Origin: Flavobacteriales bacterium
Lineage (GTDB): Bacteria > Bacteroidota > Bacteroidia > DT-38
Direction of reading: 5' to 3'
DNA: 46,559 bases
Assembly (NCBI GenBank): GCA_013214205.1
Contig: JABSPQ010000006.1
Location: forward strand, 1 to 46,559
Part shown: positions 1-46,559 of the stretch, in pieces
How the letters are laid out: each line of letters begins with the position of its first letter
How positions within the stretch are numbered: position 1 is the stretch's first letter
Notes under the pieces: generated by a model
What the model saw: only the letters and a program-made list of their open reading frames with translations
Database searches by the model: none
Told to the model about the DNA's origin: nothing
Program-made: the position numbers and the translations under genes

Positions 1-105
1 ACTTATTACATTGTCTGTAATATCTAATAACCCTGTACACGTTACCTGAAAAGAACTGGCCATTAAGCCCTCCTGATAAATCTGCAATAAGTTTTCAACA
101 TCCAT
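1..105 (-). CDS. Partial CDS of unknown function, N-terminal 35 residues
   Basis: An open frame starts with ATG at position 105 on the minus strand and runs off the left edge without a stop. The visible 35 residues begin MDVENLLQIYQEGLM and contain one cysteine. No signal peptide or recognisable motif is present. The downstream gene is outside the window, so neither length nor family can be judged. The upstream 160 bases carry AT-rich repeats rather than another gene. The call rests only on an open frame with a normal start and plausible composition, so it may be spurious. Confidence 0.4.
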   Translation of the reverse strand, partial: MDVENLLQIYQEGLMASSFQVTCTGLLDITDNVIS

Positions 106-165
106 ATGTAAATTTATCATTTATAACTGCGTAACATGAGTAAATAAGTCCAAATTTCAAGTAGT

Positions 166-270
166 AAGTGTTAAGTTTTAAATGTTAAGTCCTCCGAATG
201 AGAAGAAGTTTTAAGTGTGAAATACAAAGTGTTAAGTCCTGCGGCTAAAACTACTCTTACTTAACATTTA
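166..270. repeat. AT-rich TTAAGT repeat cluster (left copy)
   Basis: This stretch is built from variants of TGTTAAGT and its complement. GTTAAGTCCT occurs at 184-193 and 231-240, and AAGTGTTAAGT at 166-176 and 228-238. AAATGTTAAGT (180-190) is the reverse complement of ACTTAACATTT (259-269), so the block can fold back on itself. The 18-mer AAGTTTTAAATGTTAAGT at 173-190 recurs exactly, inverted, at 1926-1943. It covers the end of the glutathione peroxidase gene and the gap after it. It could be a small non-autonomous intergenic repeat or could help terminate transcription. Confidence 0.6.
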
Positions 271-840
271 GTCTTTTTGTAAAACCAAATCCTTTAAATC
301 GCGCTCAACCAAATAGGGTTCAATACTGGAAACGAATCTCTTATGAGGAATCCCATCTCGACCAATTAAAAATTTGGTAAAGTTCCACTCTACTCTTTGA
401 TTGAAATGATTGTTTAGATAAACGAAGATTGGATGTGCATTTGGGCCGTTTACATCAATCTTTTCGCTGAGCTGAAAAGTAACCCCATGGTTTTCATTGT
501 AACATTTTTGTACAGTTGCGTTAGATTCTGGTTCTTGATTTCTAAACTGATCGCATGGAAAACCAAGCACCACCAATCCGTCTTTTCCGTATTTCTCCTG
601 TAGCTTTTGCAAGCCAGCCAACTGAGGAGTAAAGCCGCATTTGGAAGCTGTGTTTACAATTAATAAAACGTTGTCTTTGTAATTAGATATTTTAACAGGA
701 TATCCTTCGGGTGTATTAAAAACCAACTCGTTCCAAGGCGCAACATCTTGCTTCTCAAACTTCATTGTGCCATTAATAACTACTAACGTTAGCACTATTG
801 CAGCAAATATTATTAGAAGAATTATAACAGCTTGTTTCAT
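268..840 (-). CDS. Membrane-anchored glutathione peroxidase family protein
   Basis: The protein reduces hydroperoxides with a thiol donor; Cys-type bacterial members often use thioredoxin rather than glutathione. Catalytic motifs are NTASKCGFTPQ with the peroxidatic cysteine at about residue 68, FPCDQF with the catalytic glutamine near 98, and WNFTKFLI with Trp/Asn near 152-153. The residue at the active site is cysteine, not selenocysteine. At 190 aa it is longer than the usual 160 because a hydrophobic segment (residues 5-23) precedes the domain, which suggests an inner-membrane anchor or uncleaved signal with the enzyme in the periplasm. Only 2 bases separate it from the membrane-protein reading frame upstream, so the two are probably cotranscribed. 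Family assignment is firm; localisation is inferred. Confidence 0.93.
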   Translation of the reverse strand: MKQAVIILLIIFAAIVLTLVVINGTMKFEKQDVAPWNELVFNTPEGYPVKISNYKDNVLLIVNTASKCGFTPQLAGLQKLQEKYGKDGLVVLGFPCDQFRNQEPESNATVQKCYNENHGVTFQLSEKIDVNGPNAHPIFVYLNNHFNQRVEWNFTKFLIGRDGIPHKRFVSSIEPYLVERDLKDLVLQKD

Positions 841-842
841 GC

Positions 843-1484
843 TTATTTCTTGTTCGCTAGTGGGCCCTTGTCTATTAAATACGCACCTACGTCTCTAAAG
901 GATGCAATATTTAATGGAAACTCAAAGATAATGTGAAGCATCGCAAAACCATACAATACAAGGTAACCAATTTCATAATCGTATACAGAGAGCCCAACCA
1001 GCGATGCCCAAAGCAACACAATTAGTGCCAATTTGGGTTTAGAAATGGTTTTATGCCAACCGATTAACGAAGTTTTAGAAAACCAATTTAGATAGTGATA
1101 GGTGTAGCTGAACGCTATAAAAATCTGCAATTTAACCGCTCCGGCAGTAAGCGGAATGAATTGCGCGTTTTGCATCAAATCGAATTTATCACCGATGTAG
1201 GTTATAAATTGAAAATTGCGAACGGTAGACATTACCTCAACTGTTTGCGTTCCCAAATAATTGGTTGGATCGATAGGAAAAAAATATATTATAGCCGGAC
1301 AAACAATTAAAATTGCGATGGAAATCATCCCCAGTTTACTTTTCGATCTAATAGTGCCAGCTATCATAAAAACCATGGTAAACAGGTATACATGAACCAA
1401 GGTGGGCAGAAAAACACCAACCATCATATAAGAGAAAAGCACATAAGTGGTAATCAGTTTACTAAGCACCACACTCACAATCAA
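843..1484 (-). CDS. C-terminal part of a frameshifted polytopic membrane protein
   Basis: The frame encodes several hydrophobic segments plus loops such as YHYLNWFSKTS and GWHKTI, and looks like a conserved but uncharacterised membrane protein. The only available start is TTG at 1484, inside a hydrophobic stretch. The same frame is open further back to 1520, directly beside the end of the preceding ORF (1510-1869). Removing one T from the T5 run at 1512-1516 (minus strand) joins the two frames as IGLIYF-KKLSHLIL without disturbing the hydrophobic pattern, giving one protein of about 340 aa. I read this as the downstream part of one gene, not an independent gene. Function is not recognised. 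Confidence 0.6.
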   Translation of the reverse strand: MIVSVVLSKLITTYVLFSYMMVGVFLPTLVHVYLFTMVFMIAGTIRSKSKLGMISIAILIVCPAIIYFFPIDPTNYLGTQTVEVMSTVRNFQFITYIGDKFDLMQNAQFIPLTAGAVKLQIFIAFSYTYHYLNWFSKTSLIGWHKTISKPKLALIVLLWASLVGLSVYDYEIGYLVLYGFAMLHIIFEFPLNIASFRDVGAYLIDKGPLANKK

Positions 1485-1509
1485 GAATAAAATGAGGTGA
1501 GAAAGCTTC

Positions 1510-1869
1510 TTAAAAATAAATTAAGCCGATGGCAAAGAAAAACGTTGCTAGTAGAATAATGTCGGTGTAATCTCTCACAAAATTCATCATTTCAAAAACA
1601 ATCGGGATGGCTTTAATCTCGCTTAAAATGGGAATGAATAATATGGGTGGTAAGGCAATCAGTAAAGTGATGCTTGCTAAGTACCACATCCATTTTTTGT
1701 CTTTTATAAAATAATTCCGCTCGTTTAGCCAGTGAATTTCAGTGATGTAATGGATTGGCCCCAGAACAGCATAGGTAAGTAAAAACAAATGAAACGGAAA
1801 CACAAAAGCCACCAGCAAGGAGACTAGCATTAATCCGAGATTTAGAACTTCTACTCCTTTTGTGTTCAC
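1510..1869 (-). CDS. N-terminal part of a frameshifted polytopic membrane protein
   Basis: The frame begins with GTG at 1869 and gives 119 residues with about three membrane segments and the loop GPIHYITEIHWLNERNYF. His/Glu/Trp-rich loops of this type occur in uncharacterised bacterial membrane proteins. It stops at TAA immediately after a T5 run (1512-1516), ending in a hydrophobic segment. The continuing sequence is found one frame over in the ORF ending at 843. The join looks like a one-base insertion: a real mutation, a sequencing error, or much less likely programmed slippage. It is the first gene of the block that ends with the glutathione peroxidase. Confidence 0.6.
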   Translation of the reverse strand: MNTKGVEVLNLGLMLVSLLVAFVFPFHLFLLTYAVLGPIHYITEIHWLNERNYFIKDKKWMWYLASITLLIALPPILFIPILSEIKAIPIVFEMMNFVRDYTDIILLATFFFAIGLIYF

Positions 1870-1881
1870 TGTTTGATTTAA

Positions 1882-1959
1882 AAAAAGTGTGAAATCTTAA
1901 GGGTAAAGTTTTAAGTAAAAAAATCACTTAACATTTAAAACTTTACACTTAACACTTTT
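1882..1959. repeat. AT-rich inverted repeat (right copy, opposite to 166-270)
   Basis: Nested inverted repeats are visible. AAAGTTTTAA (1905-1914) pairs with TTAAAACTTT (1935-1944), and AAAAGTGT (1883-1890) pairs with ACACTTTT (1952-1959). The 18-mer ACTTAACATTTAAAACTT at 1926-1943 is the exact reverse complement of 173-190. The element lies between two divergent genes, upstream of both, so a simple terminator role is unlikely. Together with 166-270 it brackets the membrane-protein/peroxidase block in inverted orientation. Confidence 0.6.
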
Positions 1960-2106
1960 CTGATATAACATTTAAAACCTAAAATTAAATAATATCTCTC
2001 ATACTTTAGGAAGCCCTCCTCTTTTGGGTTACTTATTATATCAACAACAATTAACAAGCTAACTTGGTCAAACATAAGCCTATAAAAGAACCGAACCTCA
2101 ACCACA

Positions 2107-4374
2107 ATGGAAACATCAAAAACTTGGCTCAAGCGTTTATCAACGCTAATCATATTATCCTTTTTCTCCTTCTCAATAGTTAACGCACAAACCAACACTT
2201 ATGCAGCCGTAACAGGCATATCTGGTAACGTAATAACATTAACAGTTGGTCATACTGGCGCTTTTGTAGTTGGCGAACAAGCCCTAATCATACAAATGAA
2301 AGGAGCTACCATTACCGAAACCAACGACGCATCTTACGGTACAATTACCTCCACCAATGGCGCTGGTAGCTATTGCTTTCTTTCAGTTACTGCGGTTAGC
2401 GCTAATTCGGTAACAGTAGATTTAAATGTAAGTGGGTTTGATGTAAACTCTAACGTTCAATTAATTTCTATAGCTCCCGATGATGGCTCTGGCAACTTTA
2501 CCGAAAACGGTGGCAACGAACCACCTAAATGGAATGGCTTTACGGGCGGTGTATATGTTATGAGTGTATGCGGAACCTATACACTAAATGCAAGCCTTTT
2601 AAGTAATGGTGGTGGTTTTAGAGGTGGACTCCCTAGTCTTTCTGTTAACTATTATGGAAGTATCGCTGAACAATGGGTAGCCAACGATCTTGAAGATTAC
2701 GACGTTGGAGCATTTAAGGGTGAAGGTGTTGCGAGTACATTTTGTAACGAGGGTGAACTTGGTGAAGGTGTTGCTGTTCCAAGACCAAGTTATAGTAATG
2801 TAGGATATTCATCTGGTGGATGGGCATTCCATTACAAGGACGGTAAAAGTACTGGCTTACCGGGAGACCTTTGCAATGTAAACGATGTAGGTACAGGAGC
2901 CCTTGCCAATGGCGGTGGCGGTGGCGGAGTAGTTAACGGCGGCGGTGGCGGCGGCGGAAACGGTGGCATTGGCGGACTAGGTGGGTGCGGTTGGGCTGCC
3001 AATTACGATCCACAATGCGCCATGGGTAGTGCCTGCGGAACATGTGTTAAAGAAGATCCTCAAGGCAAAGGCGGACTTCCAATTTCTACTACAGGCAATC
3101 AACTCTTTCTGGGAGGAGGTGGTGGTGGCGGTGGAACATCCACTTCCATAATGCCCGCTGATGGTCATGCTTATCACCATTCGCAAGGTGTTGGTGGTGG
3201 AGTAATTTACATTATTAGAGCCACTACAGTTGAAGGTAATGGTTATTCTATTGAAGCAAACGGAGAAGACAATTGGCCTAGAACCGATTGGCAAGGCAAT
3301 GGCGGTGGTGGAGCTGGCGGCAGTATTTATATAGATGCCCCTACAGCCAACAGTTTAAACTTATCTGCTAAAGGCGGATACGGTGGCGATGTAGAATTAA
3401 ACTCATATAACTGTTATTATCTTGATGGAGAAACTGGTCCTGGTGGAGGTGGTGGCGGAGGTGTTATTATTTCCCCTGCGAGCGGAACAACCAACGTTAC
3501 TGGTGGAGAATCAGGTGTGTATTGGGACGATATTACTTACGGATCTAAAGAAGATGGAACCAATTGGTGTGCAGAAGCTGGAAGTGATGGTGTAGTTATC
3601 ACCTCAAGCCCTTTCGAGGTAAAATGTTCAATATCCGAATTAAAAGAACTTAGTTGCGGAATCGGGTGTGGCACAGATAGAGCGGCTGGTCAGGATGGTG
3701 CCGATTTACAAGTACAGGTAATGCTGCCGCCTTGTTCAACTGCCGAACCGTTAACCGTAAATTGGTCAACAGGCTCAATGTCAAGCGGATTAATGCATGG
3801 TAGCACAGCAGATGAAAACAACTTATGCGCAGGAAATTACACCGTTACTGTTACCGATTTTAATGGTGTTTCAAACGTTTGTTCGTTCGAAGTAACTCCT
3901 ACGGAAATAGATACTGCTGTGTCTGTTGATGGAATAATACTCACCGCAAACGAATCAGGTGCAACCTATCAATGGTTAGATTGTAATGATAACGACTCCG
4001 AAATTGCCAGTGCAAACTCTCAAACTTATTTGCCAACAGCCAACGGAAACTATGCTGTAGAAATTACCAAAAATGGATGTGCAGATACTTCTGGTTGTCA
4101 TTATGTATTATCGGTAGGAGTTACAAGCAAAGTTGCTTCCAATAATCTTTTAATCTACCCCAACCCTACTAATGGTGATTTTACAGTAGATTTTGGAGCA
4201 ATTCAAAATGAAACTACCATCGTTGTAACAGATATGTTGGGCAAAAAGATTTCTGAGTCTACGCATCAAAATGTCGACAGCGCTCAATTGAATATTGAAG
4301 GAGCAAGTGGGACCTATTTTATCTCCATCCGCTCGAATAAATCAATGACAACACAACGCATTATAAAGAAATAA
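2107..4374 (+). CDS. Secreted glycine-rich T9SS cargo protein, paralog 1 (755 aa)
   Basis: This is a probable surface-exposed or released protein and the shortest member of the four-paralog family in this window. A signal peptide of about 27 residues ends VNAQTNTYA. Residues about 28-500 form the family module, with hexaglycine-type runs, FKGEGVASTFC, a cysteine-rich CAMGSACGTCVKE segment and GGGGAGGSIYID. Residues about 505-600 are one SprB-like repeat (NWSTG, GNYTVTVTD). An Ig-like segment with YQWLDCND follows. The last 75 or so residues are a T9SS type A sorting domain (IYPNPTNGDFTVDFG, ending IIKK). It lacks the long SprB array of its larger neighbours and may represent the minimal architecture. 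Adhesive or matrix roles are inferred; nothing indicates an enzyme. Confidence 0.85.
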   Translation: METSKTWLKRLSTLIILSFFSFSIVNAQTNTYAAVTGISGNVITLTVGHTGAFVVGEQALIIQMKGATITETNDASYGTITSTNGAGSYCFLSVTAVSANSVTVDLNVSGFDVNSNVQLISIAPDDGSGNFTENGGNEPPKWNGFTGGVYVMSVCGTYTLNASLLSNGGGFRGGLPSLSVNYYGSIAEQWVANDLEDYDVGAFKGEGVASTFCNEGELGEGVAVPRPSYSNVGYSSGGWAFHYKDGKSTGLPGDLCNVNDVGTGALANGGGGGGVVNGGGGGGGNGGIGGLGGCGWAANYDPQCAMGSACGTCVKEDPQGKGGLPISTTGNQLFLGGGGGGGGTSTSIMPADGHAYHHSQGVGGGVIYIIRATTVEGNGYSIEANGEDNWPRTDWQGNGGGGAGGSIYIDAPTANSLNLSAKGGYGGDVELNSYNCYYLDGETGPGGGGGGGVIISPASGTTNVTGGESGVYWDDITYGSKEDGTNWCAEAGSDGVVITSSPFEVKCSISELKELSCGIGCGTDRAAGQDGADLQVQVMLPPCSTAEPLTVNWSTGSMSSGLMHGSTADENNLCAGNYTVTVTDFNGVSNVCSFEVTPTEIDTAVSVDGIILTANESGATYQWLDCNDNDSEIASANSQTYLPTANGNYAVEITKNGCADTSGCHYVLSVGVTSKVASNNLLIYPNPTNGDFTVDFGAIQNETTIVVTDMLGKKISESTHQNVDSAQLNIEGASGTYFISIRSNKSMTTQRIIKK

Positions 4375-4532
4375 TTAAATCCATCATTATAACTGAAAAT
4401 CATTGTGTTACAAACTTATTTGTTACATTTACAGCCCTGTTAAAATTGTACTAAGGTGCAGGCTAGGTACATATAACAGGCATAAACGAACAAAAGACAT
4501 TTAGCTACTATTCAAATCAAACTACCGTTATT

Positions 4533-7500
4533 ATGAGACTAATTTATACTCCCATTATGCGCGTTTTATCAATTGCATTGGCATTGATAATTACTGTTAC
4601 AACAGTAAACGCACAAACCAATACTTACGCTTCTGTTCAAGTAATTGCAAGTACTGTTGTTACTTTAAGAGCAAGCCATTCGGGAGTTTTTGAGGTAGGC
4701 GAACAAGCCTTAATCATTCAAATGAAAGGCGCACTAATTAATGAAAAGAACGACGCAACCTACGGAGTTGTTGTAGACGATGGCGGTGCTGGGCAATTCG
4801 AATTTGCAACGGTACTAGCAGTAAACGGCGATGACATAACATTAGATCTCAATGTAGATAAGTTCAGCGTAAACGGCTATGTTCAACTAATTTCCATTGC
4901 AGCAGATGATGGTGCTGGTAACTACCAAGAAGATGGTTCTGGTTTTCCTCCTCCATGGAATGGCTATACAGGCGGTGTGTATGCCATGAGCGTGTGTAGC
5001 ACATTCGAATTAACAGGAGATTTAGGGATTCCAACGGGATTAACTGACACCGATAACTATGGTGGAGGATTTCGTGGTGGCCTTTCAAACGGTCTTGGAG
5101 ATTTTTATGGTTCTTTGGCTCAGCAATGGGTAGCAAACGATGTAAACGATTTTGAATTTGGTGCTTTTAAAGGCGAAGGTGTCGCAAGTACCTATTGCGA
5201 TCAAGCAGATTTGGGTGAAGGTGCGGCACTTGATATATTAACAGGTACATCATCAGGTGGTTGGGCATATAATTATTTGGATATTGTTGGAAACGGTAAT
5301 CCTGGTCAGCTTTGCAGTGTGCACGATATCGGTTCGGGAGCCATAGCCAATGGTGGTGGTTCGGGAACAATGGTAGATGGCGGCGGCGGCGGTGGCGGCA
5401 ATGGAGGCTCAGGTGGTGGCGGTGGTTGTGGCTGGGCAATCAATTTTGATGATGCTTGTGGTATGGGCAAGGCCTGTAATGGTTGTACGAAAGAAATGGT
5501 TAGAGGTGTTGGTGGATATGGAACACCTGCAACTCCAACGCTAGTTAAACTCGGTGGTGGCGGTGGTGCTGGCTGGACTGATCAAGCAGTTGATGCTGAT
5601 ATGGGAGGAGCTGCCTACTTTGGAGGCCAAGGATATGCAGGGGGGATTGCTGTTGTAATTAGTGCTGCAAATGTGGTAGGAAATGGAAACACAATTTATG
5701 CAGATGGACAGGGTGCATATGTTGAAGCAAACTGGCAAGCCAATGGTGGTGGTGGTGCAGGTGGCACCATATTAATTGATGCACTTACTGCAACAAATAT
5801 CAATTTGTCTGCCGTGGGAGGAGAAGGTGGTTCTGTTTTCTTTAATGAATATGGTTGCTTAAAGGAAAATGGCGAACTAGGTCCCGGGGGAGGTGGCGGT
5901 GGTGGTGTTGTTATGGCACCTGCTGGCGCAACTACAAACGTTTCAGGCGGAATTGCTGGTGTATATTACGATTTAGGAGCTGATCCCAAATATGGAAGTA
6001 AAGCCAATGGAACCAACTGGTGTGCAACGGATGGTGCCGATGGCATAATTTCAACTACTCCAGCAGTACTGGTGCAATGCGTAATTAGCGAAACCAAAGC
6101 TGCTGATTGTACCGTTGGTTGCGGAACTGGCGGCGCAGCAGGACAAGCTGGCGCAGATTTGGAAGTTCAAGCAGTTCTGCGAGCATGTTCCACTGCCGAA
6201 CCATTAACTGTAAATTGGTCTACCGGAACTTCTAGTACTGGTATTGCTAACGGAGCAACCACGGCAGACTACAATTTGTGTATTGGAAGCTATACCGTTA
6301 CCATTTCCGATGCAAACGGAGCTACAAACACATGCGAATTTGAAGTATTAACTCCCAACCAAATATTCGCAACAATTGTTGATGTGATAGAACCAACATG
6401 TAATGGAGATGTCAATGGCGAATTACTTGCCTCCGCTACTGGAGGAACCAGACCATTTACATGGAATTGGGGAACTGGAGCAACAACAGATAGCAGCTAC
6501 AAAAACATACCAACAGGTACTTACACGGTTACAGTTATCGACAGTAAAAATTGTACAAATACACAAGAAGTAACTGTAACCGAGCCAACTACTGTAACCA
6601 TTGTAGAAGACAGCTATGACGATGAAACTTGCATTGATTTTTGCGACGGTTTCATTAACCTTACTGGGTCGGGCGGTACTTATTTAGATATAGTTACGCC
6701 AATTACATATACTTATACTGGTAGCGAAGGCTTTGATATTATTGGTACCGACGCAATGAATGGTTTTGACGGAATCAGTGAGTTTGATATAGCTGTTACC
6801 GGCATGACTGTAACTAATGTAGGCCTTACAACATTAACACAGGTTTGTGTGGATTTAAACATGGCAAAATCTGAAGGAGTAGACATGTACTTAATAGCTC
6901 CAAATGGAGATGAATTAGGTTTATTTTTGGCCCCAGGCGGTGCTATGAACCAAGTATTCGACCACGTTTGTTTTGATGTAGGTGCAAGTAATATTTCAAA
7001 TAGCAATTCTCCGTTTTCGGGAAGTTGGTCGGCGGAAGAATTTGATTTTGACGACGCAGCCAATCCAATAATTGGTGCGCCAACCAATGGTGCTTGGACA
7101 CTTTGGTTTGATAATGGTGAAAGGAATGCCGCTACCTTAGATGGCTGGAGTATGACTTTTAATGATGTAATACCTGCCCCTACAGAGCCTGCTTTTGTTT
7201 GGGATGGCCCAGCTCCAATAGCTGGTTCTACGTCTGATGACATTTCTAACTTATGTGACGATACCTATACAGTTACAGCAACAGATGATTTAGGTTGTTC
7301 TGCAACTTTCGAAAGGGAGATTCTTATGTTACCAGATGTATATTCAGATATTAGGCAAGCTGCAAATCAATGTTTTTATGCTGGTACCAATAGTTTCAAC
7401 TTTTTTAGTGATGGCCTTAGTTCTGGTGCAGGATATTCTTTTTTATGGGAATTTGGAGGTGGAACCGGTGGTACCGTTACAGATGAAAACCCAACAGGAA

Positions 7501-10500
7501 TTTCTTATGCAGCTTGTGGAGATTACGAGATTGTATTAATGGTAACTGATAACAACACAGGTTGTAGTGTAACCGATACCATGCAATTTAATGTGAGTTG
7601 TGATATAACAGCAGTGCTAACACCTACGAATCCATTGTGCTTTGAACAATGTGATGGTTCAATTGATATGACAGTTAGCGGTGGAGCAACCCCTGGTTTA
7701 TATATATATCAATGGTCTGGCCCATCTGGATATTCAAGTATGACAGAGAACCCAACTGGGCTGTGCGATGGCACCTATGATGTTACCATTATCGACGCAG
7801 TATTTTGTATGGCGGTAGATCAAATTATTTTAACAAACCCAGCTGAACTTACAGTGGCAATGTCGGGCAACAACCCAACTTGCTTCTCCAATGTGGGCGA
7901 AGATGCAACAGCTACAGTAAGTGGAGGAACAGCTTCCTACTCTTACATTTGGATCGATGGACAAACAAATTCAACTGCTTCTAACCTAACAGATGGAACA
8001 TACACGGTAACTGTTACCGATGCAAACGGATGCACCGTAACTGGAGAGCAGGTAATCTCGGTTCCGTTAGAAGTTCTTGTAGCTACTGGTTCAACAAACT
8101 CCATATGTAACACTTCAAATGGTGTTGCAAGTGTAACTTCAGTAACCAATGCAGTTGGAGGATACACCGTATTGTGGGATGCCAACGCTGGAAACCAATC
8201 CACCGACAATGCAACTGGCTTGGCAGCCGGAACCTATCAGGTAACCGCTACAGATGGCAATTCTTGCACGGCAACTGGATTAACTTCAATAAGCGATAAT
8301 TCTACTTTAGCACTCGTAATCAATAATCCAATCGACGAAACTTGTTTAGCGTTAGGCAATGGAGGTTTCGACGTAACACCTAGTGGTGGAAACGTAGATT
8401 ATTCAATCTACATAAACGACGTTTTCTATAGTTCTGCAAATTCTACTGCAACTTTGGCTGTTTTCGCATTAAGCGCAGGGCTTCACACGGTAAAACTAGA
8501 AGACAATATTTCGGGCTGTGTCTTTACCGGCTCTCAAACTATTGGATCGGGTACCTCAGTAACTGCAGCTGCTAATACTGTAACCAACCCATTCTGCCCT
8601 GCTCCTTGTACAGAAGGTGAGGCCACTGTATCCGCTGACATCAACGGGCCATGGACATATATTTGGGACGATCCAGCAGCACAAACCACCCAAAACGCAA
8701 CAGCATTAGTTGAAGGCACCTATTGTGCAACAATAACAGACGCCTACGGATGTACAGCATCGGATTGTACAACACCTGTGGCAAATCCACTTATGGTATT
8801 TACAACATCCTCAACCAATGTTTCTTGTAATGGAGGTAACGATGGGTCGGTTGGCATTACATACATCTTTGGTGGAAACCCTGCCCCACCAGCATGGACT
8901 TATGATTGGAGTTCTGTTTCAGTTACAGGATTTGGAGCAACTGGACTATCTGCTAACGAATACACCGTAACCGTTACAGATGCATTAGGAGTTACTGTTT
9001 CGTATACCATGACAGTAACTGAACCACCCAGTGTAACAGCAACTATCTCCGACTTTTCAGACCCATTATGTAATGGATCTGCCGATGGCGACATAACGGT
9101 AACTTTTGGTGGCGGTACAGCTAATTACGATATAGCATGGGCAACTGGTGTTAATGCCAACCTTGCAGCAGGCTCAATCACCGAATCTAATTTATCAAAT
9201 GGCAACCACTGCGTAACTGTAACCGATGCAAATGCCTGTAGCGCCACAACTTGCCAAGTACTAACACAACCAAACGAACTTACAGCGGTTATTGCTCCTC
9301 TTTCAGATCCACTTTGTTTTGGTTCTAATGAAGGTACAGCAATGGTTACCATTGGTGGAGGCACATTAAACTACAATTTAGATTGGAATCAAGATGGTTC
9401 TGGCAACGACCAATTTAGTTATTCCACCACAACAAATACTGCAACCGATTTAGTTGCTGGTGCAATTGAAATCACAGTAACAGATGCCAATAATTGTATG
9501 GCCATTGCAACCAATACATTGGTAGATCCAAACAATCTCGATGTTGTAATTACCAACACCAACGATCCATCATGTAATGGAGTTTGCGACGGAGATGCAG
9601 AAGTAACTTTAGTTGGCGGCACAGCACCGTACGATTTTAATTGGGACGACGGTGGTGCAAATGATGTATTCAATATATTCACTACATCCAACACAGCATT
9701 CAGTTTATGTGGAGCCACGCTATACACGGCATCAGTTACCGATAACAATGGATGTGTAGCATTTACTTCGGTTACATTAACAGAACCTAACATGGTTGCT
9801 GTTGATGTAACAGGAAACAATACTGTTTGTAATGGCGATGTTAATGGTGACGCAACTGCTACACCAACTGGAGGGACAACAGTTTACACTTATTTATGGG
9901 ACGATTTATCTACCAATTCAACCATTTCCTCTTTAACAATAGGAACATACACTGTAACAGTTACAGATGGCAACGGATGTACTGCCGAAGATGAGGTTAC
10001 ACTAACCGAACCACTTGCAATCGTGGTAAGTTTAGGCTCTACCAACTCAACATGTTTGCAATCCGATGGAACCGCATTTATTACTTCCGTAGTCAATACG
10101 GTATCAACCTACACCACTCTATGGGATGATATGGTAACTACTGGCGATACATATGCAGGAATTCCATCAGGTTTTTACAGCGTAACGGTTACCGACATAA
10201 ATGGATGTAGCGCGAGTGCAGGAGCTGCAGTAAGCGACAATGCTGGCCCAATGTTGACTTTAAGCAATGTAATAGATGCAAGCTGTTCTGGCGCTTGCGA
10301 TGGCTCGGTTGATATTGTTATAAACGATGGCAGTCCTGTTTATCAAATTAGTGTTACACCTCCTCCATGTGGCACTACCAATCCAATTTTTATAGGCATT
10401 AATTCAGGAGAAAATTTAACAATTAGCGGATTGGCCGAGGGAACACATTCAATTACTATTGTAGATGCAACTGGTTGTATGGTTTCAGGCAACACTACCA

Positions 10501-10985
10501 TAGGAGTAACTACTGCATTAGATAATTCTGTTACCGTTACCAATGGTAATTTAACAGCCAATTTATCAGGTGCAAGCTATCAATGGATTGATTGCGATAA
10601 CGGCAATACACCTGTTGTAAATGCAACGAATCAGAGTTTTGCACCACCATCAAACGGAAACTATGCTGTAGAACTTATGCTAGGCAATTGCACAAATACA
10701 TCTATCTGTAATTACTTAAGTACAGTTGGCATTGCAAGTAAATCAATTTCAAACAATGTTGTTATCTACCCCAACCCTACTAGCGGTGCATTTACCATTG
10801 ATTTAGGAAATACCCAATCAAAAACAACTGTGGTGATTACAGATATTTTAGGAAATAAAATCAGTGAGTCTACCCACCAAAACAGCGATAAAATTGATCT
10901 ACAATTAAATGCCGAAAGTGGTACTTACTTAATCTCCATCAAATCAGATGATGGAGTATCTACACAGAGATTGGTGAAGGAATAA
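4533..10985 (+). CDS. Giant SprB-repeat T9SS adhesin-like protein, paralog 2 (2150 aa)
   Basis: This is a very large secreted protein, probably a surface adhesin or filament. It has a signal peptide ending VNAQTNTYA; ATG at 4557 is an alternative start. The conserved glycine- and cysteine-containing module covers residues about 30-520, followed by a SprB-like unit. Then come a canonical SprB repeat (about 612-690), a proprotein-convertase P-domain (about 740-880, with APNGDELGLFL and GAWTLWFDNGE), a PKD domain (about 935-1020) and roughly 12 further SprB repeats to about 1990. Most repeats show the pattern C-x-G-x2-DG, GG, Y-x-W, GTYTVTVTD, GC. An Ig-like YQWIDCD segment and a T9SS type A sorting domain (IYPNPTSGAFTIDLG) close the protein. 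Its last 80 residues closely resemble those of paralog 1. SprB repeats are known from the flavobacterial gliding adhesin; a gliding role here is inference. Confidence 0.9.
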   Translation: MRLIYTPIMRVLSIALALIITVTTVNAQTNTYASVQVIASTVVTLRASHSGVFEVGEQALIIQMKGALINEKNDATYGVVVDDGGAGQFEFATVLAVNGDDITLDLNVDKFSVNGYVQLISIAADDGAGNYQEDGSGFPPPWNGYTGGVYAMSVCSTFELTGDLGIPTGLTDTDNYGGGFRGGLSNGLGDFYGSLAQQWVANDVNDFEFGAFKGEGVASTYCDQADLGEGAALDILTGTSSGGWAYNYLDIVGNGNPGQLCSVHDIGSGAIANGGGSGTMVDGGGGGGGNGGSGGGGGCGWAINFDDACGMGKACNGCTKEMVRGVGGYGTPATPTLVKLGGGGGAGWTDQAVDADMGGAAYFGGQGYAGGIAVVISAANVVGNGNTIYADGQGAYVEANWQANGGGGAGGTILIDALTATNINLSAVGGEGGSVFFNEYGCLKENGELGPGGGGGGGVVMAPAGATTNVSGGIAGVYYDLGADPKYGSKANGTNWCATDGADGIISTTPAVLVQCVISETKAADCTVGCGTGGAAGQAGADLEVQAVLRACSTAEPLTVNWSTGTSSTGIANGATTADYNLCIGSYTVTISDANGATNTCEFEVLTPNQIFATIVDVIEPTCNGDVNGELLASATGGTRPFTWNWGTGATTDSSYKNIPTGTYTVTVIDSKNCTNTQEVTVTEPTTVTIVEDSYDDETCIDFCDGFINLTGSGGTYLDIVTPITYTYTGSEGFDIIGTDAMNGFDGISEFDIAVTGMTVTNVGLTTLTQVCVDLNMAKSEGVDMYLIAPNGDELGLFLAPGGAMNQVFDHVCFDVGASNISNSNSPFSGSWSAEEFDFDDAANPIIGAPTNGAWTLWFDNGERNAATLDGWSMTFNDVIPAPTEPAFVWDGPAPIAGSTSDDISNLCDDTYTVTATDDLGCSATFEREILMLPDVYSDIRQAANQCFYAGTNSFNFFSDGLSSGAGYSFLWEFGGGTGGTVTDENPTGISYAACGDYEIVLMVTDNNTGCSVTDTMQFNVSCDITAVLTPTNPLCFEQCDGSIDMTVSGGATPGLYIYQWSGPSGYSSMTENPTGLCDGTYDVTIIDAVFCMAVDQIILTNPAELTVAMSGNNPTCFSNVGEDATATVSGGTASYSYIWIDGQTNSTASNLTDGTYTVTVTDANGCTVTGEQVISVPLEVLVATGSTNSICNTSNGVASVTSVTNAVGGYTVLWDANAGNQSTDNATGLAAGTYQVTATDGNSCTATGLTSISDNSTLALVINNPIDETCLALGNGGFDVTPSGGNVDYSIYINDVFYSSANSTATLAVFALSAGLHTVKLEDNISGCVFTGSQTIGSGTSVTAAANTVTNPFCPAPCTEGEATVSADINGPWTYIWDDPAAQTTQNATALVEGTYCATITDAYGCTASDCTTPVANPLMVFTTSSTNVSCNGGNDGSVGITYIFGGNPAPPAWTYDWSSVSVTGFGATGLSANEYTVTVTDALGVTVSYTMTVTEPPSVTATISDFSDPLCNGSADGDITVTFGGGTANYDIAWATGVNANLAAGSITESNLSNGNHCVTVTDANACSATTCQVLTQPNELTAVIAPLSDPLCFGSNEGTAMVTIGGGTLNYNLDWNQDGSGNDQFSYSTTTNTATDLVAGAIEITVTDANNCMAIATNTLVDPNNLDVVITNTNDPSCNGVCDGDAEVTLVGGTAPYDFNWDDGGANDVFNIFTTSNTAFSLCGATLYTASVTDNNGCVAFTSVTLTEPNMVAVDVTGNNTVCNGDVNGDATATPTGGTTVYTYLWDDLSTNSTISSLTIGTYTVTVTDGNGCTAEDEVTLTEPLAIVVSLGSTNSTCLQSDGTAFITSVVNTVSTYTTLWDDMVTTGDTYAGIPSGFYSVTVTDINGCSASAGAAVSDNAGPMLTLSNVIDASCSGACDGSVDIVINDGSPVYQISVTPPPCGTTNPIFIGINSGENLTISGLAEGTHSITIVDATGCMVSGNTTIGVTTALDNSVTVTNGNLTANLSGASYQWIDCDNGNTPVVNATNQSFAPPSNGNYAVELMLGNCTNTSICNYLSTVGIASKSISNNVVIYPNPTSGAFTIDLGNTQSKTTVVITDILGNKISESTHQNSDKIDLQLNAESGTYLISIKSDDGVSTQRLVKE

Positions 10986-11100
10986 AATATCTTTATTTTT
11001 AAACCATAATTCAATCTTATTGAATAACCGAGTGCGATAATCTGCGTAAAAATTGTATTCGATTAAATCTAACTGCGTAATTAGATAAACAAATATAAGT

Positions 11101-14100
11101 ATGAAGCACCTCAACTCTTCTATTGTATCAATTCTTGCCATTGCATTATTGATCGTTTTTTCTTTCACAACCGTAAAGTCACAAACCAACACCTATGCTT
11201 CGGTAGCGTCTGTTTCAGGAAAGGTAGTTTCTTTAAATGCTGGTCATTCGGGCACCTTTATAGTTGGCAACCAAGCCTTAATAATTCAAATGAAAGGTGC
11301 ATCTATATCCGAAACCAACAACTCTGATTATGGTGCTGTAACTGCCTACAACAATGCTGGGGCATACGAAATTGCGACAATTGAAGCTATTAACGGAGAC
11401 GACATTACACTATGTATAAACGTGGATGCTTATGATGTAAACTCCAACGTTCAATTAATTTCTATTGCTGCCGATGATGGTTCTGGAAATTACCAAGAAG
11501 ATGGATCAAACACACCACCAGCATGGGATGGGTACACAGGTGGTGTATATGCCATGAAAGTATGCGGAACTTATACGCTGAATGGAAATTTAACAAGTAG
11601 CGGAGGTGGCTTTAGAGGCGGTATCCCAAATGGAACAGGAACCTATTATGGTAGTTTAACACAACAATGGGCAGCAACAGATGTAAACGACAATGATTTC
11701 AGCGGATTTAAAGGAGAAGGAATTGCGAGTACATTTTGTAACACCACCGATTTAGGAGAAGGTGTTAATCTTAATGTTTTAACAGGCACCTCTTCTGGAG
11801 GTTGGGCATACAATTATGTATCAATAAACATGGGCACCCCTGGTACCCTCTGTAGCGTCAACGACCTAGGTTCTGGAGCAATTGCCAACGGTGGTGGTGC
11901 TGGTACAAATTCACTTGGCGGTGGTGCTGGTGGTGGCAACGGAGGCGTTGGTGGCGACGGTGGATGTGGATGGGCTTCCAACTACGACCCTATTTGCGCA
12001 ATGGGTAGTGCTTGTGTTGGTTGTGTTAAAGAAGACGTACAAGGCCTTGGCGGTTTAGCAACTGGCGGAACAGGATCTATTTTACACCTTGGTGGTGGCG
12101 GTGGTGGACCATATACATTTAACGCACAAATTACCGAAGGAGATGGTTATAAAAGCCAAGGAACTGCTGGTGGAGTTATTTACATTATTGTTGCCGAAAT
12201 AGTGGAAGGCAACGGAAATACCATTACTTCTAATGGAGAAGACAATACATTTTTAGCCGAATGGATAGCCAACGGTGGCGGTGGTGCCGGTGGAACTATT
12301 TATATAGAATCAACTTCAGCAAACAACCTTACCCTATCTGCCGTAGGTGGAGACGGTGGCGATGTTTATTTTGAAGATTATGGATGTTTCGATCTTGATG
12401 GAGAAACAGGACCTGGCGGCGGTGGCGGTGGCGGAGTTATAATTGCTCCATCTGGTGTTACCACAAATGTAGCTGGCGGTTTAGCAGGTGTTTATTGGGA
12501 CGAAACACAATACGGAAGTAGAGCAGCAGGAACAAACTGGTGCGCAGATAATGGAGCAGCTGGTGTAGTTGCAACATCCTCATTAAGCATTGCAGTTCCC
12601 AAATGTTTAATCACGGAAATAAAAGCGTTTGAATGCGGAGATTTATGCGGCATAGGCGGTGCTGCAGACCAAACAGGCGCGGATTTGGAAGTACAAGTAT
12701 TCCTTTCATTATGTTCTACAGCACCACTTTCTGTAGATTGGTCTAACGGATCAAGTGCTAGTGGCATTGCAGACTTTGGAACAGATGCAGAAAACAACTT
12801 ATGTGTAGGAACTCATACGGTTACAGTAACCGATGCCAATGCACTTACCAACACATGCGAATTTATTGTAGTGGCTCCCGATTCTCCAGTGGTTAGTATT
12901 GATGCAGTTGTAGACGCATCTTGTGCTGGTGGTAACGACGGCGAAATTGATGGTTCGGCTACAGGTGGTACTTCACCATATACTTACAATTGGGGTTCTT
13001 TAGGTACTACTGCATCAGTTACTGTAGTAACTGCCGGAACTTACACATTAACAGTTACAGACGACAACAGTTGTACAAACACAGCAAGCGCAACTGTTAC
13101 AGAGCCTTCAGGCATTACAATAGTTGAAGACAATTACATCAACGAAACTTGCGATGGCTTTTGCGATGGTGCAATAGACCTTTCTGTTTCGGGAGGAGTA
13201 TTTAATGACGTTGTAACCCCTACCACTTTTACCGATAATGTTGGTGGTACCATAGTTAATCTTTCTACTACAGACTTTACAATTAGTGTTTCGGGAATTA
13301 CCCAAGCCTTGGTTGATGAAGCCACTATTGTTAGTGTTTGTATGGATTTAAGCATTGTTCCCAGAGATAAAATAGAGTCGGTAGAACTCCAACTCACCAA
13401 CCCATGTGGATCAACCATCATATTAAAATCGGCTACAAATCCAGCAGGTACCAATTTTACAGATGTTTGCTTTACAAGCGATGCCGCAGCCAACATAACA
13501 ACAGGAACAAGTCCATTTACAGGAGATTGGCTTCCAGAAGGAGAACTTCTAGATGCTGTAGGAGGTACATTAACTGGTTGTGATCCAAACGGAAACTGGT
13601 TACTTTCAATGGTAAACAGCGAAATGAACGATGGAGTGTTAGATAGCTGGTCCATTACCATCAACGATATTGCGCCAAACTCTGCTACCCCAAGTTTAAT
13701 ATGGGAAGGCTCAAGTGCTTTTAGTTCTACAGCAGATGATATAGCTAGCTTGTGTACTGGCACGTACACAGTAACTGCATCGGATGACGACGGTTGTTCC
13801 ATTACTTATGAAAGAGAAATTACTACTGTTCCAAACGTATATGCACAAATTACGGTAGTAGCAGACCAATGTTTTTATTCAGGAACCAATAGTTTTAACT
13901 TTAATAGCGAAGGCGGAAGCACTGGTGCTGGTTATACCTTCCTTTGGGATTTTGACGGTGGAACTGGCGGCAATACTTCTGCCGAAAACCCTACAGGAGT
14001 AACTTATGCAGCTTGCGGAGATTACACGGTAACGTTAACAGTTACAGACAATTCAACTGGCTGTGTAGTGAGCGATACTCAGGATTTCACAGTAAGCTGC

Positions 14101-15765
14101 GATATAACCGCCACGTTAGTAGCCACAGACCCACTTTGTTTTGAACAGTGCGATGGTTCTATAGCTATGACAGCTGCCGACGGAGAAGGATCCGGTATGT
14201 TTGCATATGCATGGGATGGACAAAATACTGGTTTCTCAAGTAATTCTGAAGACCCTACTGGCTTGTGCGCCGATACTTATGATATAACGGTAACCGATGC
14301 AACATTCTGTTCAGCGATTTTCCAAACTGTAGTATCAGATCCAACTGTATTAACGGCATCGTATGTTACTACCGACGAAACTTGTAATACAAATAACGAT
14401 GGTACAGCATCACTTTCTTTTAGTGGTGGCACCGAAAATTATTCAGTTAATTGGGATACAGAAGGAGTTCAAAGCGGTATTACAGCAGCAACTGGGATCA
14501 GTAACATATCTGGCTTAGGTGGTACTGCTGGTGGACAAGCTTACTCTGTTACCCTTACAGATGCAAATGGTTGTAGCCTCACATTTACAGATGATGTGTT
14601 TGAACCTACTTTAGTTACTGTTGCAATAACAGACTTTAACGATCCAACATGTTTTGGAAATTCCAATGGTTCTATAGAAGCTACTTTTAGTGGTGGGATT
14701 TCTAATTACACTGTAGGTTGGCCTTCAACAAATGTTAATAATCTAGCGGCTGGAACATATACAGAAAATAGTTTATCCGATGGAACCTATACCATTACTG
14801 TAACGGACGCTAATGGCTGTTCGGAAACAGCTACGCGAACATTAACAGATCCAAGTCAACTAGATGTTGCTGCAACAGGAACAGATGCACTTTGTTATGG
14901 AGTTAGCACAGGTACACTTTCTTCCGTTGCTTCGGGAGGAACAGGAGCTTACATCTATGTTTGGACTAACTCTGGAGGGGCTTATAACACAGGTGCTTCA
15001 GTAACATCTGTACCTGCAGACAGTTACACCGTAGTGGTAACAGATGCAAACGCTTGTACTGATTCTGATGAATATTTAATAACGGAACCAACAGAATTAA
15101 TATCAAATCCTTTTGGAATGGACGCAACTTGTAATGCCGCTACAGATGGTACTGCTATACAGGGTACATCAGGCGGAACACCGGTTTACACATATGCTTG
15201 GAGCAATGGAGACAATGGTACAGCGGCTTTCGCTTTAGGAATTGGAACTTATACCGTAACTGTAACTGATAATAATAATTGTACTGCTAGCGGAAGTACG
15301 ACAGTTACGGAACCAACAGAATTAACAGTATCTGTATCAACTACGCCAGATGCTGGTGTTGGTGGAACAGCTACAGTAACTGCTTCGGGAGGTACTACCA
15401 GCTATAGTTATGTTTGGAATAACCTAGAATCAACTGCCGCAATTACAGACTTAAACGCTGCAAATTATTGCGTTACGGTAACAGATGCCAACGCTTGTAC
15501 AGTCTCCGCATGTGAAGATGTAGACTTTACGGTATCTATTAGAGAAACCAATAAGGACGATTTAATTAGAGTAAACAGAAATACCATAACCGTTGTTTCG
15601 AAAGGTGGAGATTTAGAAATCTATTCACTTACTGGTCAAAGGGTACATCAATCTACAGTTAACGCAGGTGAGTACTCTATAAATGTTGGTAAAGGAATTT
15701 ATCTTGTAAGATTCAGAACCAACGAAAAACAAATCACCAAAAAGGTATACATCGCAAACGAATGA
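11101..15765 (+). CDS. SprB-repeat T9SS adhesin-like protein, paralog 3 (1554 aa)
   Basis: The signal peptide ends VKSQTNTYA and is followed by the same glycine-rich module as paralogs 1 and 2 (about 28-500). The order is then SprB-like unit, SprB repeat (about 595-670), P-domain (about 707-860, ending DGVLDSWSITINDI), PKD domain (about 910-1000) and six SprB repeats to about 1474. The segment from the first SprB repeat through the PKD domain to the unit starting DPLCFEQCDGS matches paralog 2 in order and wording. The ending differs: the Ig-like YQW segment is absent, and the last 65 residues (ITVVSKGGDLEIYSLTGQ, VYIANE) are a divergent T9SS sorting domain without the YPNP motif. It lies 72 bases upstream of the sigma factor gene. 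Confidence 0.88.
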   Translation: MKHLNSSIVSILAIALLIVFSFTTVKSQTNTYASVASVSGKVVSLNAGHSGTFIVGNQALIIQMKGASISETNNSDYGAVTAYNNAGAYEIATIEAINGDDITLCINVDAYDVNSNVQLISIAADDGSGNYQEDGSNTPPAWDGYTGGVYAMKVCGTYTLNGNLTSSGGGFRGGIPNGTGTYYGSLTQQWAATDVNDNDFSGFKGEGIASTFCNTTDLGEGVNLNVLTGTSSGGWAYNYVSINMGTPGTLCSVNDLGSGAIANGGGAGTNSLGGGAGGGNGGVGGDGGCGWASNYDPICAMGSACVGCVKEDVQGLGGLATGGTGSILHLGGGGGGPYTFNAQITEGDGYKSQGTAGGVIYIIVAEIVEGNGNTITSNGEDNTFLAEWIANGGGGAGGTIYIESTSANNLTLSAVGGDGGDVYFEDYGCFDLDGETGPGGGGGGGVIIAPSGVTTNVAGGLAGVYWDETQYGSRAAGTNWCADNGAAGVVATSSLSIAVPKCLITEIKAFECGDLCGIGGAADQTGADLEVQVFLSLCSTAPLSVDWSNGSSASGIADFGTDAENNLCVGTHTVTVTDANALTNTCEFIVVAPDSPVVSIDAVVDASCAGGNDGEIDGSATGGTSPYTYNWGSLGTTASVTVVTAGTYTLTVTDDNSCTNTASATVTEPSGITIVEDNYINETCDGFCDGAIDLSVSGGVFNDVVTPTTFTDNVGGTIVNLSTTDFTISVSGITQALVDEATIVSVCMDLSIVPRDKIESVELQLTNPCGSTIILKSATNPAGTNFTDVCFTSDAAANITTGTSPFTGDWLPEGELLDAVGGTLTGCDPNGNWLLSMVNSEMNDGVLDSWSITINDIAPNSATPSLIWEGSSAFSSTADDIASLCTGTYTVTASDDDGCSITYEREITTVPNVYAQITVVADQCFYSGTNSFNFNSEGGSTGAGYTFLWDFDGGTGGNTSAENPTGVTYAACGDYTVTLTVTDNSTGCVVSDTQDFTVSCDITATLVATDPLCFEQCDGSIAMTAADGEGSGMFAYAWDGQNTGFSSNSEDPTGLCADTYDITVTDATFCSAIFQTVVSDPTVLTASYVTTDETCNTNNDGTASLSFSGGTENYSVNWDTEGVQSGITAATGISNISGLGGTAGGQAYSVTLTDANGCSLTFTDDVFEPTLVTVAITDFNDPTCFGNSNGSIEATFSGGISNYTVGWPSTNVNNLAAGTYTENSLSDGTYTITVTDANGCSETATRTLTDPSQLDVAATGTDALCYGVSTGTLSSVASGGTGAYIYVWTNSGGAYNTGASVTSVPADSYTVVVTDANACTDSDEYLITEPTELISNPFGMDATCNAATDGTAIQGTSGGTPVYTYAWSNGDNGTAAFALGIGTYTVTVTDNNNCTASGSTTVTEPTELTVSVSTTPDAGVGGTATVTASGGTTSYSYVWNNLESTAAITDLNAANYCVTVTDANACTVSACEDVDFTVSIRETNKDDLIRVNRNTITVVSKGGDLEIYSLTGQRVHQSTVNAGEYSINVGKGIYLVRFRTNEKQITKKVYIANE

Positions 15766-15802
15766 TTGATAGTTTATAATTAATCCTCTGTTCTTCATCT
15801 TT

Positions 15803-15810
15803 TACTTTTG
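15803..15810 (+). promoter_or_regulatory. Putative -7 promoter element for the sigma/anti-sigma genes
   Basis: TACTTTTG matches the Bacteroidota primary-sigma -7 consensus TAnnTTTG exactly and lies 27 bases before the GTG start of the sigma gene. No convincing TTTG element is seen 19-21 bases further upstream, so the call is moderate. If real, the regulatory genes have their own promoter apart from paralog 3. Confidence 0.45.
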
Positions 15811-15837
15811 TTACATTAGCCATAATAAATGCGATAG

Positions 15838-16458
15838 GTGAAAATTAACAATGATAACATAGGCAAACTGCTGAAAGAAGGTGAAAATGAAGCCTATCAT
15901 TATGTTTATCGGCAGTACTACCCTTACTTATGCGAACATGCCAACAGAATTTTAAAAGATTTTGATTTGGCAAAAGACATTTCCCAAAAGACCATTCTGA
16001 TCCTTTGGGAAAAGAAAGAAAACGTTCAGGAAAACAGCAATATTCTGGGTTATTTACTCAAAGCGGTTCACAATAACTCTTTGAATTACATTAGAGATGA
16101 GGGCCGAAAGCAAAAAAGATCCGAGGATGCCTACATTCCCAAAGACGATATTTACATCAAGGATTATATTGGCGAACAGGAACTTCAAACTAAAATCGAT
16201 GCAATTCTTCAAGAAGAAAGCGAACAACGACAAACCATTTTCAAGCTAAATAGATTCGAAGGCTATACGGCCAAAGAAATTAGCGAAAAACTAAACGTGC
16301 CAGCTAAAACAGTTGAATACAATATTGCTCAAGTAATGAAAAAAATGCACGAGCAACTAAAAGATTACCTCCACCTCTTAATCATTGGAATATATTTTCT
16401 TGCGGAAATTAAGGAAGACCTAGGGTATTGGTGTATAATACATGAAACGGTAAGTTAA
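15838..16458 (+). CDS. ECF-type RNA polymerase sigma factor (FecI-like)
   Basis: An extracytoplasmic-function sigma factor that would direct RNA polymerase to a small regulon when released by the FecR protein encoded next. Region 2 is visible at about residues 18-90 (YRQYYPYLCEHANRIL, DISQKTILILWEK) and region 4 at about 130-180 (RFEGYTAKEISEKLNVPAKT). Start is GTG at 15838; the ATG just upstream is followed at once by a stop. An unusual hydrophobic tail of roughly 28 residues (LHLLIIGIYFLAEI onward) follows region 4; C-terminal extensions of this sort are known in some Bacteroidota FecI-like factors. Its stop overlaps the fecR start as TAATG, implying translational coupling. Placement inside the adhesin cluster suggests these genes are targets. 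Confidence 0.93.
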   Translation: MKINNDNIGKLLKEGENEAYHYVYRQYYPYLCEHANRILKDFDLAKDISQKTILILWEKKENVQENSNILGYLLKAVHNNSLNYIRDEGRKQKRSEDAYIPKDDIYIKDYIGEQELQTKIDAILQEESEQRQTIFKLNRFEGYTAKEISEKLNVPAKTVEYNIAQVMKKMHEQLKDYLHLLIIGIYFLAEIKEDLGYWCIIHETVS

Positions 16459-17453
16459 TGGAACTAGATAATGCACATATTGAACTAATTCAGAAGTCGC
16501 TTTTGGGCGAAACTTCCGAAAAAGAAAATCAACAATTAGCCGATTTAGTCGCTTATAATGAGGGATTGCGCGCATACATTTCCGAAATGACCAAATTACA
16601 CACCCTCACGGAAAGAAGAAAAGAGCTCTTAACAAACCTTGATGTTGAAGCGGATTATCAGTCCTTTTTAAAGAACATTAGCAGTAAAACAGACCCTAAA
16701 GTCGTTCCTATGTTCCCGCTTAAAATAATTTTAAGGGTTGCTGCAGTGCTTTTAATCGGATTGGGTATTGGATATCAGATCTTGTATAACCAAGAAGTAT
16801 CAGCCCCTCTTTTGGCGGTAGATACTTATAATTCGGAACAAATTGAAAAAAGCTTAGCAGACAACAGCAATGTTATTCTTAATGTGAATTCGAAATTGGA
16901 ATACCCCGAAACTTTTGATGGAAAAACGAGACGTGTTAACTTAGAAGGAGAAGCCTATTTTGATATTGAACCAGATAGCACCAAACCTTTTATTGTGTAT
17001 GTGGGCAATGGTAGAATAGAAGTAAAAGGCACCAAGTTTAATGTTAATGCCAACAATCCAGATTCTATTGTGGTAACCGTTAAAGAAGGAAGCGTAATGT
17101 TTTATTCTTTCAAAAAATTGGATGGCCAGCTTTTAACTGCCAATCAGAAAGGTACTTTAATGGCAGATGCAGAAATTGTGGAAGACGACGCCAACGACAA
17201 CATCAATTATTTGTTTTGGTATGATGGTGTGTTAAGGTTTAAAGATACCGAGCTTAAAGATGTAATTGCCACCCTAAAAACCGAATGGAACCTAAACATA
17301 ACAATAGCCGACGAAGTAATTAACCAGTGTAGAGTTACGGCAAGTTTTAGCAATGTGGAGATAGATGAAATCCTCAAAATGCTTGAAATGACACTAGATA
17401 TTAGAATTGAGAAAAATGACGGAGCCATGATAATTTATGGCAATGCTTGCTGA
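16458..17453 (+). CDS. FecR-family anti-sigma factor
   Basis: An inner-membrane regulator expected to hold the ECF sigma factor through its cytoplasmic N-terminus and receive an envelope signal through its periplasmic part. Residues 1-87 are cytoplasmic, about 88-108 form the single membrane helix (IILRVAAVLLIGLGIG), about 118-215 are the FecR domain (RRVNLEGEAYFDIE, GTKFNVNA, VTVKEGSV), and about 255-327 match DUF4974 (LFWYDGVLRFKDTELKDV), the usual C-terminal domain of Bacteroidota FecR proteins. At 331 aa it has normal length. It overlaps the sigma gene by one base and is followed 55 bases later by the STN-domain protein, its likely signalling partner. The overall call is secure. Confidence 0.93.
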   Translation: MELDNAHIELIQKSLLGETSEKENQQLADLVAYNEGLRAYISEMTKLHTLTERRKELLTNLDVEADYQSFLKNISSKTDPKVVPMFPLKIILRVAAVLLIGLGIGYQILYNQEVSAPLLAVDTYNSEQIEKSLADNSNVILNVNSKLEYPETFDGKTRRVNLEGEAYFDIEPDSTKPFIVYVGNGRIEVKGTKFNVNANNPDSIVVTVKEGSVMFYSFKKLDGQLLTANQKGTLMADAEIVEDDANDNINYLFWYDGVLRFKDTELKDVIATLKTEWNLNITIADEVINQCRVTASFSNVEIDEILKMLEMTLDIRIEKNDGAMIIYGNAC

Positions 17454-17461
17454 ACATATTA

Positions 17462-17470
17462 TTAAACGGT
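17462..17470 (+). promoter_or_regulatory. Possible shared regulatory motif upstream of the STN-barrel gene
   Basis: TTAAACGGT lies 39 bases upstream of the STN-barrel start. The same nonamer occurs at 18992-19000 in front of paralog 4. In both places an AT-rich stretch ending TAACC follows (ATATGTAACC and ATATATAACC), but spacing differs. The motif could be a sigma or regulator recognition site; with two instances it may be chance. Confidence 0.25.
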
Positions 17471-17508
17471 AATTTTTACTGTTATTAGTAATATGTAACC
17501 TAACAACT

Positions 17509-18960
17509 TTGATTCACATACACGGTTTCAAAATATATTCTGAAACATTTCAAGCCTGCACCAGATTTGGAAACCGCTACACCTTACTCTTAATTTTATC
17601 GGTATTCTTTAGCTTTCAAGCGGCTGCGCAAACCAATTTACTAGATGCTCCTGTTACAATAAAAGTTGTAAACGAGCCAATTAACGATGTGCTTCTTAAA
17701 ATAGCTGAGCTTACAAACATCTCATTTTCATTCAACAGTAGCCTTATTCCTGCCACAGAAAAAATATCAATCGACGTAAACAATATGCCGGTTGGCGATG
17801 TTTTCAAAATCCTTTTTAAAGCTTACAACATAGATGTTAAGGCTTATGACAACAACATTATTATCTATAAACGAAAGGGCCACAAAACCATTTTCAAAAA
17901 AGACTATGTAGTGGTTGCACCATCCGAAGCCAAACCGCAGGAGGAGAAAGTAAAAGAAAAACCAATAGTTAAACCAAAAGAAGATGTGCCTGAACCATTG
18001 GTGAAGCCAGAAGTAGTTGTGGAAAAAATGAAACCCACAGTTATAGATACAATAGAAAAAAATCCAGTTAAAACCGACTCCATAATGTCGGAGGTGAAAG
18101 TAAACACCTATTTAACATCTTCCGTTGCCGCAAAGGATTCCGTTGAAGTTCAAGAAAAAGTAATGAACCCAATTAAAGAAGTTGAACAAGAAATCGTTAC
18201 TCCTATTTCAGCAGAAACCCCTCCCTCTTTGCAGAAGCCTAGTAGCAACAACGAGTACTTTTCTTTAGGAATTAGAGCCAACTATTTGCTGCCATTTACC
18301 AGTATTGATACCATCGAAATCGGCAGAATAAAATTTAATCATCAATTAGCTCCTACATTCAATGCGAGCTTTTACCTCAACTACCACGTTAATAAATTCA
18401 TTTTAAAAACAAGATTGCAAGCCTTAAAATTCGAGGCCACCAATACTTCTTCATTCTATTCAACTTTTACTACAAAAACGGAAATTGTCGACACCAATAC
18501 TTGCTTCATTCAAATTATCCCATCAACAGGCGATACGCTGCTTTTCTGTGATACCACCATTACTTACCAAATAGATCTTGATTCAACCCATCAAACAAAT
18601 TCAGCATCCAGCACTTACAGATTTATCGAAATCCCGTTGGCACTCACCTATCAATTAATTCAAGAAGATAAATGGTCGATCGGACTAAATGCTGAATTCA
18701 TTACTTCTATCTACCTTAATTCTAAAGGAGAATTTCTCAACGATGAAGGAATCGTAGAAGAAATAGGTGGTGCTAAAGCACAAACATTTTTCTCGGCTGG
18801 CATCGAATTAAACTATACTTATTCGTTCAACAAAAAATGGTCGTTTATGCTGCAAGGAGCATATCGCAAAGCACTGGGCGACACCTTTTACAAAGAAAAT
18901 ATTAGCAATAAAAAAGTTGATTTTGTAGGAGTCTCTGGTGGGATAGCCTATCGCTTTTAA
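17509..18960 (+). CDS. STN-domain outer-membrane beta-barrel protein, probable signal transducer
   Basis: A likely envelope sensor partner of the FecR protein. The first potential start is TTG at 17509; no ATG or GTG exists before the signal peptide (about 24-40, ending QAAAQTN). Residues about 47-123 form an STN (secretin/TonB short N-terminal) domain: VTIKVVNEPINDVLLKIAEL, IDVNNMPVGDVF, IIIYKR. Residues about 130-250 are a Pro/Lys/Glu/Val-rich linker that could cross the periplasm. Residues about 255-483 resemble a small outer-membrane beta-barrel (YFSLGIRANYLLPF, ending VSGGIAYRF). In FecIR systems the STN domain normally sits on a TonB-dependent receptor; no plug or 22-strand barrel is present here. 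Domain calls are good; the sensing role is inferred from STN biology and gene order. Confidence 0.78.
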   Translation: MIHIHGFKIYSETFQACTRFGNRYTLLLILSVFFSFQAAAQTNLLDAPVTIKVVNEPINDVLLKIAELTNISFSFNSSLIPATEKISIDVNNMPVGDVFKILFKAYNIDVKAYDNNIIIYKRKGHKTIFKKDYVVVAPSEAKPQEEKVKEKPIVKPKEDVPEPLVKPEVVVEKMKPTVIDTIEKNPVKTDSIMSEVKVNTYLTSSVAAKDSVEVQEKVMNPIKEVEQEIVTPISAETPPSLQKPSSNNEYFSLGIRANYLLPFTSIDTIEIGRIKFNHQLAPTFNASFYLNYHVNKFILKTRLQALKFEATNTSSFYSTFTTKTEIVDTNTCFIQIIPSTGDTLLFCDTTITYQIDLDSTHQTNSASSTYRFIEIPLALTYQLIQEDKWSIGLNAEFITSIYLNSKGEFLNDEGIVEEIGGAKAQTFFSAGIELNYTYSFNKKWSFMLQGAYRKALGDTFYKENISNKKVDFVGVSGGIAYRF

Positions 18961-18991
18961 TCTAATAATGAAATAGTTTAGGAACAAGCAG

Positions 18992-19000
18992 TTAAACGGT
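18992..19000 (+). promoter_or_regulatory. Possible shared regulatory motif upstream of paralog 4
   Basis: TTAAACGGT lies 28 bases before the ATG at 19028 and is identical to the motif at 17462-17470. It is followed by GTAATAAAT and then TATAACC. No clear TAnnTTTG element lies between it and the start, which would fit an alternative sigma factor but does not prove one. Confidence 0.25.
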
Positions 19001-19027
19001 GTAATAAATATATAACCACAAATAATA

Positions 19028-22000
19028 ATGATGAAATTATCAAACTCCAATATCGCAAAAAGCGTAATTCTAGTTCTCATCACTCTTTGCTCTATTACCT
19101 CAACGCAAGCGAAAAATACTTATGCGTCCGTTTCATCCGTGGCAGGTTCCGTGGTTACCCTTAACGCCGGTCATTCTGGAAGCTTTGTAGTTGGAGAAGA
19201 AGCCATGATAATGCAAATGAAAGGTGCATCTATCATGGAAACCAACGGAGCAACTTATGGAGCTGTAACCGATTATAATGGTGCTGGTACATATCAAATT
19301 GCAACCGTATTGGCGGTTTCTCCCAACGACATTACCCTCGATATTAATGTTGATGCCTACGATGTAAATGCGAACGTTCAATTAATTTCTATCCCTGCTG
19401 CCGATGGCTCTGGAGACTATACAGAAGATGGCAGCAACACACCTCCTGACTGGAATGGGCATACAGGTGGAGTTTATGTAATAAACATTTGTGGTACTTA
19501 CAATTTAACTGGCAATTTACAAACTGAAGGCGGTGGCTTTAGAGGCGGATTAACCAACGAAACTGGAGACTTTTATGGCGCACTACCCCAGCAGTGGGTT
19601 GCAAGCGATGTAGAAGATTTTGCATTTGGTGCATTCAAAGGAGAAGGTATCGCAAGTACTTTTTGTAAAGTAACCGATTTAGGCGAAGGGCTCCCACTCG
19701 ATCTTTCAAGCGGAACTTCATCGGGTGGATGGGCATACAATTACGCCGATATTCAAAATAATAAAGCCAGCACGCTTTGTAGTGTTCACGATATTGGCTC
19801 AGGTTCAATTGCCAATGGCGGTGGAGCAGGAACTCAAGTAGATGGTGGTGGCGCTGGTGGTGGTAACGGAGGTGCTGGTGGTGCTGGTGGCTGCGGATGG
19901 AATATAAATTACGTATCTGCTTGCGGCATGGGAAATGCCTGTGTTGGATGCGTTAAAGAAGATGTGCAAGGTATTGGCGGGCTTGCGATGTCTACTACAG
20001 GAAATCCTCTATTTCTTGGTGGTGGCGGCGGTGCTGGCTATACAGACCTACAAGTAGCGCTAGACGCGGGTGGATTTTATTACAAAAGCCAAGGCCGAGC
20101 AGGTGGGGTAATATATATAATAAAAGCAGCTCATATTGAAGGAAATGGAAACACAATAGCAGCCAACGGCGGCAACAACCAATTTGTAGTTTCTTGGCAA
20201 GCCAATGGTGGTGGTGGCGCTGGTGGAACTATATTAATAGATGCTCCATCTGTTACCAACTTAAGTTTATCTGCAACAGGCGGCGAAGGTGGTGGCACTT
20301 ATTTTAGCGATTATGATTGCTATGCAGACGATGGAGAACTCGGCCCCGGTGGTGGTGGAGGCGGTGGAATCATCATCGCTCCCAGCGGAGCTACTACAAA
20401 TGTTGCTGGTGGTGCAAATGGTGTTTACTGGGACGATACAAAGTATGGCAGCGAAGCAGCTGGTACAGCATGGTGTGCCGAAACTGGTGCCAATGGGGTT
20501 GTTACAACACCTCCTACAGCAACAACTTCATGTACAATTAATTTAGAAACTCCTGTTTCTTGTCTTGGTTCAGATGGTGCACTGGAAGTTAAAGTTTCTC
20601 TTTCTAACTGTTCTGCCGCAGAACCTATGTCTGTGTTATGGTCTCAAAGCGGAAACGTAACTGGAAACTTAATGAATAATGATTCTGTTTCAGAAATCAA
20701 CCTTAACGCTGGCACATACACTGTTACTGTAACAGATGCAGATGCAGAAACTGGCACATGTGAATACACCTTGTCACCAGCAACTTTAATGGAAATAAGT
20801 TTTAATGATGTTACACATCCTTCCTGTGTTGGCAGTTCAGATGGACAAATTTCGGCCTCCGTTTCTGGTGGAGTTTCGCCTTATACTTATGCTTTTAGCG
20901 CTGGAAGTACCGATGCAATTGCAACTGATCTTTCTGCAGAAATACATACAGTAACCGTTACCGACAACAGTGGTTGTACATCAACTAACGAAACATCTTT
21001 AATTGATCCAGCTCCAATTGTTTTGTCGAGCATAGCTACCGATGAATCAGCTTGTGGAAATGAAGATGGAAGCATTAACGTTACGTGGGAAAGCGGAGGA
21101 ACTTATAATGCTGTAGTTACCACAGTGATGTACAATGGAGCAGGTGGAACTATTAATAAAAATTCAACTACTAATTTCGACTTATTGGTATCTGGAATTT
21201 CCCAAGCATTAACCGATCAAAATACGGTAGCTGAAGTTTGTATCGACATTACTACCACGCCCAAAGATAGGATGAGTAGTCTGGCACTTGTGCTAAATAC
21301 ACCATGCGGCGGACCACAATCTATCACTTTAAAATCGGCCAGTCTCCCAGAAGGAACAAGTTTCAACGATATCTGCTTTAGTGCAGGCGCAGTTGCAAAC
21401 ATTACAACAGCAACCGATCCTTTTATTGGTAATTGGCTTCCTGAAGGTGGAAATTTAGACGAAATAGATGGACCTTTAACAGGTTGTGATCCTAATGGAA
21501 TTTGGAGCTTGAGCATTGATAATGGCCAAATGAACGAAGATGGAACTCTCGGCAGTTGGTCCATCACATTAAATGATGTCGTTCCTAGCACTGGCCAACC
21601 AACTTACCTATGGAGCCATGATGGTTCAACTTCCGAAGATGTTACTGGCTTAATAGGGTCACCAGGATTCATTACTTATACGGTAACCGCAACCGACAAC
21701 AATGGATGTACCACTACAGAAGAAGCAGGTCTCTGGTGCATTGCAGCGCCTACTTGTAGTATTGTGATAGATTCTGAACCAGCCTGCGATCCAAATTGTG
21801 ATGGAAAGGCTACGATTACAGTTGATTCAGGAGACTTTCCAGACTTCACCATTGATTGGGGAAATGGCGAAACAGCCATGTTAAATTATATTGGATTAAC
21901 ACACCAAGCAACAATGCTTTGTGTTGGCGAACACACGGTTTCAGTAACGGATAATAACGGAATGGTTGGTACTTGTTCGGTTACGATGACTTGTCCTCTA

Positions 22001-24142
22001 GTAGAAATTTGCAACAACGGAGTTGACGACGACAACGATGGCGATACTGATTTAAACGATGCTGATTGTTCTTGTGTTGCTACAACCCTATTTGAATCAA
22101 CTGTTGGTGTAGAGGAAGAAGGACAAACGGCTATAAATGCTGGTACTTGGGTAATTCCATGTTCGGGAGGCCTTAGGCTTGAAGCAATTCCTGATACAAG
22201 TAATGTTGACTACCAATGGTACAAAAACGGCATTGCGCTAGTTGGTGAAGGTGGTATGAGTGTTACCGAGGGCAATAGTTATTTTTTAAACGTAGTTGGC
22301 AATGGATATGGTACAGGTACTTACACTTTTAGAATTGATGGAGCAATCGACGGAACTTCATGCGACGAATTCATACTAACAAGCGACGGACCGATACTTG
22401 CATTCACTTACAACTACGAATCCACCTGTGGTGATGCAGATGGCGCTATTAACATTGTTACTTCAGGAGGGAATGCACCTTATTCATTCTTTTGGAGCGA
22501 TGGAGCAACCGATGAAGATCGTTCGGGGTTGTCTGCAGCAATGTATACCATAACTGCTACTGATGCGAATATGTGCAGCTCAGTTCTATCAATTAATATC
22601 TCTTGCTCGGCAGCACCACCAACTTGCTCGATAGTTATCGATCAAGAACCATTGTGTTTTGGTAGTAATGAAGGAGAGGCAACCGTTACCGTAAGCGGAG
22701 TAGAACCCAGCTTTAACATTGATTGGTCGAATGGTGGGTCTTCCACAATTATATCTGACGGAGGAACAAATCAGCAAGTCAATTTATCCGACGGAACTTA
22801 TTCGGTTACCGTTACAGACAACCTTGGTTTAACGTCAACGTGCAGCGTTGTAATTACACAACCATCTGAACTTACAGCAAGCATTACGAATTCTATAAAC
22901 CCGCTTTGTTTTAAAGATTCAAATGGAGAAGCGACAGTAACATTTGCAGGAGGTATAGCCCCATACGATGTTGAATGGAGTTCAGGAAGTAGCAGTATGA
23001 ATATAACGGGCCCAACAAACACGGAAACTGGTTTATCAGAAGTATCTACAGGTGTTACCATTACAGATAACAATGGATGTGTTTCAGTTGATGAAGTTGA
23101 TATTATTGATCCTATGGAAATAACGGCGAGTGTTTCAGGCAACATTCCTCCTTGTGGCAACTCAGATGGCACTACAACTGTTGTGGGCAGTGGCGGAACA
23201 GTGGCAGGAGACTATACTTATCTGTGGGATGATAATGCTGCACAAACAACAGCTACCGCAACTGGTTTATATGCTTCACTTGGTGGAAGAACATACTGCT
23301 TTACTATTACGGATGATAATGGATGTACAGCAAGTGATTGCTTTCTTTCACCTCCTTCGCCGCATTTTCCCGTAATACCCCAAGTAATAAACCAAACAGG
23401 CGCAACATTAAGTGCCTATGTTACAGCAAACAGTTACCAGTGGCTTACTTGCGATAATAACACTTATATGGAAATTGATGGCGAAACCAATCAATCTTAT
23501 ACGCCTATTTTTGAAGGTAGCTATGCAATTGAGTTTACTAACGGCGAATGCCTTGATACTACTGATTGTGAGATGATTTGCATTTATTCTATTGCCGGTA
23601 ATGTATTTGCTGATGATGTATTGATAGAGTCAGGAACCGTTGATTTATACGAATCAAGCGACTCTACAATTATTGTAAGAACTGCAACTGTATCAAATGG
23701 AGTGTTTTCAATCACTGGAATATGTGGCGGAGATTATGTGCTTAAAGGAACTGCAGGCGGAACAAACACTAGCTTGTATACGCCAACGTACTACTATGGA
23801 ACCCTTGAGTTTCAAGAGGCCATATCCATTAATTTAGTTGGCAACGCTTCTGGGTTCGAAATTGATTTAATTTCTTTGGTTGGCATTAATGATCGCAACA
23901 TAGACGGTACAAATGTTCATGTTTATCCGAATCCAACCAATGGAGAATTTACTGTTAGATTCGACGACATACAAAATGAAACGACCATTACCGTTACCGA
24001 TCTAGCAGGCAAAAAAATAATTGAATCCAATTATAAAAACATCGATAAAATTCAAATGCGACTCAACGATGAGAATGGTACTTATTTCATCAACATCAAA
24101 TCAGATGCCGGTGTATCAACCAAAATCTTAATTAAGAACTAA
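19028..24142 (+). CDS. Giant multi-domain T9SS adhesin-like protein, paralog 4 (1704 aa)
   Basis: A large secreted protein with signal peptide ending STQAKNTYA; ATG codons at 19028 and 19031 are both possible starts. The family glycine-rich module spans about 30-495. Next are a SprB repeat (about 585-665), a P-domain (about 700-855, ending LGSWSITLNDV), more SprB-like units, and an acidic NNGVDDDNDGDTDLND segment (about 994-1014) resembling calcium-binding motifs. A further domain with DYQWYKNG and GTGTYTFRID, additional SprB repeats and a YQWLTCDN Ig-like segment follow. A carboxypeptidase-regulatory-like or SdrB-like domain (about 1518-1615, IAGNVFADDVLI) and a T9SS type A sorting domain (VYPNPTNGEFTVRFD) end the protein. 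Unlike paralogs 2 and 3 it has no PKD domain after the P-domain. It follows the regulatory genes and may be their closest target. Confidence 0.88.
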   Translation: MMKLSNSNIAKSVILVLITLCSITSTQAKNTYASVSSVAGSVVTLNAGHSGSFVVGEEAMIMQMKGASIMETNGATYGAVTDYNGAGTYQIATVLAVSPNDITLDINVDAYDVNANVQLISIPAADGSGDYTEDGSNTPPDWNGHTGGVYVINICGTYNLTGNLQTEGGGFRGGLTNETGDFYGALPQQWVASDVEDFAFGAFKGEGIASTFCKVTDLGEGLPLDLSSGTSSGGWAYNYADIQNNKASTLCSVHDIGSGSIANGGGAGTQVDGGGAGGGNGGAGGAGGCGWNINYVSACGMGNACVGCVKEDVQGIGGLAMSTTGNPLFLGGGGGAGYTDLQVALDAGGFYYKSQGRAGGVIYIIKAAHIEGNGNTIAANGGNNQFVVSWQANGGGGAGGTILIDAPSVTNLSLSATGGEGGGTYFSDYDCYADDGELGPGGGGGGGIIIAPSGATTNVAGGANGVYWDDTKYGSEAAGTAWCAETGANGVVTTPPTATTSCTINLETPVSCLGSDGALEVKVSLSNCSAAEPMSVLWSQSGNVTGNLMNNDSVSEINLNAGTYTVTVTDADAETGTCEYTLSPATLMEISFNDVTHPSCVGSSDGQISASVSGGVSPYTYAFSAGSTDAIATDLSAEIHTVTVTDNSGCTSTNETSLIDPAPIVLSSIATDESACGNEDGSINVTWESGGTYNAVVTTVMYNGAGGTINKNSTTNFDLLVSGISQALTDQNTVAEVCIDITTTPKDRMSSLALVLNTPCGGPQSITLKSASLPEGTSFNDICFSAGAVANITTATDPFIGNWLPEGGNLDEIDGPLTGCDPNGIWSLSIDNGQMNEDGTLGSWSITLNDVVPSTGQPTYLWSHDGSTSEDVTGLIGSPGFITYTVTATDNNGCTTTEEAGLWCIAAPTCSIVIDSEPACDPNCDGKATITVDSGDFPDFTIDWGNGETAMLNYIGLTHQATMLCVGEHTVSVTDNNGMVGTCSVTMTCPLVEICNNGVDDDNDGDTDLNDADCSCVATTLFESTVGVEEEGQTAINAGTWVIPCSGGLRLEAIPDTSNVDYQWYKNGIALVGEGGMSVTEGNSYFLNVVGNGYGTGTYTFRIDGAIDGTSCDEFILTSDGPILAFTYNYESTCGDADGAINIVTSGGNAPYSFFWSDGATDEDRSGLSAAMYTITATDANMCSSVLSINISCSAAPPTCSIVIDQEPLCFGSNEGEATVTVSGVEPSFNIDWSNGGSSTIISDGGTNQQVNLSDGTYSVTVTDNLGLTSTCSVVITQPSELTASITNSINPLCFKDSNGEATVTFAGGIAPYDVEWSSGSSSMNITGPTNTETGLSEVSTGVTITDNNGCVSVDEVDIIDPMEITASVSGNIPPCGNSDGTTTVVGSGGTVAGDYTYLWDDNAAQTTATATGLYASLGGRTYCFTITDDNGCTASDCFLSPPSPHFPVIPQVINQTGATLSAYVTANSYQWLTCDNNTYMEIDGETNQSYTPIFEGSYAIEFTNGECLDTTDCEMICIYSIAGNVFADDVLIESGTVDLYESSDSTIIVRTATVSNGVFSITGICGGDYVLKGTAGGTNTSLYTPTYYYGTLEFQEAISINLVGNASGFEIDLISLVGINDRNIDGTNVHVYPNPTNGEFTVRFDDIQNETTITVTDLAGKKIIESNYKNIDKIQMRLNDENGTYFINIKSDAGVSTKILIKN

Positions 24143-24163
24143 TGCTCAGTTCGATCGCGCAGG

Positions 24164-24205
24164 AGCACTCGGTTTGGCTTTGCTTTGCAAACTAAGCTGA
24201 GTGCT
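24164..24205. terminator. Imperfect palindrome after paralog 4, possible terminator
   Basis: AGCACTC (24164-24170) is the exact complement of GAGTGCT (24199-24205), and flanking GCGC and CTCGC bases extend the symmetry imperfectly. The 28-base centre is itself partly self-complementary (TTTGC and GCAAA). It begins 21 bases after the stop of paralog 4, where a terminator is expected, but no clear T tract follows, so it might instead be a repeat. Confidence 0.4.
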
Positions 24206-24248
24206 ACTCGCAATACCAATAGTGATTGCCTTAAACTGAATGTAAGCA

Positions 24249-24297
24249 GCTCCCCTTCAAGGGGACGCTGTCCAGCTACAAGCTGGCCTGAGGGGTC
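24249..24297. repeat. Palindromic intergenic repeat (CCCCTTCAAGGGG type)
   Basis: The element holds two hairpins: TCCCCTTCAAGGGGA (24251-24265) and CCAGCTACAAGCTGG (24272-24286). It ends with AGGGGTC (24291-24297), which can also pair with the leading CCCC. This composition resembles a short repeat I know as common between genes in Flavobacteriia. It lies between convergent ends (paralog 4 on plus, rsmI on minus) and may serve as a two-way terminator. No second copy lies in this window. Confidence 0.55.
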
Positions 24298-24306
24298 AAA
24301 AAATGC

Positions 24307-24978
24307 CTAATTACACCCCCCAACAACCATCACAATCTCCCCCTTCACCTTTTTGGCTTCAAAATGAGCTAGTAAATTAGTTAGAGAATCAGTCACCTTC
24401 TCTTCGTGCATTTTGGTAAGTTCTCTAGAGACAGAAGCCCTTCGATCTCCTCCAAAATATTCAATAAATTGAGTTAAAGTTTTCACCAACCTGTGTGGTG
24501 ACTCATAAAAAACCATCGTTCTTTTTTCCTCTGCCAATATTTTCAAACGAGTTTGTCGGCCTTTTTTTATGGGAAGAAAACCTTCGAAGCAGAACTTATC
24601 TGCTGGCAAACCCGAATTCACAATAGCCGGAATCAAGGCTGTAGCACCGGGCAAACATTCGATCTCTACCCCTGCTTCAATGCACGCTCTAGCCAACGAG
24701 AAACCAGGATCGGAAATAACAGGAGTACCAGCATCAGAAATTAAAGCAATCACATCACCACCTTGAATTGCCTCAACAATTTTTGCCGCAGCAATATGTT
24801 CATTGTGCATGTGATGCGCCACCATCCGCTTTTTAATGTCGAGATGTTTAAGAAGTTTACCACTGTGTCGAGTGTCTTCTGCCAAAATATAATCCACCTC
24901 CTTAAGCACCTTAATTGCTCTCAAGGTAATATCATCCAGGTTTCCTATGGGAGTTGGTACAATGTAGAGTTTTCCCAT
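24307..24978 (-). CDS. rsmI: 16S rRNA (cytidine1402-2'-O)-methyltransferase RsmI
   Basis: RsmI uses S-adenosylmethionine to methylate the 2'-OH of C1402 in 16S rRNA at the ribosomal P site. Family motifs are clear: YIVPTPIGNLDDITLRA at the N-terminus, LAEDTRHSGKLL, the glycine-rich ISDAGTPVISDPG, LPGATALIPA, and FYESPHRL. The 223-aa length suits a compact Bacteroidota form. Start is ATG at 24978. Twelve bases separate it from the upstream acidic-protein gene, so the two are probably cotranscribed. Nothing unusual is seen. Confidence 0.96.
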   Translation of the reverse strand: MGKLYIVPTPIGNLDDITLRAIKVLKEVDYILAEDTRHSGKLLKHLDIKKRMVAHHMHNEHIAAAKIVEAIQGGDVIALISDAGTPVISDPGFSLARACIEAGVEIECLPGATALIPAIVNSGLPADKFCFEGFLPIKKGRQTRLKILAEEKRTMVFYESPHRLVKTLTQFIEYFGGDRRASVSRELTKMHEEKVTDSLTNLLAHFEAKKVKGEIVMVVGGCN

Positions 24979-24990
24979 GTTTAGAATTTT

Positions 24991-25902
24991 TTAATTGTAA
25001 CGTCTTTCTATCAAATTGATAAAATTCATAGCCGAATCTGCTTCCAAATTCCAATTATGTTGAGTAGCCAAATAAGTTTTTACATACTCCATAGCCTCTT
25101 CCTTTTCGCCTAAGCCATCAATATGAGAAATCGAATTCGTATAATTTTCTTTGTTCCCGCTAAACAATTCGTTGATGTAAACAAACGAATCATTCAAGCC
25201 AATACCCTTTGCAATACTTTCTATAGGTTGTTGTCGCAATTGATCTACAATCGTCGCATTATCATTTGAGCCTTGTAATTTATCATGAATTGAGTTCGAA
25301 TCTGCAATATCCATCAACTCCGTCATTTCATCATCAATCTTTCTTTCCTCGCCCTCCGAAGCCCCAGCGATAGAAGCCTCTTCGTCCACAGAAGAACCTT
25401 CTTCTAAAGTAGTGTCATCCGAAGTTTCAGAATCTTCACTCTCACTTTCATCATCCTCATCCGAACTCGTAATCTCTTCCACTAGCTCCTCATACCCCGA
25501 TTTAACAGCTTCCACTACATCTTCAACCTGCTCTTCAATATTTTCTTTTATCTCGCCAACCGTATCTCCAACTTCATCAGCAACATCCTCACCAATATTT
25601 TCAGCCGCATCTTCAATAACATCTCTTACAGCCTCCAAAACACTCTCTTTTTCTTCCTCTTGCTCCTGTACTACTTCTTGTCCAAAACCCGAAACCAATT
25701 CTACTCCTTCATTCATTACAGCTATTGGTGCAGTGGTTGGAGACAACTCATTTACCTGAGTTTGTAAAGCATCAATACGACCTTTTAGTTGATTGATTTC
25801 TTCATCACTTACAGCATCATTATTAATGATAATTGTACTACACAACTCACCTAATTTGTTAGATGCCACATACAGATCATGGATCAATTTTTTGTCATTC
25901 AT
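24991..25902 (-). CDS. Conserved Bacteroidota acidic protein of unknown function
   Basis: The 303-aa protein has three parts. A short N-terminal region has a coiled-coil-like segment (INQLKGRIDALQTQVNEL). Residues about 75-175 are extremely Glu/Asp/Ser-rich with amphipathic repeats (VEAVKSGYEELVEEI) and are probably disordered or extended. The C-terminal 110 residues form a compact domain (SIHDKLQGSND, GIGLNDSFVYINELF, LIERRYN) that I recognise as a conserved uncharacterised Bacteroidota domain. No signal peptide or membrane helix is present, so it is probably cytoplasmic. It lies upstream of rsmI and divergent from murF-alr. Function is unknown. Confidence 0.75.
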   Translation of the reverse strand: MNDKKLIHDLYVASNKLGELCSTIIINNDAVSDEEINQLKGRIDALQTQVNELSPTTAPIAVMNEGVELVSGFGQEVVQEQEEEKESVLEAVRDVIEDAAENIGEDVADEVGDTVGEIKENIEEQVEDVVEAVKSGYEELVEEITSSDEDDESESEDSETSDDTTLEEGSSVDEEASIAGASEGEERKIDDEMTELMDIADSNSIHDKLQGSNDNATIVDQLRQQPIESIAKGIGLNDSFVYINELFSGNKENYTNSISHIDGLGEKEEAMEYVKTYLATQHNWNLEADSAMNFINLIERRYN

Positions 25903-26047
25903 TATATCTCAGTTTTAGAACAAGGGCGAATGCAATAGCCTAATGCTATTTTCGTTAAATTTAAAGGCAAATTCGCTATTATTAAAGTTACCCAACGAGA
26001 AGTAATTAACAATTATTCTATAATTTCTTAGAAAGTTATTCCAACAC

Positions 26048-28519
26048 ATGAATCCGCTAAAACCATACACCATTTCTTACCTAGCCACGGTGGTAGATGC
26101 AACTATACATGGTGATGGCGATGTGCATTTTTCTAATCTTTCCATAGATAGCAGGAAAATTATTCAGGCAGACTCCACTTTGTTTTTTGCTTTAAAGACT
26201 AACAAAAACGACGGACATCAATTCCTAAAAAAGGCATACGACAAAGGTGTTAGGGCATTTATTGTTTCAAAAATGCCTAGAAATTCATCTGATTTCTACA
26301 ATGCAGGTTTTGCAGAAGTGGAAAATACGCGAGATGCACTCCAGAAATTAGTAGCTGCACACCGATCAAATTTCAACATTCCTTTAATCGGAATTACAGG
26401 CAGTTATGGCAAGACGATCATCAAAGAATGGATGTTTCATTTACTTCAAAAAGAACATACAGTTGTTCGTAACCCCAAAAGCTATAACTCTCAAATTGGG
26501 GTGCCGCTTTCCGTATGGAACATAAATCCAACGCACAACATTGGTGTTTTTGAAGCGGGAATTTCTCAACAGAATGAAATGGCTCAGTTGCAAAAAATTA
26601 TTCAGCCCAACATTGGCATCTTTTCAAATATTGGGAAAATGCATGGAGAAAACTTTAAGGATATTGATGAACAAGTAAAAGAAAAATTACAGCTTTTTAC
26701 CAATGTCGATGCCCTAATTTATTGTAGAGATCATCAGGAAATTCACAATGGTGTAACCAGTTCTAATATTAAGAAAGTTTGTACCTGGTCAAGAAATAAT
26801 CAAGGGGAACTCGCTAATATTACTACTAAAATCCACTCAGCTTCAACAGTAATTAAAGGCAGTTTTAAAGGAGACGAACTACAAATCACCATTCCTTTTA
26901 TCGATCCAAGTTCTATAGAAAATGCCATCCATTGTTGGGCTGCTATACTGTATTTAGAATTAGATAAGGCTACAATTATTGAAGCCATGAACACCTTGCC
27001 AGCCGTTGCCATGAGATTGCAATTGAAGGAGGGTATTAACAATTGTTCTATTGTTAACGATAGTTACAACCTCGATATTAACTCTTTAAACATCGCCCTC
27101 GATTTTTTAAATCAGCAGAACCAACATCCAAAAAAGGTTGCCATCCTCAGCGACATGCGAAGCCCGCACCAGGATGAAGAAAAAACTTATAGCGAAGTTG
27201 CTTCCCTGCTTAAAGAAAAGGGCATCGATAAATTAATCGGCATTGGCCCAAATATTTCTAAGCACGAAGCACTTTTCGGCCTCAACATGAGTTTCTATCC
27301 CAATACAAAAGCTTTTATAGCCGATATAAATGCCACCGAATTCAGCAATGAAACCATTCTGTTAAAAGGCGCTTTTGGTTTCCCATTCAAAGAAATAGAG
27401 AAGGCACTTCAACAAAAAACACACAGCACCGTTCTGGAAATTGATCTGAATGCAGTGCTGAACAACTTAGATTATTTCAAATCTAAAATAGAATCCTCAA
27501 CAAAGCTAATGGTGGTGGTTAAAGCGTTTTCGTATGGCAGTGGCAGCTACGAAATCGCAAATATTTTACAATACCACAACGTAGATTATTTGGCTGTGGC
27601 CTATGTAGATGAGGGCGTTGAGCTGAGAAAAGCAGGAATTAGAATCCCAATAATGGTGATGAATCCGGCTAATGAGAGTTTTGAAGTAATGATAAAATAC
27701 GAGCTTGAGCCAGAAATTTACAGTTTCAAGGTACTCGACGAACTCATTGCTTTTACTGCTACTCACAACAAAAGCAACTTCCCGATTCACATCAAAATAG
27801 ATTCGGGGATGCATCGTTTAGGGTTTGAAAAAGAAGACATTACAGAATTAATTAATCGAATAAAATTGAATAAATCGCTTGAGGTAAAATCAATATTTTC
27901 TCATCTCAGCGGCAGTGATGATCCTGATTTGGATGATTATACCTTGAATCAGATTGATTTGTTTGATGAAATTTCCAATCAGATTAAATCGGCATTGGGC
28001 GATTCTATTCTTAAACATATTCTGAACACGAACGGCATTGCAAGGTTTCCTAATAGTCAGTTTGATATGGTTAGACTGGGCATGGGACTCCACGGAATCT
28101 CCAGCGATCCTGCTACTCAAAAAAACTTGCAGCCAACTAGTAGTTTAAAAAGTATCATCTCTCAAATTAAGGTTGTAAAATCATCTGAGTCCATAGGATA
28201 CGGGCGAAAAGGAAGATTAGAAAAGGACACAAAAGTGGCAACAATTCCAATTGGATATGCGGATGGATTGCGAAGAAGCTTTGGTTTAGGACGAGGTAAT
28301 ATGTCGGTAAACGGACAACTGGCACCAAGTTTAGGAGAAGTTTGTATGGATATGACAATGATTGACATTACGGGTATTGAAGCAAACGAAGGAGACGAAG
28401 TTGAAATATTTGGCCCCAATTTATCGATTTCCGAGTATGCTAAGTCTATGAATACAATTGCATATGAGGTGCTCACAGATATTTCGAGAAGAGTAAAACG
28501 AGTTTATTATCAAGAGTAA
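26048..28519 (+). CDS. murF-alr: Bifunctional MurF ligase / alanine racemase
   Basis: A fusion typical of Bacteroidota. The N-terminal half (about 1-455) is MurF, which adds D-Ala-D-Ala to UDP-MurNAc-tripeptide with ATP; the P-loop reads ITGSYGKT, with Tyr where Asn is more usual. The C-terminal half (about 460-823) is PLP-dependent alanine racemase, which makes D-alanine; the PLP lysine is about residue 492 in VVKAFSYGSG. Further racemase motifs are KIDSGMHRLGF, SIGYGRKG and GEVCMDMTMIDI. The protein therefore couples D-Ala supply to peptidoglycan precursor assembly in the cytoplasm. The 823-aa length is right for the fusion. It is followed 2 bases later by a glycosyltransferase gene, implying an envelope-synthesis operon. 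Confidence 0.97.
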   Translation: MNPLKPYTISYLATVVDATIHGDGDVHFSNLSIDSRKIIQADSTLFFALKTNKNDGHQFLKKAYDKGVRAFIVSKMPRNSSDFYNAGFAEVENTRDALQKLVAAHRSNFNIPLIGITGSYGKTIIKEWMFHLLQKEHTVVRNPKSYNSQIGVPLSVWNINPTHNIGVFEAGISQQNEMAQLQKIIQPNIGIFSNIGKMHGENFKDIDEQVKEKLQLFTNVDALIYCRDHQEIHNGVTSSNIKKVCTWSRNNQGELANITTKIHSASTVIKGSFKGDELQITIPFIDPSSIENAIHCWAAILYLELDKATIIEAMNTLPAVAMRLQLKEGINNCSIVNDSYNLDINSLNIALDFLNQQNQHPKKVAILSDMRSPHQDEEKTYSEVASLLKEKGIDKLIGIGPNISKHEALFGLNMSFYPNTKAFIADINATEFSNETILLKGAFGFPFKEIEKALQQKTHSTVLEIDLNAVLNNLDYFKSKIESSTKLMVVVKAFSYGSGSYEIANILQYHNVDYLAVAYVDEGVELRKAGIRIPIMVMNPANESFEVMIKYELEPEIYSFKVLDELIAFTATHNKSNFPIHIKIDSGMHRLGFEKEDITELINRIKLNKSLEVKSIFSHLSGSDDPDLDDYTLNQIDLFDEISNQIKSALGDSILKHILNTNGIARFPNSQFDMVRLGMGLHGISSDPATQKNLQPTSSLKSIISQIKVVKSSESIGYGRKGRLEKDTKVATIPIGYADGLRRSFGLGRGNMSVNGQLAPSLGEVCMDMTMIDITGIEANEGDEVEIFGPNLSISEYAKSMNTIAYEVLTDISRRVKRVYYQE

Positions 28520-28521
28520 TT

Positions 28522-29265
28522 ATGGTTAAGCTTTCGGTTGTAATCATTACCCTCAACGAGGAAAACGTTATAGAACGTTGCATAGATTCTGTGCAAGCCA
28601 TTGCCGACGAGATCTTTGTTGTAGATTCTTTTTCGACCGACAGAACCAAAGAAATTTGCGAGGCGAAAGGTGTTAAATTTATCGAAAATAAATTTGAAGG
28701 TCACATTCAACAAAAAAATTACGCCGCTGCCAATGCGACTTACGAGCACATTTTATCGCTTGATGCAGATGAGGCGTTAAGTTCTATCTTAAGAAAATCG
28801 ATAAGTAAAATCAAAGAAAATTGGACGGAAGAAGGATATGCAATGAACCGTTTAAACAATTATTGCGGAACTTGGATAAGAACTTGTGGCTGGTATCCAG
28901 ATAGAAAAATCAGGCTTTTTAAAAAGGATGCTGGAACCTGGGGAGGCGATAACCCACATGATTTTTACGAATTATACAACAATAAAAAAGCTGGGTTTTT
29001 AAAAGGCGACATCTTACATTTCACATACGCAACTGTTGAAGCGCACAAGATTCAGGTTAAAAGGTTTGCAGAAATTGCAGCTCGAGTACTTATCGAAAAA
29101 GGAAAAAAACCGAGCCCCATAAAATTGATAATAAATCCTTTATCTAAATTTATCGGAATGTATTTTTTCAAATTGGGATTTACCGACGGGCTAATTGGCT
29201 TTCGAATTTCATACCAAGCGGCCAAGAGCACTTACCACAAATACGCGATTGCTCGTAAGGGCTAA
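28522..29265 (+). CDS. Family 2 glycosyltransferase, WaaE/KdtX-like
   Basis: A GT-A fold glycosyltransferase of the lipopolysaccharide core type. Motifs are VVIITLNEENVIERCIDSV at the N-terminus, VDSFSTDRTKEIC, and SLDADEALS, which contains the nucleotide-sugar/metal-binding DAD. The later WIRTCGWYPDRKIRLF and GDNPHD segments are characteristic of the WaaE/KdtX subgroup, which adds glucose to inner-core heptose in some bacteria. Donor and acceptor here are not known. It begins 2 bases after murF-alr and ends 3 bases from the convergent O-antigen ligase-like gene, so two envelope-polysaccharide genes meet tail to tail. Confidence 0.9.
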   Translation: MVKLSVVIITLNEENVIERCIDSVQAIADEIFVVDSFSTDRTKEICEAKGVKFIENKFEGHIQQKNYAAANATYEHILSLDADEALSSILRKSISKIKENWTEEGYAMNRLNNYCGTWIRTCGWYPDRKIRLFKKDAGTWGGDNPHDFYELYNNKKAGFLKGDILHFTYATVEAHKIQVKRFAEIAARVLIEKGKKPSPIKLIINPLSKFIGMYFFKLGFTDGLIGFRISYQAAKSTYHKYAIARKG

Positions 29266-29268
29266 AGT

Positions 29269-30816
29269 TTAGATAGGCTCTTCTCGACCAAACAGCATAA
29301 AACCACCAATTGCTCCAAACAACGTACAACCAGCCTGAGTTAGCAACGAATCTTCGAATAACATAGAAACACACATGGCCAGCATGAAATACAAAAACAT
29401 GGTAGCGTTTTTTCTAAATCCCGTTCTAATTAAAAGTCCAAAACAAGTTAGAATTGCAAGTAGCCCCACTGTACCAATTTGAGCACCAAACGTGAGGTAT
29501 TGATTGTGCGCCATCAACTGCCATTCATCCGTCATTTGCGAATCATCTTTTAGATACTGATCCTCCAAAGCGGTTTCTGCATCGCCTACACCAACCCCAA
29601 ACACCGGATTATCTCTATAAACATGGTAGGCATTTTTCCAATACTCAAACCTTTGCGTTAACGAATGTCCGTTGGGGTTGCCACCATTTAAATAAATTCC
29701 GAACTGCCATTTAATATCGTACCACCTCGAAACCAAACCTCTTTTTACTGGGAATAAATAATTGGTCACCCCGTTTTCAATATCCTTTACCTCTTGATCT
29801 GTCAGTTGTGAGATCCCTGCGGAATCCTTTCTAAGCCCCCTAGACGCAAGGTACCTAATTAAAACAGGCCGAACATTCGTAGACTTATCATCGAATGCCC
29901 TATCGCTCCTTTTGGCCCACTCTTCCCTTATTTCATCCAAACAAAGATAGGTGCCAACAAAAGTTCCGTTTTCGTATGTGTGCGGAGTTTGATCGTGCCA
30001 ATAGTAATTACCATTAGCCGTCTTTTTCTCTAGATCATCCCACTTTATATCGGTTTTAAACTTTATTGATTTGAACTCATAATTTAGAATAAACAATCCA
30101 GTTAAGGGAATTAGAACAACTACGGCAATAGAAACAAATCGCCTAATCTTCTTTTTATCCTTTATCATAAAGTAAATTCCTGTGGCAAGTGCGAATACCA
30201 TCAGGATTACAATTCCCGTTAACGACTCCAGTTTGGTTAAAAAATAAAGCAACCATACAACTGGTATCATCATTAGTAATTTGTGCTTTATGTTTTCCAT
30301 TCCAAGCGCATAGTAAATCAACATTGCAATGGCTATGTCCATCATTAAACTCAATCGAATCGACGAAATAAACATCGATAAATGCCTTGGATTGGTTTCT
30401 TTTTCAAACATAATCCCTAACGAAGCAAGCATCCCTAGCAGTGTAACAAACACAACGGTTGCAATAAATATTCCCAAATAAAAGTGAAATTCCTTTTTAC
30501 TCAAGGGTTTGGAAGAAGCTAAAAATAAGGGAACTAAAAATATTGGAAGCATGGTACGAGTTACGTTAACCCCCTCATTCATGTCTTCCGTATGAAGAAA
30601 ACCAATCATGCAAATCCAGAAAATAGCCGAATAAACCAACGCGTCTTTATTGGCCCAAAACCTTAGAACTCGTTCTTTGAAATTAAACTGAAGCAACCAA
30701 TTGGCCAGTAAAATAAGTTGAGCGATGCTCATCAGAAAATTCGATGTGGGAACTCCAATGATCAATATAAACAGACCAAACAGATAAATATATCGGTGGA
30801 TGCGCTCTCTATCCAA
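29269..30816 (-). CDS. O-antigen ligase/polymerase-like membrane protein
   Basis: A polytopic inner-membrane protein of 515 aa with about ten or more hydrophobic segments and one large hydrophilic loop (about residues 240-400). Near the end of the loop lies RFEYWKNAYHVYRDNPVFGVGVGD, of which the RFEYWKNA and NPVFGVGVG parts match the Wzy_C signature of the O-antigen ligase/polymerase superfamily (WaaL, Wzy). Such proteins transfer or polymerise undecaprenyl-linked glycans in the periplasm. The start appears to be TTG at 30816. It is the last gene in the long minus-strand run and converges on the glycosyltransferase. Ligase and polymerase cannot be separated from sequence alone. Confidence 0.85.
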   Translation of the reverse strand: MDRERIHRYIYLFGLFILIIGVPTSNFLMSIAQLILLANWLLQFNFKERVLRFWANKDALVYSAIFWICMIGFLHTEDMNEGVNVTRTMLPIFLVPLFLASSKPLSKKEFHFYLGIFIATVVFVTLLGMLASLGIMFEKETNPRHLSMFISSIRLSLMMDIAIAMLIYYALGMENIKHKLLMMIPVVWLLYFLTKLESLTGIVILMVFALATGIYFMIKDKKKIRRFVSIAVVVLIPLTGLFILNYEFKSIKFKTDIKWDDLEKKTANGNYYWHDQTPHTYENGTFVGTYLCLDEIREEWAKRSDRAFDDKSTNVRPVLIRYLASRGLRKDSAGISQLTDQEVKDIENGVTNYLFPVKRGLVSRWYDIKWQFGIYLNGGNPNGHSLTQRFEYWKNAYHVYRDNPVFGVGVGDAETALEDQYLKDDSQMTDEWQLMAHNQYLTFGAQIGTVGLLAILTCFGLLIRTGFRKNATMFLYFMLAMCVSMLFEDSLLTQAGCTLFGAIGGFMLFGREEPI

Positions 30817-30881
30817 CTTGTGGTTAATTTATAGGAATGCGTTCTTGGGCAATTCCTTTGCTTTTCTTTGATTAATGCCGA

Positions 30882-32603
30882 CTAATGACTCGCTGAAGGA
30901 GGCATTATTGCCCCTCTATCTGCTCCTTTTTTACTTTCTTCTCTCTCCTTGTTAAAAGTTAACAACTCCTTGTACTTCTCGTTATCTTTTAAAATTGATA
31001 TAGCTACATCTATTTCTGGGTCGGCCGTTAAACTTGTTCTAATACGTCCTTTCTGATATTGAAATCTAGCTACTATTTCTTGGTTAATAAAATCAGAAAT
31101 TTCATCTTGGTTAACCTTCAAATCATCCGATTTATCTCTGATCAAGCTTTTTCGTATGCTTTCAAATTGTGTTTTAACACTGTCATACATTTTATCTCGT
31201 TTAGCCAGTTCCTCTAACTCTTCAATTAAATCGAGGCTTTCCGACTCGTAGTCATATTTCTTGTCATCCAAATAAGTCACAAACTTGGCGTAATCGGCAT
31301 CAGATAATTTAAAGTTGAAATCGATTTTATCATCCTCGTGCTCATAGTAAAACTGAGTAGCAAAATCAAAGATCAACTGGTGTGAAAAGATGCTTTTAAA
31401 TACATTGCTGTATTTCTGAACTTCAACATCAATATCTGGTGCAATTCCACCACCATCAAAAACAGAACGGCCACCTTCGGTTTTAAACTCCGTGATTAAA
31501 GAATCTGCAATTCGACCAACACTCCCATCATCATTACGATTTGAATAGTCTAAAGCCTGAATACAACGGCCACTTGGTGTGTAATACTTAGCTGTGGTTA
31601 CCTTTAATTGACTGTTGTAGCTCAATGATCGTGTTGTTTGAACCAAACCCTTACCAAAACTCCGCTGACCTATTACAACGCCTCTATCTAAATCTTGAAC
31701 AGTTCCTGCAACAATTTCCGAAGCAGAAGCAGAACCTCTATTAATAAGAACCACTAAAGGAACATCCGTATCCACAGGGTTATTTAACGCCTTGTACGTT
31801 TTATCCCATTCTTTAATCTTACTTTTTGTTTTCAGAATTTCTTTACCTTTTTCAATGAAAATATTGCAAACATCAATCGCTTCTCGAAGCAAACCACCCG
31901 GATTTCCTCTAAGATCGAGAATAACATATTTTATTTTGTCTTCCTTTTTCAACTTTTCGAATGCTTTCACAATATCATCGGAAGCAGCACTAGTAAAGCT
32001 CGACAACTTTATATAGCCAACATCACCATCTAAAACACCCGAATAAGGCACAGAGCCAATTCTAATATCTTCTCTTTTAATGGTAAGTTCAAAAGGCTCT
32101 TCTATACCATATCTTTTCACTAAAACCTTTACTTCTGTACCCGCCTGCCCTTTAAGCATTGAGCTAACAGCTTCACTATTTTTTGATTTTATCGGCGTAT
32201 CATCAACTTGAACTATTAAATCTCCCGCTTTTAACCCTGCTTTATCAGCAGCAAACCCTTCATAAGGATCGGAAATCATGATATAATCGTCCTTTCGTGT
32301 TATCATTGCACCAATTCCTCCATATTGGCCCGTAGTAGCCATTTTATACTCCTCAATATCCGATTCGGGGATATAACTTGTATATGGATCAAGCGATTTT
32401 AACATCGCATCAATCCCCTTTTTCATTAAATCACCAGGATTGGTCTCATCTACATAATAAATATTTAATTCTCTAAACAGTGTAGCAAAGATATCAAGGT
32501 TCTTAGATGCCTCAAAGTATACGTCTACAAAGGAAAAGGAGATTAGAGAAGTAAGTACAATGGAAACCAGCAGTACTTTATTTCGAATTTTTTTCATCAT
32601 CAT
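30882..32603 (-). CDS. S41-family C-terminal processing peptidase (CtpA/Prc type)
   Basis: A periplasmic or membrane-anchored serine protease that trims C-termini of envelope proteins. I place the start at the run of three ATG codons ending at 32603, giving MMMKKIRNKVLL and a proper signal anchor. An in-frame ATG at 32657 would add 18 charged residues and overlap yidD. Counting from 32603, the PDZ domain lies at about 92-165 (GGIGAM, AGLKAGDLIVQVDD) and the peptidase core at about 195-345. The catalytic Ser is in INRGSASASEIVAG (about 290-296) and the Lys in QRSFGKGLVQT (about 318). A helical C-terminal region of about 200 residues follows. It is separated by a small gap from the O-antigen ligase-like gene. 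Confidence 0.93.
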   Translation of the reverse strand: MMMKKIRNKVLLVSIVLTSLISFSFVDVYFEASKNLDIFATLFRELNIYYVDETNPGDLMKKGIDAMLKSLDPYTSYIPESDIEEYKMATTGQYGGIGAMITRKDDYIMISDPYEGFAADKAGLKAGDLIVQVDDTPIKSKNSEAVSSMLKGQAGTEVKVLVKRYGIEEPFELTIKREDIRIGSVPYSGVLDGDVGYIKLSSFTSAASDDIVKAFEKLKKEDKIKYVILDLRGNPGGLLREAIDVCNIFIEKGKEILKTKSKIKEWDKTYKALNNPVDTDVPLVVLINRGSASASEIVAGTVQDLDRGVVIGQRSFGKGLVQTTRSLSYNSQLKVTTAKYYTPSGRCIQALDYSNRNDDGSVGRIADSLITEFKTEGGRSVFDGGGIAPDIDVEVQKYSNVFKSIFSHQLIFDFATQFYYEHEDDKIDFNFKLSDADYAKFVTYLDDKKYDYESESLDLIEELEELAKRDKMYDSVKTQFESIRKSLIRDKSDDLKVNQDEISDFINQEIVARFQYQKGRIRTSLTADPEIDVAISILKDNEKYKELLTFNKEREESKKGADRGAIMPPSASH

Positions 32604-32634
32604 TTTATTTCGTCTTAAACAATTATTGTTCCTC

Positions 32635-32856
32635 TTATTGTACGGGATCATATCCACTTCCTCCCCAAGGGTGGCACGTGATTAGTCTTTTAAATGTTAG
32701 GCCCGAACCTTTAAGAGGTCCGTATTTGTTTATCGCATCAAGGCCGTATTGAGAACATGTTGGGGTATACCTACATGAAGCGGCAAAAAAAGGAGAAATC
32801 AACAGTTGATAAGCTTTGATGATAAGGATTAAAATAGCGCTAACGATTCTTTTCAT
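32635..32856 (-). CDS. yidD: Membrane protein insertion efficiency factor YidD
   Basis: A 73-aa YidD protein, which assists YidC-dependent insertion of inner-membrane proteins. The family signature is complete: a short hydrophobic N-terminus, SPFFAASCRYTPTCSQYG with paired cysteines, and LITCHPWGGSGYDPV at the end. It overlaps the upstream rnpA by 17 bases, the usual rnpA-yidD pairing. Here the pair follows hemD rather than lying beside rpmH and dnaA, an arrangement I recall from other Bacteroidota. Confidence 0.97.
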   Translation of the reverse strand: MKRIVSAILILIIKAYQLLISPFFAASCRYTPTCSQYGLDAINKYGPLKGSGLTFKRLITCHPWGGSGYDPVQ

Positions 32857-33244
32857 ATTCCGTTAATAAACGGTCTAAAGTTAAAACTATTTTACGTTCT
32901 ATAACTTCGTAGGTTTCCACATTCTCATGCAGATATACGAGCATTATAGCACATTGTACATCTCGTTCTTTAAAATGTGTGTATATGGTTTCTTTATGCT
33001 TGCGATAAGCCTCGCTAACCCTTCTCTTTAACGTGTTTCGCGTTACGGCCTTCTTTATCTTTTTTTTGGGGATACTGATGCAAATTTGGACAGGGAAGCT
33101 GGTTTTTAGCTCTGTCTCCATCCAAAAAACTCGAAATAAACCCGATTTAAAAGTTTGTCTTTTTTTAAAAAGATCGTCAATTACCTTTTTACTTTTAAGC
33201 CTTTCTGCCTTTTTAAAGGTGTGGCTATGTAGTTGATCCAACAT
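32840..33244 (-). CDS. rnpA: Ribonuclease P protein component
   Basis: The basic protein cofactor of RNase P, which binds the catalytic RNA and helps recognise pre-tRNA 5' leaders. It has 134 aa, an early FKKAERLKSKKVIDDLF segment, and the RNA-binding RNTLKRRVSEAYR motif in the middle. Start is ATG at 33244, preceded by a 47-base gap after hemD. It overlaps yidD by 17 bases. Lysine and arginine content is high as expected. No rpmH lies in the window. Confidence 0.95.
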   Translation of the reverse strand: MLDQLHSHTFKKAERLKSKKVIDDLFKKRQTFKSGLFRVFWMETELKTSFPVQICISIPKKKIKKAVTRNTLKRRVSEAYRKHKETIYTHFKERDVQCAIMLVYLHENVETYEVIERKIVLTLDRLLTEYEKNR

Positions 33245-33291
33245 AACGGGTCAGATATTAACTAAAGAAAGAAATCGAGAGAAACGAATAA

Positions 33292-34038
33292 TTATTTTTT
33301 ATTCATTTTAATAACAAACTGATCCAAGGCCATTGTCATAGATGGTGCTTTAGGCATTGGCGCCTCAACATCCAATTTAAGACCAGAATCTGTAGCTGCT
33401 TTGGCCGTAGTAGCACCAAAGGTGGCAATACATGTATGTTTCTGTTCGAAATCAGGGAAGTTCTTAAACAAAGATTTTACTCCCGATGGGCTAAAAAACA
33501 CAAGCATGTCATATTTCAAATCTGCTAAATCAGATAAATCACTCGCAACTGTCTTATACAAAATGGTATTTGTATAGTTAATTTCAATGGCTTGCAACAT
33601 GTCTTGATACTCTTGCTTATGAATAACAGAGCAAGGCATTAAGAAGTTATTCTCTTTGTGTTTCTTGATAATATCAATTAAATTCTTGAAAATAGATTTA
33701 CCATAAAATATTTTTCTTTTTCTGTAAACAACGTATTTCTGCAAATAAAACGCTGTTGATTCCGAGATACAGAAGTATTTCATAGTGCTAGGCACTAGAA
33801 TTCTCATGTCTTCACAGATTCTAAAGAAATGATCTACAGCATTTCTGCTAGTAAATATTACTGCTGTAAAATCAAGTATATTGATTTTGGACTGACGAAA
33901 CTCTTTGGTAGATATTCCTTCCACATGTATAAATGGACGAAAATCTATTTTCAGTTTATGCTTGTCTCCTAGGTCAAAATAAGGAGATTTGTCCCCTTCT
34001 GGCTTTGGCTGTGATACCAATATTGTCTTTATCTTCAA
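33292..34038 (-). CDS. hemD: Uroporphyrinogen-III synthase family protein (stand-alone HemD)
   Basis: HemD cyclises hydroxymethylbilane to uroporphyrinogen III. The 248-aa protein starts at TTG 34038 and shows the family's weakly conserved pattern: ILVSQPKPEG at the N-terminus, VIFTSRNAVDHFF near residue 60, a central FLMPCS strand, and VFFSPSGVKSLF and IATFGATTAKAA in the second half. A second HemD domain is fused to HemC at 37379-38938 a few genes away, so this copy may be redundant or specialised. The neighbouring DUF4271 gene lies directly upstream. Family assignment is good; whether this copy is catalytically active is uncertain. Confidence 0.85.
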   Translation of the reverse strand: MKIKTILVSQPKPEGDKSPYFDLGDKHKLKIDFRPFIHVEGISTKEFRQSKINILDFTAVIFTSRNAVDHFFRICEDMRILVPSTMKYFCISESTAFYLQKYVVYRKRKIFYGKSIFKNLIDIIKKHKENNFLMPCSVIHKQEYQDMLQAIEINYTNTILYKTVASDLSDLADLKYDMLVFFSPSGVKSLFKNFPDFEQKHTCIATFGATTAKAATDSGLKLDVEAPMPKAPSMTMALDQFVIKMNKK

Positions 34039-34112
34039 GATTTAGAAATGCTTTTAAGGGTTCTCAAATGTAAAATTCTATTTGGGTATTATCATTTACT
34101 CAATTAGTCCTT

Positions 34113-34829
34113 TTACACGTTTTCTTTAATCATCTTAGTGAGAATTATTAACGGTAAAATTTCGAGTGTGCAAATATATAAAATAATATAGTAAAGAGAC
34201 ACATGATGCTCACCTCTACTTAATTTATATCCTCTAAAGAGTAAGAGAAAGTAGAAAAATACTATGATTGCTATACCTGAATAAATGAATATGATTCTAT
34301 CTAGAATTGTGAAGAAGGAAATACAGGTTAATACTGGTAATAATACCAATCCCAAAACATTGTTGAGCAAGAAAAAATTAAAATTACATTTATCAAAAAG
34401 CTCTTCCGCTTTCAACAATACTCCCGAAATCCTCATTACCAGTACCTTGACACTAAACACAAGTATTACAATTACCAATACCTGGATAAAAGAAAGAATA
34501 TTATCTGGTAAAAATCTAACACCAAAATAGACCGAGGTTTTAAATAAAAAGTAAGAAATGCTTAATAAAAAGAGAATATTAATAGTAATTATTCCTGATC
34601 TAAAAAGGATATTTTCTTCTTTCATCAACAAATTTGTTTGCGTAATACTGCCAAAAGCACGTATAATTTGTTTTACCTTTTTATTCCAAAAGAAGTTTAT
34701 TCCTGCTAAAAAGGACATCATTAGGATCATAAACACGATTTCCCAAGTGTGATTTGCGTGAAATCTAGGGATTTGTGCCTGTAAGAGAGGTATTAAATTG
34801 GACATTAATACGGTGATATTAATTACCAT
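34113..34829 (-). CDS. DUF4271 domain membrane protein
   Basis: A 238-aa integral membrane protein with six or so hydrophobic segments and little soluble sequence. Features are KTSVYFGVRF near the middle and an initial FFWNKKVKQIIRAFGS cytoplasmic loop. These match the Bacteroidota-specific DUF4271 family, whose genes commonly neighbour hemD; the function is not established. ATG at 34829 is used here, but ATG at 34805 (MSNLIPLLQAQ) is equally possible. The gene lies between the DUF5777 barrel and hemD on the same strand with short gaps, so cotranscription is likely. Confidence 0.85.
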   Translation of the reverse strand: MVINITVLMSNLIPLLQAQIPRFHANHTWEIVFMILMMSFLAGINFFWNKKVKQIIRAFGSITQTNLLMKEENILFRSGIITINILFLLSISYFLFKTSVYFGVRFLPDNILSFIQVLVIVILVFSVKVLVMRISGVLLKAEELFDKCNFNFFLLNNVLGLVLLPVLTCISFFTILDRIIFIYSGIAIIVFFYFLLLFRGYKLSRGEHHVSLYYIILYICTLEILPLIILTKMIKENV

Positions 34830-34844
34830 TTCAACTAATAGATA

Positions 34845-35762
34845 TTATAAATCGAATACTCTGGAGATATTGAAGCCGAGTTTATACCCGCCATCCGACC
34901 AACTATCTTGCGTATATGGAAGGTAATTATTCTCTAGAATACCCGATGCATTGGTTAAATTAATGTGAAATACGTGTCCACCTGTCTCGATCTCAATACC
35001 TATTGCCAAGGGATCTGCAAATGAATTAGCCGAGTTATCTTTTCTAAAATCCGACATAATCAAGAAATAATCAGCAACTATCGCCATTCTTTTAGTGATT
35101 TTTACCCTAGCGCCAAAACCCAAAGCAAAGATGTCGTTTTGTTCCTCTGCCCCATTATCAGCGTTTACAGCATAGTCAATTTTGTTTCTGTGAACCCAAG
35201 TAGGAAGGATCTCTACAGAAATCGACTTATTAAACTTTCTGGCTACGATTAAGTGTGTTACATATGTAATGCGATGCCCGAACTCCTCGTAATAAGGGCT
35301 GTAACTCACTGTATCGCTTTTTTGCGCCGAAATAGCCATATCGGAATAGATAACGGCCGTTATTGGCATGTGATCCTTTTTCTGCTTTAAAAATGCGAAT
35401 TTAATACTGCCATCAACGTGCTCTTGAACCTTGCTACGCCCAATGCCAATAGACAGGTTATCGGTTAATCCGTAATCGAACGACAACCTTACATCCTGAG
35501 CTTGATCTAATCCGAACAAAGTATGACCACCCCCGCCAATATTGCCAAAACGATGTGTAATCCGAAAATCTAAGTTGTTTTTCTTAGTAGTTTCAATTGA
35601 TTGTGCATTAATTATTTTAATGGCTTTAAAAGTAGCCATTACTTCAGCTGCCTCATCAGGTACTTCATCATTCAGCATGTCCATAAGGTCGTCCTGACCA
35701 AAAACACTAAATGAAAACAGCAAAAATATTGCGGTGGCTAAAAGAGAATTCCTTTTCGTCAT
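34845..35762 (-). CDS. DUF5777 family outer-membrane beta-barrel protein
   Basis: A 305-aa protein with a clear signal peptide (LLFSFSVFGQDD, cleavage near residue 22) and a body of alternating amphipathic strands, ending in a phenylalanine-containing strand typical of outer-membrane barrels. The segments FRITHRFGNIGGGGHTLFGL and LSIGIGRSKVQEHVDG identify the DUF5777 family. Its start overlaps the yceI stop as ATGA, so the two are translationally coupled; in Bacteroidota these families often occur together. The ligand or role is unknown. Confidence 0.88.
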   Translation of the reverse strand: MTKRNSLLATAIFLLFSFSVFGQDDLMDMLNDEVPDEAAEVMATFKAIKIINAQSIETTKKNNLDFRITHRFGNIGGGGHTLFGLDQAQDVRLSFDYGLTDNLSIGIGRSKVQEHVDGSIKFAFLKQKKDHMPITAVIYSDMAISAQKSDTVSYSPYYEEFGHRITYVTHLIVARKFNKSISVEILPTWVHRNKIDYAVNADNGAEEQNDIFALGFGARVKITKRMAIVADYFLIMSDFRKDNSANSFADPLAIGIEIETGGHVFHINLTNASGILENNYLPYTQDSWSDGGYKLGFNISRVFDL

Positions 35763-36319
35763 TTTTTATATGGTACGTATGTTATATTAATTTTTACTTC
35801 AATTTTTTCGGCTATGTTCTGAAATACAACCTTGGGAATTTCAATATCATGATCCTCAAGTAAAACATCAAATTTAGTATTTAGCGTTACTTTTTCACCC
35901 TTAACTTCTAAAGTACCTTCAAATTCCTTCGATTTTTTAACACCATGTAAAGTAAAATCACCTTTAGCTTTCACATTGTAAACACCATCTTTTTTAAGAT
36001 CATACTCACCAATTATCTTACCCGAAAAGGTTGCGTTAGGAAACTCATCACTTTCCAAATAATTTTCGTTAAAATGCTCTTCCATCAACGCTTTTTCGAA
36101 TTTAAACGATTTGATAGGAACTCTTACCACGATAGAATTATCTGTGGTTCGAATAAACGATTTTGTATTTGTATTCTCGGCCTTAATATCCTCCATTGGA
36201 GCCCAAGAGTAAAATGTAACTAGAGATGATGCCGACGAATACTGTGTAACAGATTTTTCGCCTTTAAATGCGAATAAACCAACACTTAATATCAATATGG
36301 TAAAGACAATATATTTCAT
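35759..36319 (-). CDS. YceI-family periplasmic protein
   Basis: A lipocalin-like YceI protein; relatives bind isoprenoid-type lipids in the periplasm. I choose ATG at 36319, giving a standard signal peptide (MKYIVFTILILSVGLFAF). A frame-consistent TTG at 36340 would add seven polar residues. Family features are SLVTFYSW near the mature N-terminus, DEFPNATFSGKI, and GDFTLHGVKKSKEF. It is the first gene of a possible subunit with the DUF5777 barrel, which it overlaps by 4 bases, and a TAnnTTTG-type promoter element lies upstream. Confidence 0.9.
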   Translation of the reverse strand: MKYIVFTILILSVGLFAFKGEKSVTQYSSASSLVTFYSWAPMEDIKAENTNTKSFIRTTDNSIVVRVPIKSFKFEKALMEEHFNENYLESDEFPNATFSGKIIGEYDLKKDGVYNVKAKGDFTLHGVKKSKEFEGTLEVKGEKVTLNTKFDVLLEDHDIEIPKVVFQNIAEKIEVKINITYVPYKK

Positions 36320-36359
36320 AGCTTTTGAGTTTTTTTCCAATTCCTATCTACAATCATTC

Positions 36360-36367
36360 CAAACGTA
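36360..36367 (-). promoter_or_regulatory. Putative -7 promoter element for yceI
   Basis: On the minus strand the bases read TACGTTTG, an exact match to TAnnTTTG, 40 bases upstream of the preferred yceI ATG at 36319. No strong -33 TTTG is seen. It would allow the yceI-DUF5777-DUF4271-hemD group to be transcribed apart from hemA-hemCD-hemB. Confidence 0.45.
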
Positions 36368-36408
36368 AAGTAAAAATATGAAAGTTAATAGAAGGTTGGG
36401 ACGATCTA

Positions 36409-37377
36409 TTAAATCCAGCCGTTTTTAAGGATGTCTTTTGTGTGGTAACTAATAATGATACTTGCACCTGCACGGGCAAATGCATACATATTTTCCATCA
36501 CAATGGCCTTTTCATCAATGAGTCCTGCAATTGCTGCATTTTTTACCATAGAATACTCTCCCGAAACGTTGTAACACGCCACCGGTAGATTTGTGCTGTC
36601 TTTTACCGACTTAATTACATCTAAATAGGCCAACGCCGGCTTAACCATCAATATATCTGCACCTTCCAATTCATCCAGTTCGGCCTCTTTTAAGCCTTCC
36701 TTTATATTGCGAACGTCCATTTGGTACGACTTTCTATCTCCCCCTTGAGGCGTACAATCCGCTGCATCTCTAAACGGGCCGTAGTAAGCAGAAGCATACT
36801 TTACAGCATACGACATCAAGGCTGTATTTTCGAAACCATTGTCATCTAACACTTCTCTTATCGCTCCTACTCTTCCATCCATCATATCCGACGGAGAAAC
36901 CATGTCGGCACCAGCCTCAGCGTGCATTAATGCCATTGCAGTAATTACTTCTAAAGAGCTATCGTTGTCTACATAACCATCTTTAATAAGTCCGCAATGC
37001 CCATGAGACGTGTAGCCACACAAACAAACATCAGTTATTATATAAATATCGTCGCCAAATTTGGCTTTTAAAGCCCTTATGGACTTGCCTATAACATTGT
37101 TTTGATCGTATGCCGTAGATCCATTATCGGATTTCATCTCGTTGGCACCAAACAATAAGATCTTGTTGATCCCAATTTTTAAACCCTCTTCTACATCTAT
37201 TAATAAGGTGTCTGTAGAATAATGGTTTATCCCAGGCATCGACTTAATTTCATTGACCACGCCTACGCCTTTACAGATAAAGTAAGGGTAAATAAACATG
37301 TCGTTCGACAAACGAGTTTCCGCTATTAAATCGCGAATAATACTGGTTTTTCTTAATCTACGAGGTCTTACTTCCAT
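36409..37377 (-). CDS. hemB: Delta-aminolevulinic acid dehydratase (porphobilinogen synthase)
   Basis: HemB condenses two 5-aminolevulinate molecules into porphobilinogen in the cytoplasm. The zinc-site motif DVCLCGYTSHGHCG is complete with its three cysteines, so this is the zinc type. The two active-site lysines lie in SYAVKYASAYYGPFRDA and ILMVKPALAYLD. The 322-aa length is normal. It begins 1 base after the hemCD stop, so these genes are cotranscribed, and it precedes yceI. Confidence 0.97.
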   Translation of the reverse strand: MEVRPRRLRKTSIIRDLIAETRLSNDMFIYPYFICKGVGVVNEIKSMPGINHYSTDTLLIDVEEGLKIGINKILLFGANEMKSDNGSTAYDQNNVIGKSIRALKAKFGDDIYIITDVCLCGYTSHGHCGLIKDGYVDNDSSLEVITAMALMHAEAGADMVSPSDMMDGRVGAIREVLDDNGFENTALMSYAVKYASAYYGPFRDAADCTPQGGDRKSYQMDVRNIKEGLKEAELDELEGADILMVKPALAYLDVIKSVKDSTNLPVACYNVSGEYSMVKNAAIAGLIDEKAIVMENMYAFARAGASIIISYHTKDILKNGWI

Positions 37378-37378
37378 A

Positions 37379-38938
37379 TTAATTAAGGCTAAAAATAGTG
37401 TCTACAATGGCCAATTCCGAAGGTAAATACGGTAGCACCATTGCATTATTAAAATGCGCTTCTAGTTTTTTCTTTGTGCTCGGTCCAATTGCAATTACTT
37501 TTTTATCGGAATCAATTGAATTATTGGCAAAAAACGAATCGATGTTAGAAGGGCTTGTGAAAATAAATACATCTGCATCTTCAACTTTTCCTTGCTTGTG
37601 CAGCGTTTCGTATACCGATAAGTCAAATGCTTTACTTTCCTCGGTCAATTCCTTTTGAACAGATCTCATAGATTGCGATGCTCCTGGGAATAATATAGTT
37701 TTTCCTCTAACAATTTCTGCAAATGCTTTTCCTACAACAGCTGTATCGGGCGAACTGCCAACAAAATCGGCTATAATGCCTCTTTTATTCAAAGCTTCTT
37801 CTGTTGCTGTGCCGATGGTGCCATATTTTACACTCCTTATTAAACTTGGTTCTTGATCAAAAAAGTGATTAACCGCGTTGGAACTGCTGAAAAACACCCA
37901 TTCGGTTTGTTCGTTTTCATAAAAATCAACCCGAACAATTTCAATCAACGATTTTCCTTTTAGGTTAATTCCATTAGCAGCCATTGAATTAGCCAAATAA
38001 CCTTCTAAATCTAAATCTCTTGTAATAAAAACAGAAAGTGCATTTGTCTCGTTGAGCGCACGATGAATCTTTTCTGTTCCTTCTTTGGAAGTTTTAGTTT
38101 CCATGTAAACTCTTTTCGGAAAGTCTTTCCATTTGCGCGACATTACCGCCCACGTTTTAAAAACACCGTTTTCCTTTTCACAATAAACTCCTAATGGAAG
38201 CTGACAGCCTCCATGCATCATTTTTAAAACACCTCTTTCAATTGCTATTTTTGCTTGAACGCCAGCGTCGTTTATTGGTTGAAGTGCCTCAAATAATTCC
38301 GTATCCTCCTCGCGAATTTGTAAACCTAAAACGCCCTGTGCAGGCGCTGGAATAAATTCTTTCGGATTCAATCTTTCTACGTGAAATTCGTCTAAACTAA
38401 TTTCTAAACGGTCTACACCAGCAGCTGCCAGCATAATTGCATCATATTCCCCTTCCCTCAGCTTATTAATTCTGGTGGGTACATTACCACGCAAATCCCT
38501 AATACTCACATCTTTTCTGAAGGATAGAAGTTGAGTTTTTCGTCTTGCTGAAGAAGTACCAACTACGGCGCGTTTCCTCAACGAAAACTTTTGTGTAATA
38601 TCTGCAGATCCTTTTCTAATAATAAGCAATTCGGCTGGATCTACCCTTGGAGAAACGGCAGCAACTTGAAGTCCTTCTGGCGAAGTAGTTTCTAAATCTT
38701 TGTGCGAATGAACCGCTAAATCAATTGATTTATTGAGCAATGCTTCTTCAATTTCTTTGGTGAAGAAGCCCTTCCCTTCCATTTTATCGAAACTAAGGTG
38801 CTGAATAATATCACCTTGTGTTTTAATCACCTTTATTTCGCTTTCTAAGCCAAGCGCCTTTAATTGATCGGTAACATGATTGGCCTGCCAAAGTGCTAGC
38901 TCACTACCTCTTGAACCGATAATAATTTTTTTCGTCAT
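37379..38938 (-). CDS. hemCD: HemC-HemD fusion: porphobilinogen deaminase / uroporphyrinogen-III synthase
   Basis: The N-terminal part (about 1-300) is porphobilinogen deaminase, assembling four porphobilinogens into hydroxymethylbilane. It shows GSRGSELALWQA, VHSHKDLET, SSARRKTQLL, RGNVPTRINKL, and the dipyrromethane-cofactor cysteine in MHGGCQLPLG. The remainder (about 305-519) is a HemD-like domain (FFSSSNAVNHFF, GTIGTATEEAL, FIFTSPSNIDSFF, AIGPSTKKKLEAH). The frame is continuous over 519 aa, so this is a true fusion that would pass an unstable intermediate directly to the cyclising domain. It lies between hemA and hemB on one strand. The separate HemD at 33292 duplicates the second activity. 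Confidence 0.95.
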   Translation of the reverse strand: MTKKIIIGSRGSELALWQANHVTDQLKALGLESEIKVIKTQGDIIQHLSFDKMEGKGFFTKEIEEALLNKSIDLAVHSHKDLETTSPEGLQVAAVSPRVDPAELLIIRKGSADITQKFSLRKRAVVGTSSARRKTQLLSFRKDVSIRDLRGNVPTRINKLREGEYDAIMLAAAGVDRLEISLDEFHVERLNPKEFIPAPAQGVLGLQIREEDTELFEALQPINDAGVQAKIAIERGVLKMMHGGCQLPLGVYCEKENGVFKTWAVMSRKWKDFPKRVYMETKTSKEGTEKIHRALNETNALSVFITRDLDLEGYLANSMAANGINLKGKSLIEIVRVDFYENEQTEWVFFSSSNAVNHFFDQEPSLIRSVKYGTIGTATEEALNKRGIIADFVGSSPDTAVVGKAFAEIVRGKTILFPGASQSMRSVQKELTEESKAFDLSVYETLHKQGKVEDADVFIFTSPSNIDSFFANNSIDSDKKVIAIGPSTKKKLEAHFNNAMVLPYLPSELAIVDTIFSLN

Positions 38939-38969
38939 GGAACAGTGTTTGGTTGCCCTATGATAGGGC

Positions 38970-40205
38970 TTATAACTTAGGTTTTAGCATAATTTCTTTA
39001 GCCATTTTCATGGGTACAGAGATGTATTTTTTCTCCATGTAATCCATTACTTTATCTAGAACAGCTTTAGAATTTTCGTCGAGTGCATCTATTTCTTTTT
39101 GAAATACTTCAGATAATGCCTTTTCCTTAATCTCCTTTACCTTGTGCGGTACTTGTTGCATTACTAGCTCAACATTTCTTTCATCAAAAAGCATTTTGAA
39201 CGAAACTAGTTTTGCATCTAAAATGTGCTCACACTTTTTCAACTCTTCTTTTCTCTTTAAAAGATTGCTCTCTGCCAACACCTTTAAAGTCTCAATATCA
39301 ATCAAGTTAATAGAATGATCGTTAAGAATAGAACGGTCTAAATCGTTTGGAAGCGCTAAATCGACAATGGTTTTTTTAGAAGTATCATCCCCCAACAACG
39401 ATTTGTAAATCTCAGGAGAGATTATAGGATCGGTAGAACCAGTGCATGTAATAATTACATCAAATCCTTTATCGTAAGTCGCTAACTCATCCAATTGAAA
39501 CGCTTTTGCATTTAATTGTTTTGCTAATTTTTCAGCCTTCTCAAAAGTCCTATTAAAAACACTCATGTTTCCAAAGTGATGCTTTTTGAGGTAATTGGCC
39601 ATTTTCACATTGGTTTGACCGGCTCCAATAATTAAAAATCTTGCATCTGGTTTAATGCTAAATTCCTTAAGCTGTCTGTAAGCCAACGATACTACCGAAA
39701 CCGGATTTCGAGAAATTTCTGTTTTCGTATAAATTTCTTTTGCCGTTGTAATGGCATGGTTTACGGTTAACTTAATTAACTCGCCAGTTATTCCAATCGA
39801 CTTACAATGTTCGTATGCTTTTCTTACTTGAGAAATAATTTCGCGCTCACCAACTACTAATGATTCTAAAGATGAAGCCACTTTTAGTAAATGTCTTACC
39901 GCTTCTTCTCCACTAGTGATATTAACCGCTTTTAAAATTCCATCAAGATTTTCTAATTGAGAAGTAGCCTTAAATGATCGGAAAAAATGTTTGGTAAAAT
40001 CTCCGTCGATATTTTTATCAGAAACAATTAAAAACTCAACCCTATTACAAGTACAAAGGTACATAAGCTCCTTAATACCAGTTTTTTCCTTAAGGTCTTG
40101 TAAAAGTTGATCATACTTGGTTTCCTCCAAATGAAAACGACTGATTTCGTCCAAGGATACATCCTTGTGCGTGAAGGCAATTATATGTAGTTGATCGATG
40201 TTCAA
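38970..40205 (-). CDS. hemA: Glutamyl-tRNA reductase
   Basis: HemA reduces glutamyl-tRNA to glutamate-1-semialdehyde with NADPH, the entry step of the C5 tetrapyrrole pathway. The catalytic cysteine is in LCTCNRVEFLI (about residue 50). SLESLVVGEREIISQVRKAY and the nucleotide-binding FLIIGAGQTNVKMANYL are both present, and a C-terminal dimerisation helix region follows. The start appears to be TTG at 40205. A TAATTTTG promoter element lies just upstream. At 411 aa it is of normal length. It heads the hemA-hemCD-hemB cluster. Confidence 0.96.
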   Translation of the reverse strand: MNIDQLHIIAFTHKDVSLDEISRFHLEETKYDQLLQDLKEKTGIKELMYLCTCNRVEFLIVSDKNIDGDFTKHFFRSFKATSQLENLDGILKAVNITSGEEAVRHLLKVASSLESLVVGEREIISQVRKAYEHCKSIGITGELIKLTVNHAITTAKEIYTKTEISRNPVSVVSLAYRQLKEFSIKPDARFLIIGAGQTNVKMANYLKKHHFGNMSVFNRTFEKAEKLAKQLNAKAFQLDELATYDKGFDVIITCTGSTDPIISPEIYKSLLGDDTSKKTIVDLALPNDLDRSILNDHSINLIDIETLKVLAESNLLKRKEELKKCEHILDAKLVSFKMLFDERNVELVMQQVPHKVKEIKEKALSEVFQKEIDALDENSKAVLDKVMDYMEKKYISVPMKMAKEIMLKPKL

Positions 40206-40207
40206 AC

Positions 40208-40230
40208 TTTGTCTTTATAAGACAAAATTA
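40208..40230 (-). promoter_or_regulatory. Putative hemA promoter -7 element with overlapping palindrome
   Basis: On the minus strand TAATTTTG (40223-40230) matches TAnnTTTG and ends 17 bases before the hemA TTG codon. It overlaps the inverted repeat TTTGTC/GACAAA (arms 40208-40213 and 40221-40226), which would sit at the promoter or transcription start and could be an operator. No bound regulator can be named. Confidence 0.4.
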
Positions 40231-40273
40231 CCACCACCAAATATGAGTTTTGTCACAAAAATGTCAAACTTGA

Positions 40274-40852
40274 CTATTCTGCTTTGCTTTGCCTCTTAAA
40301 TTCGGCGGCTATTTCCACCTGTGTGTACCAAGATTGTCCGAATTTTCGAATTAACGATTCTTTAAGAAACTGATACACAGGCACATTTAACTTGTCTCCC
40401 TTTACACATGCCCACTGGCACACAATCCATTCGTGATAATTTACTGCGTCGTAATTTGCATTTTTTGTGATCCTAACCGGATACAAATGGCAAGAAATAG
40501 GTTTTTTGAAGTCAATTTTACCCTCGGAATGTGCTTTTTCAATAGAGCATTGAGCAATTCCTTTATCATAATAAACGTAGGCACATGCCTCATTATCCAC
40601 CAAGGGTGTTGCCAATTCATTATCATCGGTAACCACATAAAACCCCTGATCTTTAACAGCTTGCTTTCCTTTTTCTGTCATATATGGCTGTACAGCCTCC
40701 TGAATATCCTCTAATATTTGAATCTCATCTTCCTCTAACGGAGCACCTTCATCCCCTTCTACACAACAATGACCTTTGCATGCTTTTAAATCGCATACAA
40801 ACTTTTCATCCAGCACATCTTCGGAAACTAGGGTGTTCTCTATAATTATCAT
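40274..40852 (-). CDS. DUF3109 family cysteine-cluster protein
   Basis: A 192-aa cytoplasmic-looking protein with a cysteine pattern resembling the YkgJ zinc/iron-chelating family: CDLKACKGHCC near the N-terminus, an isolated AYVYY-flanked cysteine, CSIEKAHSEGKI, ISCHLYPVRI and VCQWACVKG. This matches DUF3109, a widespread Bacteroidota family of unknown role that probably binds metal. It lies upstream of hemA on the same strand, but a 68-base gap with its own promoter element separates them. It is divergent from glyQS. Metal binding is inferred from the cysteines. Confidence 0.88.
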   Translation of the reverse strand: MIIIENTLVSEDVLDEKFVCDLKACKGHCCVEGDEGAPLEEDEIQILEDIQEAVQPYMTEKGKQAVKDQGFYVVTDDNELATPLVDNEACAYVYYDKGIAQCSIEKAHSEGKIDFKKPISCHLYPVRITKNANYDAVNYHEWIVCQWACVKGDKLNVPVYQFLKESLIRKFGQSWYTQVEIAAEFKRQSKAE

Positions 40853-40886
40853 GTAGCAAAAATAATGAATGATTTGATCTTTACCT

Positions 40887-40894
40887 TACTTTTG
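40887..40894 (+). promoter_or_regulatory. Putative glyQS -7 element adjacent to the start codon
   Basis: TACTTTTG is an exact TAnnTTTG match ending 4 bases before the glyQS ATG at 40899. If it is the functional -7 element, transcription would begin at or within a few bases of the start codon, giving a leaderless or nearly leaderless mRNA. No clear -33 element accompanies it. Confidence 0.4.
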
Positions 40895-40898
40895 CCTT

Positions 40899-42431
40899 AT
40901 GGCAAACGATAATGATTTAATGAAAAAAATAGTAGCCCATGCAAAGGAGTATGGCTACGTGTTCCAATCGAGTGAAATTTACGACGGGCTTAGCGCCGTT
41001 TACGATTACGGGCAAATGGGTGTTGAACTGAAAAACAACATCAAGAGTTATTGGTGGAAATCGATGGTGCAAATGCACGAAAATATTATTGGGATAGACT
41101 CTGCTATTTTTATGCACCCTAAGGTTTGGGAGGCTTCTGGGCACGTTGATGCGTTTAACGATCCTTTGATTGACAACAAAGATTCTAAGAAAAGATATAG
41201 AGCAGATGTATTGCTTGAAGATTACATCGAAAAGATTAACGGAAAGATTTTAAAGGAGGTTAAAAAAGCGGAAAATCGTTTTGAGAACTTTAATGAAGCC
41301 GAATTCAGAAAAACTAATGGCAGAGTTTTAGACAACCAAAAGAAGATTGATGACGTTAATTCGAGAATGAAAGCTGCGCTTGAGGCCAATAAATTGGATG
41401 ATCTCCGTGATTTAATCATCGATTTAGAAATTGCAGATCCTGTTAGTGGTTCAAGGAATTGGAGCGATGTTAAGCAATTTAACTTGATGTTTTCTACCGA
41501 GATTGGTGCTGTTGCGGAAGAAGCAAATAAAATTCACCTGAGACCAGAAACGGCTCAAGGAATTTTTGTGAACTTCTTAAATGTTTACAAAACAGGCCGA
41601 ATGAAATTGCCTTTTGGGATTGCTCAAATTGGAAAAGCTTTTAGAAATGAGATTATTGCACGTCAGTTTATTTTTAGAATGCGTGAGTTTGAGCAAATGG
41701 AGATGCAATTTTTTGTGAAGCCAGGCGAAGAGATGAAATGGTACGACTACTGGAAAGAAACGCGTCAGAAATGGCACTTGCGTCTTGGTATTTCCGAAGA
41801 AAACTACAGATTTCACGATCATTTAAAGGTGGCTCACTATGCTAATGCTGCAACTGACATTGAATTTAATTTCCCATTTGGATTTAAAGAATTAGAAGGA
41901 ATTCACTCAAGAACTGATTTCGATTTAAAGCAACATGAAGAATTTTCGGGCAAGAAATTAAAGTATTTTGATTCTGAACTGAACGAAAATTATGTGCCTT
42001 ACGTGATTGAAACTTCTATTGGTTTAGACAGAATGTTTTTAGCGGTACTTTCTAGTTCTTATAAAGAAGAAACGTTGGAAGATGGTAGTTCTAGAGTTGT
42101 TTTGAAATTGCCACCTGCTTTAGCTCCAACTAAAGTTGCTATAATGCCTTTGACCAAGAAAGACGGATTGCCTGAAAAAGCTAGAGAAATTATTGATAGC
42201 CTTAAGTTTGAAATGAATTGCCAGTACGACGAAAAAGATTCGATTGGTAAACGATACAGACGTCAAGATGCTATTGGTACGCCTTTCGGAGTTACCGTAG
42301 ATCATCAAACATTAGAAGACAATACGGTTACTATTAGAGATAGAGATACAATGCAACAAGAACGAATTGCTATTGCCTATCTTAAAGCGAAATTGATGAA
42401 AGCGGTTAGCTTCACTACTATTTTAGCTTAA
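40899..42431 (+). CDS. glyQS: Glycyl-tRNA synthetase, single-chain homodimeric type
   Basis: A class II aminoacyl-tRNA synthetase charging tRNA-Gly. The N-terminal segment EIYDGLSAVYDYGQMGVELK is diagnostic of the alpha2 type rather than the alpha2beta2 type. HLRPETAQGIFVNF, motif 2 around FRNEIIARQFIFRMREFEQME and motif 3 GLDRMFLAVL are all present. The C-terminal anticodon-binding domain begins near KLPPALAPTKVAIMPL. At 510 aa it is normal for the family. It converges on the methyltransferase gene, whose end overlaps by 9 bases. Confidence 0.97.
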   Translation: MANDNDLMKKIVAHAKEYGYVFQSSEIYDGLSAVYDYGQMGVELKNNIKSYWWKSMVQMHENIIGIDSAIFMHPKVWEASGHVDAFNDPLIDNKDSKKRYRADVLLEDYIEKINGKILKEVKKAENRFENFNEAEFRKTNGRVLDNQKKIDDVNSRMKAALEANKLDDLRDLIIDLEIADPVSGSRNWSDVKQFNLMFSTEIGAVAEEANKIHLRPETAQGIFVNFLNVYKTGRMKLPFGIAQIGKAFRNEIIARQFIFRMREFEQMEMQFFVKPGEEMKWYDYWKETRQKWHLRLGISEENYRFHDHLKVAHYANAATDIEFNFPFGFKELEGIHSRTDFDLKQHEEFSGKKLKYFDSELNENYVPYVIETSIGLDRMFLAVLSSSYKEETLEDGSSRVVLKLPPALAPTKVAIMPLTKKDGLPEKAREIIDSLKFEMNCQYDEKDSIGKRYRRQDAIGTPFGVTVDHQTLEDNTVTIRDRDTMQQERIAIAYLKAKLMKAVSFTTILA

Positions 42432-43196
42432 TTTAAACGCTTTGGTATAACAACTTAGCAGCTCGTCTTTTTCGAGCACAACTAACATCGATCTCCAATC
42501 TTCGATGTAATGCTCAGTTTTTGCCTGGCCCATTATCTCAATCACCTTTTTATTAAGCGCGCCTTGAATATTTTCATATTCTTCGCGCGCTTTCTTTTTG
42601 TACCACGTTGATGCGTTTGTTTGTTCTATTTGCTCAAAACCCATTTCACCCAATGCCTTTCTTTGTTCTTCGATAGATTGTAACGAATAGGTAAGCCCTT
42701 CTACTTCGAAAAAGTACAACATGTCTTGGCTAATTTCTGCCGGAGATTTTAACCACTCGTAACTGGTAAAGCAGCCTCCGTTTTTTAAAACTCGAAGAAT
42801 CTCTTTGTAGGTTTGGCCCTTATCCTCAATCTGTGTTAAGCCACCAATACTCATCACATAATCAAACTCTTCGTTGGGGAAATTTAAATTGCCCGGCTCA
42901 ACTAAAATAAAATTTGCTTTATCCTCTACACCCTTGTAGGCAGCGCGTTCTTTAGATAATCTTATTAAGTTGCTTTCAATGTCTATGCCGGTAACACGCG
43001 CACCATGGCTTTCTGCTAAAAAACAAGCAGGACCGCCCAAACCGCAACCAAGATCTAAGATTTTTTTGCCTTTTAAATGAAAGCCTTTGAATAGGTTAAG
43101 CACATTTTGTTCTCCTCCTGGAGCCATGTATCCGGAACCCCAAAGCAGTTCCAGAACTTGGATCATGCTTTCGCCATATTCGTCTTCTTGTGCCAT
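42423..43196 (-). CDS. SAM-dependent methyltransferase, possibly phosphoethanolamine N-methyltransferase-like
   Basis: A class I methyltransferase of 257 aa. Motif I is KILDLGCGLGGPACFLAE, followed by GARVTGIDIESN with the acidic ribose-binding residue and the motif IV region EFDYVMSIGG. The upstream YMAPGGE and the GLGG form of motif I recall the phosphoethanolamine/sterol methyltransferase group. The overall size is close to stand-alone phosphoethanolamine methyltransferases of protists, so phosphocholine synthesis is one possibility; other small-molecule substrates cannot be excluded. No signal peptide. It shares 9 coding bases with the convergent glyQS. Confidence 0.8.
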   Translation of the reverse strand: MAQEDEYGESMIQVLELLWGSGYMAPGGEQNVLNLFKGFHLKGKKILDLGCGLGGPACFLAESHGARVTGIDIESNLIRLSKERAAYKGVEDKANFILVEPGNLNFPNEEFDYVMSIGGLTQIEDKGQTYKEILRVLKNGGCFTSYEWLKSPAEISQDMLYFFEVEGLTYSLQSIEEQRKALGEMGFEQIEQTNASTWYKKKAREEYENIQGALNKKVIEIMGQAKTEHYIEDWRSMLVVLEKDELLSCYTKAFKLS

Positions 43197-43224
43197 AATT
43201 TTACATCACAAGAATATGAATTAT

Positions 43225-44184
43225 TTAGTTAGTCTTAACTAACCTAGAACTCTCCACCCCATTGGCGTGAATCACTTTCAAGATGTAAATGCCTGAACTT
43301 AAGACTTTACCAATTTGAAATTGCTCGTTGGTATTTTGAAGTGATCTGGCAATTACTTGTCCGCTTAAATCAATTAATTCAACTTGAACTTGCTCACTAG
43401 CGCCTTCAATCGCAATAACCACATTGGTTTCATCAGTAAAAGGATTCGGATATATGTTAACCGAAACATTTGAAAGAACGTTGGAAGATGATGATCTATC
43501 CTTCACCTTGCTTTCCATTGTAGCCTTACCCGATTCCTGAAGCCCAGTACAAGAGCCCAAAGCATAATCTCCTTTAGCTAGTTTCTTATCTACATCCTTG
43601 GCTTTCACCAAGTGCTCGTGTGGATCGCCCATGCCACCAAAATGACACATCACTACTTTGTCATCTTCTGGTACAGTACCACAGCCACCTAAACTCCAAT
43701 CTTTCTTTTTGAGTTTTTTGTTAACGTCTTTATCTTTCACGCAATGTGTATGTGGCTCACCCATTCCCATGCCACCAGAATGACACATTAATGTTTTTCC
43801 AGCATCACAAGTTTCGTCAGGAGTTTCTATCACATCAACTGTAACAACATCCGAAGTACCTTCACAATCGCTTGCAAAAACAGTTACCGAATAAGTGGTT
43901 GATCCAGAAGGACTAACCGTTATTGATTCTCCCTCTTCTCCAGTACTCCATTTAAACACATAAGGTGATAAACTACCTGAGCCTATTGCAACAAGTTCTA
44001 CAGTTTCTCCTTGATTAATTGTTGCATCTTGGTAAATAACAACACTAGGTGTTACATCTCCATTAACAACCGTATTGGTTGTTGTATTGGTAATAACTGG
44101 GGCGTTTTCATCAAAATAAATTGAAGCCTTATTTGAAAGTACTGTCCATCCTCCCGTTTCAGGTAATAGATCAATACTAAAAAG
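43225..44184 (-). CDS. C-terminal part of a frameshifted T9SS cargo protein
   Basis: The frame is open from 44184 and has no credible start; a GTG at 43959 lies mid-domain. It continues the reading of the upstream fragment: SIDLLPETGGWTVLSNKASIYFDENAPVITN-type sequence, which in related proteins follows GYVTF directly. A domain with YVFKWSTGEEG and TTYSVTVFASDC follows, then two tandem copies of an MCH-x-GGMG motif ending in GGCG or GSCT, each with KDVxKKL, and a T9SS type A sorting domain (IYPNPFTDETNVVIAI, ending SRLVKTN). One T too many in the T5 run at 44179-44183 separates the halves. The product would be secreted if the gene is intact in the organism. Confidence 0.7.
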   Translation of the reverse strand, partial: LFSIDLLPETGGWTVLSNKASIYFDENAPVITNTTTNTVVNGDVTPSVVIYQDATINQGETVELVAIGSGSLSPYVFKWSTGEEGESITVSPSGSTTYSVTVFASDCEGTSDVVTVDVIETPDETCDAGKTLMCHSGGMGMGEPHTHCVKDKDVNKKLKKKDWSLGGCGTVPEDDKVVMCHFGGMGDPHEHLVKAKDVDKKLAKGDYALGSCTGLQESGKATMESKVKDRSSSSNVLSNVSVNIYPNPFTDETNVVIAIEGASEQVQVELIDLSGQVIARSLQNTNEQFQIGKVLSSGIYILKVIHANGVESSRLVKTN

Positions 44185-46429
44185 TTACATAACCCTTACT
44201 TCCTTCTGCGTCAAATACGAAAGAAGGTAATTCTATTCCATCAAAATAAATTGATGACAATCTAGATTCAGGATCGATGTACACATTGCTTACTGTGTGG
44301 GAACTGCTGATAATTTGAAGACTTGAAAGGTCAAATCCTAAATCGAGTAAATCATCAATTCTTATGTCGTGCGCATCACCAGTTCCCAAATTTTGAAATC
44401 TGATGGTGTACACCAACGTTTGATCGTTAATTATTCCTTCAGAACCACAACCCAAGGGTGTAACCAACTTATCATTAGGATCGCAACTACATGCATCTGT
44501 CATGTGATCTACAGTTTCAGAAAGTAAAAGTGGGATTGAAGTAACACACTCATTTAGAAACTCTATTTTGGTGTACCAACCATCTGCAGGAGTATCGCTG
44601 AACGGAACATCTATAGTTACATAGAAAAAAGACTCTACACCCTGTGGAATATCCGTACCCGTTCTGAACCTTACTTTAGTAGGAGTACTTTCGCTGTCTC
44701 TAACGAAATCGTTATCATCTTCATCCATACTAACGTATTCTCTGCCATTGTCTAGCGTCAAATAAATCCACGAACGTTCTGTTAAATCAGAGGATCCTGA
44801 ATTCTTAAATGTGATTTTGTATTTGTTTTGATTTCCAGGGCAAGGTGAGTGAATGATACCGCCAACGCAATCTGTAGAGGCAGACTCCGTAAATTCTATG
44901 TCAATATCTGCAGAACAACTACAATTAGGGGCAGATGATGCCTGAACCGTTTCGTTGAAGGTTTGTTCGCAACCATCATCATCAGTAACAATAATCTCAT
45001 AATCACCAGAAGGCAATTCATTAATAATATTACTCACACCAACATCTGAATCAGAACCTATCCATTCATAATCTTTTGCAACATCACCATTGAAATAGAA
45101 ACCAATTTCACCATTCTCATCATTGCAATCAGCACTGTTGGTGTATACATTCCAAACACCCACATCGTAAGGTTTAATAGTTGTAGCGGTAGTAAATTCG
45201 CATCCAGTAGCATCTTCGGCAACAAGGGTGTAAGTCCCAGGGGTAAGCCCCGTAGGATTAGTTAATGGATTCGGTTGAGGGTTTAATGTTCCATTTTCAT
45301 CTTCCCAAGTGTACGTTAGCGGTGCAGAACATCCGTTGAGTTCGATGGAAATTTTCTTTAAACTAAAATCTATCTGATTGCAGATTCCTCCAATTTCGAG
45401 CATCCAATCACCATTTATTGGTAAACCTTTATTATCGATATCATTGCCATCCCAAGGCAGAGAATGCCATCTTCCTGTATATGGATTCTCGCCATTAATC
45501 ACAGTAAATAGTTCGTTATTGGGATCGTATTCCCAGCAAGTATTTACAAATTTAACTTCGCCACGAGGCATACCTTTTAATTGCATTACTGTTAAGTAAT
45601 CCTCACTACCACCAAGAGATGTTGGTGGGTACAACCAAAGCCAAATTCCCTCTTCGTCGTATTCCATATCGTTAATACATACCGACTTTACTGTTGTAGA
45701 CAAAACATCGCCTGCACAACCAGAGGCCGTAAGTGGAATAAATAAAGATGATGTAATCCCATCACATGGGTTATCGTTATGTGTATAGTCTAGCTCTTTG
45801 CAAAATGTTACGCTTTCATTAATCCTTAATTCTCCTGTTACTACACAGTTATCTTGTGTGCTAAGACCTTCTATCGCAACGGCTGTACCAGGACACACCA
45901 AGCAAAAATAAGTCGTTTCAACAAATTTAAAATCCCCTCCAAGGGTATTCAATTTTGCCAATACTACAATGTTTTCATCATCTGTAACCGTATAGGTTGC
46001 ATCTTCGATACCACTATTAATTGACATTCCATTGCCTCCTCTGTCGTACATTTTAAACTGATAGCAACCCGGAGGCAGGCAAACAGATGTAGTAATATCA
46101 ACATTGTCGTCCCACTCACCATATTGTCCACGAGATGCGATCACCTCAAAATCTTCATTCAATATTTCCCAATAAGACTCTGTACCGTAATCATCCGTTT
46201 TTACATTAATTGTAATCGGACGACCATCTAGCGGTAATGATGTTTGTGCTGCAGAACCATCATTAGCGTCACCGTCTTGCACCACATCATCAATCTCGGA
46301 AGTATTAGCAGTAATAGTGATATCACCAGCAACTACAGTAAAATCATTAATAGTAAATGATTTAATCTCATTTGGAGCTAAAGCACCATTCCATACATAA
46401 GTAGAGGCAGGAGTTCCTGTTATACCAAT
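44177..46429 (-). CDS. Truncated central part of a frameshifted T9SS cargo protein
   Basis: The frame is open from 46429 to a TAG at 44177 and lacks a start and signal peptide; the GTG at 46285 is internal. Sequence before it (TPASTYVWNGALAPNEIKSF) is typical interior T9SS-protein sequence. Domains in order: a beta-sandwich with GTESYWEILNEDFEVIAS and CLPPGCYQFKMYDRGGNGM; a P-domain-like region (YLTVMQLKG, NGDWMLEIGGIC); one SprB-like repeat (LTYTWEDENG, GTYTLVAEDATGC) and a second with GDYEIIVTDDDGC; then conserved-repeat domains ending CSCDPNDKLVTPLG and DIRIDDLLDLGFD. Upstream, TAA (46430-46432) and TGA (46436-46438) stop the same frame. Native N-terminal sequence is missing, so the gene is probably a decayed remnant. 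Confidence 0.7.
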   Translation of the reverse strand: MGITGTPASTYVWNGALAPNEIKSFTINDFTVVAGDITITANTSEIDDVVQDGDANDGSAAQTSLPLDGRPITINVKTDDYGTESYWEILNEDFEVIASRGQYGEWDDNVDITTSVCLPPGCYQFKMYDRGGNGMSINSGIEDATYTVTDDENIVVLAKLNTLGGDFKFVETTYFCLVCPGTAVAIEGLSTQDNCVVTGELRINESVTFCKELDYTHNDNPCDGITSSLFIPLTASGCAGDVLSTTVKSVCINDMEYDEEGIWLWLYPPTSLGGSEDYLTVMQLKGMPRGEVKFVNTCWEYDPNNELFTVINGENPYTGRWHSLPWDGNDIDNKGLPINGDWMLEIGGICNQIDFSLKKISIELNGCSAPLTYTWEDENGTLNPQPNPLTNPTGLTPGTYTLVAEDATGCEFTTATTIKPYDVGVWNVYTNSADCNDENGEIGFYFNGDVAKDYEWIGSDSDVGVSNIINELPSGDYEIIVTDDDGCEQTFNETVQASSAPNCSCSADIDIEFTESASTDCVGGIIHSPCPGNQNKYKITFKNSGSSDLTERSWIYLTLDNGREYVSMDEDDNDFVRDSESTPTKVRFRTGTDIPQGVESFFYVTIDVPFSDTPADGWYTKIEFLNECVTSIPLLLSETVDHMTDACSCDPNDKLVTPLGCGSEGIINDQTLVYTIRFQNLGTGDAHDIRIDDLLDLGFDLSSLQIISSSHTVSNVYIDPESRLSSIYFDGIELPSFVFDAEGSKGYVTF

Positions 46430-46435
46430 TTAATT

Positions 46436-46558
46436 TCAAAACACGCTATAAAAGTCATTTAAAAAAAAGCTATTATGAGTAATACTTTTAACAATTTCTA
46501 CAGAAAGATTATTTCTAACAAAATTGTGTAGCCAAAGTTTTACATTTTCTAAATCTTC
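46436..46558 (-). CDS. C-terminal end of an unknown protein, partial
   Basis: A minus-strand frame enters at the right edge and ends at TGA (46436-46438), giving 40 residues with LENVKLWLHNFVRNN near the start and FFLNDFYSVF at the end. The composition looks like a folded intracellular protein and is unlike the repeat-rich protein downstream. It is in the same frame as the T9SS fragment, separated by TGA-AAT-TAA. It may be the natural end of a neighbouring gene, or an inserted element's gene that truncated the T9SS protein. The family is not recognised. Confidence 0.35.
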   Translation of the reverse strand, partial: EDLENVKLWLHNFVRNNLSVEIVKSITHNSFFLNDFYSVF

Positions 46559-46559
46559 A

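Follow-up and report, generated by a model that had tools for sequence, protein, structure and literature searches.

Cell-surface signalling is known mainly from TonB-dependent importers. FecI/FecR/FecA and FoxI/FoxR/FoxA each combine, at one locus, an ECF sigma factor, a FecR protein with a membrane span and a FecR_C domain, and an outer-membrane protein with an N-terminal STN domain. In FecI/FecR/FecA this last protein is a TonB-dependent 22-stranded barrel with a plug, and the output is the importer. STN domains bind the C-terminal domain of FecR-type anti-sigma factors, which govern the sigma factor, as described for FoxA/FoxR and PupB/PupR (PMC9249621, PMC11637429). In Bacteroidota sets of the same sigma and FecR families, the STN partner is a SusC/TonB receptor followed by SusD, or an STN-CarboxypepD_reg protein of about 550–900 aa, and a T9SS cargo is almost never the next gene. 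In PUMA3 (VreA/VreR/VreI) of Pseudomonas aeruginosa, a non-canonical STN protein governs adjoining secretion and secreted-protein genes (PMC2729926). In Porphyromonas gingivalis, the surface protein PorA, which has a T9SS tail, feeds back through PorXY on the ECF sigma factor SigP (PMC7712824). PorP-like barrels bind their own type B T9SS cargo (PMC9143113).

The locus described here carries a cassette of an ECF sigma factor, a FecR protein, an STN-barrel protein and one T9SS cargo. It shares its first three components with the Fec and Fox systems, and its sigma/FecR families and gene order with the Bacteroidota sets. Unlike that of FecA, its barrel is predicted to be 8-stranded and plug-less, with no transporter architecture, and its presumed output gene encodes a T9SS cargo instead of an importer. 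PUMA3 differs in that VreA is a periplasmic STN protein with a TolA/TonB-like domain and no barrel, in a single system connected with two-partner/type II secretion. PorA–PorXY–SigP is a two-component route to T9SS machinery genes, with no FecR or STN-barrel, and is not a repeated cassette. SprF/PorP, like the cassette, pair an outer-membrane barrel with its own T9SS cargo, but have type B tails, no STN domain and no sigma/anti-sigma pair. No description of such a cassette was found in the open-access papers searched.

The locus and its Gly-rich paralogs

The window (the whole 46,559-nt stretch of DNA analysed, from a Flavobacteriales bacterium) had been predicted to contain four giant Gly-rich T9SS paralogs bracketing their own sigma/FecR/STN-barrel switch, which would regulate one or more of them in response to an envelope signal. 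The coordinates of these reading frames proved exact and all lie on the + strand (Table 1). The N-terminal module was common to the four paralogs, those of the other three being 58–68% identical to that of the 1704-aa protein (alignment). Por_Secre_tail sorting domains were found in all four; the 1554-aa tail, at 20.3 bits, missed the Pfam cut-off of 27 but passed that of TIGR04183 (30.8 of 23), and the other three were over the Pfam cut-off. The SprB, P and PKD modules held in part: SprB repeats were matched in three paralogs but not in the 755-aa protein, PKD was found in the 1554-aa protein and below cut-off in the 2150-aa protein (22.2 of 27 bits), and the P-domain was over cut-off in the 1554-aa protein and below it in the 1704-aa protein. 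"Giant" does not fit the 755-aa protein, and the bracketing is one of position and nothing beyond. Signal-peptide-like N-termini were seen on the T9SS type A cargoes, which are predicted to be secreted by the T9SS.

Table 1 Features of the locus, with positions in the window
Feature	Position (bp)	Strand	Content or basis
755-aa paralog	2107–4374	+	Gly-rich module, T9SS tail; ORF check, Pfam
2150-aa paralog	4533–10985	+	Gly-rich module, SprB repeats, weak PKD, T9SS tail
1554-aa paralog	11101–15765	+	Gly-rich module, SprB repeats, PKD, P-domain, divergent T9SS tail
TTTGTTACATTAGC box, candidate cassette promoter	15807–15820	+	Motif search; box definition from PMC9723704
ECF sigma factor, Bacteroidota FecI-like, close to TIGR02985, hydrophobic C-terminal tail	15838–16458	+	Pfam/NCBIfam; alignment of nine sigma factors
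FecR-type anti-sigma/sigma regulator	16458–17453	+	N-terminal cytoplasmic part, membrane span, periplasmic FecR and FecR_C
STN-barrel transducer, 483 aa	17509–18960	+	Pfam; AF2 model; Foldseek
GGTGTAATAAATATA element, candidate cargo promoter or leader element	18998–19012	+	Exact-match genome search
1704-aa T9SS type A cargo, the cassette's own cargo	19028–24142	+	ORF, Pfam, BLAST, domain profile
Gly-rich AgmC_N-like N-terminal module of 1704-aa cargo	19112–20518	+	Alignment; NF047640, 82.2 bits
Acidic DDDxDGD segment of 1704-aa cargo (aa 993–1102)	22004–22333	+	BLAST
Cassette-specific ~98-aa domain of 1704-aa cargo, directly N-terminal to T9SS tail	23579–23875	+	Alignment; distribution; co-divergence with triad
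T9SS type A sorting domain of 1704-aa cargo	23921–24133	+	Pfam; tail profile
Strong hairpin stretch 3′ of 1704-aa cargo	24140–24225	+	−32 kcal/mol, z −3.3; probable transcript end
Gly-rich modules of the four paralogs	2188–3615, 4614–6068, 11182–12591, 19112–20518	+	Genome search

The spacing of the genes was −1 bp between sigma and FecR, 55 bp between FecR and STN, and 67 bp between STN and cargo. A strong hairpin of the kind seen 3′ of the 1704-aa gene was not found 5′ of the sigma gene. A ~79-bp palindromic element at 24238–24316 (z −3.1), with seven partial matches elsewhere in the genome, one of them directly upstream of the sigma gene of the cassette on contig C98, looks like a REP-type dispersed repeat. 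An anti-phage defence reading of the region was dropped, PADLOC having given no match.

The Gly-rich module is homologous to AgmC_N, the N-terminal family of the adventurous gliding motility protein AgmC (NF047640), with a match of about 195 residues (3.5e-23). It is not a member of this family, since its scores of 82.2 and 66 bits fall short of the 275-bit cut-off. Fourteen matches of the module were found in the own genome, four of them in the window and ten on nine other contigs encoding the module or parts of it. It was present in 49 of 295 genomes of the class and almost absent from the one congener (one partial match). A search for the module beside ECF/FecR/STN genes found the linkage in the window only: no FecR gene lay near it at 20 loci outside the order (over about 9 kb, or as far as the contig reached), nor at the nine other loci of the own genome, several of which are on short or cut contigs. 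An AF2 model of the module from ten paralogs had a mean pLDDT of 41 and was discarded.

Recurrence of a four-gene cassette

Eight places with FecR were found in the own genome (5.1 Mb, 464 contigs). Five of them, the window included, had the order sigma–FecR–STN-barrel–one T9SS cargo (contigs C421, C98, C221, C152 and C294), and the congener (G001) carried four more, giving nine cassettes in two species. Clear ortholog pairs, cargo included, were C152 with G001 C25 and C294 with G001 C126. A 4-bp overlap of the STN and cargo genes in C152 and G001 C25 favours a single operon. Cargo types varied: LRR (C98, with a homolog on G001 C108), beta-propeller (C221), SprB-type (C294) and others. The window's was the only Gly-rich cargo among the nine, the other eight being free of the module. 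A T9SS cargo was the next gene in all nine triads, although that of G001 C108 runs off its contig before the tail and is counted by homology to that of C98; eight of the nine could be read to the tail, the C98 cargo being cut within the sorting tail. As judged from sequence, then, the conserved unit is sigma–FecR–STN/8-stranded barrel–one downstream T9SS cargo and not the four-paralog array. The depth of conservation is shallow, because just two genomes, both from one genus, are available for the order.

A sixth FecR place (C123, L023, 2092–11459) had a more distant sigma–FecR–STN set. Behind it come a 394-aa protein and two T9SS-type proteins rich in SprB, and the cassette's pre-tail domain described below is absent. 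At a seventh (C111, L024, 4001–6406), the STN protein behind sigma–FecR matched both CarboxypepD_reg and ankyrin repeats, which is unusual for a transducer.

A survey of the best FecR relatives in the 295 genomes of the class, combined with STN matches, gave 53 loci outside the order. Nearly all were sigma–FecR–STN sets, mostly with STN proteins of 550–900 aa (STN plus CarboxypepD_reg, some of them TonB receptors). A T9SS tail was detected in the next gene at one of the 53, weakly, with a tail profile that was built from the own order and may miss some distant tails. None of 80 named Bacteroidota loci had such a tail in the next genes, and many showed a SusC/SusD-like size pattern. Outside the order, T9SS cargoes thus appear almost never to follow sigma–FecR–STN sets.

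Alignment of the cargoes revealed a ~98-aa domain directly before the T9SS tail in all eight that were readable to the tail. A profile of this domain, run on both genomes, recovered the eight cassette cargoes at about 112–134 bits and three further strong matches (G000 C101, G001 C433 and G001 C2), which were fragmentary or at contig edges, with no visible cassette. The domain is rare among cargoes, since at least 150 T9SS tails occur in the own genome (308 candidates, of which the best 150 were scored). In the window it was matched in the 1704-aa protein and in none of the 755-, 2150- and 1554-aa paralogs. Its divergence followed that of the triad, with Mantel r of 0.73 for sigma, 0.79 for FecR, 0.69 for STN and 0.62 for the barrel (p = 0.0006, 0.0002, 0.0008 and 0.003, respectively). 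For the adjoining T9SS tail, a short and noisy control (n = 7), r against the triad was 0.22–0.27. The domain tracks the triad and the tail does not, indicating that domain and triad have moved together. This co-divergence is explained by joint inheritance and does not prove contact. Matches to solved structures were weak (best SdrD and NOMO2), and one member had a sub-threshold CarboxypepD_reg match. Contigs C101 (L061) and C98 (L055) start at the same point within near-identical C-termini of cassette cargoes; it seems that the end of the C98 cargo is present twice and that this repeat interrupted the assembly.

By BLAST, residues 2–899 of the 1704-aa protein were 55% identical to residues 1–904 of the 1554-aa paralog, residues 993–1102 (acidic DDDxDGD) were 56% identical to the N-terminus of the cassette cargo on G001 C27, and residues 1454–1702 were 39% identical to that of C221. 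On these matches, the protein looks like a fusion of the neighbour's Gly-rich/SprB half to a cassette cargo, with the junction probably directly before the DDDxDGD segment. That a cassette cargo gained the neighbour's half is the simplest reading of the direction of exchange. The fusion would explain how a cassette comes to lie inside a Gly-rich array without the array being a regulon. The three upstream paralogs form a local family of Gly-rich proteins, and the N-terminal half of the 1704-aa cargo probably came from one of them; they are probably neighbours of the switch rather than part of it.

The triad and its upstream sequences

The window sigma factor was over the Pfam cut-offs (Sigma70_r2, 33 bits; Sigma70_r4_2, 41 bits) and just under that of TIGR02985 (123.9 against 126.4). 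FecR matched FecR (65.5 bits) and FecR_C (49.8 bits; Pfam), with a single hydrophobic membrane span near residues 82–105. All nine cassette sigma factors end in a hydrophobic tail of about 15–20 residues (e.g. ILILILINVLLFSPKFI), as if membrane-attached; in the window the tail is followed by an extra polar extension that reaches into fecR.

The STN domain of the window transducer scored 37.2 bits (2.6e-9, Pfam), and a match to OMP_b-brl_2 was weak. An AF2 model from nine sequences had an STN fold at aa ~48–121 and an 8-stranded barrel at aa ~250–483, mostly confident, connected by a disordered Pro/Glu/Lys-rich linker of ~110 residues (aa ~134–246); the overall pLDDT was only 64.5 because of the signal peptide, linker and loops. 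Foldseek matched the barrel to OmpA, NspA and OmpW (TM to target about 0.6–0.72). Neither Plug, TonB_dep_Rec or any other TonB-receptor domain nor PorP_SprF was found by Pfam in the 483-aa protein. SusC-type features (CarboxypepD_reg, Plug and TonB barrel, about 1000 aa, SusD next) were not found, the next gene being the T9SS cargo. An STN domain and an intact sigma–FecR pair were kept with all nine barrels, and mean identity across cassettes dropped from 45% (sigma) to 22% (barrel), the fastest-diverging part. The triad is very likely to be a working set of sigma factor, anti-sigma factor and transducer.

A box of the TTTGTTACATTAGC type, roughly TAnnTTTAGC, was found 22–32 bp 5′ of the sigma gene in eight of the nine cassettes. 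Its log-likelihood in the motif search was 89.2, against 77.9 ± 1.8 (maximum 80.4) in 12 shuffled sets. The housekeeping sigma-A of Bacteroidota (Flavobacterium) uses a −7 box of TAnnTTTG (PMC9723704), which the pre-sigma box resembles; it is a candidate cassette promoter. Autoregulation of the triad is not indicated, because the box looks sigma-A-like.

Before the cargo, GGTGTAWTAAATAYA had four exact matches in the 5.1-Mb own genome, all upstream of T9SS genes. Three (window 18998–19012, C98 and C221) precede the cassette cargoes from which the pattern was defined; the fourth (C89), an independent match, precedes a T9SS gene outside the cassettes. This gene has an apparent frameshift near its start (L109, 1501–1700). 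Exact matches only were used, since at two mismatches the element was about as common as its reversed control. The 15-bp GGTGTAATAAATATA is the sole exact match in the window, and none within three mismatches precedes the 755-, 2150- or 1554-aa paralog. Related sequences occur before the cargo genes of G001 C108 and C27. The element is present in about five of the nine cassettes and absent where the STN–cargo spacing is tight or overlapping, so this candidate ECF promoter may instead be a leader.

Inspection by eye of six sites upstream of the cargo did not yield an ECF −35/−10 pair. De novo motif discovery in the regions ahead of the nine cargo genes scored 86.6, barely above the shuffle maximum of 86.0, and a scan for sigma-70-type promoters and terminators gave counts at chance level. 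A promoter common to all four paralogs was looked for and none was found. TTTGTTACATT, before both the sigma gene and the 2150-aa gene, was reached by two of 100 shuffles; it was found post hoc and was not used as evidence.

Proposed function and alternatives

The observation behind the original prediction is confirmed. Its interpretation is partly supported, narrowed to one of the four paralogs: the link between a sigma/FecR/STN-barrel set and a large T9SS surface protein holds and recurs in all nine cassettes, but neither the Gly-rich module nor the four-paralog array finds support as the regulated unit. The explanation that we prefer, with reasonable confidence, is a repeated cassette of ECF sigma factor, FecR, outer-membrane STN-barrel and dedicated T9SS cargo, here the 1704-aa protein. 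It is best read as a plug-less variant of cell-surface signalling that would be dedicated to the adjacent cargo. Control of that cargo by the triad is likely.

By analogy with FecA/FecR and FoxA/FoxR, the STN domain would contact FecR_C in the periplasm. Changes at the outer loops of the barrel would, via the linker and STN, alter FecR and free the sigma factor, which would then drive the cargo gene and possibly the whole operon. Since the 8-stranded fold lacks a plug and is unlike any transporter, signalling would not be tied to TonB-driven import. Most speculatively, as the pre-tail domain is private to cassettes, the signal might be the cargo of the same cassette once it is at the surface, whether on arrival, docked or bound to a ligand. 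This domain might then touch the barrel, and the cell might thereby adjust the production of one surface protein to its display. Contact between domain and barrel is doubtful. Slightly more doubtful still is the general form of the idea, a plug-less class in which STN-tailed 8-stranded barrels monitor the display of dedicated cargoes through the pre-tail domain, with several insulated loops per cell. A priori, an external ligand is at least as likely a signal as the cargo.

A less probable reading, though the strongest of the alternatives, is that the barrel responds to a ligand from outside, or to a state of the envelope, that has nothing to do with the cargo; the cargo would then be no more than the output gene. 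Known cell-surface signalling works in this way, with siderophores and other carriers (PMC9249621), and the barrel diverges fastest; alone, however, this reading leaves the cassette-private cargo domain unexplained.

The STN-barrel could by analogy be mainly a docking or anchoring platform, like PorP/SprF with type B cargo, docking being sensed secondarily by sigma/FecR. One dedicated barrel is co-inherited with each cargo, and PorP-like barrels do bind type B cargo (PMC9143113). This is nevertheless unlikely, as the cassette tails are type A (in P. gingivalis anchored through A-LPS), the fold is OmpA-like with no PorP/SprF family match in Pfam, and every barrel keeps its STN domain and sigma–FecR pair.

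Equally improbable is the regulon first proposed, a self-regulated adhesin array of all four Gly-rich paralogs under the central sigma factor. The paralogs are contiguous with the triad on the same strand, no + strand terminator was predicted in the intergenic gaps, and TTTGTTACATT could be cited post hoc. Against this, the cargo element and the cassette domain belong to the 1704-aa gene only, the Gly-rich module is unlinked to FecR at the other loci tested, and the other cassettes have single cargoes of other types. Control of any one of the three upstream paralogs by the triad is no more probable.

A coincidental neighbourhood is hardly credible: the genome has at least 150 T9SS tails and sigma–FecR–STN sets are common in Bacteroidota, but a T9SS cargo is next in nine of nine cassette triads, against one of 53 and none of 80 loci elsewhere.

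If the dedicated-cassette reading is true, a small non-transporting barrel and one secreted protein would extend cell-surface signalling to secretion and surface composition. Binding could be tested directly with the private pre-tail domain, and the cassette would offer a way into the question of how T9SS-rich bacteria select from more than 100 surface proteins.
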